From Ulva prolifera (Eukaryota; Chlorophyta; Ulvophyceae; Ulvales; Ulvaceae), in contig CM041201.1 in NCBI GenBank assembly GCA_023078555.1, positions 5,835,172 through 5,899,171 on the forward strand: 64,000 nt of DNA, written 5' to 3'. The notes under the pieces were generated by a model that saw nothing but the letters and a program-made list of their open reading frames with translations, searched no databases and was not told where the DNA came from. Position 1 is the first letter of the stretch. Every line of letters starts with the position of its first letter. A program made the position numbers and the translations under genes. Shown piece by piece: positions 1-64,000 of this stretch.

Positions 1-1279
1 CTTTGTCAGCCACCACGCTGTCAACAAGTGCCCCAATCAGTACGGGACACCGGTGCTGGCGCTCGACCCGACGGGGCAGCGCATGTCGCCCTCCATGCCG
101 GTTGTCGGCAGCCTCCTCGTTCAGCTAGGGCTGGTGATGGGCGTGTATGATGCGGAACAGATCACGCGCCTGCCGTACAACGCGCCCCTCCGCCCGAAGC
201 CGCATGCACAGCATTGGTGTGCATCTCTGCTTCGTTGTATGGCTCTGCGTGTGACGTAGTGTCCGCATGTGGTTGCGCTGGCATCATGCATGATGCAGCG
301 CTGCTTCCCTCGCTGTGGCGTGCTAGCGCTGAGCCCACAGATGTTCACATGTGTGACCCGCTGTAGGTATGTGATATGCACACAGCATGACCTGATGTTC
401 CTGCCATTCATCAACGTGCCTGGCGTCCGCATTTCCTGGCTGGTCGCGATGTGCGGCCTACTGGCCGAACCTGAGGACGGCGCGGAGCCGCATGGCCGGG
501 GCGTGCGAATGGGACCCCGCTCACTGCGGTCGTCCATGGTGCTGCGCATGGTCCTCGGGCGCATCACGTCGGACCGCGCGCCTGACGAGGTCCTCATGCG
601 CCACCTCGGCACGTGGGTCCAGAATGCAACGGCTGCAGCCATGGTGCATTACTTCTCCAGCCGCGGCGCGGCAGCAACTCTGGCTGGCATGGTGCGCACT
701 CCAGGATTTGATCGAGGGCTGTAGGCTGCTGTGCAAATGAGCTCAACACTGGCTGTTGATGGTGTGGTAGACTGCTTGCGCTCTATGCAATGGGGATGCA
801 CCACTGTGCCACTGTGGGCACCTGTCGCTGGCCGCTGCAATGGGTGCATGTGCTTGTGTGCCGCAGACAACGGTTGCCGTGCTTGTTGCTAGACAGGCGC
901 CCGCGGTGGTGACGGCAGCTCGCCGTGCAGGCACAGGCCAACATCACGGGCAACGCTCAGGGAATGGAGCATGCACGCACGATTGCGCGCATCGGCGGGG
1001 ATGCCGTTGGGCCCAGCCTACTGGCCACCGCGCAGGAACAGCCCGAGCGCGAGCTCTTTCTTTTCATCGCGTTCCAGAAGTCCAAGGACGGCGCCGTGCA
1101 GCAGGCTGTCCTCACAAAGATGTCCAAGCTCCTTGCGGACCACGTTGGGGGCCACCTGGCCGGCAACGGCGGGGCGGTCGCGTCGGTGTACCATCGCATC
1201 ATGCGGAAGGTGGCACCGTATCCGGGGAGGTGGCTCCTCCAGAGCGCGATGCCAGCCCACCGCCTCGCCCAGCTCCCAG
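1..1279 (+). pseudogene. Copy A: truncated remnant of the giant tyrosine-recombinase-like gene
   Basis: Three exons are visible: 1-216 (open at the window edge), 367-691 and 931-1279. They match copy B exons 7381-7607, 7728-8040 and 8136-8484, and copy C exons 20069-20295, 20500-20836 and the start of 21173-22948. The first carries the conserved NKCPN lysine segment. The second carries the LRSSMVLR box and the RHLGTW...MVHYF block with the proposed tyrosine. The third carries the conserved helix-rich segment ending in AQLP. Exon phases equal those of B. After 1279 the intron runs into a minisatellite, and no homologue of the next exon follows before a GC-rich stretch and a satellite, so the downstream two thirds is missing. 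Upstream exons may lie left of the window. By eye its sequence is closer to C than to B. No stop breaks the three exons, so decay looks recent. Confidence 0.75.
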
Positions 1280-1295
1280 GTGCAGCACTACATCT

Positions 1296-1646
1296 CTGTG
1301 CGCGTGTGTTGCCATCCCGTGTTTCCGTGAGTCCACCTGCTCTGCTGCATCTCTGCATGCGTGTGTGTTTTTGTGCTGTGTTCGGCCCGTCCGCCTGCTC
1401 TGCTGCAACTCTGCATGCGTGTGTTGCCATCCCGTGTTTCTGTGAGTCCACCTGCTCTGCTGCATCTCTGCATGCGTGTGTGTTTTTGTGCTGTGTTCGG
1501 CCCGTCCGCCTGCTCTGCTGCAACTCTGCATGCGTGTGTGTTTTTGTGCTGTGTTCGGCGCGCCGCCTGCTTTGCTGCAACTCTGCATGCGTGTGTCGCC
1601 ATCCCGTGTTTCTGTGAGTCCACCTGCTCTGCTGCAACTCTCGACA
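1296..1646. repeat. Minisatellite inside the last intron of copy A
   Basis: Two related sub-units of roughly 55 bases alternate about six times. One contains GTTGCCATCCCGTGTTTCTG and the other TTTTTGTGCTGTGTTCGGC. Both end in a CTGCTCTGCTGCAACTCTGC-like core. The array fills the intron that starts at 1280 and stops at CTCGACAG (1648). Copy B carries a different tandem array in the intron at the same position. Confidence 0.85.
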
Positions 1647-1787
1647 GGAGAGTCTTTTAGCACTTTTCGCGGCGGCCACGCGGCGGGGGGGCGTCGAAAG
1701 CGCGTGGCCGGGGGCGGGGCCGCGCCCGGCGGGCCGCGGCGCGCGGTCGAAACGCGGGCCTCCCGGCGGACGGGCCGACGGCACCGT

Positions 1788-2866
1788 CTGCAGGGACCGG
1801 GCCGTATAGAGGCAGCGCGACAGGTATAAAACACTTGTATATAATGTATATAAAAAAAACAGCAGCGAGCGAGGCGGGCGATGTGGCGTCGACAGAGCGG
1901 CCGCGTCGCTCTCAACCTCAACAGGTGACACCGATGCCGTCTTCAGGGACCGGGCCGTATAGAGGCAGCGCGACATGTATGAAACACTTGTATGTAATGT
2001 ATATAAAAAAAACAGCAGCGATCGAGGCGGGCGCTGTGCCGTCGACAGAGCGGCCGCGTCGCTCTCAACCTCAACAGGTGACACCGATGCCGTCTGCAGG
2101 GACCGGGCCGTATAGAGGCAGCGCGATAGGTATAAAACACTTGTATATAATGTATATAAAAAAAACAGCAGCGAGCGAGGCGGGCGATGTTCCGTCGACA
2201 GAGCGGCCGCGTCGCTCTCAACCTCAACAGGTGACACCGATGCCGTCTTCAGGGACCGGGGTGTCCTGGGAGAAGGCCGTATAGACTCAGCGCTCTATAT
2301 ATGTATAAAACAAACAATGCGAGCGATCGAGGCGGGCGATGTGGCGTCGACAGAGCGGCCGCGTCGCTCTCAACCTCAACAGGTGACACCGATGCCGTCT
2401 TCAGGGACCGGGGTGTCCTGGGAGAAGGCCGTATAGACTCAGCGCTCTATATATGTATAAAACAAACAATGCGAGCGATCGAGGCGGGCGATGTGCCGTC
2501 GACAGAGCGGCCGCGTCGCTCTCAACCTCAACAGGTGACACCGATGCCGTCTTCAGGGACCGGGCCGTATAGAGCCAGCGCGACAGGTATAAAACACTTG
2601 TATATAATGTATATAAAAAAAACAGCAGCGATCGAGGCGGGCGATGTGGCGCTGTGCCGTCGACAGAGCGGCCGCGTCGCTCGCTCACCAGGTGACACCA
2701 GCACCGATGCCGTCTTCGGGGACCGGGGTGTCCTGGGAGAAGGCCGTATAGAGGCAGCGCGATATGTAGTATTTTAGCACATGTATATAATGTATATAAA
2801 AAAAACAGCAGCGAGCGAGGCGGGCGATGTGGCGCTGTGCCGTCGACAGAGCGGCCGCGTCGCTGA
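1788..2866. repeat. Seven-unit satellite of about 153 bp with TATA-rich core
   Basis: CAGGGACC (CGGGGACC in the last unit) recurs at 1791, 1944, 2097, 2250, 2402, 2554 and 2717, giving spacings of 153, 153, 153, 152, 152 and 163. Each unit joins a GC-rich half (GTCGACAGAGCGGCCGCGTC, including a NotI site) to an AT-rich half (GTATAAAACACTTG then TATATAATGTATATAAAAAA). Units 4 and 5 carry the variant CTCTATATATGTATAAAACA. A final partial unit ends near 2866. Long reverse-strand reading frames across it come from the repeat and are not genes. 1650-1788 just before it is very GC-rich with no gene. Confidence 0.9.
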
Positions 2867-4438
2867 TCAGCACGTCGCAGCGTGGCGGTGCAGCTGCAGC
2901 TGCACGATGCTGAAGAACGAGTATGTGAGTGTGTGACGCCGCAGATAGGGCCACCACGCATCAGGCAATCGGCCTGCAGGTCGTGAGTCGACGCAACTGC
3001 ATCGCCCATGTCCGCCACCAGCGACACCGTCCTGCCACCAGCGACAGATAGCAAGAATCGATGTCGTTCTAAAAGGGATGCAGACATCGATGACGTGTGG
3101 AGAGCTGGCGCGAGGGTGCCTGGACCTGACTCGCACACACGAGGAACACACGCACACCTGCAACCGCGGCACCGTGCGCAAACCATACGATCAACATCGC
3201 ACGCTCGAGCAAGCCTGGCCATGTGTTGGATGTCGACGCTGCGATCCTCGGCTGTTGTATCGGAATGGCAATCAACGGGGGGCTGCAGGTGGTACTCGCG
3301 ACCGCCACAGGTGACACCAGCACCGCAGGCACCGTGGGATTCCATATTGTTTTCCTAACGTCGTCATTTTTGTGCTGGTAAATTCCGCGGCTCTCGCGGC
3401 CTCTCGAAGCGAGCAGGGAATGCCCGAGTGTTCTGTTGACCTGTCGCCCGAGACACGCAGCGACGGCCCTGCGCGGATCGCCAAAGAGTAACGGATCTCA
3501 ACAACAAGCAGTATATGCAACGGCCTAAGGTTTCACACGTAAGTCACGAACGTCCACCTCGCCGGCCAGGTCCGGCAGCGCAGCGACAGGTTCTCCACAG
3601 AATCGGCCCTGGCATCTGCACGCACCGCGGCTCGAAGCTAACGCCACGATGAGAACGAAAGATAAAGAGCTACATGGGCGTGTTACTGTGTTCTCGCTGC
3701 TGTCTCCCTGCCCGTGCCAGGGATGTGGATGTGCCTGCACGGAAGCGAGGGTGGCTGAGGGGGAGGCGTCATCGGGGTGGCCGCGGCGCGTGCATGTGGG
3801 GCGTACGCGGCGTCAAATGCGCGCGGTCGAAACGCAGGCCGCCCGGCCGTGGCGCAGGGGGTGGAGATCTCGACGGGAGAGCGGCGACCGACGTTTCGTG
3901 GGACGTATAAGGGAGCGACGGGGAGCGGGCGGACGATTCGCAGGAGCGATGTTGGCAGGCGAAACAAGTCGCAGAGCGCAGTCGGGATTGCAGAAACGCC
4001 CAGCTGTTGAGAGGTCGGCGGTGCACGCCACCCAGCGTAGCGTAGGAGGCGTGGAGGCCTGCAGCCGTGTCCGATCTCCGCCCGAGTAGGCACGGAGCTC
4101 TGTAAGAAGGAGGTACGGCGTTTTAGAGGGCCAGCGGCGGAGGCAGCGGGGCAGGAGCGGCGGGGCGTGCGCTCGCTTGCTCGGCGCTGTCGAACGGCGT
4201 GCAGCGGCCCGCGGCGCCGGCGACGGGCCGACGGCGCGGCGGAGGGGCATCAGGGAGTGAGTCTGAGCGTGCAGCGGGTGGCGGAGGCCGCGGGAGTGCG
4301 GCGGAGGGGCGCAGGCGAGGCGCTGGGCGACCGTCGGCGAACGGGGCACGCGGCGAGGCGCACGGGAGCGCCACGGACGCGGCCGCCGGCTGCCAGCAGG
4401 CACCTCCACGGCAGGAGGAGGCTCTGCAGCGGAGGAGG
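2867..4438. other. Intergenic, GC-rich towards copy B; no gene supported
   Basis: The first 900 bases are unremarkable. From about 3640 the sequence becomes strongly GC-rich, with dense CpG. A TATAAGG at 3906 is the only promoter-like word seen. A phrase near 3820 (GCGGTCGAAACGCAGGCCGC) resembles one at 1745. Open frames of up to 305 codons on the minus strand (ending near 5040) are rich in Arg, Pro and Ala and overlap each other in several frames, as expected of GC-rich DNA. The start of copy B follows directly, so this stretch probably holds its promoter. Confidence 0.5.
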
Positions 4439-7400
4439 ATGGCAGGCACGGGCCAGGCGGCCGATGGACGGCGGGACGAGGCCCTTGACAGGTACGCGAG
4501 CTGCTGGATGTCGTGGGGTGTACGTAAGGGCGCGGCGCGGGGCGGGGTCGCCGCGGCGCGTGCATGCGGGCCGGGATAGAGCGTGCAACGCGCATGCATA
4601 CAGCGCGCGCCAGCGCCGCTTCGGCCACCGTCGCGGTCCGCATCGGTGCATCGCGAGCAGCTCAGAAAGCTCCAGACAACGCGGAAACGTCCTGTAGACT
4701 CACAGTGACCACCGCCTGAATCGATTGTCAGCAGTCTGGGCGAAACTGGTGAAAACGCCCAGCGCAACCAGCGACGGCGTAGATGGCCTCGAACGGTGCC
4801 CAGCGTATGCCCGTCGTGCTCAGCGGCCAGAGAGCACTCCAAAAACACCGTAACGTGATGCACTGATGTTCCACTGTCTGCCAACTGCACTTGTGTCACC
4901 GTGCGGTGTTCGCGTCCGACCAGCATCACGGCGGGCGACCATACTGGCGGGATGAATCCCAACGAGAACCATGCTTTCCACGAGCTTATCGAGCTATTAG
5001 CAAACATGCAGCTCTGTCCTGTTTGGTGAACAAAACGCACGTGGACGAGGTGCTCCTTGCAGAGACTCTAAACATCGCAGCAGCTCCAATGTTGTGAGCT
5101 TCACCTGAAAAACAGTGTTGATGTGTTACTACCTATAACTTGATGCCCGTCCATACAGTACCGCGTGAACCTCCGGTCGGTCAATGTAGCATGCTACACT
5201 GCAGTGCTCCTTTACACCATGAGATCGCAGGGACATCACCACCACCAGGAATGTTCAAAAGCGATCAGAGGTGTACATGTACATGCCTATCATCAGCATG
5301 GACTGCAAGCAGGCACCATTCTACAAGATGGGAGGCTTGTGTAGGCACGTCACTGTTCGCCTGAGTCCACACCGACATGCAGTAGAGCCACGCACCGTTT
5401 TACGAGACAGCCTGCCTAATGGTCCTAAACAGTGCCTGATCTGTTGACGAGGGCGATACACTGCTTTCCAGTGGTACGGAGTCACACGTGTATGCAACAA
5501 GGTCGTCACACGTAAGCTGAATGGAAGGACAAGTGTCACATATGCTATCAGGACGTGCCAATCGCATGTGCTGCAGAGTCTGTGCCTGGCACTGTCGTGA
5601 TTGCCTGTTGACAATGCCCAGCACTATGGAGCACAAAATGCAGCAGCCAATCTGCCCAGCCAGACCGACAGAGAGCAAGCAATGATCTCGCCAGACCAGA
5701 TGATCCAACCAGCTGTGTCCGGTTTAACAATTGACGGGCAGCAGTGTCCCCGTGCATGCTTTCGCCGCTGCGGGCGGACGCCTGTGAGCGACCGGTCGTC
5801 GCGCGTGTAGGAGGCGGCGGTACGAGCTGAACCCCTCGGGCGAGGTGCTCCTGGAGGGGCTCGTGGCGTTGGGCCTCACGAAGGATCGCCTGCACAAGGC
5901 CCGCGCGTGCCTGAACCGCGCCGCGGAGGAGGCCAGTCGGCTCGGGGAGCCGTCACGCGCCGTGTGCGCGGCGCTCAACACCACCGAGAAGCCGGACTGC
6001 ACCCTCCCGGAGCCCGAGGACTGGCGTCTGTTGCTGTCGCGCTTCAACCGCACCCTGCCAGGCCTCGAGGACAGCGAGCGCGGCGCGCTGCGCTTCCTCC
6101 GCGCCCACTACGCCGTCATGGTCCTGCGCGGGGAGGACACGGACTCCCTGCTCCGTGCGGACGCCGTCGGGGACGACGCCTTCGTCGTCGACATGTTCGA
6201 GGCCGTCAAGTCGTGGCGGGCGATGACGAAGGACCGCTTCGTCGAGGTCCTCCACCTCCTGCTCTACACCAAGGTCATCGGCAGCAAGGGCTCGCTGGAC
6301 GGCATGAAGAAAGCGGTGGGCGATCTGATGAAGGCGTACTACGCGGCCGTGAACGAGGTACGTGCCGCCCGTGTGAAGCTGCGCCGCGGCGCGCCTCCTG
6401 TCCTCCGATGCGGACAGTCCTGCCCGTCGCCCGCAAGGCCGCTGTAGTGACACCGCGTGCGCGCAGGCGGTTGAAGATGCCAGTCCCTTCCAGCGCTACC
6501 AGAGCGTCGTGTCGGGCGTCGCCATGTTCATCAAGTCGTCCGCCCTCAGCGGGATCCGCAAGATCACGCCGCTGTCGGAGGGCCAGATCCGCCGCATGGT
6601 GGAGGGCATGTACGTCGGCGGCTTCGGGATGATGCAGGCGCGGGTCGTGCTCTCGCTCACCGCGATCGCCGGCGTCCGGAGCACCTTCTTCCAGTTCTGG
6701 CGCTGGGAGGACGTGCACCTCCAGAAGGTGCTGCTGCGGGACGGCGAGGCGGTGCCAGCGTCCGTGGACAACCTGTCACGGGGGGACTGCACGGTGCGCA
6801 CCTGCGGCCCTCGCTTATGTGTCAATCACACATTAGCACATTCGCTCAAGTGCAGGAAGGAGGCTTCTGTCTTGCATTCTCGTGCCTGTTGTGTAGCGCT
6901 GCCGGAGGTCTGTGTTGTTTTGTGCCTGCGTATATCCTATCGAGGCGTTTCCGTTCTATCTTGCCAGGCGCCACGCCTATAGCTATGCATTGGCAGCGAA
7001 TGTGTGATGGGATAGTGTATTATTTTGTAATAAGTGTGTGCGATTCTCCTGTGCAACCAAAGTCGCAGCATGTCCTCCTACTGTCGAGCAGCCCACTTTG
7101 TATGTGCATGACCTCGTGCTATGCATGCCTCGCCCCTCATAGGCAGATGACCACTGCCGAACATGCAGAAAGTTGTGCTGCATCATGTTGCCTTAGTCAG
7201 CACACATCGTTTGTTTTGGCACGCCAGGTCCAACGAGAGGCACGGTGGCCAATGCATGCTGTACGATACTCTGCTGAAGCCCCCAGACATGTGCAGCCAG
7301 GTATTGTCTTTGGTTCACGTCATGATCGTTCTGCCACATGACGTGCACCTCGTATCGCGACGCCACGGCCGCCGCTGCAGATCGGCTTCGCCCTCGTGAC

Positions 7401-8657
7401 CCGCCACGTCGTCACGAAGTGCCCGAATGCCTACGGCGTCAACGTGCTGGCGCTCGATCCGACGGGCCTCGCGGCCAGGCGGGGTCTGCCGCTCGTCGGC
7501 AACACGCTGGTCGAGCTCGGCCTCGCGATGGGGGTCTTCGACTGGGCTGCCGTCAACGACCTGGACTTCGGGGAGATCGTGCCGCGCAAGCCGCAGACGC
7601 GGGAGTGGTGCGCCCCCCCTGCGTGTCGCTGCTGCCCTGCTGCCATGCGCCCCCTGCCCGCGTGGCTTCCTGTGTGCCACGGGCCCCACGGCGATGTGGC
7701 CCGCACCACAGGGCTCACGGGGTGCAGGTACGTCATCTGCGCCCAGGACGACCTCCTCATGCTGCCGTTCGTCAACGTCCCGGGGAACCGCATCTCCTGG
7801 CTCGTCGCGATGGCGGGCGTGCTCGCGGACGTCGGCCCGCGCGGGCGCGGCGTCAAGGCCGGGCCGCGCGCGCTGCGCTCCTCGATGGTCCTGCGCCACG
7901 TGCTCATGCGCATAATCTCCGACCGCCCCCCCGACGAGACAACCCTGCGCCACCTGGGCACCTGGGTCCAGAAGACCGCCTGCGCGGCGATGGTCCACTA
8001 CTTCTCGAACCGCGCGGCGGCGACCACCCTCGGTGGCATGGTACGATGCCGCACCACCCGAGCCCAGCCTGCGCCGCCCTGACTTCCGCAGCGTGTGTGC
8101 GATGCCTCTGCACGGTGTGTGTGTGTGCCATGCAGCAGCACGCCGGCGTGACGACAAACCCGCAGGACATGGAGGCCGCGCGCACCGTCCAGCGCGTCTC
8201 GGCGGACGCGACCGACCCCGGCCCCCCGCCCGTCGCCGGCAACGAGGCGGAGCGCGACCTCGCGTGCTTCCTGGAGTTCCAGGCCAGCGCAGACGGGCGG
8301 CTGCACCAGGCCAGGGTGACCGCGGCCAGCAAGCGCCTCGCCGAGCTGGTCGGTGGCCACGACCCCGGCTCCGGCGGCCAGATCGCGTCCGTGTACTTGC
8401 GGCTCTCCAGGCGAGTGGCCCATGCCCCGGGCTGGTGGCTCCTCAAGAGGCCCCTCTCCGATGAGCGACTCGCCTCGCTTCCAGGTCTGTCCCCCGTTCT
8501 CGGAGTGTCGAGCCATCGTGATTCCAGCACCTGTTGCCATGATCACTAGTCGTACAGCACAGACTCCTGCCAATTGGCAGTCACAGATCTTGCAGCACAA
8601 CTATGCCGTGTATCTCACCTCTGCCAACATGAGCTCTGCTAGCTGCCATGCATGATC

Positions 8658-8690
<33 letters not shown>

Positions 8691-8722
8691 GGCACAGGCA
8701 CAGACACAGGCACAGACACAGA

Positions 8723-8757
<35 letters not shown>

Positions 8758-8821
8758 ACAGACGCAGATACAGACACAGGCACAGGCACAGGCACAGACA
8801 CAGGCACAGGCACAGACACAC

Positions 8822-8868
<47 letters not shown>

Positions 8869-8937
8869 CAGACACAGACACAGACACACACAGACAGACA
8901 GACAGACACAGTCACAGACACAGACACAGACACAGAC

Positions 8938-8982
<45 letters not shown>

Positions 8983-9066
8983 GACAGAGACAGACAGAGA
9001 CAGACACAGACACACACAGACACACACAGACACAGGCACAGACACAGTCACAGACACAGACACAGA

Positions 9067-9130
<64 letters not shown>

Positions 9131-9171
9131 CAGATGCAGATACAGACACAGGCACAGGCACAGGCACAGAC

Positions 9172-9212
<41 letters not shown>

Positions 9213-9265
9213 GACAGACAGAGACACACACAGACACAGACACAGACACAGACACAGACACATGC

Positions 9266-9296
<31 letters not shown>

Positions 9297-12200
9297 CACA
9301 CACATCCTGTAAAGTTGGCGCAGTGCGCAGGTGTGGTGAAAGACTACACTGTGGTCGTGCGGGAGGCGATTGCTGCCAAAGAAGCCTGGCTGGCCGCCGC
9401 AGAGGACGTCATGTTTGTGGACAAGCGCCGCCTGGACACGCTCAAGGCGGCGGCGACGCTGACACCGGAGCATGTGACGCTGGAGGATGTCGCTCAAGAC
9501 TATCCGTACGGCCCGTTCGACACAGACTTTCATGAGGACGAGGAGGATGCGGGGGACGGCGACGATGCCGTCGTCCTCGATGACAGCGAGGATGACGATG
9601 GCGCTGAGGAGATCGACAGGGAATTTCGCCATGCTGTGCGCGCTGCCGCGGACATCGGCGTCGTCCCCGCCGACGCCATGGAGCTTGACCTGGCGGCCGA
9701 GCTGGCGGAGCCCGATGCGCGAGACGACGGTCCGGCGACCACCGTGGACCCGGAGGTCCAGGAGGACCCAGACGCGCCGAGAGGGGCTGTCGGGCGCACC
9801 ATGGCCGCTGGCGGCAAGGTGGTGGAGATGCACATCAGCCATCAAGTTGCCCTCGCGATCATCCAGAGCCGCTGCTTTCACGTGCACAAGCTCACCATAC
9901 GCCCTGAGACCGGCAAGTCCGCGGTGCCGTACCCCGCCTTCATGCGACTGCCTCGGTCGCACGTGGAGTTCGAGGTGGACCTCATGCTCCTCTCGCATGA
10001 CGACGGCCACGCTCTCATGGAAGATCTCGAGGGGGTGCTACACGGCAAACTGCCAGTGATCCCGGCACGGGCCTGCAACCTCGACGCCACCGTCCGGAAG
10101 GCGCTGGCGGCATCGAACATGTGCCTGGTCATGGGATGTCCCGATCACGTGCACCTGGGCACCGAACACGCGCTGCTGCTGTGCCCGAAGCACCGCAAGG
10201 CGGACGTCCGTGTCCGCGGCACGGAGGAGGACATGCGGCGGTGCACCGGGTGCCACAAGCACTTGGACGTGCGGGAGTTCCGTCACGGCCAAGGCATCGA
10301 CGGCGACGGAGGGGTCTGCCGCACCTGCTCAGTGCACAAGCGCAATCGGGATGCTGGACGCGGGCAACAGCAGCCGCCGCCAGAGCACATGCCTGCTTCC
10401 CCGGCGGAGGTGGAGTCGGGCCGTGATGCCGATGGCTCCTTCATCCTCGAACGTCGCGCCGCCGAGCAGCAGGCCGCCCTGCGCCTCGACGTTCGTCCGG
10501 GTGAATCTCTCAACTCGCCGTACATCGCGTACGCCTTTTACGACGAGGCGCGGCGGGGTCACTTGCGCCGCTGCGTGCGCATCGGCTGCTCCGGAGAAGC
10601 CAAGCTCAAGGATCGCGACGGGGCCATGCTGTGCAAGCAGTGCTTCGACGTGCGTGCACAAACGCCCCTGCTGTGCCGGAACGCCCGTACCGCTTGTCTC
10701 TGCTGTATGCCGCCGTTGTCTGTCGGGGCGCCGGGTTCTTCGGCATGCGCATGTATGCATGGAGCCGCCCATCATCGCGGCGGCGACGCCTCGACCGCGA
10801 CCGAACGTCACCGGCGCATGCAGGACGTCCGCGGACTACAGTTTGTGCTTGTGGCGGTCGTGGGGCAGGACGGCAAACGGACAGGTGCGTACATGTACAC
10901 CCGCCCCTGCAGCACGTGCGGCCTGGGCGTGCCGCTGCAGATGTTCCGGCCGGGGCTCGCTTCATGCGACCGCTGCGTGGCCAAGGTTACGGCGTATCGG
11001 CGCCGCCGTGTGCCACGCGCGCCACGCGATGTCGCCCCTGCGGGCCACAAGTGGGCGACTCGCGAGACCGCCCTCGAGCTGGACTTTGACAAAGCCGACG
11101 GCCTCTGCAAGGCCACCACGTGTCCAGCGCAGGTTGCCCGCCGGGGCCGGGGCTCGGAGGCCGCGCAGCGAGCACTGCCCCTGTGCCCCATGCACATGCC
11201 GGTGTGCCTCTCGGGATGACCTCGTGTGCTGCAGAATCAGGCCCCCCTACGTGCGGTCGCATTTGTCTCGAGTTGACGAATCTGCGGTGGAGTGCACCCA
11301 GTAGAGGCATCCCGCGACGTGCGGTCTGCATGTCACATGCTGAAGCATACCGTCACGGTGGGTCTGTGTCTACAAGCACGAACCGCCGACGTACGTAGCC
11401 AGGAATATCGGTTGGACGTCAGCGGTCGGCTGAAGGACGGCACGCGTGTGTATGCGAAAGCCAGGGACCGGCTGTCCTGGTGGAGTCAGGAGGCCCACGT
11501 ACCGCCCCCAGACACCCTCACCAGATGTGTGGATGTGGACGTTCGGTGCCGTGAGCCCGTCGTGTCACTTGTACGCCCACCGAACCGTGGCGCCGTGGAT
11601 GCAGGCTTGGTTCTGCATCGACCCCAAGACCGGCCGTGTCCTTCGCTGGTGCTCCACCCACAAGCAGTGGGAGCCCATCGACGGCTTCGGGGGGTACTGG
11701 CGCACGTGTCTGGGCCGGATTCTGCCGTCGACGAGCGCAGAGGCGCTGGAAGCGGCGAGGATTGCAGCTGCAGTCGCGGCAGCGGAGCATGCCGCTGACG
11801 CCATGCATGACGTCGAGGAGGATGCTGTGGAGTGGAACGTCGAGTGGGGCCGACAGTCGGAGGTGGTGGATGGCCAGGACGCGGTCGCGCAGCTCAGGAG
11901 CCACCTCGGCAACGAGGTCATCAACTGGGCCGCAGACGTGCTCGGACGAGACCTCTCTGCGATCGAAGAAGAGGACCACTTCGTGCAGGCGGCGGTGGAG
12001 AAGCTGTACGAAGATGGACAGGCCACGGAACAGATCACGGCGACGGGCATTCCGGTGCCGGGCCCGCCGGCACCCACGACGTGCGCCATCTGCGCACAAT
12101 ACACGTGCCCGGCCGGCTTCACCGGGCAGTCGGTGTGCCTGCCGTGCGCGGCGCGCGGTCGGGGCGCGGGAGGGCTGTCGCTGCTTGACGTCAACCACGC

Positions 12201-15200
12201 CCTCGTATCCGGGCTGCTGTACGGAAAGGGTACGCTCCCGTCGACCGTGATGCCCTGGTCTTTCTCTCTCAGCTCGGGTGTATGCGGACCGTACGCGAAT
12301 ACACGCATCACCGACCTGTGTTCATCCCCCGCGGCCCCCATCTCGCAGCCCTCCAGTCGCGCCGCGTCATGGCACGCGATCACCGACGATCGGGCGCAGC
12401 AGTGATGCTCAACGATTCCATGCAGGCCGGATGACGACGAAGCGCGCCGGGTATGTCATCCCGGAGCTCTCGATCATGCACGGAGTCACGGCGGAACATG
12501 CTCGCGCATTCGCCGAGCTGCGCAGCCGCAGACAGATCGTCGTCATCGGCACCGGCTCGGGCACCGAAGCCGACAGGCGCATGCGTCAGCTCAGCAGCCA
12601 GGCCAGCAAGCGGCGTCGGCGGGATGCGGGCGGGCAGCCCAAGCACAAGGCACGGAAGAAACGCGGGCCCACGCGTGACGGATCCGAAGGCTCTCCGATG
12701 GACGGTGCGCTTCCGCCTTGACGGTCAGTTGGTCCTCTTGGCGAACAGTTGCATGATACATGCAACTGAACGTCGTCCATCCACGGTGTGCGACACAACT
12801 GAACGTGGGCACACACCATCTCTGCACGCGAGCGTCTTGGCTGCATCGCATTGTCGTCGTGCCACATGCCATGCATGCCCGCCAGACGACCCGCACTCTG
12901 ACCACTCCACCCCGTACGGATGCAGAGGACGAGCCGCCGCGTGTCGCGCTCCCGCCGGCAAACGGAGTCATGCTGGCGGTCGCCCGTGCCTTCCAAGCAC
13001 ACGGTCGGGAGTGGCTCACCGACCAGGCGCGGGCGCGCAATGCCATGGACGTCGTGTGCGGGTCACTGCCCGCATTCGGGCGGGGCCACGGCCGCTGCAA
13101 CTTCGGCTCGCTGGAGTCCATCCAAGCCATGGCCGCGACTGGCACTGTCCCCTTGAGGGTCCTCAAGCTTCCGAACGGAAAATTCCAACAGGCACGACCC
13201 AGCATCGCCGATTTCACCGCCAATCCCGTTACGCCACTCCCAGAAGCAGTTGAGTTGAAACGCCACGAGCGCGTGTGTACGCCTTTGCGCGTCATGTCCG
13301 CTTGGATGCAACAGCGACGTTGGTGTACCGCATGATGCCCGCTGTCTGTGGCCAATGAACGAGAGATCACGCTCTCGGGATCCCCGAACGGCCCCACCCC
13401 GGTGGCGTCGTCGCTGTGCTTGTACAATCCCCCGGTGGATCGGTCTCCGACCCGTGCCGACGTAGCACGTGCGGAGTGCGTGTGTCGGCCCCGGTGAAGC
13501 GACACTGTGGTGGTGCAGGTTGTATGCGCACGCATGCACGGCATGCGTGGCTCGAAGGAAGGTGCCTCGGAGGACATCGCCGGCTGGACATGGTTCGGCG
13601 GGGTCCGGCTCGGGCGCGACCATGGCACCGTTTTCGGGACAGTCGTCATGAAGAACAAGAGCTCGGGACGCAGGCTCGCGAGTGGCCGTGACACGCAGGA
13701 GCACACAACCGCCGTCCAAGTGGCGCGTGACGCAATCGCGTTGCTTCTGCCGCGGCTGTCGGCGGCCTTCCCGTCCTCCCCGACGAGCCCCGTTCACGTG
13801 GTGACTCTTGCGATCCTCCACCAGTGCCTCGACAGCGTCTCGCCGCTGTCGGTGGTGGAGCCGACGCAGCCGACGGTGCTGATCCCTGTGCACCTCTACG
13901 CAGCCAGCCTGGCCCACCGGGAGCACTTCGGTGCAGACGTGTCCACCGCGGTCGGCTATTGCACGGCCCGCATGGCGTGTGCCCTCATGGCGGCGAGGGA
14001 GAGCGACGACTTGCCGGAGGCGATGTGGAAGTGTGTGCGCGGCGCCGCCATCGCGACCATGACGGCGGCCGGCGCCGATCCACCAGACCATGCGCGATAC
14101 GTGGCCGGTGCCGTGGAGGCCTGCAAGAACATCAGGCGCAGCCTCCCACCTGCGCTGCGGCTGAACCACGCCGGGGACCTCGCCGCGGGATTCTTCATGA
14201 CGGCCGTCACGGACTCGGACAGGATGACGGCCGAGCGCCTACGGGCGCACGTCGCGGGCGGCGTTGCTCCGGGCGTCGGCATCACGCCGTCGCGCCTGTT
14301 CCCGGACGAGCGCACTAGTACTGGTCCTGCCGCCCATGGCGAACGCCCCGCCGCTGGACCGAGCGGTGATGGCGCGGGAGCGTCGACGCGGTTCGCACTC
14401 GCGACTGGGGACGGCGGGGCAGTCCCGGCCCATCGGCCAGCATGCCTGGCTCCTCCAGCAGCGCGTGCACTCGACTCGGCAGTCCCCGCGGCAGCCGGCC
14501 GCGCCCCCATTGCGGCTGCGATTACAGGCCACGCCTCCCAACCGCCAGGCGAGGCCCATCCCGGAGCAGCGCGCCGTGGCGCAGCAGCGCAGACCTCCGG
14601 TGCGGCGGTCTCGGAGATGGCTGCTCCTGCGGCCGAGGGCGCCCTCGGCGCGGAGGTGCAGGCCTCCCCTCAGGCGGCACAGCCCCTCGGAGACGCGGGC
14701 CAAGGGCCCCCCGAGGAGGCGCAGCCCTGCAGTGCTGCACAGGCCCTACCTGTGGTGGTCAAGCAGGAGGGGGCCGGGGCTGCACCTCGCGGCGTGGCTG
14801 GACGCAGCTACGACGGGCCGCCGATCATCATATCGTCCAGTGATGATTCTGGCGATGATCTGGAAGTCGTTTTGGCCGCCCCTCCAGACGTGCCTCCTGC
14901 TCGGCACCCCGTCGGCGGCCAGCCTGTGGCCGCTGCAGCGCACGCCCCGCCTCTGCCGTTCATGGGTGTCCAGGAGCACGTCCCCGTCGTCGCAGAGGTC
15001 GCAGTGGGCGGCGCACCGGCGCACGGCGCTGCACCGGCCGCCCAAGTGGGGCAGCCCGCTGCCGTTCTCCCTGGCGCACAGCCGGCACCACCGCAGGGCA
15101 GGGGAGCGCTCAACCTGGCCGCCGCCGTCATGGGTGTCCAAGGGCCCGCCGACGCCGCTGTCCACCCGCCGGAAGCCGCGCCCGTCGAGCCTGCAGCGGC

Positions 15201-15312
15201 GGTGCAAACTGCTCCGCCTCCCGCCGGGGGGCAGCCTGCGGCTGCCGCGCTGGACGCCCAGCCCGCGGCACCGGCGGCCGGACATCATTTTAATAAGCAC
15301 TTAGGAGGTTGA
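4439..15312 (+). CDS. Copy B: giant tyrosine-recombinase / zinc-module protein gene, 3' end cut by an insertion
   Basis: Exons rebuilt by comparison with copy C: 4439-4491, 5811-6357, 6467-6751, 7381-7607, 7728-8040, 8136-8484, 9331-10649, 10824-11201, 11605-12229, 12426-12704, 12926-13191, 13519 to about 15290. Every junction is in phase, giving about 2,145 codons. The ATG at 4439 was chosen because its short exon ends in phase 2, as does the copy C first exon, and leads into RYELNPSGE. Residues about 180-475 look like a tyrosine recombinase: box I Arg about 271 (AGVRSTFF), Lys about 308 (TKCPN), Arg about 427 (MVLR), Tyr about 462 (MVHYF). An acidic linker and Cys/His zinc modules follow, then a Lys/Arg-rich NLS-like exon, a helical domain and a Pro/Ala tail with [13 protein letters not shown]. 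Codons are much more GC-rich than in C. The frame runs into the TIR element at 15291, and the helicase part seen in C is absent. The intron after 13191 would use a GC donor. Function is inferred from motifs only. Confidence 0.72.
4492..5810 (+). other. Large first intron of copy B
   Basis: 1,319 bases between the short first exon (donor GTACGC) and the acceptor GTGTAG before the second exon. No coding similarity is visible in it. The matching intron in copy C is 1,241 bases (16782-18022), but the two introns do not look alike in sequence. Confidence 0.5.
8485..9330 (+). repeat. Intron of copy B filled by a (CAGA)n-type microsatellite (8657-9304)
   Basis: About 645 bases of CAGA with interspersed CAGG and CACA words lie inside the intron between the exon ending LASLPG and the exon starting VVKDY. 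Because the unit is four bases with no stop codon in most frames, it creates long open frames on both strands (over 800 codons on the plus strand). These are artefacts. The acceptor is CAGTGCGCAG at 9330. The same intron exists in copy A, filled with another tandem repeat, and is missing from copy C. Confidence 0.9.
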
Positions 15313-16057
15313 TTTTTGCGTCGAAAACGCGGTGCGGAGGAGGTCGTGGAACGTGTACCGACGAGGCGGGTCGAAGCCCGGCCCCAGCGAGGCGAGGGAG
15401 GCTCGGGAACGGCGCCTGGATGCACGAGACAGGCAAACTGGCACGCGGAGGCCCTTTTTGGACAGGGCTGCGCGTGTTAGGGGTGCCGAAGGCAGCGTGG
15501 GGCGCGCGGCGAGGGGACAGCGGGCGGGACGTGGGTGGCGGAGGTCCCAGGCGCGCGGTGCGAAGGCGAGCGGGCGAACGCGGGGCACAGAGGGTCGGAG
15601 AGACACGGATGTTTGCGCTGGCCGGTGCTGAGCGGCGTGGAAGACGGCGTGGAGGGATGCAGGAGGTGGACGAGGTCGTGGCGAGCTGTACGCCGTGCGG
15701 TGAGCGCCGAGGCGCAGCCGGCACCGTGAGGGCAACAGGAAGATGCACAGGTCGTTGGAAGAGACACGATCGAGCGCATGTGGCGTCGCAGCGCTGGCGT
15801 CCGTGCGTGCAGGCGTCGCGGTGCGTGCCGTGTGTAGACACGAGCGCAGGCCTGGTCGCACAAGCGGCGTGGCAGGATAGGAGCCTGCGAGCAGCAGGAA
15901 GACGCGGAGGTCGTTGGAAGAGACATGATCGAGCACATGGTGTCGCAGCGCTGGCCTGGTCGCACACCGCGACGTGAGACCGTAGCGGCAAGCGGCGTGG
16001 CCAGAGCCTGCTTGGTCTGCTCGAGGACAGAAAAAATGACCTCCCAAGTGCTAATTA
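15291..16057. mobile_element. 767-bp MITE-like element with 27-bp imperfect terminal inverted repeats
   Basis: The left end TAATAAGCACTTAGGAGG (15291-15317 in full) is matched by the reverse complement of 16031-16057, at 22 of 27 positions. The inside is GC-rich with no convincing gene. It contains a diverged tandem duplication of about 159 bases (GTCGTTGGAAGAGACA at 15751 and 15910). It sits exactly where the copy B reading frame stops matching copy C, so it is either the insertion that ended copy B or lies at the deletion border. No clean target-site duplication could be fixed (TTA/TAA is possible), so the superfamily is unassigned. Confidence 0.6.
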
Positions 16058-16746
16058 CCTTTATGCGACAGGATGTGGTGTATGCGACGGGGGCGGGTGA
16101 GGTGGTGATATGGGACGAGGACGCAGCGCAGAGGCGATCGCGGCATTGCAGCAGGTGGCGACAGGCGCAGCTACCGCAAGGTTCGGAGGTGTACGCCATC
16201 GCGCGAGCAACGACCGCGGACGTGTCGGGATACATCTATCAACGCAGCACGGGCGACGGTGCTGTATTGCGTATATCCCGGGTCGCAGCGGGAAACCAGG
16301 TAACACATTCAGGTCGTCGGCCAACTCTACCGGCGCCGTTGCAGCGCACCGGTAGCAGCGTTCTTCGTAACACCGCCGCTGTCGTGTTCTCGGTGGGTAA
16401 TTGGTAATAGGTGTCGTTCTGTCGTGTGGCACGGCTGCGTCAGGCGTCGTAGCGGTCGGGGCGTTCGACGCCAGCCTCGCACGTGTGCGACCAGGTCCCA
16501 GCGAGGTCACCACGGTGGCGCGCCCTTCGTGAAGCCCGATCCCCAGCATACGCACGCAGTCACAGAGGGTGACGTTCTTACACCGCTTGCAAGAGGCCGT
16601 GTCCGTGGGAGCAGCGGATAGTCACACAGTCGGTCGGGACGACCTAGGTCAACCGGGCGAGCAGACCGTCGCCTACACTGGCCACGACGGCTCCGCAGGC
16701 GTGCACAGGCGCAGTCTGTCGTCGTATATAGCCGCGGGAGGAAGGC
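16058..16746. other. Spacer between the TIR element and the start of copy C
   Basis: No gene is recognised here. A plus-strand frame runs from the TIR element to 16407 (ending SVGNW) and could hold leftover copy B coding sequence, but no similarity to copy C was found. The last 30 bases hold a TATATAG word and lead to the copy C start codon. Confidence 0.4.
16725..16731 (+). promoter_or_regulatory. TATA-like word just upstream of copy C start
   Basis: TATATAG lies 16 bases before the ATG at 16747. If it is a TATA box, the usual 25-30 base spacing would put transcription start at or just past this ATG. So either the leader is almost absent, initiation is closer than usual, or the word is fortuitous. 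Confidence 0.25.
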
Positions 16747-19700
16747 ATGGCGACTGCAGAGGCCGAGGAGTTGTCCAAGCGGTGCGTTCCGTGGCAAGGC
16801 GCCCAGCCTGCAGGCATGGTCGCGGCTGGTTGCGTAAGCGCATGCATAAGGGGCGCGCGTCGGTACGAAAGTGTCGCTGTCGGTCAGTGGCGAGATGGCG
16901 ACGATGCAGGCGCTACACAAGGCAACGTAGGCATAGGCTGCATTCGTGTTTGGCACACCAGCATCATCCGGGCGAACGGGAAGATGTTTATCGTGCGACC
17001 TAGAGCGTGCCGCTCGTCCGCCGATGGCATGGCATGCGCGCGCGTTGGTGCCAAACTTGCCCCGTGTGGGCGCGGCTGTAGTGTGATCGTGTGTGTCTCC
17101 ATGATGGTTCGGATGAGATCCTTCTGCGGTATTTGTCTTTTCCCGTGCACTGTCGCCGCGGTTTCTGGTCCGGTATACATACAAGTCTCGTCTCTCGACG
17201 CAGGTCATCTTGTTTCACAAAAGAGTGAACGGGAGAAGACAAACGCCAACACCGAATGTAATTCGAATCAACAACCTTCTCTTATCTCGCAGACAGCTGC
17301 GGTGCATTGCTATGCCAAGCATGTATCTGCGCAATGCATGTACACACGTCTGCGGCATCACAAATCCACCCACACACAGATGCAAACTTGTCTCCACCAT
17401 GTTCTTTGCCGATGGATGGATGGGATTCATCCGACTGGTCACAAAAGAGCCCGACCCCTACTCAGTGAGCGTCGGCCTGTACAGCTACACCAAACATGTT
17501 GACCACTCTCCTACCCCCCGTGTCCGCTACTACATTCGTCTGTTACTGCATTGCATCGTGCACAGGCACCTGCCTTTTTGATGCGTGAGGCATGTACAAG
17601 TGCTAGTATGGGTCTGGTTGGGCCTGGTAAGTCAAGCAGGGCAGTCATGCATGTAACGATCCAGGCGCTCCAGAATGGTCGGTGGGGCACCAACCATTCG
17701 GGCAGTCATGCATGTGACAATCCAGGCGCTTCAGAATGGTCGGTGGAGCACCAACCATTCGGGCAGTCATGCATGTGACGACTCATGCGTGGCGTGGCGA
17801 CTAAGAATGACTGGTAAGGGTCTGGTCTGGCAGCACACGGGTTTTTTGTTACCGTATCTTGCTGCTGGGTGTGTATTCCCCAGCCCCAGTTACCCGCACT
17901 CTGCCCTCGCACCAGCTGCAGCCTCCCGCCCCTGACCGGTCCGCTCGCGTACTGAATCGGCCCCGTGCGTCGGTGTGATCTAGCCGCGTCGGCGCATGTG
18001 CCAGAGACGGACTCTTGTGCAGGGAGCGCTACGAGCTCAACCCCTCGGGCGAGGCGCTGATTGAGGAGCTGGAACGGAAGGGCATCACGCTGCCGCGCAT
18101 CCAACAGGCCCGCGCTTGCATCAATGCGGCTGCGGTCCGAGCTGGCAACCGCGGGGAGCGGTCGCGTGCTGTCTTTGCAGCCGTCAGTGGCGTTTCCTTG
18201 CCGACGTTCTCTCTACCTCAGCTCGATGACTGGCGCCTGCTGATGAGCCACCATTACCGAACGTTGCCGGGGCTCGAGAATGCGGAGCGCAACGTGCTGC
18301 GGTTTGCGCGGGCCCACTATGCTGTGCTGAGCTCGCGCGCTCTGGAGACTGAACACCTGCTCAGGCCTGACACCATGCAGGTGTGTCACTGTTTGGGGGC
18401 TCGACGGCGCTTCCAGGTAACTGTTGCGTGCATTTGTGATGCCAGTGTTTGTACTCGCGGAGCTGCCAGTCCACCGCGAATTGTCCTTGTACACTCGCAG
18501 GTCAAACATACGTACCTATGAGCTGACACGGTGTCATGGCCATGGTGTGCAGCTGGACATGTTCAAGGTGATTGAGTCGTGGCGCGTGATGCCGAAGGAT
18601 GTCTTCACCGCGACGCTGCACGTGCTGCTATATACAAAGCAGATCGGCAGTGACAAGGTGCTGGACGCGTACGAGCACACGATCAGCTGCTTGTGCAGAG
18701 ATTACTATGCGGCCAAGGATGAGGTGCGTGTGTCCATCAGCTCTGATAGCAGTTCTTGATGTAGTTGCTATGACTGCTACAGTGTGAGGTGTGTTATGTA
18801 AGTGCCCGTCGCTTGTGGTGAGGAGATCGTGGCATGTGTAGGTCCTCGGGTGCGGCGCTGTATACATTTTTTAAACAGGCGAGTGCCGCAGTGCAGGTCG
18901 TGGAGTTTCCGAGTCCGTTCAAACGTTTCAAGGCGCTGGTGAGGAGCGTCCGTATGTACATCAAGGCTTCGCCGCTCGGAGGTGTGCGCAAGATCACGCC
19001 CCTGACGCAAGGCCAGATCATACGCACTGTGGAGTCGATGTACGTCGGGGGCTTTGGCATGATGCAAGTGCGCAGCGTCCAATCCTGCCCATGCCGATGC
19101 AGATGCTTGCTTGATCAACCATCCTTCCCATGCCGATGCAGATGCTGGTCTCGAGAGGTTTGTTTGGCGCATATGACTTGGCCTCACTTTTGCAGGCGCG
19201 CGTTGTGTTTGCGCTAACTGCGCTTGCTGGCCTGCGCACGACATTTTTCCAGTATTGGCGCTGGCGGGACGTGGAGCTCGTGAAAGTCCCTATGCTGCGA
19301 GGACAGGTGAGGGAGGCGATGTCAGAAAAGCTAGGATTCGTGCAGGTCAGGACGCGCAGTCCTTGTTCAGGTCAGGTCAAGGCAGCCAGCATCTCGTACC
19401 TGCTGCGCACAGAGGTAGAACCGAGAGATGCTGAGGAGAATGCTAATACCGTGAAACAGTAAAGATAATGGTTACAGATCTCAGTGTGCACATGCTTATA
19501 TGCACACTGAACACACAAGGTTACGGCGGGAAACCCTCACAGGATCTCTCTCACTACATCGAGACAATCTCGGCTGGCGGCTTACCCCTGCACTGGATCC
19601 GCGGATCGTCCGTGCATGGGTGCACCTGTCACCACACTGCTGCCCGCAGGCTCATGCATTGTGACAGGCGACTGAGGAGGTGGTGCACGATGACGACACG

Positions 19701-22700
19701 CTGGTGAGCACTGATGTCCTAGTTGAAGCCGTTGCAGAATAGATGTGTGAACATCCATCGGGCTGCCTGTCCCAGTCTGTATATCATGTGACTGCCAGAT
19801 GAGAGTCGGTGTCAGTATTTGTTTTCTCCCGTTCACTCTTTTGTAATCTCATGTGACTGCCAGCTAAAGGTGTCTGGCTGTACCTACACATGGCTGTGCA
19901 GAAGTCTGTTCGTCCACACTGTGTGACTCTGGCGATGTCCCCCACGTATTGCCTCACCCGTACAAGCATTATTTCGCATCGTTCCGCCACAGCTGTGTCG
20001 CTTGTGGATCGCTGCTGCTGATGCTGCTGCAGCGCTTAATGTGCACTGCACTTATTGGTGCTGTGCAGATTGGCTTTGCCTTTGTGAGCCACCACGAGGT
20101 CAACAAATGCCCCAATTCGTATGGTGTGCCGGTACTGGCACTGGACCCGACGGGCCAGCCAGTCTCGCCGTCCATGCCGGTCATCGGCAGCCTGCTTGTG
20201 CAATTGGGGCTGGCCATGGGGGTGTACGACGCGGACCAGATCCAGAAGTTGCAGTACAACCAGCGCCTTTGCCCGAAGGAACATGCACAGGACTGGTGTG
20301 GTCCTCGGTCAGTGTTGTTGTCAGGGATCACTACGCTGGTCAACCTCACTTGTGTGCCCATCCATTGTCAACGTGACATCCCACCTGACCCCTTGCCCAA
20401 TCCTGAAATAGAGCATCTCTATGATATCGGCATTTCGGTTCAGCACATATAGCAGATGCATTTTTACACTGTCTTCTAACATGCAGCTCGGTGTTGCAGG
20501 TATGTCATCTGCACGCAGCATGACATGCTGTTCTTGCCCTACATCAATGTTCCGGGACCTCGGATCTCGTGGCTGGTCGCCGTGTGTGGACTTCTCGCAG
20601 AGCCTGAAGGCGGAAACGCCGAGCAGGAGAAGCCTACTGGCAAGGGTGTTCGCATGGGGCCGAGGGCGCTTCGGTCCTCCATGGTTCTGCGCATGGTCTT
20701 GTCAAGGATCGTGTCAGATCGAGCCCCCGATGAGGTTCTGATGCGCCACATTGGCACGTGGGTTCAGAATGCGACAGCCGCGGCAATGGTGCACTACTTC
20801 TCAAGCCGTGGCGCGGCGTCCACGCTGGCTGGCATGGTGTGCATCAACGCCTTGTTTTTTCTGGCACGCAATGCGCGTGCCACTGATGGTGCTGCAGACC
20901 TACATGTAGGTCTCAGTACCCAGACATGCGGTGGGGGCCATGGCGGGCGGCAGTGTTCCAATGCTGCATGATGTGGTGTCATCTGGGCCTCGTGGGGACA
21001 TTGTCCTCTCATGTCCAGGGTGCTGATGTCCGTGCCATGGTTGCGTTTGCGAGGTTGCACTGCATATGTACACGTAGCACGTATGCGGCTGTTTGGTGTC
21101 AGTGCTCACAGTATTGCATGGCTCCTTGCGAATATTGGTGGCATTGGTAACAGTCATAATCCCCATGTGCAGGCACAGGTCAACATCACGGGGGACGCAC
21201 AGGGTATGGAGCGCGCGCGCACAATTGCACGCTTTGGTGGAGATGCGGGCGGATCAGGCCTGTTGGCTACGGCGCGCGACCAGCCCGAGCGCGAACTGTT
21301 CTTGTTCTTTGCCTTCCAGAATTCCAGGGAAGGCGCAGCACAACAGGCGATCCTCACCGAGAAGTCGAAACGCCTCGCTGACTACGTGGGTGGTCACCAA
21401 GCCGGCGATGGCACCCAGATCGCGACGGTGTACCACCGTATCATGCGCAAGGTGGCACCGTATCCGGGCAAATGGCTGCTCCAGAGGCCACTCTCCGGTC
21501 ATCGGCTGGCTCAGTTGCCACAGGTGGCGCGGGAACTCACCCAGGCAGTCGTGGCTGCCAATGGTGCCAAGGACAAGTGGCTGTGCAGCACGCTGCAAGT
21601 CATCGGCGTTGACAAGGTCGGGCTGCGCACGGAGCAAGGGAAGGCGGCGTTGGCAGCGCCGTGTGCGACTGTTGAAGATGTGGAGATCGACTTCCCGCAC
21701 GGCCCCTTCGGCGAGCATGAGGACATGGATGGGGACGACGCCGTTGATGATGGTGACGTCGAGATGGAGGGCTGCGATGACAGCCATGCCGACGTGTCAC
21801 AGCACCCCGACGAAATCGCCGATGCTGAGCTTCAGGAGGTAATGGGGGGTGTCGCTGAGCTCGCGGCCCTGGGGACTGCTACCGAAGAGACGGTGTATGA
21901 TGCTGTGGAGGAGGAGCTCAGGCGTGAGGCGGGCCTCCGATGCGCAACGGAGCAGCCGTCGGTTGCCACTGACAGCGGAGTCGCTGTGGCTGAAGCGGAT
22001 CCAGGCATGTCGGCGGAGGTGCCCGCGCCTGCTGGCGAGGCTGCGTCCGGGGAGCCAGAAAGTGCCACGGCGCATTTTACCACAGCGTCAGGAGAGACGA
22101 TGTACCTGCACCTGTCGCACCAAGCGTCCCTGGGTGTGCTGTCAACTCGCCAGTATCAGGTGCACTTGCTGACGATCAACCCAGACACCGGGGAGTCCGT
22201 TATCCCTTATCCGCCTGGCATGCGTGTGCCCAAGGGGGACCCCGTGTTTGAGACGGACTACCTCACGAAATGGGCACACAGCAGCGGTGAGCAGCTGATG
22301 CAGGAAGTGCGGGCTGTGCTGCATGGGTCACTCCCGATGGTGCCGGCGCGTTTCGCCAACATGTCCCTAGCTGTTCGGCGTGCGCTCACGGCATCGAAAA
22401 TGTGCATCGTGCAAGGCTGCCCGTCGTATGCCACCACTGAGACGACCAACCACAGTCTGCACCTGTGCGAATTACACCAGGGCGACGACATCCGCGTGAT
22501 GAACACCGAAGAGGATGTCCGTTTGTGCACTGCCTGCCACGGGCTGCGTGCTGTGGAGGAATTCCGTGAGGGCCAAGGCAGCGAGACCACTGGCGGAGTT
22601 TGCCACAGGTGCCTTGTCATTCGCAGAAACACGGCCATCACCAAGAAGAACGCAAGAAAGGGCACGTCAGTTCCAACACTCCCCGTCCCCGAGCACAAGC

Positions 22701-25700
22701 CCCCGTCTGCGACAGAGATCGAGAATGGCATGGATTGCACCCAGGCGTATATCTTGGAGCGACGTGCAGCGGCACAATGTGCTGCCCCCATCGGCACGCG
22801 CCCCGGTGAGACGCTGTCGGACCCGATGTTGGTGCTCGCGACGTATGCTGTTGAGCGGCGGGGCCACGAGCACCAGTGTGTGCGGGTGGGCTGTATCAAT
22901 GACAGCAAGTCCTCGAAGCCCGCGACCCTGTGTCGAGCTTGCTGCAAGGTGCGCGGCGACTGAACTTGTGTATACACCCCGGTGCATCTGGTTTTCATTG
23001 TGAGCCCTGTCACAGTTGTCAGAATTCTGGCGTGTGCTTTTGTGGATGCATAAATGCCTCTCTCGAGCCCCGGTGTATCCTCTGATGCGTGTGCATGTCG
23101 CAGAGTGTGCGGGGGCGGCATTACGCCCTCGTCGCCGTTGTGGACGTTGATGGACGTCCAACCGGGGAATACATGTATGTGCGATACTGCAGCGGTTGCC
23201 GGCGGGGGCTTCCGCTGCACATGTTCAGGGATGGCCTGGCTCAGTGCAATCGCTGCGTCGACGGTGACGCCGAGTATCGCCGGCGAGCGGCACAGGAGTC
23301 GCTGCCGGGGCGACCCCCGGACGTCAACACGGATGATCTGGAGTATTCCACCCCAGAAAAGGCTCTGATCATGGACTACGCCTACGGCCCCGGACTGTGC
23401 AAGGCGAAGAACTGCCGAGAGGAGGTTGCTCGAATCGGAAGTGGCCCACAGAATACAACGCGCGCAGCGCCGATGTGTGGGCCTCACCTCAGGGTAGCGT
23501 CTCCTCACTGGACCACCACATGTCGCCAGGCGTGTCTTACAGAAATGCTACAGCCACAGGGGGTACTTGTGATCTAACACTGTGTTGTACGGAAGCTGTT
23601 CCATTGTTTACACGCCAATCACCTGCAGGCTTTCTATGTCAAAGTGGAGAAGACCGGGCTTCTGCAGCGCTGGTGCACGGGCCACAAGATGTGGGAGCAT
23701 CCGGACGTCTTTGGGGGCTTGGTGCGTGCGTGTCGCCACCGTTTTGTTACCAGGTCACTACCTGTGACAGGGGCTGCTGGACAGCAAGGCGCTGCCGGCG
23801 AGCAAGGGGTTGACAGTGCTCATGATGCCGATGTTGCCGGTCCCATGCCTGCAGTCGCAACGCCCGTCGCCGGGCCGCCAGCGCTCGCCGAGTCTGTCTC
23901 GGGAGTTGCCATCGAGGGCACAGCGAGTGACAGCCCGGTGGCTGGTGTATCGAGCTCTGGGACACTCGCGCATTGCGCGGCTCCCGTATCTGCTGTCAAT
24001 ACGCTCATGCATGAGACCATTCCTGTTGCCACGCCCACCACAGCTGAAGCTGGTGGTTCCACAGAGGAGTGGCAGGTGGCATGGGGGTGCCAGACTGCGA
24101 TTCTCGGTGGATGTACTGCGGCCAAACAAGTCCAGGCGTACCTCGGAAGACAGGGGGCGGCCGCTTTTGCGAGGAGCATCCTCAACCGGCCTGATGTCTG
24201 CGATGAGGCCATGGGGGCCGCGGTGGACGATGCTGTGAAGAAGCTATACACCACACTCGCCGCGGAAGGCGGCCCCACCACACCAGCGATTGGGTTTCCG
24301 GTTGCGCCTGTGCGCGCACCAACGACATGTGCACGCTGTAGCAAGCCTACATCGGCTGACGCGTTTGTCGGCAAGTCAATGTGCCTGTGGTGCGCTGCGG
24401 GAGGAGCTGAGAGCCTCTCACTGGTGGACGTTGGCAGTGCGCTCGAGTCTGGGATGTTGTATGGCAAAGGTGCAGTCCATCATCCATGTGTGTTCGGTTG
24501 TGACTGTGGGCGTTGCAGCATCAGCTGTGGTGTTGCAGTGATGTGCGTTTACAATGTGGAGAGACCTGGGCCATGGCGATGGCCAAGCAGCAGTGCAATG
24601 TAGTGATGCAGCTGTTGTTTGTGCCAAGGGTTTTGGTGGACACTCTGACTGGTGCACCTTGCAGGGCGGAGAGTCAGGAGGCAAGCTGTCCGCACGGACC
24701 CGAAGCTATCCGCGATTGGCGGGATCATAGTGGCGCATGCCCAGGTGGCTAAGAGCCTCAAGAAGAGGAGGTCCGTCAGTGTTGCTGGCGTCGCAGGCAA
24801 GCCTGCGAAGAAGCGTCAACGACACACCAGCAGCCAGAGCGCCCGACTCAGACACCAGCGGAAGGTTGTGCAGGATGGCTTGGCCCTGACGCGGTGTGCA
24901 GACCAGGAGGACCACGTATGTGCAGGTGAGCCATTTGATTGCTCATTCCTCGCTGATTGACCCTATGTTGCATGCGCACGTATTGGCTGGTAATGTATCA
25001 TTGGCAGCATCGTCCCTTGTACAGTCTGTTGCCCTGTCCCAATGCATTTCTGGAAGGGCGCATAGGGCTTTCTGTGGTCGGACTCGCTGTCACTTTGATC
25101 CTGCAGTTCATCAGTGCACGTTTCATCTTGGTACCCGACGACATCGACCACGAGCTATGCAGAGAGCGATGATGAGGATTCGGAGCCACCGGCACCGGCA
25201 GATGCAGACTTGACCATGCTGGCCGCTGCCCGTGCGGTGTATGCGCATGGCTTGGAGTGGTTGGCGAACACCGACTGTACTCACGCCGCCATGGAGACCG
25301 TCGAGGAGCTCCTCCCTGCCTTCGCACGCCGTTTCGGAACGAACAACTTTGCGTCCTTCGCTGTGGTCGATGCGGCCGGTCCGCAGCCAATCCTGCGAGC
25401 CCGGCAGAGCGACAAAGGTGGATGGCAACAGGTTCGCTTCTTACACAATGCTGTAAAGCACTGCCCGGAGAATTTGTGAACTGTTCGCGGTAGCACGCCG
25501 AGGGGCCAGAAGTGCGAAATAGTGCTGTGCTAGCTGTGGCTGCCAGTTATGGGACACTCGAGCTCTGACGGGGTGATCCTGTACGCGAAGCTGTATACCG
25601 GCAGCTGAGGTCCTCGTTGCCGCGGACCAGATCATCAGGGCCTGAACTGATGAGGTTTACGTTGAGATGCAGGTGATTTGTGCTCGCCCCCCCGGGCTGC

Positions 25701-27810
25701 GAGGTCGCAAGACGCATGATTCGGACACCGTCACTGACAGCACGTGGTTTGGGGGCTATGGTATCCGTATGAAGGACAACGAGCTTTGCGGTGACGTGCT
25801 GGTGAGGGACAAGAAGCCTCGGCGCATTGCAACAGGACTGCCTGGTCAGGACCCGGACCAGGACGCGGCGGTGCAAGTGGCGCGCGACACGTTTGCGTTG
25901 CTGCTGGATCGCCTGCACAATGTGCTCGGACCTGTGCCAATGAAGCCGGTGCATGTGCTGTCGCTGGCCTTCCTCGAAAACTGCAAGATCAAGGTTCCAG
26001 CGATCGAAGACCGCCATCAGACGACGTTGCTGATGACTGCTCACCTCTACACTGCGGTAATCGCCCGCCACAGGCAAAAATATGTGGAGAGCGGCGATGC
26101 TGCGCCTGATAGGAGCAAGGTTGCCCATGTTATCGGTTACTGCACAGCGCGCCTCGCTTGTGGCCTGCGAGAGGCCAGCAAGCCCTCCCCGCTCCCGGCG
26201 TCAGTCTGGGAGACTGTCCGTGGGGCTGCAGTTGCCACGATGACCGCATTCGAGTCACACGGCCAAGCCCTTTATGCAGCGGGAGCAAAGCTGTACTGCG
26301 GGCGTGCAAACGCAGCGTTCCCTGAAGAGGTGTTGCTGACGCGTCACAAAGCTATCTTCTCGGGCCTGGTGATGGCAGGGATTGTGGGTGGCGGGCCCAA
26401 CACAGCAGAAGCGCTGCGCGAATTTGTTGCAGGTGACGCAGCACCCGGCACCGGGGTTGTGCCGACGCGATCCTACGCAGATGACAGCGTCGCCCATGCA
26501 GACGACAGCGTTGCAATGTATGCAGTGCGGTCTGATTCACGTGGCTGCGTTGGAGTGGCCTGCGGCGGCGGCACTTCCGATGCAGTCGGCTCCTGTGCAG
26601 CTGGATCGTCACAGGCCATGCTCGCTGGTAGTGGCTGTGGTGGTCTGCAGGCACCCTGGTCTGACACCACTGCAATTACAGCAGTTGTTGATCATCCAGC
26701 GATTCGTGTCACAGGTGTGGCGGACGCGCCACCCGTTGAGAAGGTGAAGGCGAAGACTGAGCCTGTTGCCACGTCTTGCCTTGAAGGAGTCATCACCGTG
26801 TCTTCGGATGAGGAGGCCCCGCCAACTGCAGAACAGGGAGCGCCCGCAGCTGCACCGACGGCAGAGCCGGCAGGTGATGCTGCGCAGCTGGCTGCTGTCG
26901 ATCTCGGTGCAGCACTGCAGCGCCTGGAACCTAGCCCACGGTCTGCTCACGAGTCCTTGCCGAATGACCAAGTGCCGTCACTGAGTGATGTGGAGGCATC
27001 GCAGCACCACATTAACATTGACACGTACAAGTACGATCTGACGGAGTTGGCAGCAGATGTCCGCGCCGCGATCAAGGCTGTCACGCCTGCGGTATGTTCT
27101 GGTCGTGCCCATGTTGTTGTGGCAGTGCAGGTGGTGGCAGTCGGCATGTGCGTGCATTTTCTGGAGTCGGGGAGTTTTGTGCAGTCTGCTGTTGTGTATT
27201 TTCTTTTATGAGAAGCTGCATGCAGGAAGTCTTTGCTGTGTTGGCAGACGGCGCATACGATGCCGTGATTCTGCTCGGCCCCGGCGGCTGTGGCAAAACG
27301 GTGCTGGGTGAGAATGTACACGGGCGAGCGGTCATAACATTCGGCGAAGAGGGGGCGGCACGGTGTGCGCAAAGTGGCAGGCACGCAGCGAATGCAAGGT
27401 GCATGACGTTGGCACGCCGTTTCAGGTATGGTTCGTATATGCAGCGAGCGCAGATATACCTCAACCTGCAGGCTGCCGATGAGGTCGCCCAGGTTCAGAT
27501 GCTCATCATAGAGGAGGCGACGTCTGTGCCGAATCACATGTTGCAGCAGCACATCGGGGCGCGGACGGCGGCGCGGAAATCCGTTAACCTTGCACGTACG
27601 CGCCTCCAGCAAGACGCCCCTTATGAGATCACCACGGGTCTGGACGGGCTCAAGCTGATGGTCAGCGGGGACCATCTTTAGCAGATCGTGTCCACTGGGA
27701 GCGTCGGACGGGTGATTGCGTCGGGTGAAGAAGCGGGCGTTGCTGTGCCCGCGCCGCCAGCCAAGCAGGGCAAGTGTATCTGGGACCTGCAGATTCTGCA
27801 AGGCGCCAAG
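16747..27810 (+). CDS. Copy C: giant protein with tyrosine-recombinase-like, zinc-module and SF1 helicase parts
   Basis: Exons: 16747-16781, 18023-18380, 18553-18723, 18879-19067, 19196-19306, 20069-20295, 20500-20836, 21173-22948, 23104-23493, 23629-24469, 24665-24925, 25163-25431, 25673-27091, 27226-27810. All join in phase, giving about 2,322 codons with one TAG at 27679. Residues about 130-475 are recombinase-like: Arg 265 (AGLRTTFF), Lys 301 (NKCPN), Arg 428 (MVLR), His 447/Trp 451 (RHIGTW), Tyr 463 (MVHYF). The His of the usual HxxR is Met. Then come an acidic stretch and zinc modules CIVQGC...CELH, CTAC...CHRC, CVRVGC...CRAC, CSGC...CNRC, CKAKNC...CGPH and CARC...CLWC. A basic NLS-like exon, a helical domain and a tail with VITVSSDEE follow. 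The last exon has Walker A GPGGCGKT, a Walker-B-like LIIEEATS and a motif-III-like SGDHL, with the TAG directly after it. The domain set suggests DNA integration or rearrangement, but this is inference. The true 3' end is unresolved. Confidence 0.75.
17641..17783 (+). repeat. Two-and-a-bit copies of a 61-bp tandem repeat in the first intron of copy C
   Basis: GGCAGTCATGCATGT recurs at about 17640, 17701 and 17762. Between the starts lie near-identical segments holding CCAGGCGCTYCAGAATGGTC and CACCAACCATTC. Confidence 0.85.
19320..19666 (-). mobile_element. Solo LTR (347 bp) in an intron of copy C, TSD GGCGA
   Basis: It starts TGTCAGAAAAGC and ends TTGTGACA, with TG...CA termini, and is flanked by GGCGA at 19315-19319 and 19667-19671. 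It closely matches 54642-54986 and, more distantly and inverted, 53765-54112, which is followed by a primer-binding site. That fixes the sense strand of this copy as minus. Insertion was a few bases inside the donor of the intron that begins at 19307, so the donor GTGAGG is intact. Short open frames across it are not genes. Confidence 0.9.
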
Positions 27811-28197
27811 GTGCTTGTGATTGTCGCGCATGGTAACCATCGACTGCTCGGCATGATGCACAAGCTACATTGCACTGGGTGCGGTTCTCTTGGTGGCATC
27901 GGGTGCCGGTTGATGTTGCCGTGCCAACAGTATCGGTCTGGGTCCTTCACTCGAATGAATGGCATGACGCGGCTGCATGCACTGCGGTCTGAAGAGCGGG
28001 CGTCTGTGGTAGTGTGTCGCCTTTGTGTAGCCATATCGTATGGTTTTTGGCAATGTCACGTGTGCCCCCGTCGTGTTGGTCACATACCTCTTTGGGCAGT
28101 GCTGCCGCGGTCACATGCCATGCTACATCAGCGGCATGTTGGATGTTGTTGACGCGGTTGTCTAGTAGTGCAGTGCTTGATGTGCTTTGCCATGCAG

Positions 28198-29581
28198 GCA
28201 AAGTGGCGAGATCTCTGGAGACTGCATGGATCTGCTGTGCATGCGTGTGGAGTCACTGGACAGTCCCGGCTGGTTCCTGGTCTGGGTGCGCCCACAGGGA
28301 TACCCGTTGTCGGCGCCCGTGGGCTACCCTGACTTGCCGTTCTGCATCATCGCCGTTGCGACGTTCGCTGAGACTGAGACGATATTCTACAGCCACGTCT
28401 GGTGGCGGCAGGAATACCGGGACGCATTCCAGCTTCCTGCGGCACCTGAGGGAGAAGCGCTCCCCGCTCTTGGATTCAAGAAGGGTCATGTTGACGGCAG
28501 CCCGACGGAGCGCGTTGTGGAGGTGACATGCGACCGCAAAAGCGACTACTTCTTCAGGTCTGCCTTTGAATGCGCATCATCTGGGGTGACTGTTGCAATG
28601 GCGTGTGTATGTAACAGGTGAAATTGTGCAGTGACCGATTGCAGTGACCGATTTCAGTGGTTAGGGGGTCACATTCATGAACCAGGGTTGTGCAGGACGG
28701 ACGGGACATGCGAGCAGGCACGCCAGCAATTGGCTCTGGCCAAAGCATGGTCACGGCTGGTGCTGGCTCGGAAGGAGCCATACATCACCACCCATGCGAC
28801 GTCACGGCTGTCGCCGGGGGCGTATGCAGAGATAAAGTCATTCAAGCGACTGGCGGCTGGCTCGGTGAGGGGGGCGATGGAGGAGGCTTTGAAGGTGCAC
28901 ATGAAGGACTGGCGCACGCAGAGGGGGTTTGCGCGTGAGCATGGCCATGTCATTGACAACATCCTGGCTGAAAAGTTGCCCGCACTGATGGCTGAAGCAC
29001 TGGAGCCACTTCAGTATCCCGTCAACAATACAGATGGGCAGCCAAGCAGAGACATCCACTATGCAATCCCGCACGGGGATGCATGGGACGGCGTCGGCGA
29101 TCGCATGCATGAAAATGTGCCCTTCATGCCAATTGTGACTGTCCTGCTCGAGGAGGACCCTGTCGACAAGTTTCGGCCGATGCCGACATCGATGCACATT
29201 CAGTTCCCGCTGAAGCCGAGTGCTGTGCTTGCAGCCAGTGAGCTGCTGAGCTGCAGCTTTGGACCGGGCGAACACCGGGTGCTCATGCATGTGCCTGCGG
29301 CAGACACACTCGGCAGCAAGGAAGCTGTGGCATGCAACGTTGTCCTGATGTCTCGGGTGTCGGCGATGGCGGACTTCGCCATCACGTCGATGACGCCCGT
29401 GAACAGGCAAATGCTTCGTCATGGTGAAGGGCTGCGGAAAGTGAGGGAGAAGGTTGCGGGGAAACCGGGCTGGAGTCTGCGGCATGTGCACATTGCACGT
29501 GACAATGCTGCAGCTCCGGCATCTGTCCATCCTAGTGGCTGTATGGACGGGAGAAACATGGTCCCTGACAACGATATCTAG
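28198..29581 (+). CDS. Unrecognised coding region downstream of the copy C helicase (two open segments)
   Basis: Segment 1 is open from the TGCAG acceptor at 28197 to a GT donor at 28558. It is rich in aromatic residues (GWFLVWVRPQGYPL, FYSHVWWRQEY). Segment 2, about 28658-29578 with TAG at 29579-29581, encodes some 300 residues of mixed helical composition (for example RGAMEEALKVHMKDW, GEHRRVLMHV-like stretches). Neither matches a family I recognise. They follow copy C closely on the same strand and could be its C-terminal exons, or a second gene of the same unit. The phase across 27810-28198 does not join cleanly with the simplest donor, so I left them separate. No counterpart of copy B remains to compare. 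Confidence 0.4.
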
Positions 29582-31589
29582 GGAGTTTGTGTGTTGTTGC
29601 ATGCTACTCTAGATTTTGTTGGGTGCAAGTGTACAGTGTTGTGCGGATGTGTAGACGTGCCTGAGCAAGTTGTCGTGGACGAGCCTTGTGTTGATGTGTC
29701 AATGACCGAAACAGTTGCTTGCATGAGGATTCCGTTGTGTGTTCACTTCATTGCGTGAGGATTCATATGTAACCAGGAGACTGCACATTCATCACTGCAT
29801 TTCAACACAAAACCATACTCTGTGTCACCAAGCGCCCGTGCTGTGGCTCCATGTACGCCATCAACAGGGCGATCACCTCCGCCTGCCATCCAAAGGCGTG
29901 CTGTCCATAGCCGCAACAGCAGGGGGACACTCAGCCGCCACAATAGCAGCAACAGCAGCCACGACTACAGCGACGACAACGCCCACTGTTGCTGCAGCAT
30001 ACACCTGAAGTACGGGAAACTTAGCTGACTCGGCAGACGTTGGTGGTTTTGCTGTTACATGCGGCTGTCCTGTTGGGCGGGAGAGCACGGTTTCGGATCC
30101 GTGTGGTTGCACGTGTTGTGCCGGGATGCTGTGACATCGCCATGATTCGGACGTGTTCTGTTTCTTCGGTGCCTGAGACATGATTGCATGACGTTTGGTG
30201 CATGCGTGTGTAGTGTGTTACAAGGACAAAGGCAGCAAGTCGGGCAGCACCGCGAAAGGAGCAAGCAGACGAAGCAAACACCAAGACACCCACGAACATC
30301 TCACCCATCACCGGCGCAACAAGCGACACAGATCCGCAGACCGCCAAGCACACACCCACACACCAGCGCACACACGCACAGACCCACACACCCACAAACC
30401 CAAACCCACACACGCGCACGCACAAACCCCACAGCCGACACACAACATCACAACCACCAGCACCACAACGCCCGCCGCCGTACGACAGGGCCAAACCCAA
30501 CACACTGCTGCCTGAGGCCGCCCATCATGGCCGCCCGATTGCCGGGGGTCGCCCTGGCCCGATTGCCGGGGGTCGCCCTGGCCCCCCTCGCGTGTGTAGT
30601 GTGCAATCGCCACCACATGCTGCAGTTGCAACATGCAATGGCTGGTTCATTGGCTGATTGGTTGTGGCCAGCAGGCCACCTAGGGGAAGCAGGTGCGTGT
30701 CATGCCCCTCAGCATGACCAAATGTGGCTATGCTGAAGCGGCATGACAGGCACTCTTTCCCTAAGCAGCGCTGCTCACTGCACTACCTTGATGCCTTGCT
30801 GCCTGTGGCCAGCAGGCCACAGAAGTCAAGCGTGTGCGTGCCACACCCTTCAGCATGGCCACACTTACATGTGCTGAAGCAGCCACATGACAAGCTGTCT
30901 TCGAGTAGCGCTGCTGACCATGCACCGCTGATATTCACTGCAGCACACTGCAACCTCTCTGTTATGCGCTCCGCCCGCTCTGGCATGCCGGTGCTAGAGG
31001 CTGAATAAAAGAACGCTGGTGAACTGCAATTGAATGATGCGTCTTCAGCTCTTGGCATGCCATCTCTGTAGCGTACCCTGGCAAGATCTGCACCCGTATG
31101 CCTCATTGTGCACACACACGTATGCAAGAAACTCATGTAGTTGAAGCTGAAGCGCTCGATCCATAAAACGCTGTGGCTCCACGGCGTTCAAGGCCTAGCA
31201 GCAACACGTCGTGCCTGAACAGCTAAAAAAACAACCACAGCAGCAGCAGGAAGATAAGCCACCACAACAACAGCAACAACAGCCGATACTACAGCAACAA
31301 CAAATTCCACAGCTGATGCAGCATCAATCTGAAGTATGCGAACTTGGGCAGCAGCAACTGCAAGAACAACAGCAGCTCCAGCCAATTAAGCACTGGGTGC
31401 ATCTTATAGCTGAACCAGCTGAAACCTCTCATACGACATGTCGATCACTGGTGTACATCTGTCATTGGTCTGGCAGTTTTCCAGACCTGGCACAAGGCAA
31501 GCGCCCTGCTGACGCTCTGCAACTACTGATGCTGAAGCTGTTGTGGAAGTCCGATGTCTAGCGATTCTGCTCGCTTTTGTTGGTGAGGA
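29582..31589. other. Low-complexity spacer; no gene supported
   Basis: It holds a GCAACAGCAG-rich patch (29910-30000), a C/A-rich patch (30340-30440, CACACCCACACACC-like), a 24-base direct duplication (GATTGCCGGGGGTCGCCCTG twice, 30537-30585), a diverged tandem duplication of about 150 bases (GGCCAGCAGGCCAC near 30670 and 30810) and a CAG/CAA-rich stretch (31210-31385). Confidence 0.55.
31211..31561 (+). other. Glutamine-rich open frame (117 codons), probably not a gene
   Basis: CAG/CAA triplets give runs such as QQQQQQ and LQQQQIPQLMQHQ. There is no ATG at the left end. It lies just before the helicase fragment D and could be a decayed exon, but nothing in copies B or C matches it. Confidence 0.2.
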
Positions 31590-32435
31590 TTTCAAAGAGG
31601 AGCTGGTGTGCCAGAACAAGGTGGTGTAGTCACAGATTGGACCGATGCCAAGCAGGTGCGTTTGCACTGCAAATGCATGCATGCATGCTGCTCTCTCCTC
31701 ACATGCATCGGGTGCTGATGTGTGCAGGATTTGTACAACCTGGCACAGCCGAGGGACGGTGCCGCAAACGTGGTGTTTCTGCTGGGGCCCCCGGGCAGCG
31801 GGAAGTCTGGCATCATTATCGATGCCATGGCTGCAGCGACAGCGGGCTCGCCGTTCAGAGAGAGCACTCGTGCCGTGGGGGTGGAGCCTGCGCACGGTGC
31901 GCACAAGGTGTCGCTGATGGTGCACAAGGCCCTCATGCGCTTCGATCTGGGTCACCCCGCGGAGACGCTTTTTAGCGGCATGTGCGCGTCGGCGTGGATG
32001 CCCGGGGCCACCCCCGCCTTCCAGCATGACGCCGCCCGCGCCATCGCGGCGCGGAAGCTGCACGTCTTGGACGAGGTGCACGCCATGACGCCGCTGCTGT
32101 GGAAGTACCTGCTGCAGCTGCGGAAGAGCTTTGGAAGAGCCGCCATCAGTGATTTCCATCAGCTCGGGGTCCAGCCCCCGCATGGGCGAGCAACTGGAGT
32201 CTCAGCGGTCCCCGGTGTTGATGCCAACAGGATCTCCGCCAGCGCTGCCACCCCCCCCATCCCCACTTCCCCGCCGGCCCATGCCAACGCCGACCCGCCG
32301 CCGTTCTCCGCGACCGCTCCTGGTTGCTGCCGCACCCCATATGAGATATCTCCAATGTCAGACATTGACTTCACGCCTACAACGGAGGAGGCTAAATTCC
32401 TCAGCCTCGCCCCTCCAACAACAGCGCGCACATGA
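31590..32435 (+). pseudogene. Fragment D: PIF1/RecD-like helicase exon of a fourth copy
   Basis: A short exon ending DWTDAKQ (donor after 31656) is followed, after a TGTGCAG acceptor, by an exon from 31728 reading DLYNLAQPRDGAANVV. It has Walker A GPPGSGKS, a VSLMVHKALMRF block like the TxH motif, Walker B HVLDEVHAM (good DE box) and a motif-III-like ISDFHQL. It aligns with the copy C helicase exon (AYDAVILLGPGGCGKT) and keeps the canonical DE that C has as EE. High GC suits a B-type copy, and B lacks its helicase end. The frame stays open to 32435 but loses helicase character after about 32180, where Gypsy-derived sequence approaches. Confidence 0.55.
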
Positions 32436-32439
32436 AAAC

Positions 32440-34336
32440 GACGCAGCGACCGCACATCCGGATGCTTCCGCTGTAGACTGGGTCGACCAGGAGGACCTTG
32501 TGTGCGACGGTCGCGCTGTCGACGCGCAGCGTGTGGGTATGCACTCACAAGCAGAGCTGCTTCTGAAACAATCCAATAGATACTTGACACTAGATCTGCA
32601 CGCGGACGACTTCTGGCAGCGATTGCGTTGTGGCTATGCACATAATTCTGATTTTGCCGAGCCACCTGCATCAAACCATTACGACCCTAAGCACCAGATT
32701 TATCTGCACAAGAGCAGGCTTGTTGTCCCTGATCATATTCACTTGCGCCGGAAAATTTTATTGTGGCACCACGTACACCCCTGGCATGCACACATGGGTG
32801 TCTCTCGCACAGCGTCATTGATCACAGACTCATTTTACTGGCCAAATATACATGAGCATGTCAAAAACTTTGTGTCACAATGCCGTAGCTGTCAAACCAT
32901 GAAGTCCCCGTCGGAGCGGCAGGCAGTCATGTCCCCACTACCTGTACCTTCTGCTTGCTGGCTTGTCATGAGTGTAGACATGATCACGCAGCTGCCCAAC
33001 TCCACGTCTGGTCACAACTGCATTGTTGTTTTTGTTGATCAATTCAACAAAATGGTGAGATTGATCCCCACAGTGTCTACTCTGAATGGTCCCGGGTTCG
33101 CTGCACTGTTTTTCCGGCACATATAGCCCCATTATGGTCTGCCACTTGGCATTTGTAGTGACCGCGGTACGCAGTGGAACAATAAGTTTTTCACATCCCT
33201 GTGTGGACACCTAGGCATTGCATTGTTGCTGACATTCTCCTACCATCCTAGAGCCAATGGGCAAGTTGAGTGGTACAATTGCGTTGCAGAAGAAGCTGTT
33301 CGGCATTTCATCGGTCCTGCACATGATGATTGGGATGCATTCCTGCCACATATTGAGTTCAGCATGAATAGCTCCAAGTCAGCAGCCACGGGCTGCACGC
33401 CGTTCTCATTGAAACATATCAATCTGCCACTGTCTCCCACAGCCCTTGCGTTCAAATTGCAACAGCATCAACAACCAGTCCCAGCCGTGATGCACCGCAT
33501 GTACTTCTTCCTAGCAAAGCAAGCTCTGGTAGAGGCCAAGCGGTCAATGTGGTCGGACTTCAACAAGAAATCTGCCTGGCCAACCTTTTCTGTGGGTGAC
33601 TTGGTGCTGCTATCTATAGGCTGCTCTGCATCATCCATCTCTCCGAAAAAAGGTTACTCCGCGCTGGTTGTGTCCCTGTAAAATTCTGGAAGTAGGGGGC
33701 CGGGCCGCTGCCCATATATCATTGCCAACCACGCTGCAGCGCCTAGGTTTGCATGATGTCTTCCACTTCTCTGTGCTGAAAGCTTACAATGAGCCCTTCG
33801 ATGCTGTATGCGCCACCAGCCCTGAACCTGCCAAGTCATAGGCCACTGCAGACACGACCACTTATGAAGTTGATTGTGTAGTCAATTACATGAAGTCGCG
33901 GCATCGCGATGACGACATCTACATCGCGTGCCCTCACTACCTTGTTCGCTGGGATGGCTACGATGCATCTCATGACTCTTGGCGACCAGTTGATGAGTTG
34001 TCCGGATGCCTGGAGAAAGTTGCCGATTATCTGTTCCACAATGCCTCCAGTACTCAGAGAGCGCGCATGATTCATGAGTTTCCGCGTGAAGCGCGGCTGC
34101 ATCTGTCCCATATAGCAGCCAAGGCTGAATCCACCAGGCGTCCTGTCGCTGGGGGGAAGGTGCCCGCGGGTAGCAGCAACATTGACGATCCCAAACGCAA
34201 ACCGCGTAGACGTAGTTCTCGGTTGAGCGAATCCCATAAGGCAGCACTTTCTAGGGTCACCTACTGCAGTTGTTGTGGTAGGATGCGGACTGAGTCCGCA
34301 AAGCGCATGTGCGCTGATGCTGCCCCCCCGCTGTGA
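32440..34336 (+). pseudogene. 5'-truncated Ty3/Gypsy chromovirus remnant: integrase plus chromodomain
   Basis: The order is an H2C2 zinc finger (HHVHPWHAHMG ... CRSCQ, about 32765-32900), an integrase core with Asp in SVDMITQ (about 32975), Asp in CSDRGTQW (about 33160) and Glu in GQVEWYN (about 33260), a C-terminal segment reading LHDVFHFSVLKAY (about 33745-33785), then a chromodomain (YEVDCVVNYM ... YLVRWDGYDASHDSW, about 33865-34015) and a basic tail. The frame is broken by TAG at 33124-33126, a frameshift at an A-run near 33645 and TAG at 33839-33841. Gag, protease, RT and RNase H are absent. The chromodomain probably targeted integration to marked chromatin. Not active. Confidence 0.85.
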
Positions 34337-35502
34337 TGCTGAAGGGGACGCCTGGATGTAAGCAGACTGCCTCTGTGAGGCCGGGGATTTCCAGGCCATA
34401 GGTGATGTGAGGAGGGGGCTCCCGGGAGCAAGGCCAACCCCTGCCTAAATCTGATCCGCCAGGTTGCATGTCGCGGGTCACGAACTTGTTTTTCCATCAC
34501 GTGACTTCCATAAAACCCGACAGACCCAATTCCATCATCCCTGAACTCACCTATGTGTGCAGTAAGAAACTTGCCAGTCCCTGAGATCCCACAAGATCCG
34601 ACATCCCATTCCCTCGTCCAGCGTCGACGCTTTCTCCAGAATCGCCAATTGTTGCTAGATGCCACTACAATGCCAGCGCTTGGAGACTACCACTCTCAGT
34701 ACCTCACTGACCTCTGCCATGTCAGAAGAGTTACCCGCAGGCTGCCTGATGCAGTCCTAGACCTAAATGAGGCCATGAGTGAAATGATTAACTGCTGCTC
34801 AGGTTGACAATTGTTGCCAGAGTACTTCCATGATCTATGCGATGCGTTCCCCAGCTAGCTTCAGAACTAGCCTTACCGCCAACAAGGTCACTAATCCGTA
34901 TTCCAGATGACCAGACCCTTCTTTGTAAATACCACAACGTCACGGAGGTGTTGTAATGGCCAACTCTGCTCAGAAGCACACATATTCCAGATATGCAGGC
35001 ACCAACTGTGGATGCATGTGTATCTCAGGCAGATGCCCTGCTAACATATGCCAGCCAAAAGTATACCAAAGATATCAGAGGTGATTCATACCTCAGAGTG
35101 CATGCCTGTACCACGTCACAGCTGTGCACATGAGCTGCATGCATACAGCTACATGTGCATAATTCCACATGCCCAAAAAGTGCCACCAGCATCTCTCAGC
35201 GTGTATAATCTCACATACCAATCCCATACATCATGCCACATTATGCCACACCCTTTTGGCAGTGCGAAGTGCCAGCACAGCATGTGACACGTTATGCATG
35301 CGGAGCATGCATACCCCTGGACGGCGCTTGCGCACGCCAAGGGTGCAGCGTCAAGGACCGTGCCAGCCCAGTCTACGTATGCGTCTCCATGCTGCACGAC
35401 CTTGCTGCATTGGATTGACAGAAGATCATACATGCCAAATCCCAATGCCCGCAGAAGATCGCCAAATCTCGCGGGATGCTGCACCCTCATCCGTACAGAG
35501 GT
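34337..35502. other. Gypsy-proximal AT-balanced spacer; no gene
   Basis: GAAGGGGACG at 34340 resembles a polypurine tract, and the following 34350-34800 could be part of the chromovirus 3' LTR (CATAAAACCC at 34510 is TATA-like). No second copy exists in the window to prove this. The rest carries only short open frames. Confidence 0.35.
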
Positions 35503-35507
35503 CAACG

Positions 35508-35882
35508 TGTTATAAACGAGAACCTATTATGTGTGCATTAGGAGGTTAGTAGTGCCTATACCTGGAGAGCCGCCAGGTCGTACGAAAGGGCACTACACAG
35601 ATCAGGGAGTATACTGCACTGGATGCAAGACAGTGCAGGAACCTATGGAAGATGTAAGAGAAAGGTTACTTCATACTTGGACGCATACGACTATATGCGA
35701 CCATTCGTGCATGTCTACCGTGGCCCAATGACAATGGCCCGGGGCGAGCCGCTCTCGGAGCGCCCCAAGTATGCTCATGCATACTATCCTAACATAACAC
35801 GGGTTGGGCCCTTGGCCACCATACCCATGCGCAGACTTGCGCGTCATGCATTGCATGTGTACATAGACACTGCTTTATGACA
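35508..35882 (-). repeat. Copia-1 3' LTR
   Basis: On the plus strand it runs TGTTATAAACGAG ... CTTTATGACA. It is identical to the partner LTR except for eight single-base changes. The element-sense orientation is minus. An inverted partial copy of this LTR family is at 54262-54524. Confidence 0.97.
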
Positions 35883-35893
35883 CTCCCCTAGAA
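35883..35893 (-). other. Copia-1 polypurine tract
   Basis: Read on the minus strand, TTCTAGGGGAG ends exactly at the 3' LTR start TGTCATAAAG, the expected place for plus-strand priming. Confidence 0.75.
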
Positions 35894-36442
35894 GGTCTTC
35901 TGATCTTGAATCAGATGCAGCTTCTCTTGAACGTCCTTCAATGCAGGTCCAGGCAAAACCTTAGTGAAGACATCAGCTAACTGGTCTTTGGTCCCTACCC
36001 ACTGCACTTGGATCTCATCCGCCTCTACAAATTCTCGGACCCGTAGGTGCCGCACTCGAATATGTTTGGACCTATCACTAGAGATTGGATTGTTTGCAAG
36101 GATATTCGCACTTTTATTATCTCCCCAAAGCACCGGTTTGTCTGGACGAAGATGCAAGTCTAGCAACAATTGCTTGGCCCACATCAACTGGTTTGCTGCA
36201 CTACTCATTGCTATCAATACTGCCTCGGTCGTATCACCAGCTGTGATCGCTTGTCTCTTTGACCTCCAGAACACAGCATCGCCATACACCCGTAGGAGTA
36301 GGCCACTTACGCTCTTCAAACTCTTGTCATTTGCAAAATCAGCATCAGTGTATCCCTCAAGCAAACAGCTCTTCTCAGACGAGCCCTTAAACACCATACA
36401 AAGTCCCTTCGTGGACTGCAGGTATCTCAGCACATGCTGCAC
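35888..36442 (-). pseudogene. Copia-1 RNase H segment
   Basis: Continues the RT frame after an in-frame TGA. It shows the connection motif VLRYLQSTKG, then FWRSKRQAITAGDTTEA, LWGDNKSANILA and HIRVRHLRVREFV, ending QLADVFTKVLPGPAL. These are the standard Copia RNase H landmarks, including the Asp of the DN pair. The stop just upstream stands where other elements have Trp before SAVQHV, so a TGG-to-TGA change explains it. Confidence 0.9.
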
Positions 36443-36448
36443 CGCTGA

Positions 36449-37399
36449 TCAACGCTCCTTTAAGCTACACCCCATATGCTTGGCCAAAGCATTACAGGCA
36501 TAAGAAATATCAGGTCGCGTAACTACAGCGAGGTACTGGATTCCCCCTACAGCACTCATGAACTGAGCGTGCTCTGCCTGAGTGGCAACCTCAAGGTCAG
36601 GGTAGTCCTTCGCGCTCCTCAACTGTTGCCGTGGCACCAGTGGAGTCGGACTGGGTCTGCAATCTGCCATGCTAAACTTTTCTAGCAGATTCACAATCTT
36701 CTGCTCTTGGGACAACGTGATCGTTCTCTTCTTCCTGTCACGCTTGATAGAGGCGCCTAATGCCCAAGACAAATTGCCTAAGTCCCTTCCGGTGAACACT
36801 ATGAGAATTCGGTCTATCAACTTCTTCAGGCCCGTGGACCGTCCGAAGATAAACAAATCATCAACCCATAGGAAGATGAAACATCTACCAGTTTTCCTAA
36901 CATACAGTGCAGGGTCTGAGTGTGAGCGAACAAAGCCCATCTCACCCAGTAGACGTGCAAGCGCCTTGTGCCATTCACGTACTGCTTGCTTCAAGCCATT
37001 CAGGGTCTTCAGCAGTTTCCACACTCGAGTGGTGCCATCGTTCATGACCTGGGGATGTTCTACATAAACGGTCTCATTCATGTCCCCATTGAGAAAGGCA
37101 CACTGGATGTCTACGTGTTTCATCTCTAAATCTTCCACTGAAGCTATTGACAGAACAACACGAAGAGTGGCATAGCTCCCTACTGGAGCCCACGTCTCAA
37201 AGAAATCTACACCCTCCTCCTGGGTAAACCCTCTAGCAACATACTGCGCCTTGTAACGCTGGATCTCTCCGGTAGGTCCCCTCTTAATCTTCATGACCCA
37301 CTTACCAGAGATGACCTTAGCCCCTACTGGCAATTCTACCAATACATAGGTGCCATGCTCACTCAAAGAGTTCACTCTTCCTCCAGAGCTACCATCCAC
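36449..37399 (-). pseudogene. Copia-1 reverse transcriptase segment
   Basis: Begins at the ISGKWVMKIKRG motif and carries WAPVGSYATLRVVLS, HVDIQCAFLNGDMNE, LNGLKQAVREWHKAL and the catalytic-box variant FLWVDDLFIFG (usual YVDD). It is shifted by one frame relative to the preceding segment (37372-37689, ending EKWMVALEEE), which overlaps it by 28 bases. It ends at a TGA before the RNase H segment. Confidence 0.93.
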
Positions 37400-39152
37400 T
37401 TCTCCCTATCAGGCCTAGCCAACGCTGCCTTCCAGGGTGGATTGTCTGGATCAGCAGGTTTCTTCTTCATGACAGCAGCAACCCGGCGGGATGGACGTCG
37501 CCGGCTTGACTGACCACCGCCATGTTCCACATGCTCAGCTATCTCTTCATCAAGCAACGCACTGTCAGCCGTAGCTGCCATGCTTGAACTGCCCGCAACC
37601 TTTGGTGCTACTGTCTGCTCACTCACATCACTATGCTCATCATCACAAGCTACAGCATCTATCGCAGCAACATCTGCATGTGGGATCAAGCGCCTGCGTA
37701 CAAGCGGGTTCCATTTTTGTCAAACTGGACCAGACTGCGCTTCCTGCCCATGGGCGTCAGCAGCAGCGTCATCATGCAAACTAATCTCCTTAGCAGGACG
37801 CATGAACTTGCCAGCGAGAGGTGAGCTGGGCGGACTTACCTCTCCCCTAGGGGACACAAATCCACCACAAATCCACCTCCTGAACTGAACATGATTTCTT
37901 CCCCTGGACCCAGGCGGCTAGCCATAGCTTGGCCAAACCCGGGCATGTCAAGGGAGGGTCCCCCAACATCACTTGCGTTACCTCGCGGCGGGGCAGCTGC
38001 TCCCGCCGCGGGAGTTGGTGGCGGATGTTGTTCCTCAACGCCGTCCATGACGCTCACCTCATCAGTCTGTGGGGCATTTGACCTCGCAGCTCTGGCGGGG
38101 CTGCCAGATTCCCGAGCTCTCCCCTACTGGGCACGGCTCCTGGTGACGGGCCTCATGTCGATCTGAGCGCCACTCAAGTCCCGGAAGTTGTGGACGTTGG
38201 AATAGTTGAGAGTGGCCCTATTGGCATACATCTCCCCCGACTGAGGAGGACAGCGCACTGCTGCCTGCCCCAACACTTTGGTGCGCACGACATCATGCAC
38301 TCCTTCCACCACCTCAGGTGTGGACATCCTAGTTCTCCCTTGCAACTCTACCGGACCATCCGGCTCACCGACTCTGGGCGCGATGCTACGACCTACTTGC
38401 AGTTCCTCACGCAAGTCACGCAGTTCTGGCGTGTCCCCCATTTGCTGCGCGGGCGCCTGCTGGATGAAATCACTGTCATGTAGTTCACCAAGTTGTCTAC
38501 CTATGGCGAACCCATCGAAATCAAAAGAAGCAGCGCCATGCACGCGCATGTGTTCTTTGCGGGACTCAATAAAATCAAGATCGGGAAACGGAGGGGCACC
38601 AGACATCACACATTTCTCCAGATCGGGACCAAACGTCAACTCCTCTTCCGGGCCCATAGGCACCAGAGGCACATTTCCCCGCGTCACAGTATCTAGCGTA
38701 CGCAAGTGATCACGCAACATGGCAGCAATGTATGCCATTTGCCGCACCTCCAGCACTCTGCCACCCCCGGGGCAACGCTGGAAGACTCTATTCATGTGGG
38801 GCCCTTGCCGTGGCCCCATCCACAGTACAAGTTCACCCGTGGGGTCTAACCTACGCAACTTATCAGAATCAAGGTAGACGTAGACCGGCAGCCCCCATGG
38901 GAGCATCTGCGCAATCATGAGCTTGACACGCTCAGAGTCATATGTCTCTTTGTAGAACAACATATACGGGATGACATCTGCAAGATCATCGTCTATCCAC
39001 TCTTTCCGCAGCATTTCGTTTTCTTTTGCTTGATCGATCTGCTGCTTAATTCGTTCTATATTTTCTTTGCTAGGTGCGACAGCCGAAATGTCGGCAGTGG
39101 TCTTATGGACCCCCCCAAAACTGCACTGTATTGATGTCCCTACCCGTCGCAT
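37372..39152 (-). pseudogene. Copia-1 integrase C-terminal / linker region
   Basis: Made of two open segments, 38124-39152 and 37372-37689, with a frame break between about 37690 and 38124. It holds the GKT-like block LRRLDPTGELVLWMG, typical of the Copia integrase C-terminus, followed by a poorly conserved acidic linker with RKRRPSRR-like basic runs. It joins the integrase segment upstream by a frameshift near 39120 (FWGG). Confidence 0.75.
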
Positions 39153-40032
39153 TCCTATATCTACCTAAATTGGCCAAAAGGCGATCAAGCTTGTCCGCAA
39201 GATGTTCCATCTTCAGGCGGTTCATGACAGCGGATCTAGGAACCGGATTCGCTGCAGCGGTCCCACACATCATCCCCTCAGGCCATGCACGGCGTGTTAT
39301 GTTGGTTGGACACATGAGCGCTCTCAATCTATCAGAAGTGGCACCACATTCACGCTCAGCTATGTCATTGCCCTGATGATTGCCTGGTGCACAGTCTTCC
39401 CAAACAATGTGCTTGTCACGAAGAGTGGCCTGGAAGACGTGGCCCAGAAATTCTCCGCCGCGGTCACCACGCAAGAATCTAACACGTCCTGGAACAGGCG
39501 GCTGGCCTTTCTTGATGACAACTTGCCCAGGAACAACTGTAGAATTGCAGTGTTCTATGATCTCTACTAGCAATTCAGGCACTCTGGACTTTGCATCCAT
39601 AGGGATAGTGAATCTAAAACGGGAAAATTCATCAACTACAATCTGCGCATACTTTGCCTTCCCAACTCCCATAGGAGTAATGGGACCTAGAACATCTGCA
39701 TGCAAGCATGCCCTCGGATACGTCGCACAAGAGTGCGTGACTGTCTCGCCGTGCTGGCTACTAGACCTGGTACCATTTCTAGCAATCATACAGCCGTGGC
39801 ATTTCTCTATCTCATCGCTCCGTTTTGCTGGATCAATACGCAAGCCCTGGTACATCTTGGCCTTAGCCATCAGACGCAGGTTTGTGGCTCCTGTGAGAAA
39901 ACTAACATGAGACAAGAATGTAGAATCAATTTTTCTTGTCCAGGCACATTTGGAGACCCAACTAAAGCAGCTACACGACTGTACGAGACCTCGTCGTCCA
40001 CTAGTTTCGCAACCGAATTGGCAGCAGACCAA
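39103..40032 (-). pseudogene. Copia-1 integrase segment
   Basis: Shows CHGCMIARNG (end of the zinc-binding region), Asp in HADVLGPITP, Asp in LRGDRGGEFLG, and Glu in GNDIAERECG: the D,D,E catalytic triad with Copia spacing. The beginning overlaps the gag-protease frame by 163 bases in another frame, so a frameshift lies near 39925, within QEKLI/DSTFLS. Confidence 0.93.
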
Positions 40033-41237
40033 ACAGCGGGATTACTGACTCGCGAGCCCCATAGGACTGGCTTTCCCACATCCGTCGTCACAACAAACAC
40101 CGGCCGATTCTGGTGGTCATGTGATTGAGTAATCCGACCCTCCTTGTGGCCCATGGCCTGGTCAGAAAACCCAGGTACAAAAACAAGATCACCTCCTTCT
40201 GTGGCCACACACGTTTGCAATGTGATGCCGACATTCTTCAACAAATGTGTAGACAAAATGTTGAAAGGACAGTGCGGCACATACAAGCAATTCGGGATCT
40301 CAATGGTCACATCTTTGATCTCCCCATCCATTGTGACATAGGACCCCAGACGGAAACATAAAGTTCCCTCCCCTAAAACTGGAATATCATCATCCCCTAT
40401 TGGATGAATGCACTCTACAGATGCAGCATGCATTGACAAGAACAGCTCGGGGTTCCTAATGACATGGACATGAGATCCGCTGTCCACCAGGAAGTTCAGG
40501 CTTTCGCCCAGGTGCGCAACATCCGTCAAGGAGAAGTCGTCGCTAGGAAATCGCACGATAGCAACAGAGTTGCCATTGCCTCGTCCTCGTCCGCGTCCTC
40601 TGCCGGCGCCTCGTCCCTGGCGGCTGGCGTTGTTGGCAGCCTGGTTCTGAAGATTCTTCCTGACTTCCGGATGCTGATCCGGGCAGCCCTTCTGGAGGTG
40701 TCCAGTCTTCTTGCATACGTGGCAGGTGCGCGTCTTGCCATTGGCGATTGCGGCGACAGCTGCCGGTTGTCCTCGGTTCCCATTGCCCCCTCTGTAGCCA
40801 TGGCCTTGGCCGTGGCCTCGGCCTGCTATGCCACCACCATGTGCGGGCCCACAAGCATCTAAAGCCTGGGCATGGTTGGCAATGGCAGCTATCTGAGTCG
40901 GGAAATCTTTTCCGCCCTGCTCACTACGCAATGATACATACTCTCGGCCGAGAGGCTCGAACAACTTGTTGCTGACCTGATATGGAGCAGGGGCAGCACC
41001 GAGAGCAGTAAGCTGGTCCACCAGCGACATGATGAGGGTACAATAATCCTCAACTTGTTTTGCCCTGGCACCTCTGAGCGTGGCACGAGAGAACCTATCC
41101 CAGAGACTCCTAACCTCAGCCTCTTTGCTGGGCATATACTTGGCTCTCAAGGCAGCCCAAATATCACACAGCGCAGTATGAACCCGGACATATTCTAAGT
41201 CTTGTGCAGGCAGATGAAAACAGACCACAGCCAACAC
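39870..41237 (-). pseudogene. Copia-1 gag C-terminus and protease
   Basis: Contains the gag segment YVRVHTALCDIWAALRAKYM, a CCHC knuckle CHVCKKTGHLQKGC and the aspartic protease motif FLVDSGSHVHVIRNP. It matches copy 2 (55117-56460) almost throughout, which confirms the frame. A Gly/Arg-rich stretch after the knuckle may bind nucleic acid. Confidence 0.93.
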
Positions 41238-41815
41238 CTTATCATGGACACTCGTCTCAGGTCAGTGGGGAAAACAATGAACAAATGGTACAGGCCATGG
41301 CCTTTCAACCATAGCTCGACACGGAACTCAAAGGTTGAGAACCTCTTGCCCCTTGCAAAATCCCAAGACGGGGTCTTGCCTTTGTCTATTGCGGGTTCAC
41401 GCACAGACACAGCTCTCATTGCATCTACAATAGCATTAGCATCGACTACAGTACCAGGCGGATGGAGATCAGCGACAAGGTCAACATTGCCTTGAGCCAT
41501 AGCTCGCTGCGCAGCAGCCTGAGCCTCAGCATCTGATCGCGCCTGTTCCGCTCGCTGTAAAGGATCAAGGAGAGTTTTTGCTTCAACTTGGGCGCGCATT
41601 GCCATAGCATTGGCAGCCTCAAGCTGAGAGACAGCTCGGGCAGCAGCAGCATGCCCTCGGGTGCCGGCTGCAGGGCCTTGTGAGCTAGCATCAGCTCCTG
41701 CAGCCCTACCTGTGGCTTGAGCAGCTGCAGCCATGGCCGAGCGCTCAACCTCGAGTCTTTGTGCATCAGCCATAGCTTCAGCATCAAAGTTCTCGACTGA
41801 TTCAGGATTAGACAT
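41195..41815 (-). pseudogene. Copia-1 gag N-terminus
   Basis: Starts MSNPESVENF at 41815 and is Ala/Gln-rich and probably coiled (long AQAAAQRAM, EQARSDAEAQ runs), then WDFARGKRFSTFEFRV, a typical gag entry. A frameshift near 41225 separates it from the remaining gag (VLAVVCFHLPAQDL). Confidence 0.85.
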
Positions 41816-42054
41816 CTACCTGCAGCGAAACAAATCTGCTTTCGCTAAGGGTCAAGTCGATCAAACCCGTAGGCTTTGACGACGCACAATCCTAAACCGT
41901 CGTCATTCAGTTCACAATCAAACATGTGACAACCTGTGACATTATGACGGTTGATCTGGTCATTGATTACGCACTGATGACAGTGCGGTTGCCCGTAGCC
42001 GCGCGCAATCATATGACAACCACCACATCGCGCAACTAATGCAGCGACACAACA

Positions 42055-42068
42055 CATCACCGATACCA
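42055..42068 (-). other. Copia-1 primer-binding site
   Basis: Minus-strand TGGTATCGGTGATG directly follows the 5' LTR end ATAACA. The first seven bases match the complement of an initiator-Met tRNA 3' end (TGGTATCAGAGC in many plant Copia elements). Copy 2 has the same first 12 bases (54113). Confidence 0.85.
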
Positions 42069-42443
42069 TGTTATAAACGAGAACCTATTATGTGTGCATT
42101 AGGAGGTTAGTAGTGCCTATACCTGGAGAGCCGCCATGTCGTACGAAAGGTCACTACACAGATCAGGGAGTATACTGCACTGGATGCAAGGCAGTGCCGG
42201 AACCTATGGAAGATGTAAGAGAAAGGTTACTTCAGACTTGGACGCATACGACTATATGCGACCATTCGTGCATGTCTACCGTGGCCCAATGACAATGGCC
42301 CGGGGCGAGCCGCTCTCGGAGCGCCCCAAGTATGCTCATGCATACTATCCTAACATAACACGGGTTGGGCCCTTGGCCACCATACCCATGCGCAGACTTG
42401 CGCGTCATGCATTGCAGGTGTACCTAGACACTGATTTATGACA
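42069..42443 (-). repeat. Copia-1 5' LTR
   Basis: Partner of 35508-35882. TSD CAACG follows at 42444-42448. Confidence 0.97.
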
Positions 42444-42448
42444 CAACG

Positions 42449-43861
42449 AGCAGCGTAATTCTACAGTTCCACAGGGCTATCAGTAGCGAGGACAGCACAA
42501 AGCAGGGATGGGCGTGGGCAGATATATTCCAAGTGTTTTGCTGTGATCAACACATTTACCTTTGGTCGATTGGGGCGCTTCTGTTCCAGTCATTCCACTA
42601 CATGTGTGCAGCATTGTTACCCATGTCTCTCTCTCCTATCGCTTTCTGTACGCTCGCTAGGGTTCCCAGCTCCCTGCGGTGCCCGATCATTCAACATGGA
42701 CGGTGACGGGTGAGCCGCCATCGAACGCCCCGGGAGGCCGCGGCCGAGGCCTTTGGAGAGCCTGCTCAATGCGGGGCTGTCTGTGTGTGGCGGTCTGGGT
42801 GTTTGTATCGGTTGTTGGGGGCGCTTTGGGTTTTGTGTGCGTTGGTTGTGGCTGTGGCGCTGGTGCGTTGGAACCTTGGTGGTCATGCTCGTGCGGTGCT
42901 TGCTGAATTCGCCGCCTTCATCCTTGCATCAGGCAAGACACCGTCGTCACCCCACACGTGTCAATGTCCGATAGGATACGGCTCAGTAAATTCAGATTTA
43001 CTTTAAATTACTTTACTTGACACAGATTATCCCCTAGGCAATGCAGCACAGCCGTCCTTCTGGAAGGACAAAGGCGGCGAGGCAGGCAGCCCCGCGGGAC
43101 CCGTGCGCACGACAAGAACAGGAACAGGAGCACCGTGCGCACAAGCCAGCGCAGTCACTTCACCTGCAAGTTTCTCACCCAGCACGGAGTTTGTGCCCTG
43201 TTCCAGTAAGTGGCTTCAGGAGCCTTTCGTCTGTTAAAGAATGGCGTACCACCGCCACGGAGCTTCCATCAATCCAGAGGGTGCGCCAAGACTAGACAAT
43301 GTCGAGGCTAAGCGGCGTGGTTTTACAAGGACAAAGTCAGAGAGGCCGGTAGCACCGCAAGGGCAACGCACAAACGCACCAACGCCACCGACGATAGCGG
43401 ATGCAGACCAACATCGCACCCGGCCTCAGCTGCCCAGTACCGCCAGACGACTATAACCAGCTTGGCGCGTCCCGTGCGGGCGCATTTCGCGGCTGTTTCT
43501 CTGTGTCCCGGCTCCACCGTGCGCTACGGACAGCCTGATCATCGATGCGCCATTTTCTACACAACGACAAAGGGTGTCACAAAACCGCGTTGACATGTTA
43601 TAGGAAGGCCCAGCATCATGAGTTGTCGCCAGGACAGGCCACCTCGAAGTGCGCAAGCGTATGTGGTCCCGCAGCGTAGAGCGACCACGCCCGGCAGCAT
43701 CGCTCAGCCCCGCGGCCTTGGCGATCTGGAGCATGGATGCTTAAAGGTGATGTTCAGTATTCGCCGCACCTGCTATCTATGGATTTATCGGGTGAGCCTG
43801 TATGATCATATTGTGACTTCTGTCGCCAGCAGTGTGTCGTTGCGTTGCACATGTGTGACCG
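42449..43861. other. Spacer with decayed repeat pieces; no gene supported
   Basis: A G/T-rich patch (42780-42880) lies here. Two segments near 43056 and 43325 share GGACAAAG followed by a GGCAG-CACCGC-like run with each other and with 30218. One reading at 43140-43200 (HFTCKFLTQHGVCALF) faintly recalls the Cys-rich tail of DNA transposases. I see no intact gene. Confidence 0.4.
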
Positions 43862-45868
43862 TTGCAGCGCAACAGCGTGCCCCGAGCAGAATTGTGCCAT
43901 CAGAGATATTTGGAAACGTGGACAATAATGATGCTGCAGTTAGTGCTCATGTACTCTACTCAAGGGCCATTTGCTTGCACCGAGTGTCCGTTTAACATGG
44001 TCCCAGTGCCTAAGCTTGAAATCGACAAATTTGATTCCACGCTTCAAAATATGATCCTGGAGAGTGACTGTGATGCATGCTCCTACATAAGCTTGCCCAA
44101 GCTACTCGCCATGGAAGATGGTGCAGAAGAGATTCTCCGATGGTATAAAGACACCAGTCAAAACTTTGGCACAGGCGATATGCCAGTGAAGGACACCCGG
44201 CACGCCATCTCCCTGTCAGCATACTGCATCGCATCGAGCTAGGTGTTGCGGTATTATGAACATAGCTTGAAAGCGTGGTCATCGTGGTGTTATCTGCTCC
44301 CCGATGCACTGGATTTGCAGCAGTGCCATTACACACCTCACCTGGGTGTCTGCAGGGCACACCTTGCGCTCCCAGCTTGCCTTTCGAGTGATGAGCGAAG
44401 CAGGTGGCACCAACTATGTCGCACACTTGGCATGTACTCCATGAGCAAAGGCCTGGGCGAACATCGACGGCTGCTCGTCAGTCTTTCTCCGGTGATGGCC
44501 ACAGATGGAAGCGGAAAATGGGCTCAGAAAGACCAAAGCATCGCTATGTTAGCTTCAGAGACACATGAACTCCTGTGTGAAGCTCATGGGGGTCACAGCC
44601 CTTACTCATTGTCCGAGCTGGAGGAGATGCTTATTGAGCGTGTGGACTTGCCTCCAGACATCATCAAGTTGAAGGCGATAAAGTAAATCTGTTTCTCTGA
44701 GATGTTCCACAATAATGTCTGTGATGCGAAGATACCGCACTCCTTCTTGACATTCGGTAGATGGTTCAGGCAGGAGTCATCAGCGCTGTGGCAGGCTCTG
44801 ATACGTAAGGACCAGGTGGCAGCGCTTGAGCTGTTGCGGATAACAAAATATCCCAGGGAGATTGCGTGCCGGAAGAACTCTGAGCGTACCAAGTACCCTA
44901 TACATGCAGCAGTAGCTGACAACATGATGGATGTAGTGACTGAACTGGCAAATCCTGACCGGTATGCTGGAGTTTTCAGCCAGCGGGATGGACAGGGGTA
45001 TGTAGTGCTGCTCCGATTTCAACGTTCAGTAATTTGCGAGTTCACAAACATTTTCTTTCAATAACCTGCCATGCGCCGACGTTGCAGGAAGACTGCCTTG
45101 GCAATGGCATGTAAGAGTCTGCATGTGGAGAGTGTGGTACTGTTCATGTCAGCTGGAGCCCCTGATCTATCAGGGGATGTGGATGCTCTACACAGAGAGC
45201 TGATAAAGTCAGGAGACCGTAGCCGTAGGCAGGTGCTCAATAGCTGCAAGTTCACAACTGCATTCAGAAGAGAGACAAATCCAAAGTGCATGTTAGTCCA
45301 AACCCATGGCACAGAATCAGATGAGGCTCAGATGTCTGATGTTCAAGCGGACAAGGTCAAAGGCGGACCACCAAGGCGACGTCTGGCCTCCAGTGGCATG
45401 CATGCGCTTGGGAAGCTGCTCGCATCTGATGCTGCAGTGCTTGCGAAAGGTGCGCCCTCACAGCTCGCAATACACAAGGATGATGCACGTCATAGTCCAC
45501 ACGGATCGAGCTTGAAGCCACGGCGGACCCCTGGTCCACTGTCAACACCGAATCAAACTGACCAGATCTCCTTTCGGAAGCAGCGCGGACGTGGGCGATT
45601 CACAGGAAAGGGCGATGGTCCATCACAGGCTCACATGGTACGTAATACATGCAGCAACAGTGTGTGTACCAGCGCTCATGTGTTCGGGACTGCATCAGTT
45701 GAACAAGGGCCTCGTTACTGCAGGATAACGATGAGCACTGGTAAGTGTGAACTCCATTGCTTGGCGACACCTATTAGGTTTCGCCAAGCAAAATTCTCAT
45801 CGACAGCCCAACAACCTGGGCCCGCTGTAGACATCTTTGTAGTCAGCCTGATAATTTTGGCATATTAG
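43862..45868 (+). CDS. Probable ankyrin-repeat protein gene (structure uncertain)
   Basis: The open blocks are 43862-44239, 44243-44686 (same frame, split by one TAG at 44240-44242), 44702-44997 and 45088-45868. The last two join in phase through an intron (donor GTATGT at 44998, acceptor GTTGCAG at 45087). Together they read KYPIHAAVADNMMDVVTELA ... RDGQGKTALAMACKSLHVESVV, which is two to three ankyrin repeats. The earlier blocks (for example YSLSELEEMLIERVDL) match nothing I know. The C-terminal part is Lys/Arg/Ser-rich and probably disordered. A possible donor GTAAGTG at 45743 suggests further exons. After the TAG at 45866 the same frame stays open to 46156. It may be a partly decayed gene, or need introns I cannot place. 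Confidence 0.45.
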
Positions 45869-47132
45869 ACTGCAGCACCTCTGATTTGCCTGGGTATTTC
45901 CATGGACAAAACTATGGCCAGTTGCAGCCAGGGGTTAGTAGGTGCTGGCTGTGGTTGTTCTGATATCTCGACATATCTGCCGGGCATGCCAATGGAGCAT
46001 GCTTCGACTGTTGACGCGCAAAGGTACACCAGGCATGTCATGTACACCAGGCATGTTATGTACTCACCTCTGCATGATGAATCCATCTGGCGCAGTCTTC
46101 TTGGACCGAAGTACCAGGGGGAAAGGGACTCAGAAACAGGGTCGCCAGAGAAGTGAACTTGTGCACTCCTGGGCCTGGTCAGCATATCACGAGATCCGGG
46201 CGTCCGAAAACGGATCATCCAGACTTGACTATAATATGAGTGGCATTTTGAATGCGAATGTGGGAAATTTAGGGCGGAAATGAGATTGGATCTAGGATTC
46301 GAGTGACAGATTGTATACTACTATACTACATATTGTTGTTGCGGCGTCCATCGAAAGCCCACTAGTCGAGGATGCTCGGCACATTCCAATGCACAGTTGT
46401 GAACGTACATGTAGCCACTGATGTGAATGATTGGACAACCTGATCCTGGCACCGATGTGTTCAGACATACCACATCACACAGCCAGTCCCCACTTCTGGG
46501 CCTCGGGCAAAGCTGCACGCATTAGAGTAATTGCAGACCCACCCGATCTGATTTTGTGTTCTGCATGTGTGGCTTGGTTCACTGTGCCATCAAGGCGACA
46601 TGGTGATGACAACATCGCATAACTGAGAGACCACACCATGTCTCCCTCATCAGAGCTTCAACACCGCTGGTGATGCTGGCAACACGGACACTGGGAATTG
46701 CCGGTCATCTCTACGTAGGTCATCCCTACGAAGCCATATCACCGAAGCAAAAACACACAGCCTTTAAAAAAACGTATCATAGCACACTAACGGCCAAACA
46801 TGTGCACTTCCTGCATGACATCCAATGCACAGGACCAGCATGGCTTCAAAGACCAGAGGACCAGTCAAAGCAAGCAGTAGGCATTAAAAAAGCAAGAAAG
46901 CGCAAATTCAATTGAGCTGATGACGATGCGAAGTTTCAGACGGACACGGAGCATCTTGACCTGCTACCCAGCCAGCATTATGACTGCTCAATAGATATGC
47001 AGAATCTACCAGCGACAGACCAACGTTTGCATGCCCTAAGCAACCTACTGTGGCGAGTCTCCCAGGTGGGGATGTAGCACATATTCTCCATCCACGTTCG
47101 CTCGCCAGGGTGCATCATGTGCCCAGCATGAG
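45869..47132. other. Region between the ankyrin gene and ispG; no gene supported
   Basis: Two short frames (to 46156 and 46670-46915, the latter ending KKARKRKFN) are open, with no recognisable family or start context. Sequence near 46300-46330 is AT-rich (ATACTACTATACTACATA). Confidence 0.4.
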
Positions 47133-50100
47133 CTATGCAGCGACCAGCTCCTCTTGAGCATCCTCATCCTTGTCCAGCCATCGCCCATGCTCTTTGATCA
47201 ACTCAATTAGCTCATCGCATGCACTCTGCATTGGGATGGCCCTTCGCACGACTTCCTTGCCCACGTACAGATCAATCTTTCCAGGTGCACCACCGACATA
47301 CCCGAAGTCGGCATCTGCCATCTCGCCAGGCCCATTCACAATGCATCCCATCACTGCAATCGTGACACCTGGCAAGTGACCAGTTTGTTCGCTGATCTGA
47401 GCCGTGACTTCTTGAAGGTCGAACAGTGTTCGGCCGCATGACGGGCAGGACACGTACTCAGTCTTCACATTGCGCATCCGCGAACCCTGCACATCAATGA
47501 GTAATGCGATGAGACTACAAGATACTAGCAGGATATTCAGAGGCACAAAGCATCTACACCAGGGCGGACAGGCAGCAGCATGACTGCGAGGGGCAGTGCC
47601 AACCATCATACCTGCAGAAGGCCAAACGAAGTTGTGCGCAAGAAATCCACATCCTCTGATGGAACATCAAGCAGAACTCCATCCCCAAGCCCATCACACA
47701 ACAGGCCGCCAATCTCAGAGCCTGTGGTGATGACAAGCTCATCACGTTTTGTATCCGCCCAGAATTCACGGTGGTGGATGACAGGGGTTTTAATGCCATT
47801 GACTTTGAGGACTTCAAATACACGGCGGGAAGAGTGCAGCCGCGACTGTGATGGCGCTGTGTTAAGGAGCGCGACGATGGGATCCAGTGTTTGAAGCGTC
47901 TTGATGACCTCATCTGACTCTGTTCCATCTATGCTCACTGCAAACCTACAAACAAGTTGGGACAGTGACCGCCAGGAGGCCAGATACATATCCTGTATGT
48001 ATGAACAACACTTCATGCAGGCATCAGAGGGAGCCGGTCATGCACACTGGTTCAATTGTGTACATGCCGAATCAGCCTGCAAGGTCATGGCTCAGACATG
48101 CCAGATAAACCTGCAAGCTCGTGCAAGCACATCACAGTATGTATGTGTCATGTCCCAGCCACTGGGATCAGTGAGGCCACACCGCTCGCAGGCATCCGGA
48201 AGACTGAAGTCGGCTGCATGCACGAGAGGCACAAGAGGAATGGTGTGCTCCATTGGGTTCTCGGCAATCTCTGCAGCCGGCGCAATAATATGCATGCCCA
48301 CTTCCTGCAAACGCCGCAATGCTGTGCGGCCTGATTCATCATTGGCAGCTGGCAGCTCCCGCATATACAATGTGTCCGATGATGCAATGTCCTTGAATGG
48401 CATCCCCACAGCCAGCTTGCAACCAAGCTTCTGGTAAAGCTGCTCTGGCTGTGCCAGGTCACTGAGCGTGACACATGTCAAGACAGATCCATCCCTGCGA
48501 CACATCCAGGAACAGGCTCAAGCGCAAATTGCATGGTAAAGGAGCAACTGTCATGCAATTTCCTGTCATGCCCTATGCCTGAGAAGAAGGGAATCAAAGC
48601 GCCTCAGCATGTGCAAAACATGCACTCTGACCGACCTGATTACATGACCCATCGCAACGACAGTGACGGAAAAAGCAACAGCTCCCAGCGAAGACAGAAC
48701 TTTTGGACACACAACACACCTATTGAGCACATTGCGGTAGTCGATCTCCCCATCACTATCACGTTGCTCAGGAAGAGTCCCCACGCGCCGCGAGAACTCG
48801 TGTGTATCGCGCGTCGTCTCGCCAAACTCTTCAATACCCCATTGCTCAGTGACAGCCTTTGTGCCAAGATCGGCCAGCTGTCTGCATGGATCAAGCTCAT
48901 ACTCAGGGTCTTCGGTCAATGACACTCTGATAGTATCCCCCAGTCCGTCCAGCAGCAGCGAGCCTATGCCTATGGCCGATTTCATGCGGCCATCTTCGCC
49001 CTCGCCTGCTTCTGCAATCACAAACATGACTCAGAGCCATGACACATGCTAGCCAACCACTCTTGACATAATCGGTGAATCATTTGTACCACGCATGTGC
49101 TAATGGCCAGGAGTCCTCACGCATAGGAACATGTGCCGACAATATGCATTCACTACCCTGAAGCGAAACTGATCATTGGAAGGTCTCCCCGCACATCTGC
49201 ATATCATGTGCGCGGAGACCTTTGCTGTCTGTTACGTTGCACAGAACAGTCCAATGTATCATTTAAGGACACACAAAAGCCTGTGAAAAGCATCCAAAAA
49301 CGCAGCACAGAAGGCGTAACACTGCCGAGCAGACATGAGAGGATCATTCACCAGTGACGCCAAGATGCAGTGGGTAATCCCAGCCGCGATTGTACTGCTC
49401 CTCAGCGAGGAGGCGGTAAGCAGCAACCATTACCAGCGGGTTGCTAGCCTTCATCGAGAACAGGAAGTTGTGGTAGTCATGCTTGCGGCAGATGTCCGCG
49501 AATTCGAATGCACTCGCCACCATTCCAGCCGGTGTGTCTCCATAAAAAGAGAGAATGCGAGCACTTAGACTGCCATGGTTGGTACCAATCCGCATTGCAG
49601 TCCCAAGCTCCTTGCACTTTAGAACCAATGGTGTGAAAAGCCGCTCAATCTTCGCCCGTTCCTCCTCAAACTGAGACGGATCATCATAGTTGATTTCGTC
49701 AAACTTCTTCGTCCCGTCTGCAAAGTTTCCAGGATTGACGCGGATTTTCTGAAAGGCTTCAGCAACCATCACGGCAACTTTCGGCTGGAAGTGGATATCT
49801 GCCACCAACGGCGTGTCATACTTGTCCTGCATATAATGTCACAATAAACACTGCCCTCACAATGTTTCTTGGGGCTGAGGCATTGTAATCGACGGCAACA
49901 TCATTGCCGCATCGATGACGGTCTCATGAGGTCAGGACACAACGTTTCAAGTGCATACCTGCAACAACCTCTCACGAATTTTGAAGCAAGCTTCTGCTTC
50001 TCTGCGCCCTTGTACTGTCAGGCGGACAAGGTCAGCCCCAGCATCAGCACAGCGCTTCACTTGCGCAACTGTGCCTTCCACATCCTTGGTGTCCGTCGTG

Positions 50101-50830
50101 GTCATAGTCTGAAGGGCGATCGGGTGCTCGCTCCCAACGTTGACGTTTCCAATCTGCAGCTTTGTGCGCGCAAATCACGAAGATAAAAATTTTCCCGAAG
50201 TGTTGGCTGTGCTGGAATGGGCCTACAGCCTGTTTGCCAACCAGAAGCGTACCTTGACTGTCCGGGTTGGCCTACGCTTGGCACGGTACACACTTTCACA
50301 ATACTTAGGCAAGATCAAAGATTTCTCGGGGACGATGACTTTGTCTCGTGCGGCCACCTGCACAGCATCAGGTTTGTGGGCATGAGCACGCGGCGCAGTC
50401 GTGTATCAAACCGCGAAATGACCAGTAATTGGCGAGATGAAAATTCATAGCAGGGTACAGCCAAAGTGCGACGTGACAGAGCATGAGACGTCACACGTAG
50501 CGAACGCGAACGTGCACACGTGAATCTCACTGGCGGTGATGACTTGACCGACTCAAGACAGGCACACACCCATGCCTGCGTCCGACGCCTGGGAAGCTGT
50601 ACTAATGTTCTTGGGTTGCTAACGCATGCGCGTTTGCTTATGCCTGGTGCCGTCGCCATCTGGCTGATAAGCTTGGGATCGCGAGATCGCCTGGTGTGGG
50701 TGCTCTTTCGACGAAATCGACGATAGCACTGGACGCGCTCTGTACTTGGCATGGCCAATGCGGACGAGGACGTGTCTGTAATATGCCCGGTGATGCTCCG
50801 CTGCAACGGCAGATTCGCTAGCATCTTCAT
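47133..50830 (-). CDS. ispG: 4-hydroxy-3-methylbut-2-enyl diphosphate synthase (plant-type IspG/GcpE/HDS)
   Basis: Makes HMBPP from MEcPP in the plastid MEP isoprenoid pathway using a [4Fe-4S] cluster and reduced ferredoxin. Minus-strand exons: 50357-50253, 50153-49959, 49826-49352, 49011-48720, 48494-48183, 47945-47612 and 47486-47133, all in phase (689 codons with stop). An N-terminal exon lies upstream; the ATG at 50830 opens an Arg/Ser-rich, transit-peptide-like frame, but its donor is unproven. Landmarks: [31 protein letters not shown], a TIM-barrel block with RVNPGNF and [19 protein letters not shown], the large insertion found in plant and apicoplast enzymes ([26 protein letters not shown]), and the C-terminal cluster domain with CPSCGRT and GCIVNGPGE, giving all three Cys ligands. 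Length fits plant HDS (about 740). Stop is TAG. Confidence 0.95.
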
Positions 50831-51069
50831 CCACCGCGCCGAGCGCTCCAAAGCCACCAGCGCGTTGCAGCGATCCGCCCAGGTTTGCTAGGATGCTGCA
50901 GCATGCTTCACTTCCGAGTGGTTGCGTGCAGATACATTGGACGGTTTAATATAGTGCATGATGAGGTTTCATGCCAATGGATCTATGTGAGGCACGGCGT
51001 TGAGATCTGCGGGACAGCGTTTCCTCGGCGTTAGTTGGCTTCAGCCCCTAGGGACGCAGCGATGGTCTG
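50831..51069. promoter_or_regulatory. Shared divergent promoter region of ispG and the DHHC gene
   Basis: Only about 240 bases separate the proposed ispG start (minus) from the DHHC start (plus). No clear TATA box was seen; TTTAATATAG at about 50947 is the only AT-rich word. Confidence 0.4.
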
Positions 51070-52580
51070 ATGGCCGATGCACTAGCGTGGGAAAGGCTGA
51101 ATCCGATAGTCGTGTTGGTGATAGTTGTTTATGTGTTCGTGTACACCGTCACATGTGCGACAACGGTGCGACAATGGAATGGCACTTGGACGTGGGCTTA
51201 TGCTGATGCCGTTGCTTGCTTCACATGAGACACACTCTGCTCTGCGCTATGCCTCGTCGAGCATTCATCTTCAACTGCACGCATTCATGCAGATAGTTCC
51301 ATGGATTGGGATCACTCATGGCAGCCTTCGCGACTTGGCAGCATTTACGTTGCTGACTACAGTTGCACTGTATTGCTACCTTCTCTCAGTGCTTGTAGAC
51401 CCTGGCGCAGTTCCCAGAGGGTATGAACATGATCCCGAAGATGTCACGGCTATGTACATACAGGTACTCCCCACACTGTTCTTTCTGTTGCTTTCTGACA
51501 TACCTGCGACCTGCAAACAGGCAGTGCCAAAACCGGATTTTTTCTAGATGCCACGCATACAGGTAAAAAAGAAGGGCGGGGCAGCAAGGTATTGCAACAA
51601 GTGCCAGCGGCCAAAACCCCCCCGCGCACATCATTGCAGTATCTGCAACAGATGCGTGACGCGAATGGATCATCATTGCCCATGGCTAAACAGTTGTGTA
51701 GGTCACGGAAACTACAAATCTTTTCTGCTGTTCCTCGCATGTGTGTTCTTGGTCCAGTTTGCAATGACATGGCGCTCCTCTGGATGCATGACACAGATGT
51801 GCTGACAGCTGATTGGATGGCCGTTGAACAGATTCTGAAACAGCCCTAACTTATGCACTTGCATTGCACGTATGCCAGGGCTGGCATATATTTGAAAGTC
51901 ATCGTGCATCTCAGACGCTTGGGTGGCTTCTTTTCGATAGCAGTAAGGAGGATGCACGTGCCTTTCTATGGCTTACAATGCTCCAGATAGCTGCCGCCAC
52001 TGTCACTCTACCACTCCTCGTCGGTGTGGGAAGCTTGTTAGTATGGCACGTGTACAGTTTGTCCAAGGTGAGCAGTTCTATGCCGCTTTCCCACACTGGC
52101 AGGCAGCCCGTCCATTCTCACACTTGTACTCACAGACTCAATTTGATATAGAATCAAACGACAGTTGAAAGCCATGAAGGCGTCACGGCTCGTGCTTTTT
52201 ATAAAGGTTCTGGCACTCAATTTCAGAATCCGTATGACATTGGACTGAAACAAAACTGGCAGGTGTGGAAAGTGCTTCCTGGTTGTACATATGTCGTGTC
52301 GCCAACGTCCCTATGGATTCGGCTATGCCATGGTGCAGACATGCACAGTACGTCCCTGCATGTTAAATTGTGCGTTTGGCTTATATGTCACTACTGGCGC
52401 AATCTTGACGTGGCAATTGCAATACAGCAAGTCCTGGGACCTCAAAAGGTCCGATGGCTTGTGCCGACCGCCGCTGCATGTGGGAATGGCTTGAAGTTCC
52501 CGACCTCACTCTCAGCACCTCAGATCCAGCGATTACATGTTGAGCAAGCCAGACAGATGCAGCAAGAACTACGTATATAG
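51070..52580 (+). CDS. DHHC-type protein S-acyltransferase (plant PAT16-like)
   Basis: Palmitoylates cysteines of membrane proteins at Golgi, plasma or vacuole membranes. Exons 51070-51165, 51293-51463, 51563-51751, 51879-52067, 52152-52262 and 52428-52580 join in phase to 302 codons plus TAG; the family is usually 280-310. TM1 is about residues 11-32 ([17 protein letters not shown]). TM2 precedes the DPG motif (VLVDPGAVP). The Cys-rich domain [18 protein letters not shown] leads to the catalytic [19 protein letters not shown]3 and TM4 follow, then the TTxE motif ([10 protein letters not shown]), NPYDIG and [13 protein letters not shown], matching the plant PAT16 C-terminus. The exon 3 donor (GTCCAG at 51752) is unusual, and an alternative one base set upstream would shorten TM3. 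All catalytic and zinc residues are present, so it should be active. Confidence 0.95.
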
Positions 52581-53764
52581 TGATGGGATCAAGCTTGTGT
52601 AACCGAACAGTGTGCCCATCGCTAATGTACTCTCGATTTCATATAACATCCGCTTCTGAGTTCAAAATTCCTGAAGCGCATATTGAGTTTTGGGGTCCCA
52701 CAGGTACTTCATTACATCAAGATATGGGCCGTCATGGGCGTTCTCTTGGTCCCTGATAGCGATGCTGGCACATACAAGTGACTAGCTGTATGATAGTGGC
52801 AGATTCATACTGAGTGCTTCTGCACAGTCCATGAGCATGTCGCGGACTGATCGAGCATGCTGCCAACTGACAATAGATGCGGATTTTATAGGTGTCAAAG
52901 TTGTCGAACCTATGCACAGTTCCTCCTGCTTCATCATGTTCACACAATGATTCCCATGATCGAACACGGTGCACCCCGTGCTGTATGCCTACTTGACGTT
53001 CATATTGTACCGTGTACTCAGACCAGTAGACTCGCGAGCGGCAGGTGTTACGTGAACTGGAACGTGAGTCCCATCAAACCTGTCTTGCCCACACGACTAG
53101 CCAGTAGCGGAGCAGGAGTGCGCACCTGTCGGGGAGTCGTCGGCAGACCGCCCACCGTGTGCAAGAACGCGTTATATATTGACGAGCTCACGCCTGGAGG
53201 CGGCGTCGGACATTGCAGCCACATCAACAAGCGTCAATCTGGCGTGGTTGGCCAAACTCGACCGTTTATTGCATGACAGTAGAAGGACGGTGAAGGTACA
53301 TGTCCTGCGCAGCCGACATCTCGCGTACGTGCTAGTCAGGTGCGTTGACCACAAACGTCGCGGTGCTGCGTGGATGTACGATGGCCAACGTGTGAGTGAC
53401 GCACATGTCACCAATCACTAGCGCGCTCAATAAGAACCCAAGAATGTCGCCCTTCTGAGCGGCCTGGCATGTGGGCCGCGTGTGGGAGTCAACGGAGCTG
53501 CCCTTTGAGAGGGCTGATTGATGCGGCTGATGTTGCGTCGTGCGGAGCGTCGGGGCGTTGTTCAAGAGGGGCGGCGGTCCCCCTGCACCTAGCATGTCAA
53601 GGGGGAGGGCGCCTAAGCGCCATGTGCGAGAGCGTGCGCAACTGAGTCAAGGGCGGCTGAGAAGTTGGGCTAGGATGTAGTGTGGCAAGGTGGCACACTC
53701 CCTGCTGTAGGGAGGGTGTTGGGGGAAGCCGGAGGAGCTTGTGCGACAAGCGTGGAGGCAGCGT
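52581..53764. other. No confidently recognised gene; possible minus-strand exons
   Basis: A minus-strand frame at 52782-52967 (ending ALSMNLPLSYS) and another at 53332-53595 (LGFLLSALVIGDMCVTH) have protein-like composition but no start, splice partners or family match. Confidence 0.3.
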
Positions 53765-54112
53765 TGTCACAATGCATGAGCTTGCGGGCAGCAGTGTGGT
53801 GCCAAGTGCACCCATGCACGATCGATGTGCGGATCCAGAGCAGGGGTAAGCTGCCATCGGGATTGTCCCGGTGTAGCGAGGGAGATCCTGGCGTGGATCT
53901 CCCGCCGTAGTCTTGACCTGTATGTGTGCATATATTGATGTGTACACAGTGATCTGTAACCTTTTCTCACTACTGTTTCACGGTGCTAGTATCTCCCCTT
54001 AGCGTTCCTCTGGTCTACCTGTGTGCGCAGCAGGTATGGAACGCTGGCTGCCCCGACATGACCAATGCTAAGACTGCGCGTCAGACCTGCATAAAGGATA
54101 GCGCTTCTGACA
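53765..54112 (+). repeat. Copia-2 family 5' LTR (348 bp)
   Basis: Runs TGTCACAATGCATGAG ... CTTCTGACA and is followed directly by the primer-binding site TGGTATCGGTGA. It is diverged from the two solo LTRs of the same family (19320 and 54642, opposite orientation). Its sense and position fit the Copia frames that start at 55117. Confidence 0.8.
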
Positions 54113-54126
54113 TGGTATCGGTGAAT
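54113..54126 (+). other. Copia-2 primer-binding site
   Basis: TGGTATCGGTGAAT follows the LTR end TGACA. It shares 12 bases with the Copia-1 site at 42057-42068 (minus). Confidence 0.75.
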
Positions 54127-54261
54127 GTTAGCGTTCTGTGTGGTAGGTCTTGTTCAGGAAGCCAATGGCCAAAGTCAGCGCGCAGACACAGCCGCCATTC
54201 CACTGTTCTGCCGGCGCTCGGTCTGCGGCCAAAAGCGCAGGTATCATTTAAGCAGTCTCGT

Positions 54262-54524
54262 TGTCATAAATCAATGTCTAGGTACACCTGCAATGCATGA
54301 CGCGCAAGTCTGCGCATGGGTATGGTGGCCAAGGGCCCAACCCGTGTTATGTTAGGATAGTATGCATGAGCATACTTGGGGCGCTTCGTAAGCGGCTCGC
54401 CCCGGGCCATTGTCATTGGGCCACGGTAGACATGCACGAATGGTCGCATATAGTCATATGCGTCCAAGTCTGAAGTAACCTTTCTCTTACATCTTCCATA
54501 GGTTCCTGCAGTGTCTTGCATCCA
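54262..54524 (+). repeat. Truncated Copia-1-type LTR fragment
   Basis: Starts at the true LTR terminus TGTCATAAATCA and follows the Copia-1 LTR (element sense) for about 263 of 375 bases, then stops at CTTGCATCCA. No TSD partner is visible. Confidence 0.85.
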
Positions 54525-54641
54525 CTAATACAGTGCAGTGACTGGTGCAGAGGTAGGCCGATGGCGACATGTCGATGTTGGAGTGCTCAAGCTCCCGAAA
54601 GCGGTCGACGTTGGAGTGATTGTTGACGCGCTCGATGTTCT

Positions 54642-54986
54642 TGTCAGAAAAGCTTAATTGTGCATGTGGGACGCGCAGTCCTTATGCAGGTCAGGCCAGG
54701 ACAGCCAGCATCTCATACCTGATGCGCACAGAGGTAGAACCGAGAGATGCTGAAGGGAAGTGCTAGTACCGGGAAACAGTAAAGAGAATGGTTACAGATC
54801 TCAGTGTGCACAAGCTTATATGCACACTGAACACTCAAGGTTACGGCGGGAAACCCTCGCGGGATCTCTCTCACTACATCGAGACAATCTCGGCTGGCGG
54901 CTTACCCCTGCACTGGATCCGCGGATCGTCCGTGCATGGGTGCACCTGTCACCACACTGCTGCCCGCAGGCTCATGCATTGTGACA
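54642..54986 (-). mobile_element. Solo LTR (345 bp), TSD GTTCT
   Basis: Begins TGTCAGAAAAGC and ends TTGTGACA, flanked by GTTCT at 54637-54641 and 54987-54991. Nearly identical to the intronic solo LTR at 19320-19666. It is nested between the Copia-2 5' LTR and its gag frame. Confidence 0.9.
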
Positions 54987-55111
54987 GTTCTCACCTGGCT
55001 GGAGGTGCAAATCATCAGCACCTTGGCGTAGCTCCTGACTACGCACTACCGCATGGACGTTCTCCACTACCTCTGGAGTTGTCTGTCTACTCGGCCTTCA
55101 TCACCTTCTGA

Positions 55112-55647
55112 CAGAATTGCCTACTGGTCCTGAGACTGCAACTCATGACAAGGTAATGGCAGTTGTGTGCTTTGCACTGCCACCACAGGACTTGGAATAT
55201 GTCCGTGTGTTTGTCTCCCTTAAGGATGTATGGAGTGCACTGCGTGCCAAGTACATGCCTAGCAAAGAGGCAGAGATCAGATCCCTGTGGGATAGGTTCT
55301 CACGTGCTGTACTCAAAGGTCATAGAGCCACGCAGGTAGAAGAATACTGCACATATATTATGTCCTTAGTCAATCAGCTGAATGCTTTGGGTGCTCAACC
55401 TGCTCAGTACCAGGTTAGCAACAAGATGTTCGAGCCTCTCGGTAGGGAATTTGTGTCATTGCGTAGCGAGCAAGGAGGTCGTGATTTCCTGATTCAGGTA
55501 GCTGCCATCACGAATCACGCGCGGGCATTAGATGCCTGTGGACCTCCCCAAGGGGCAGGGCGTGATCATGGCCCTAGAGGTAGGAACCCACAACAACCAC
55601 AGCGCCCTGCAGTTGCTGCCGTCGCTGCCAATGAGACCCGCACATGA
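55112..55647 (+). pseudogene. Copia-2 gag (partial)
   Basis: Matches Copia-1 gag from the VMAVVCFALPPQDLEYV block on. The gag N-terminus seen in Copia-1 is missing. An in-frame TGA at 55645-55647 replaces the first Cys of the zinc knuckle (T-stop-YVCKNTGHLQKKC; Copia-1 has TCHVC). The pol frame continues directly after it in the same frame. Confidence 0.88.
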
Positions 55648-55650
55648 TAC

Positions 55651-57531
55651 GTGTGCAAGAATACAGGCCATCTCCAGAAGAAGTGCCAGGACATCCATCC
55701 GGAGGTCAGAAAGTTCCTCTCTGAGCAGGCAGCTCAACCTCGCGGCAACAACACCGGCCGCGGACGAGGACGCGGACGCGGACGGGGAAGAGGCCCATTC
55801 GTCGCTGCACTGGAGTTTCTTGGTGACGGATTCAGTATGATTGATGTTGCCCGCCTGGGCGAGCTGTGCAATTTTCTCATGGACAGTGGATCTCAGGCTC
55901 ATGTGATCCGTAATCCTGAGTTGTTCGTATGCATGCGGAAATCGAGAATCCCGTGCATCCAGCCTGTTGGTGACGAGGACATTCCTGTCGTGGGCGAAGG
56001 AACAATTTGTTTCAAAGTAGGTTCGTATGTGACTACGGGTGGTGATGTGAAGGAATTAGTCCTAGAGATCCCGAGCTGTCTGTATGTCCCTGCATGCCCC
56101 TTCAACATCTTGTCTACGGAGGAGTTGAAGCATGAGAATATTTTCCTGCAAACGCGTGCTGTCACGGAGGGAGGTGATATAGTCATCATCCCAGGTTTCT
56201 CTGACCGGGCCCTAGGCCACAAGGAGGGCAGGATTAACCAGTCCACAGACGCGAAGAATCATCCTGTTCTTTTCATTGAGACGGATAAGGGCAAGCCCAT
56301 CCTAAGGGGTGAGCAAGTCAATAGTCCTAGTGCGTGGTCCTCGATCAATGCCGTAGCAAAGCTCGAGAGTGACGAGGCCGATCTCTGCAGAATAGCTGCA
56401 TTGACTGGCAAGGCACAACATGTTCCGGGTGCCGCCAAGCTGAACACGACATTTCTGACACACCTGAGTCTGCAAACGGGCACATCTATTCTGCAAATGA
56501 TGTCCAAAGCTGAGGTGTATAAGGGTCTAGGAATAAAATCTGATGTGGTGAAGGAGAATCTAGGTCGCTGCCACGGTTGTCGCCTAGCCTCCCATGATTC
56601 CGGCTCTAGTAATCAGCATGGCACAAATGCAGAACATGATGAGGCCCAATGGTCTGGTGCATGGCTGCATGTTGATGTTATGGGTCCCATCTTGCCTGTA
56701 GGGATGGGAAAAGCACGGTACATTCTCATAGTCGTCGATGAGCATTCACGTTACAGTTTTGCTTGTCCAATGGATGCGAAGTCTAGAGTGCCACAGCTGC
56801 TAGTTGAAATCATTGAGCACATACGGACTAGTGTTCTTCCGCATGAGTTCGTTGATGATGAGGGCATTAAGATCACACCTAGAGTTATGGGTGTATACGG
56901 AGATCGTGGCGGAGAGTTTGAGGGTCACAATATCCAAGACTATTTCTCAGAGAACGGGATATCGTGGGAAACATGTGCTCCTGGAAATCATGAGGGCAAT
57001 GGTACAGCAGAGCGTACGTGTGGTGTCACCTCTGACAAAATGCGTGCTGCAATTCTCCCCACCGATCTACCCCGCCGGCTATGGCCGGAGGGGGCGATGT
57101 GTGTCAACCATTGCACTAATCTTGTGCCTAGCACTGCTTTGATGACTCGTGAAAAGAAAAAGTTCATAGAGAAGAATTTGTACAATGCGATTGAAAATCT
57201 CAGCAGAGCTAATAGCAGTAGAGTGCTCGCAGTGAAATCGAAAGGTGTGAGTAACAAGCCTGCTCCAGCTACAGGTGATAAGCTTATGACAGAAGAAGAG
57301 ATCACGGCACAGGCAAAGCGTGGCGAAAGGGAGCGGTGCAATAGACTCTGGGAAAACACTAATTTCCGACTTGTGGTCCCGTATATGGTCTTCTACGGGA
57401 GATCATTGAATCTTGAACGATTCAAACTGCTTGTAGAGCAGATGCGCCCATGGGGTTTGCCAGTGTATTTCTATCAGAATGGTCAGCATCTACGCAGACT
57501 AGACGCTAGGGGAACGAAGTTGAGAAACTAG
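55651..57531 (+). pseudogene. Copia-2 knuckle, protease and integrase
   Basis: One open frame of 626 codons with the knuckle remainder, a Gly/Arg-rich run, protease FLMDSGSQAHVIRNP, integrase zinc end CHGCRLASH, and the triad Asp in HVDVMGPIL, Asp in YGDRGGEFEG and Glu in NGTAERTCG, ending near LRRLDARGTKLRN. It is more intact than the same part of Copia-1. Downstream RT is lost. Confidence 0.92.
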
Positions 57532-57545
57532 AATTCCAGCCCAAG

Positions 57546-58129
57546 ATGGCGGAAAAAGTGTACGCGCCCCCGTTGTCAGATGTCGATGCAGTTGCTGCTC
57601 GCAAGCAGTACATGCAAGTGCACGGCGCTGCTGAGTATGATTTTGACGGGATGGCCATAGGCAAGAATGTTGTTGACCTGCATGATTCGGAGTACATCGA
57701 CGATAGCCTGGCCGCGGAGTTTGAGCATGTAGTTCCGGAGCTGGGAGATGACCTCGGTTCAGGGGAGCTACAACGGAACGGTCTGGATACTCGACTTGTG
57801 TCGAGAATACCGTGCGGGGATGCGATACCGGCGACTTCATACCGTCAATACGATGGTACTGGCCTAGAGCCTCCTTGGCTGTACCTTGTATGTAACATGT
57901 GTATCAATGGTATTGCCACCATATCAACTTTCAACATCTGGCTGTGTGGAGGAAGGAAGCTTTTTTCAGAATAGCCTGCACGTTTTACTTAAGGCACCCA
58001 TTGTGTCGATTACTCAAAACTCTGTATGACCTGAAACATGGCGCTCGCGAGTGGCACAAGGCATTGATTACAGTATTGGCTGAGATGGTGTGTCAGCGCT
58101 ACAGCTGTAGCGCTGGCAACGATCCATGA
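57546..58129 (+). pseudogene. Copia-2 linker and RT scrap
   Basis: 57546-57800 matches the Copia-1 linker (AAEYDFDGMAIGKNVVDLHDSE against AASFDFDGFAIGRQLGELHDSD, in part). A short RT piece, LLKTLYDLKHGAREWHKAL, is readable at about 58005-58075. The rest of RT, RNase H and the 3' LTR are gone, so the element is deleted rather than merely mutated. Confidence 0.8.
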
Positions 58130-60039
58130 TTAAAGCTTTACGATGCTTCAAGGTATCAACATAAGTGAATCTCTCAATTTATGCTCATGGCACTGGGGCA
58201 AGGCTCTTCAGGAAGGCTGTGCTGCATTCAGAGTACTTGTTTCCCGCCTCGCGGCGTCGGACGAGTATACGAGATGTCGCAGCTTGGGGGAACGGACGAT
58301 CGGCAGCCGGAAGAGGACGCATTGAAGCTCCTCTCTAAAGTTACCTCCGTCAGCCTGACCCACGTGACCGACGCCGTCACGCCTCGTGCCTTACGACGCC
58401 TGCATGACCACCGGGGTCACATGCCATGCAGTTGCACTGCCATGGCGCTGCAGCTGCGCTGGCGCTCGCGGCGGTCCAATAATTAAAACGCATTCAGCGG
58501 GAACACATTGCCCTTGTTTCTTACTGTGCTGTTTGGACATTGATAGGCGCTGTGCGACCTGGTGGGTCAGGACAACGTTGGCACGAGCCCGCAGTGAGGC
58601 CTGCAAATTGGCTGCAATCTAGGACAATGTGCTTGCTAAAGTGAAGCCGCTCCACTACCTGACATGCTGGTCGTTGAGCATATGTAGTTGCTGCGGTGCC
58701 GGGGAGATTGCCGTGTTGCCGTGTTGATGCAGTGGCCCGTGCCCCTCCGCCAGGCCGCATGTTTGCTGCAACACAGCTCCGTTGCAACGAAGAAACAACA
58801 ATGCCAGTATGTGGACGTTGGCTGGGTGGTCAGTCTATAACTGTGTTTGCGTTGCAAAAGCTCTGCAGATGCTAACACTGATGTTGACCTCGCCCGCGGC
58901 TCTGCAGCAGCGCTCGACACACTAAAATGAACCACAAATTCACTGTTGTTTTACTGCTGACCATATTCCTGTACTGTAGTGGACCCGCCGCAAATTGCAC
59001 CGCAAAGGCAATTGGTTTGCTCCGAGTAGCCGCGCGTGACAATTCTGATCGTCGCTCTAATACAACATCGCCGCAGTGCTATGAAAATCAACGATATGAT
59101 GTAAAAAGTTTAATGTTTGCTTTGCGTTTAGCCCTGATTATTACGCAACAGCTGGGCAGGTCTCTGCAGTGGTTTACTGCCAACATCCGAAGACAAGACA
59201 GTGCTGGCAAGCAAGCACGTCCACAGTGTGGACTCCACACTAAGCTAAAAAAAAATTAAATCAAAGCTTGCATTGCTGCTCAGCTGTAGGCCAGCCAAGG
59301 CAGCTCGCAGAGACAAGCTTTTGGCGAAAGGCACTTTGGTTTGCAGTCCGCGCTGCCCAACATCGCAGGCATGCACGCATCGCAGCGCTGCCTCTTTGAA
59401 AGCTTTTCAAGCTCTTTGTAGTGGAACGCCAGACAGCAGTCGTTCGTCTTCACGTTGCATGGCTGGGCAGTTGCGGTGACTGCTCGTGGCAGCCGTCATA
59501 TCCACCTACAGGCGGTCGTCATATGCGCGTAACATGCCCACCCATGTGGGGTGGCGTGACCTCACGGAGGTACACCTAAAAATGACCCGCATTGAACGAC
59601 TGCCCAGATTGTTCAGAGAGGGAACATTTACTGTCGGAAATTTGTAACACTCGGGATGAGTGCTCTTTTGTCGTACCTGAAGTGTGTTCAGCCGCTGCTA
59701 TTTCCAGCGCTGCTGCGATCAGCATCGCCAATTGGGCTGCAAAAAGTGCAAGCATAGCATTATGCTGCTGTCGCCTGATGTCTTGTCCGCGGTTGCGCGA
59801 AATACAACCAGCGATTCAAAGGCATTTGTGTGCGTTCCGTTGTCATTTTGATGCGTACCCCCTCGACATTGGAATGTGCCGGTATGTGCGCGCTCCATAG
59901 ATTATACAGCCCAGCTGCATAGCCGTGCATATTCAAGCGCAGTCTGTGTGAATGGATTTGCTCGCTGGGGACACATCTTCAGCACGTCGCCCATCAACAG
60001 TGGTCTGCTTTAGACGAACCCTGGTCTCAAACTTTACAG
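58130..60039. other. Upstream region of trehalase; possible signal-peptide exon inside
   Basis: Apart from the 58927 frame described separately, no coding region is supported. Confidence 0.4.
58927..59259 (+). CDS. Open frame with N-terminal signal peptide; candidate first exon of trehalase
   Basis: MNHKFTVVLLLTIFLYCSG followed by PAANCTA looks like a cleavable signal peptide. Trehalases of plants and animals carry a secretory or anchor segment here, and the in-phase core of trehalase begins only at 60040, so at least one more 5' exon is needed. No splice path from this frame to 60040 could be proven, and it may be a separate small secreted protein or chance. Confidence 0.35.
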   Translation: MNHKFTVVLLLTIFLYCSGPAANCTAKAIGLLRVAARDNSDRRSNTTSPQCYENQRYDVKSLMFALRLALIITQQLGRSLQWFTANIRRQDSAGKQARPQCGLHTKLKKN

Positions 60040-62948
60040 GGACATGCCTGTGATTGGCTCTGTTGGTGGCGCATATGATGCTCTGCTTGAATGCGGTGAA
60101 AATGGCAGAGACATCAGCACGATCTTGAAGGCTCGATTTGCACCTCCTGGTGCTGATTTGGAATTCTGCATGCCTTCAGACTGGACAAAGCTTCGGGCAA
60201 CAGCATTGCAGAGAATTACGTGCCCAGTCAGTCGACAACTTGCAACTGATATCCATGCCATATGGCCTCACCTGTGCCGGAAGGTATCAAAGCATGTGTG
60301 TTTTTGCCCCCAGCTTGACCACTACAGAATGTCCATGCTTACCTGCAACGGATGGCCGTGAAACGTGGCATGTTTGTTGCAGGTCAAGGTGGAAAAAGGT
60401 TTCACAAGTACATTGTTGACTTTGCCAGAACCATTCATCATCGCCGGGGAACGATTCCGAGAGATGTACTACTGGGACTCGTACTGGATTATCAAGGTAC
60501 GCACAGTAGGATTCGCAAGTGTCTGTATCATTCGCCACCCTTCCTGCTGCATACATCAAGCTTGAGTTCATCCAGTCTGCAGGGCCTGCTTGCTTGCGAT
60601 ATGATTGAAACGGCTAAGAACATCATCCTGAATTTCATGTACATGGTAGAACAGCATGGTTTCATCCCAAATGGCTCAAGGGTGCGCTTCACATCCGTCA
60701 TGTCGTAGCAGATGATGCTTTCATGCCTGGTCTTGCCGCACATCCTTGCATATGCCCATAGGGATCTCTGGGACAATAACAATTAGCATGATCGCAAGGT
60801 CAGGATAGGCATGATCGACTGACGAATCCTTGTGCGTCACCCTGGGGTTATGCCTGTTCTCCAGTGGTATAAAGCTCACATCACTGGAGAACAACAATTC
60901 CACACACATACATGGACTCGCTCTGATGTAAGCACACACAGAGGTGATCGTTGATCGAAATGACTGTCTTCAGGCAGGCGAGAACCTCTGTGCGATGTAA
61001 GCACACATCTAGGTGCGCATGGCCGATCATGGGGAGTGCGGCTGTGCCGGGGGGGGGGGGGGCATACCTGCATAGGTGCCTGCTGTTCAATCGGGAGTGA
61101 GTTGCCGGAGGCGGTACCACCGGCTGCAAGGGCTGCATGTAATGTACATATGACATAGGCAAGCACTAATTTGAGATCCTCATATGTTTTTGCACATGCC
61201 CACACAGAGGGACATCAGCACGTGATTGTGCATGTCTTTTTTTTGTGGGTGTCCGCAGACGCATAATGTAGGGCTCAATTAGACACAGCCGTTTAGAAGG
61301 AGCATCGCATCTGCATGCACAGGCAGGCAGGCATGTTGGGGGGTGCAGGTTGGCAAGACATCTGGTTCTTGCATTTCACCATCGTGCAACCTGTCTTTCC
61401 CTGTTGTCTTTCACTGAGCTGCCTGTCATGGCCTCTGCAAGAGTGTACAACGCTGCCCACAGGATGAATACCTGTGGTATGCCTGAATGCGACTGCTCAT
61501 GAGTATGGTAAGCAACGTCTAGGAGGACAGACATGTACGTCAGCTTCTGCAAAGCTTTCAGCCGTTTTAGATGGCTTTATGTTATCCACATATTGGCATG
61601 TTTGTGCAGGGTAAATGTGGTGCTGCAACCTGACAAAGTATCAGCATGTTATCGATCGCAGGGCAGTAATGCACCTGCTAATTCTCAGTTTCATTTCTTT
61701 TACAGGTATATTATCTGAATCGCAGCCAACCTCCTCTATTTGCTGCCATGGTGGACCTGTACTGCAACAGCTGTGACACCACTCCAGAGTTCAAGTCCCG
61801 TGCGCTGAGCTGCATCACAGTTGAGTATGCATACTGGACAACTGGTGCCAAGAGCTGTGCAATCATCGATTCTAATGGAATACGGCGCCTCTTCAGCCGC
61901 TACTATGCCCACTCAACGTCTCCACGCCCAGAAAGCTTCAAGTAGAGTCTCTCACGTTCAGCAAATCATCTCCACAATTGCTGCCCACTACTGAATGGAC
62001 CTTCCCCGTTCTGTAGCAAACTGGGCACGTGCATGTAGGGAAGATTTAGCACTGGCAGATTGCACAAATGGTGCAAGTGACCGTGAGGCCCTACTACGGA
62101 ACATTGCCTCAGCTGCAGAGTCAGGATGGGATTTCAGTTCTCGGTGGTGCGCTGATGACCAGGACCTGGCAAGCATTAGAACCACCCAGATCATTCCTAT
62201 AGATCTCAATGTCTACATTTGGAATGTAGAACAAGTAGCCAGCAAGCTGGCTCGCTCATTGGAAGACACACCTACAATGTTGTCGGTCCGATAACTACTT
62301 CAGTCAGTGCCCCCCGTTGCAACTGTACCTTCTCGTCCCATGGCACGTATCAAGCTCACCACTGATGATATGCAGTGGTCAAAACGAGCTGTTGCAAGGG
62401 CCGCAAGTATCAACTCATTGATGTGGTGCGAGGCATCCTGCAGCTGGACCGATCTTTTGCTGCATGGCAAATGTGACAGCGTCCAAGGGCAGACGTATCA
62501 GCATACACAACTACACAGACTGCATGCTTGTTCGTGGCTGCCGTTCTTGTGGGGACTTCCAAGTCCCGGTTACGGTTCTGCGGATGTTGTTAATGCCATG
62601 CGCCAGTCTGGTTTGGTCCGCAGTGGTGGTTTGGCAACCACTGCAGTGAGCACACAGCAGCAATGGGATGAGTCTAGTTCATGGGCGCCGCTCGTCTGCA
62701 TGTGGGTTGACGGACTGTGCTTGCATGGAGGAAGAGAAGGCAGAGAGCTCGGCCAGGAACTAGGGCGTAACTTCTTAAACAGTGTGTTTATTGGCTTATC
62801 ACAGACTGGACACATCTGGGAAAAGTACAGCTCGTTGACATGCGGCGTTTGTGGACAGGGGGGAGAATACACCGTCCAGAAGGGCTTTGGCTGGACCAAC
62901 GGTACTGCATTACATCTTTTGCTTAGAATGGGAATGACAGTAAGCTAG
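60040..62948 (+). CDS. Trehalase, glycoside hydrolase family 37 (5' exon unresolved)
   Basis: Hydrolyses trehalose to two glucose, probably outside the cell or in the secretory pathway. Exons 60040-60283, 60383-60496, 60583-60681, 61706-61941, 62039-62285 and 62376-62948 join in phase (504 codons with TAG). The order matches plant trehalase: [51 protein letters not shown] (signature 1, PGGRF read as AGERF), [45 protein letters not shown] (catalytic acid Asp), [23 protein letters not shown] (signature 2, usual Pro replaced), EKY (catalytic base Glu) and [14 protein letters not shown]. Both catalytic residues are kept. The middle intron (60682-61705) is over 1 kb. Missing N-terminus is the only gap; see 58927. 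Confidence 0.93.
60682..61705 (+). repeat. Trehalase large intron with a G14 run (61049-61062)
   Basis: GT...TTACAG intron of 1,024 bases. It contains fourteen consecutive G, and a direct repeat pair around 60930 and 60995 (GAGGTGATCG-, TGTAAGCACACA). No gene inside. Confidence 0.7.
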
Positions 62949-63087
62949 TGATGTAACAGGTCAGATGTGCATGCTTTGTTCTGATTCCACAGAACATGAC
63001 CTGTGTTGACGTACAAAACAGCAAAGGCCTTCTCCACTCCTCCATACCGACGGCAAAGTGCCCCAAATGTGCCATCATGCCAAGTGG

Positions 63088-64000
63088 TCACATCAACTCC
63101 CTGTCAGACTCAGCCGCATGAATGTGACGTTTCAAGAAGTCCCGTTTAAGACTGTCACTTTCTAACGACATCCAGATGTGTTGTGGCACAAGGACAGCTG
63201 GAATCTTACATGCAACAAACAAATATTGCATCATCCGAGTTTGGCCCAACGGTATTGGAGCAGGCACTTGCATACCCTGCAATCATCAGTCAATATATGG
63301 TTGCGTTGGGACTACATACGTGCACATGACCGATATTTGGGTCGGGATATTGCCCATATGCATCACAGGTAGACAGGCTGTGTGCATGCTCTAAACTTCA
63401 CACCTGGCCAGCAGGCGGCGGAACCGCATTGATGGAAAACTTGGTTGGGCCAAGGCACATGATAGCCACATCTCGATTTGAACACCATAGATCAACTGTG
63501 AAAATCCCGTCATTGATTATTGCCTGCAACAAGCTGATGTGACGCAAAATGATCCAAGAGAGACATGTGTTACACTGTCCTGTGCAGTGCATCATTGGTA
63601 GCATACCTTTGTCTCAACTGGCCTGATGTCAAGCATGCTTGTCAGGATGCGCTTCACATCCATCTCAAAGTCGCTTGAGCTGTGCCTGGATTCTTCCCTT
63701 TTTGATCTTCGCCAGGCTCTATCAGCTTCTTGCAGCAGCAGCTGGGGCATGAAGTACGCTTCCAAATTCGAAGAGCTCACGCTGGCACGCATGAAGATGT
63801 ACACCTGCAGATCACCAAACTTTGCACATTCACCGCCGAATGAATCCAGGGCAGGCAAACATAAACAAAATCATGGAATCCGACCTGGAAAAAGTACTTC
63901 AGGGCACTTTCATCTATTGCAGACACGTTGAATGTGCGCAGCCTGCCTACAAGCGTGTTCCATACACCCATGGTGCAGCTTCGGAAAAGGGCAAAGACCC
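63088..64000 (-). CDS. RAP-domain protein, 3' part (gene continues off the right edge)
   Basis: Minus-strand exons: 64000-63885 (open at the edge), 63804-63607, 63523-63404 and 63276-63088 with TGA. All are in phase. The last two exons form a RAP domain: DGIFTVDLWCSNRDVAI (beta strands), LGPTKFSIN (the usual DGPxHF, degenerate), PLGQTRMMQYLFVA, then VLVPQHIWMSLESDSLKRDFL. RAP proteins (including algal OPR and animal FASTK types) act in chloroplast or mitochondrial RNA processing and translation, and the RAP domain is usually at the C-terminus, as here. The upstream part that would carry repeats is outside the window. Tail-to-tail with trehalase, 139 bases apart. Confidence 0.8.

Follow-up and report, generated by a model that had tools for sequence, protein, structure and literature searches.

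A 64,000-nucleotide stretch of the Ulva prolifera genome (hereafter the window) contains three copies, one of them a remnant, of what are probably large mobile elements of one DNA family. Each is built around a giant intron-containing gene, and the family appears to integrate behind tRNA genes and to accrete into arrays. From its N terminus, the predicted family protein of about 2,700 residues carries a tyrosine-recombinase-like (YR) domain, then an acidic linker and zinc modules of SBP-like type; a basic exon and a conserved domain with a SUMO-interaction-like tail follow, and a PIF1-like helicase comes last. Few YR DNA transposons exist in eukaryotes, and how they work is poorly understood; a YR-like domain and a PIF1-like helicase in one protein would bridge the integrase and rolling-circle strategies. 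The family further suggests that the region just 3' of tRNA genes, where bacterial and archaeal islands classically land, is used by a nuclear element with near base precision and with accretion of arrays.

A sequence-only reading of the window had described two copies, B and C, and two remnants, A and D, with a common exon order. Copies A, B and C are confirmed and represent more than chance: their translated similarity runs in one order, other copies repeat the exon order, the phase and the splice signals, and dN/dS is about 0.25 between the contig C1 copy and copy C (16 exons, 2,443 codons) and 0.33 between copy B and the contig C9 copy (13 exons, 1,877 codons). As judged from these sequences, the family exons are under purifying selection. 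A 17-exon model from a different contig matches C exon for exon, and B through exon 14. Remnant D lacks support; its P-loop open reading frame (31719-32432) matches the family helicases at E 0.004-0.013 only and was rejected as a family member. The features of the three copies are collected in Table 1.

Table 1. Coordinates of family features within the window.
Feature	Position	Strand	Basis
Copy A remnant: end of exon 6, exons 7 and 8, start of next intron	1..~1640	+	junction sequence, contig C1 match
5' end of B element, core TTTAGCACTT at 1656	1641..1665	+	same end elsewhere
Minisatellite, ~153 bp units, B 5' region	1711..2864	+	repeat families D2, D4, D8; present in other B copies too
Putative exon 1 of B	4439..4491	+	ATG and open frame to GT donor in the right phase; no support from copy comparison
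B exons 2-7, YR-like domain: 2/3 5812-6357, 4/5 6470-6811, 6 7381-7605, 7 about 7728-8040	5812..8040	+	
B exons 8-12: exon 8; exon 9 (about 9313-10655), acidic linker and SBP-type modules; 10-11; basic exon 12	8142..12653	+	
B exons 13 and 14, ending at 15284	12886..15284	+	uninterrupted form in copies L043 and L044
5' end of C element, starts TCATTTTAATAAGCACTTAGGAGG...	15285..15330	+	ten C-type ends genome-wide, differing flanks; empty site in two copies
C exons 1-7, YR-like domain: 16747-16781, 18023-18380, 18553-18723, 18897-19067, 19196-19345, 20069-20295, 20500-20836	16747..20836	+	phase, splice sites, six-copy alignment
Insertion, C intron after exon 5	19320..19666	+	three further C-type copies lack it
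C exons 8-10: fused exons 8/9 21173-22948, then 23104-23493, 23629-24469	21173..24469	+	
First SBP-type module of C, within fused exons 8/9	about 22403-22580	+	
C exons 11-13: 24665-24925 (basic), 25163-25431, 25673-27091	24665..27091	+	
C exons 14-16, PIF1-like helicase part: 27226-27878, 28198-28557, 28696-29581; TAG at 27679	27226..29581	+	

Phase and splice sites join copy C into a single gene model of 16 exons and 2,767 codons (16747-29581), which replaces the 14 exons and about 2,320 codons in one phase counted earlier; the helicase part extends beyond 27810, and one in-frame stop (TAG) lies within it. Reading this TAG as Gln under another genetic code was rejected, since other copies are open at that place without it. 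The last of exons 11-13 carries a conserved domain of unassigned family followed by the SUMO-interaction-like tail, and a Pfam scan of the region of these exons gave no match. The insertion after exon 5 is the same repeat as window positions 54642-54986; in the gene model it covers the final 26 bases of exon 5, and it may be the source or a modifier of that exon's donor. Copy B is the same gene as C and stops before the helicase, without exons 15-17 in the 17-exon numbering, because the C element begins at 15285. Copy A matches the contig C1 copy at 97.5% identity across 1,639 bp and is in turn cut short by the start of the B element. Displaced 3' parts of A, B and the outer C-type copy are absent from the window beyond C. 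We also note that a microsatellite makes up the B intron at about 8500-9300.

The helicase, first described as PIF1/RecD-like, is PIF1-like in both profile and structure databases: PF05970 scores above the cut-off at three family copies, at one of them only with neighbours, and the best PDB match is PIF1 (E 7e-4). Walker A, Walker B and a GDxxQ-type motif are present, and later motifs were not recognised. In the zinc part, three SBP-type double modules and a C4 ribbon are the best reading of the five or six Cys/His modules originally counted. Family-level support covers two of the three double modules, the third showing the cysteine pattern only. Four of five copies match the SBP family, all below the cut-off, and in four genomic copies the cut-off is reached when neighbours are counted in; comparison with PDB returned five matches, all of them SBP (best E 0.0047). 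On this evidence the predicted zinc part is SBP-like.

The proposed tyrosine-recombinase-like domain is read from conserved residues. In an alignment of six copies, the most distant 35% identical, R, K, RxxR, GxW and Y are ordered and invariant; we take these to be the catalytic residues of the R, K, HxxR, H/W, Y scheme, with RxxR standing where tyrosine recombinases usually show HxxR. The whole domain gave nothing significant against Pfam (six copies), PDB sequences or a prokaryotic YR profile, and a PF00589 search of the host genome yielded no candidate. Profile comparison by hhalign with 11 YRs, with 60 shuffles as control, aligned exons 4-5 (box I) in register with YRs of phages and bacteria at E 0.033, with one of the 60 shuffles as good. 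Exon 7, where the proposed RxxR, W and Y lie, was equalled by 24 of 60 shuffles, and exon 6 scored poorer than 45 of 60. Two structure models of partial YR pieces had mean pLDDT values of 37.5 and 33.3, unusable for the fold. The motifs conserved in six copies thus suggest a YR domain, and profile comparison backs box I alone, weakly. We consider it unlikely that the N-terminal domain is something other than a tyrosine recombinase and that the element is moved by another enzyme or in trans. Such a reading agrees with the missing Pfam, PDB and whole-domain profile support, with exon 7 at chance level and with RxxR in place of HxxR, but against it stand the ordered invariant residues and the register of box I; moreover, no reverse transcriptase, RNase H, DDE or HUH domain was matched by Pfam in any exon scanned, and YR integrases typically land behind tRNA genes.

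The genome search found the YR exon at 27 places on six contigs and the helicase exon at 13, downstream on the same strand and missing from many copies that have the YR exon. This imbalance would suit two adjacent genes of one element, one encoding the YR and zinc parts and the other the helicase, as would the predicted nature of the splicing that joins them. The contig C1 copy (C1:2756208-2768448), in contrast, comprises 17 exons and 2,723 amino acids, with frame and splice signals continuous through all of them without a stop, copy C is continuous but for one codon, and the exon order is retained in C, B, the contig C9 copy and the contig C8 copy, the last of which is 35% identical in the YR part. 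The two-gene arrangement is accordingly regarded as very unlikely, and one fused protein is retained.

Genome-wide, 26 element 5' ends were located and all their flanks were read. Twelve lie within other family members, many in exons. Six immediately follow tRNA-Ala or tRNA-Ile genes, in the same orientation as the tRNA, four clearly and two probably, and at all six genes the element begins 5 nt after the tRNA end. Three of the six were sought on account of tRNAs near arrays; with tRNAs not looked for, the unbiased count is 3 of 23. Away from tRNA genes, the 5' tips vary by up to ~15 nt. The B-type end recurs with other flanks, in the copy at C6:5767 kb and behind tRNA-Ala on contig C1, and near-identical copies (98.4-99.6%) sit in different flanks. 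The pattern looks like tRNA-targeted integration with tandem accretion. Mobility and the architecture behind the proposed new class of YR-helicase mobile element are hence largely supported, while its YR component is motif-based.

A host gene family, i.e. a domesticated recombinase-helicase grown by tandem or segmental duplication with the tRNA neighbours carried along, would also produce one-stranded arrays, and all 24 copies in five clusters share the strand of their cluster. The same reading is favoured by the purifying selection, by the junction at window position 15285, which recurs identically at C6:5763029, and by the contig C10 and contig C1 copies, whose mosaic sequences point to recombination between copies. 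Duplication does not readily explain, however, that the DNA upstream of the two tRNA-Ile genes is mutually unrelated, that A-, B- and C-type elements each end behind different tRNA genes, or that 12 ends fall inside other copies and several copies are broken. We judge this origin to be quite unlikely. The related suggestion of a domesticated family performing programmed rearrangement becomes less likely because the copies disrupt each other.

For the mobile element favoured here, the following course is proposed. The YR domain would insert the element, probably in circular form, just 3' of tRNA genes, with the SBP-like modules assisting DNA binding. The helicase may assist replication or opening of the donor and so raise the copy number, and newcomers would land at or within copies already present, building up arrays of one direction next to the tRNA gene. 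The 3' end of the element was sought and not found. A candidate at ~31163, common to two copies, was rejected because its tail is a dispersed repeat present at 14 places. A second tRNA 3' end with up to six mismatches is absent from the contig C1 and C10 stretches, in which the far end of the element itself was not located. The intact copy, the near-identical copies, the empty sites and the fixed junction make the family directly testable.

The YR profile found no homologue in viral contigs or in one prokaryote collection, and no full-length homologue passed the length filter among 7,981 scored candidates. Three matches to the YR profile (P0001-P0003) look near-identical to copies in this genome. 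An exon 9 profile gave three more, of which P0004 looks like copy C, and P0005 and P0006 are relatives at 42-51%, for which this genome offers no close full match. Literature searches for an element of the kind described here found none.

Bacterial and archaeal tRNA-integrating islands and ICEs use a YR, land at the 3' end of a tRNA gene and accrete in tandem in one direction. The present family, with its YR-like domain, shares the 3' side of the tRNA gene and the direction of accretion; it differs in being nuclear, in having one giant spliced gene and in showing no duplicated tRNA 3' end opposite. Helitrons combine a HUH nuclease and a PIF1-like helicase in one protein and insert between A and T. 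The fusion of a nuclease-type enzyme to a PIF1-like helicase is common to both, whereas the family has no HUH domain by Pfam in the exons scanned and does not insert between A and T. We tentatively entertain, as possible rather than likely, a new class of nuclear element analogous to the islands, in which one giant YR/SBP-like/PIF1-type protein lands the element at a constant distance past tRNA-Ala and tRNA-Ile genes and multiplies it replicatively, perhaps one-endedly (Helitron-like but YR-initiated), leaving one-strand arrays with intact 5' ends. The reverse transcriptase and RNase H of DIRS/Ngaro elements have no Pfam match in the exons scanned, nor does the YR region of six copies match the DUF3435-type captain of Starships.

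Polinton-like viruses, in the sections available of PMC4642659 and PMC12220804, show that a YR and an SF1 helicase can co-occur in an element integrated in algal genomes. That such viruses can have both genes (PMC4642659, in part) would fit descent from a polinton-like virus or a giant-virus relic with a YR integrase; nevertheless, their genes are separate and accompanied by capsids, this family has one multi-intron gene instead of several viral ones, and viral contigs lack a match to the YR profile, making a viral origin barely credible. The cryptophyte study among these two sources reports, in the same sections, no tRNA genes within 1 kb of insertions. Cryptons, as far as the available text of PMC3212892 goes, are YR DNA transposons of animals, fungi and stramenopiles with 4-6 bp terminal direct repeats. 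Like the family with its YR-like domain, they are DNA elements in which the YR is the only recognisable mobility enzyme and long terminal repeats are missing. In contrast to the family, whose helicase exons lie in the same gene model as the YR, Cryptons have neither helicase (the word is missing from the main text) nor SBP modules, and tRNA targeting is not mentioned in that text, whereas several elements of the family have their 5' ends behind tRNA genes. Dada, in the part of PMC8869645 available, is likewise a eukaryotic DNA element at tRNA genes, but it has a DDE transposase, generates 6-7 bp target duplications and inserts inside the RNA gene. Zepp LINE arrays, described in the accessible part of PMC8226300, resemble the family in nested self-insertion and clustering on green-algal chromosomes; Zepp, however, is a retroelement whose arrays keep mostly 3' ends, whereas the arrays of this family keep the 5' ends.

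The family is real, and one gene combines a tyrosine-recombinase-like (YR-like) domain with SBP-like zinc modules and a helicase. The gene model was built on a copy on contig C10 and then mapped onto other copies in the searched genome (88.9 Mb, 44 contigs), in which the window spans C6:5835172-5899171. The C10 copy has 17 exons and is stop-free for 2,544 residues as far as a 3' deletion, with GT at all donors and AG, mostly TGCAG, at all acceptors. The C1 copy (C1:2756208-2768448) gives 2,723 residues from 17 stop-free exons. The model exons recur in order in window copy C and, to exon 14, in window copy B; the common exon order of B and C proposed in the sequence-only reading was borne out, the two window halves being collinear in a translated comparison. 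Copy C also holds as a single long gene, its 14 exons and ~2,320 codons being revised to 16 exons and 2,767 codons with one in-frame TAG (27679); there are copies that lack it. Exons 8 and 9 are fused in C, and exons 4 and 5 in the B, C9 and C8 copies. The C9 copy keeps the order to exon 15, with one stop in its exon 8; the C8 copy is ordered and more diverged, exons 12, 16 and 17 scoring low and exons 1 and 13 not being convincingly found in the mapping from the 17-exon model. We also note a microsatellite in the B intron at 8643-9312, open in the downstream frame and creating a long false ORF, and, in copy C, a 347-bp insertion (19320-19666) that three near-identical copies lack; its repeat recurs at 54642-54986, close to a Copia-like ORF.

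R (GLR...RWxDV), K, RxxR, W and Y of the YR-like domain are invariant across six copies and presumably have the catalytic roles of their counterparts in known YRs. Pfam and PDB sequence searches with the domain gave no match, profile comparison of the whole domain with 11 bacterial and phage YRs was not significant, and AlphaFold returned no usable model for two partial pieces. Exons 4-5 fall in register with YR box I (E 0.033; one of 60 column shuffles as good); exons 6 and 7 did not align in register with the 11 YRs (45 and 24 of 60 shuffles as good, respectively). Because motif order and tRNA targeting lean that way, we regard the N-terminal domain as quite probably a tyrosine recombinase.

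In the helicase part, PF05970 reaches its cut-off in the C1, C2 and C10 copies, in C10 only with its neighbours. Four copies keep Walker A, an acidic Walker B and a GDxL(Q) motif, and the best PDB match of this part is PIF1 (E 7e-4); the later helicase motifs were not recognised in it. SBP, a family known from green plants, matches the exon 9 module below cut-off in four of five copies, and at cut-off with neighbours in four genomic copies. The exon 9 profile matches five PDB sequences, with E from 0.0047 to 3.3, and every one is an SBP protein. SBP matches a second time across the exon 10/11 junction, also below cut-off (E 0.003); a third cysteine set lies between the two, and a C4 ribbon after. 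The genome also has SBP-domain genes at 60-62 bits, which point to the green lineage.

As lower bounds, the YR exon occupies at least 27 places (27 candidates; C1, C2, C6, C8, C9, C10), the helicase exon at least 13 (16 candidates; C5 included) and exon 9, with protein P0005 as query, at least 30 (35 candidates; C3 and C5 included). Within the five clusters of two or more YR exons, as we grouped them, all 24 copies share their cluster's strand. An A-type 5' end at C4:1140426 (L068) lies on a contig that yielded no YR exon, and reads as a truncated or solo copy. P0005 and P0006, found with the exon 9 profile, are 42-51% relatives. The family seems to occur outside this genome too, since neither has a close full match here (best 83% over 212 residues and 46%, respectively).

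Over kilobases, identity between some copies is 98.4-99.6%, yet their neighbours differ; the element family has probably been mobile recently. Nei-Gojobori estimates are dN 0.28 and dS 1.12 for C1 against window C, and dN 0.20 and dS 0.62 for B against C9; comparisons against the C8 copy give pN/pS 0.81, with synonymous sites close to saturation. Between C1 and C10, synonymous-site difference is 24-53% in exons 2-8 and 0-6% in exons 9-15 and 17. Both copies read as mosaics; across C1:2753001-2771000 and C10:1190001-1207000 (L047, L048, L051, L052) the YR half is diverged and the zinc-helicase half near-identical, as if halves had been swapped.

Elements of the family appear to land behind tRNA genes. 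Twenty-six 5' ends were located (8 from an A-type and 10 from a C-type pattern, 3 behind tRNAs near arrays and 5 by comparison, namely C10, one on C2, window B, C6:5767 kb and C9), and the heptamer AGCACTT follows in 25. All 26 flanks were read: 12 lie within other family members and 6 behind tRNA genes, while 8 were assigned to neither setting, one of these eight lying in sequence common downstream of three A copies. At each of the six junctions the element is on the tRNA strand, and the gap between the last tRNA base and the element's TCG (five) or TGT (one) is 5 nt, TCG having been chosen as first element base after the sequences were seen. Three of the six were located without regard to tRNAs (3 of 23 ends). 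The DNA upstream of the two occupied tRNA-Ile genes is unrelated, and no element occupies the third tRNA-Ile(AAT) gene that was found. At least 60 tRNA genes were found (63 of 1,780 candidates scored); for a 10-bp zone at 60 genes, a single insertion would land there by chance with a probability of ~7e-6, a rough value because the tRNA list is incomplete.

Element 5' ends in tRNA-gene and nested settings, and other window features
Feature	Position	Setting	Remark
A-type element	C1:2754240	tRNA-Ile(AAT)	clear
A-type element	C10:1190230	tRNA-Ile(AAT)	clear
C-type element	C6:5632775	tRNA-Ala(TGC)	clear
B-type element	C1:12148155	tRNA-Ala(AGC)	clear
Distant member	C6:5625795	tRNA-Ala(AGC)	probable; without heptamer; 73% similar to B 5' region further in
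C-type-like tip	C2:10551198	tRNA-Ala(TGC)	probable; C9-type end ~40 nt further
5' ends	window C; C6:5763029	inside B exon 14	one junction, duplicated
5' end	C6:5818970	inside B exon 7
5' end	C2:10847804	inside A exon 4
5' end	C6:5831051	inside C-type helicase exon
5' end	C6:5652594	inside A-type 5' region
Three 5' ends	C9	inside C9-type sequence
One 5' end	C9	inside C-type sequence
5' end	window B	inside A
5' end	C6:5767 kb	inside C
Copia-like polyprotein ORFs	35891-41261 (-); 55039-57528 (+)	window	by eye
Long inverted repeats	40837-41165; 55225-55553	with Copia-like ORFs
ORFs resembling gypsy-type integrase	32089-33678	directly after P-loop ORF 31719-32432	by eye
ORFs resembling exons of IspG-type (isoprenoid) enzyme	47136-49838 (-)	window	by eye; likely a host gene

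The site of the window C insertion is uninterrupted in two examined stretches (L043, L044). Had C simply inserted into B, the helicase part of B would be expected after C; it was not found there within the window, and the sequence beyond 31163 did not yield the parts missing from A and from the outer C-type copy. The tail common to two copies (~30590-31163) was ruled out as a 3' terminus, being a dispersed repeat (14 places, six contigs). By eye, an inverted copy of the stretch ~30207-30600 precedes an A-type 5' end at C1:2772 kb (L072). Away from tRNA genes, 5' tips differ by up to ~15 nt. A one-ended or error-prone step would account for the missing 3' parts and varying tips, as would subsequent deletion within arrays. 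At C1:2772216 and C6:5649244 (L072, L073) the terminal motif is tandemly doubled at the 5' end, behind a long G run.

Among the papers listed by searches of open-access full texts, no title or abstract opening mentioned a YR-helicase fusion or a YR-SBP combination, and no paper paired the SBP domain with a tyrosine recombinase; subscription papers or repeat databases may contain an earlier description. Zepp arrays, in the sections available of PMC8226300, grow by nested insertion, and Dada, in those of PMC8869645, uses a DDE enzyme and has tRNA genes as its targets. Cryptons, as far as the available text of PMC3212892 describes them, have a YR and 4-6 bp terminal repeats and are without a helicase, whereas the present family has one in its gene. 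For polinton-like viruses, the available parts of PMC4642659 and PMC12220804 describe a YR and an SF1 helicase encoded by separate viral genes, and in the cryptophyte study the 1 kb around insertions contained no tRNA genes; the family described here, in contrast to the separate genes of those viruses, carries its YR-like domain and helicase in one gene.
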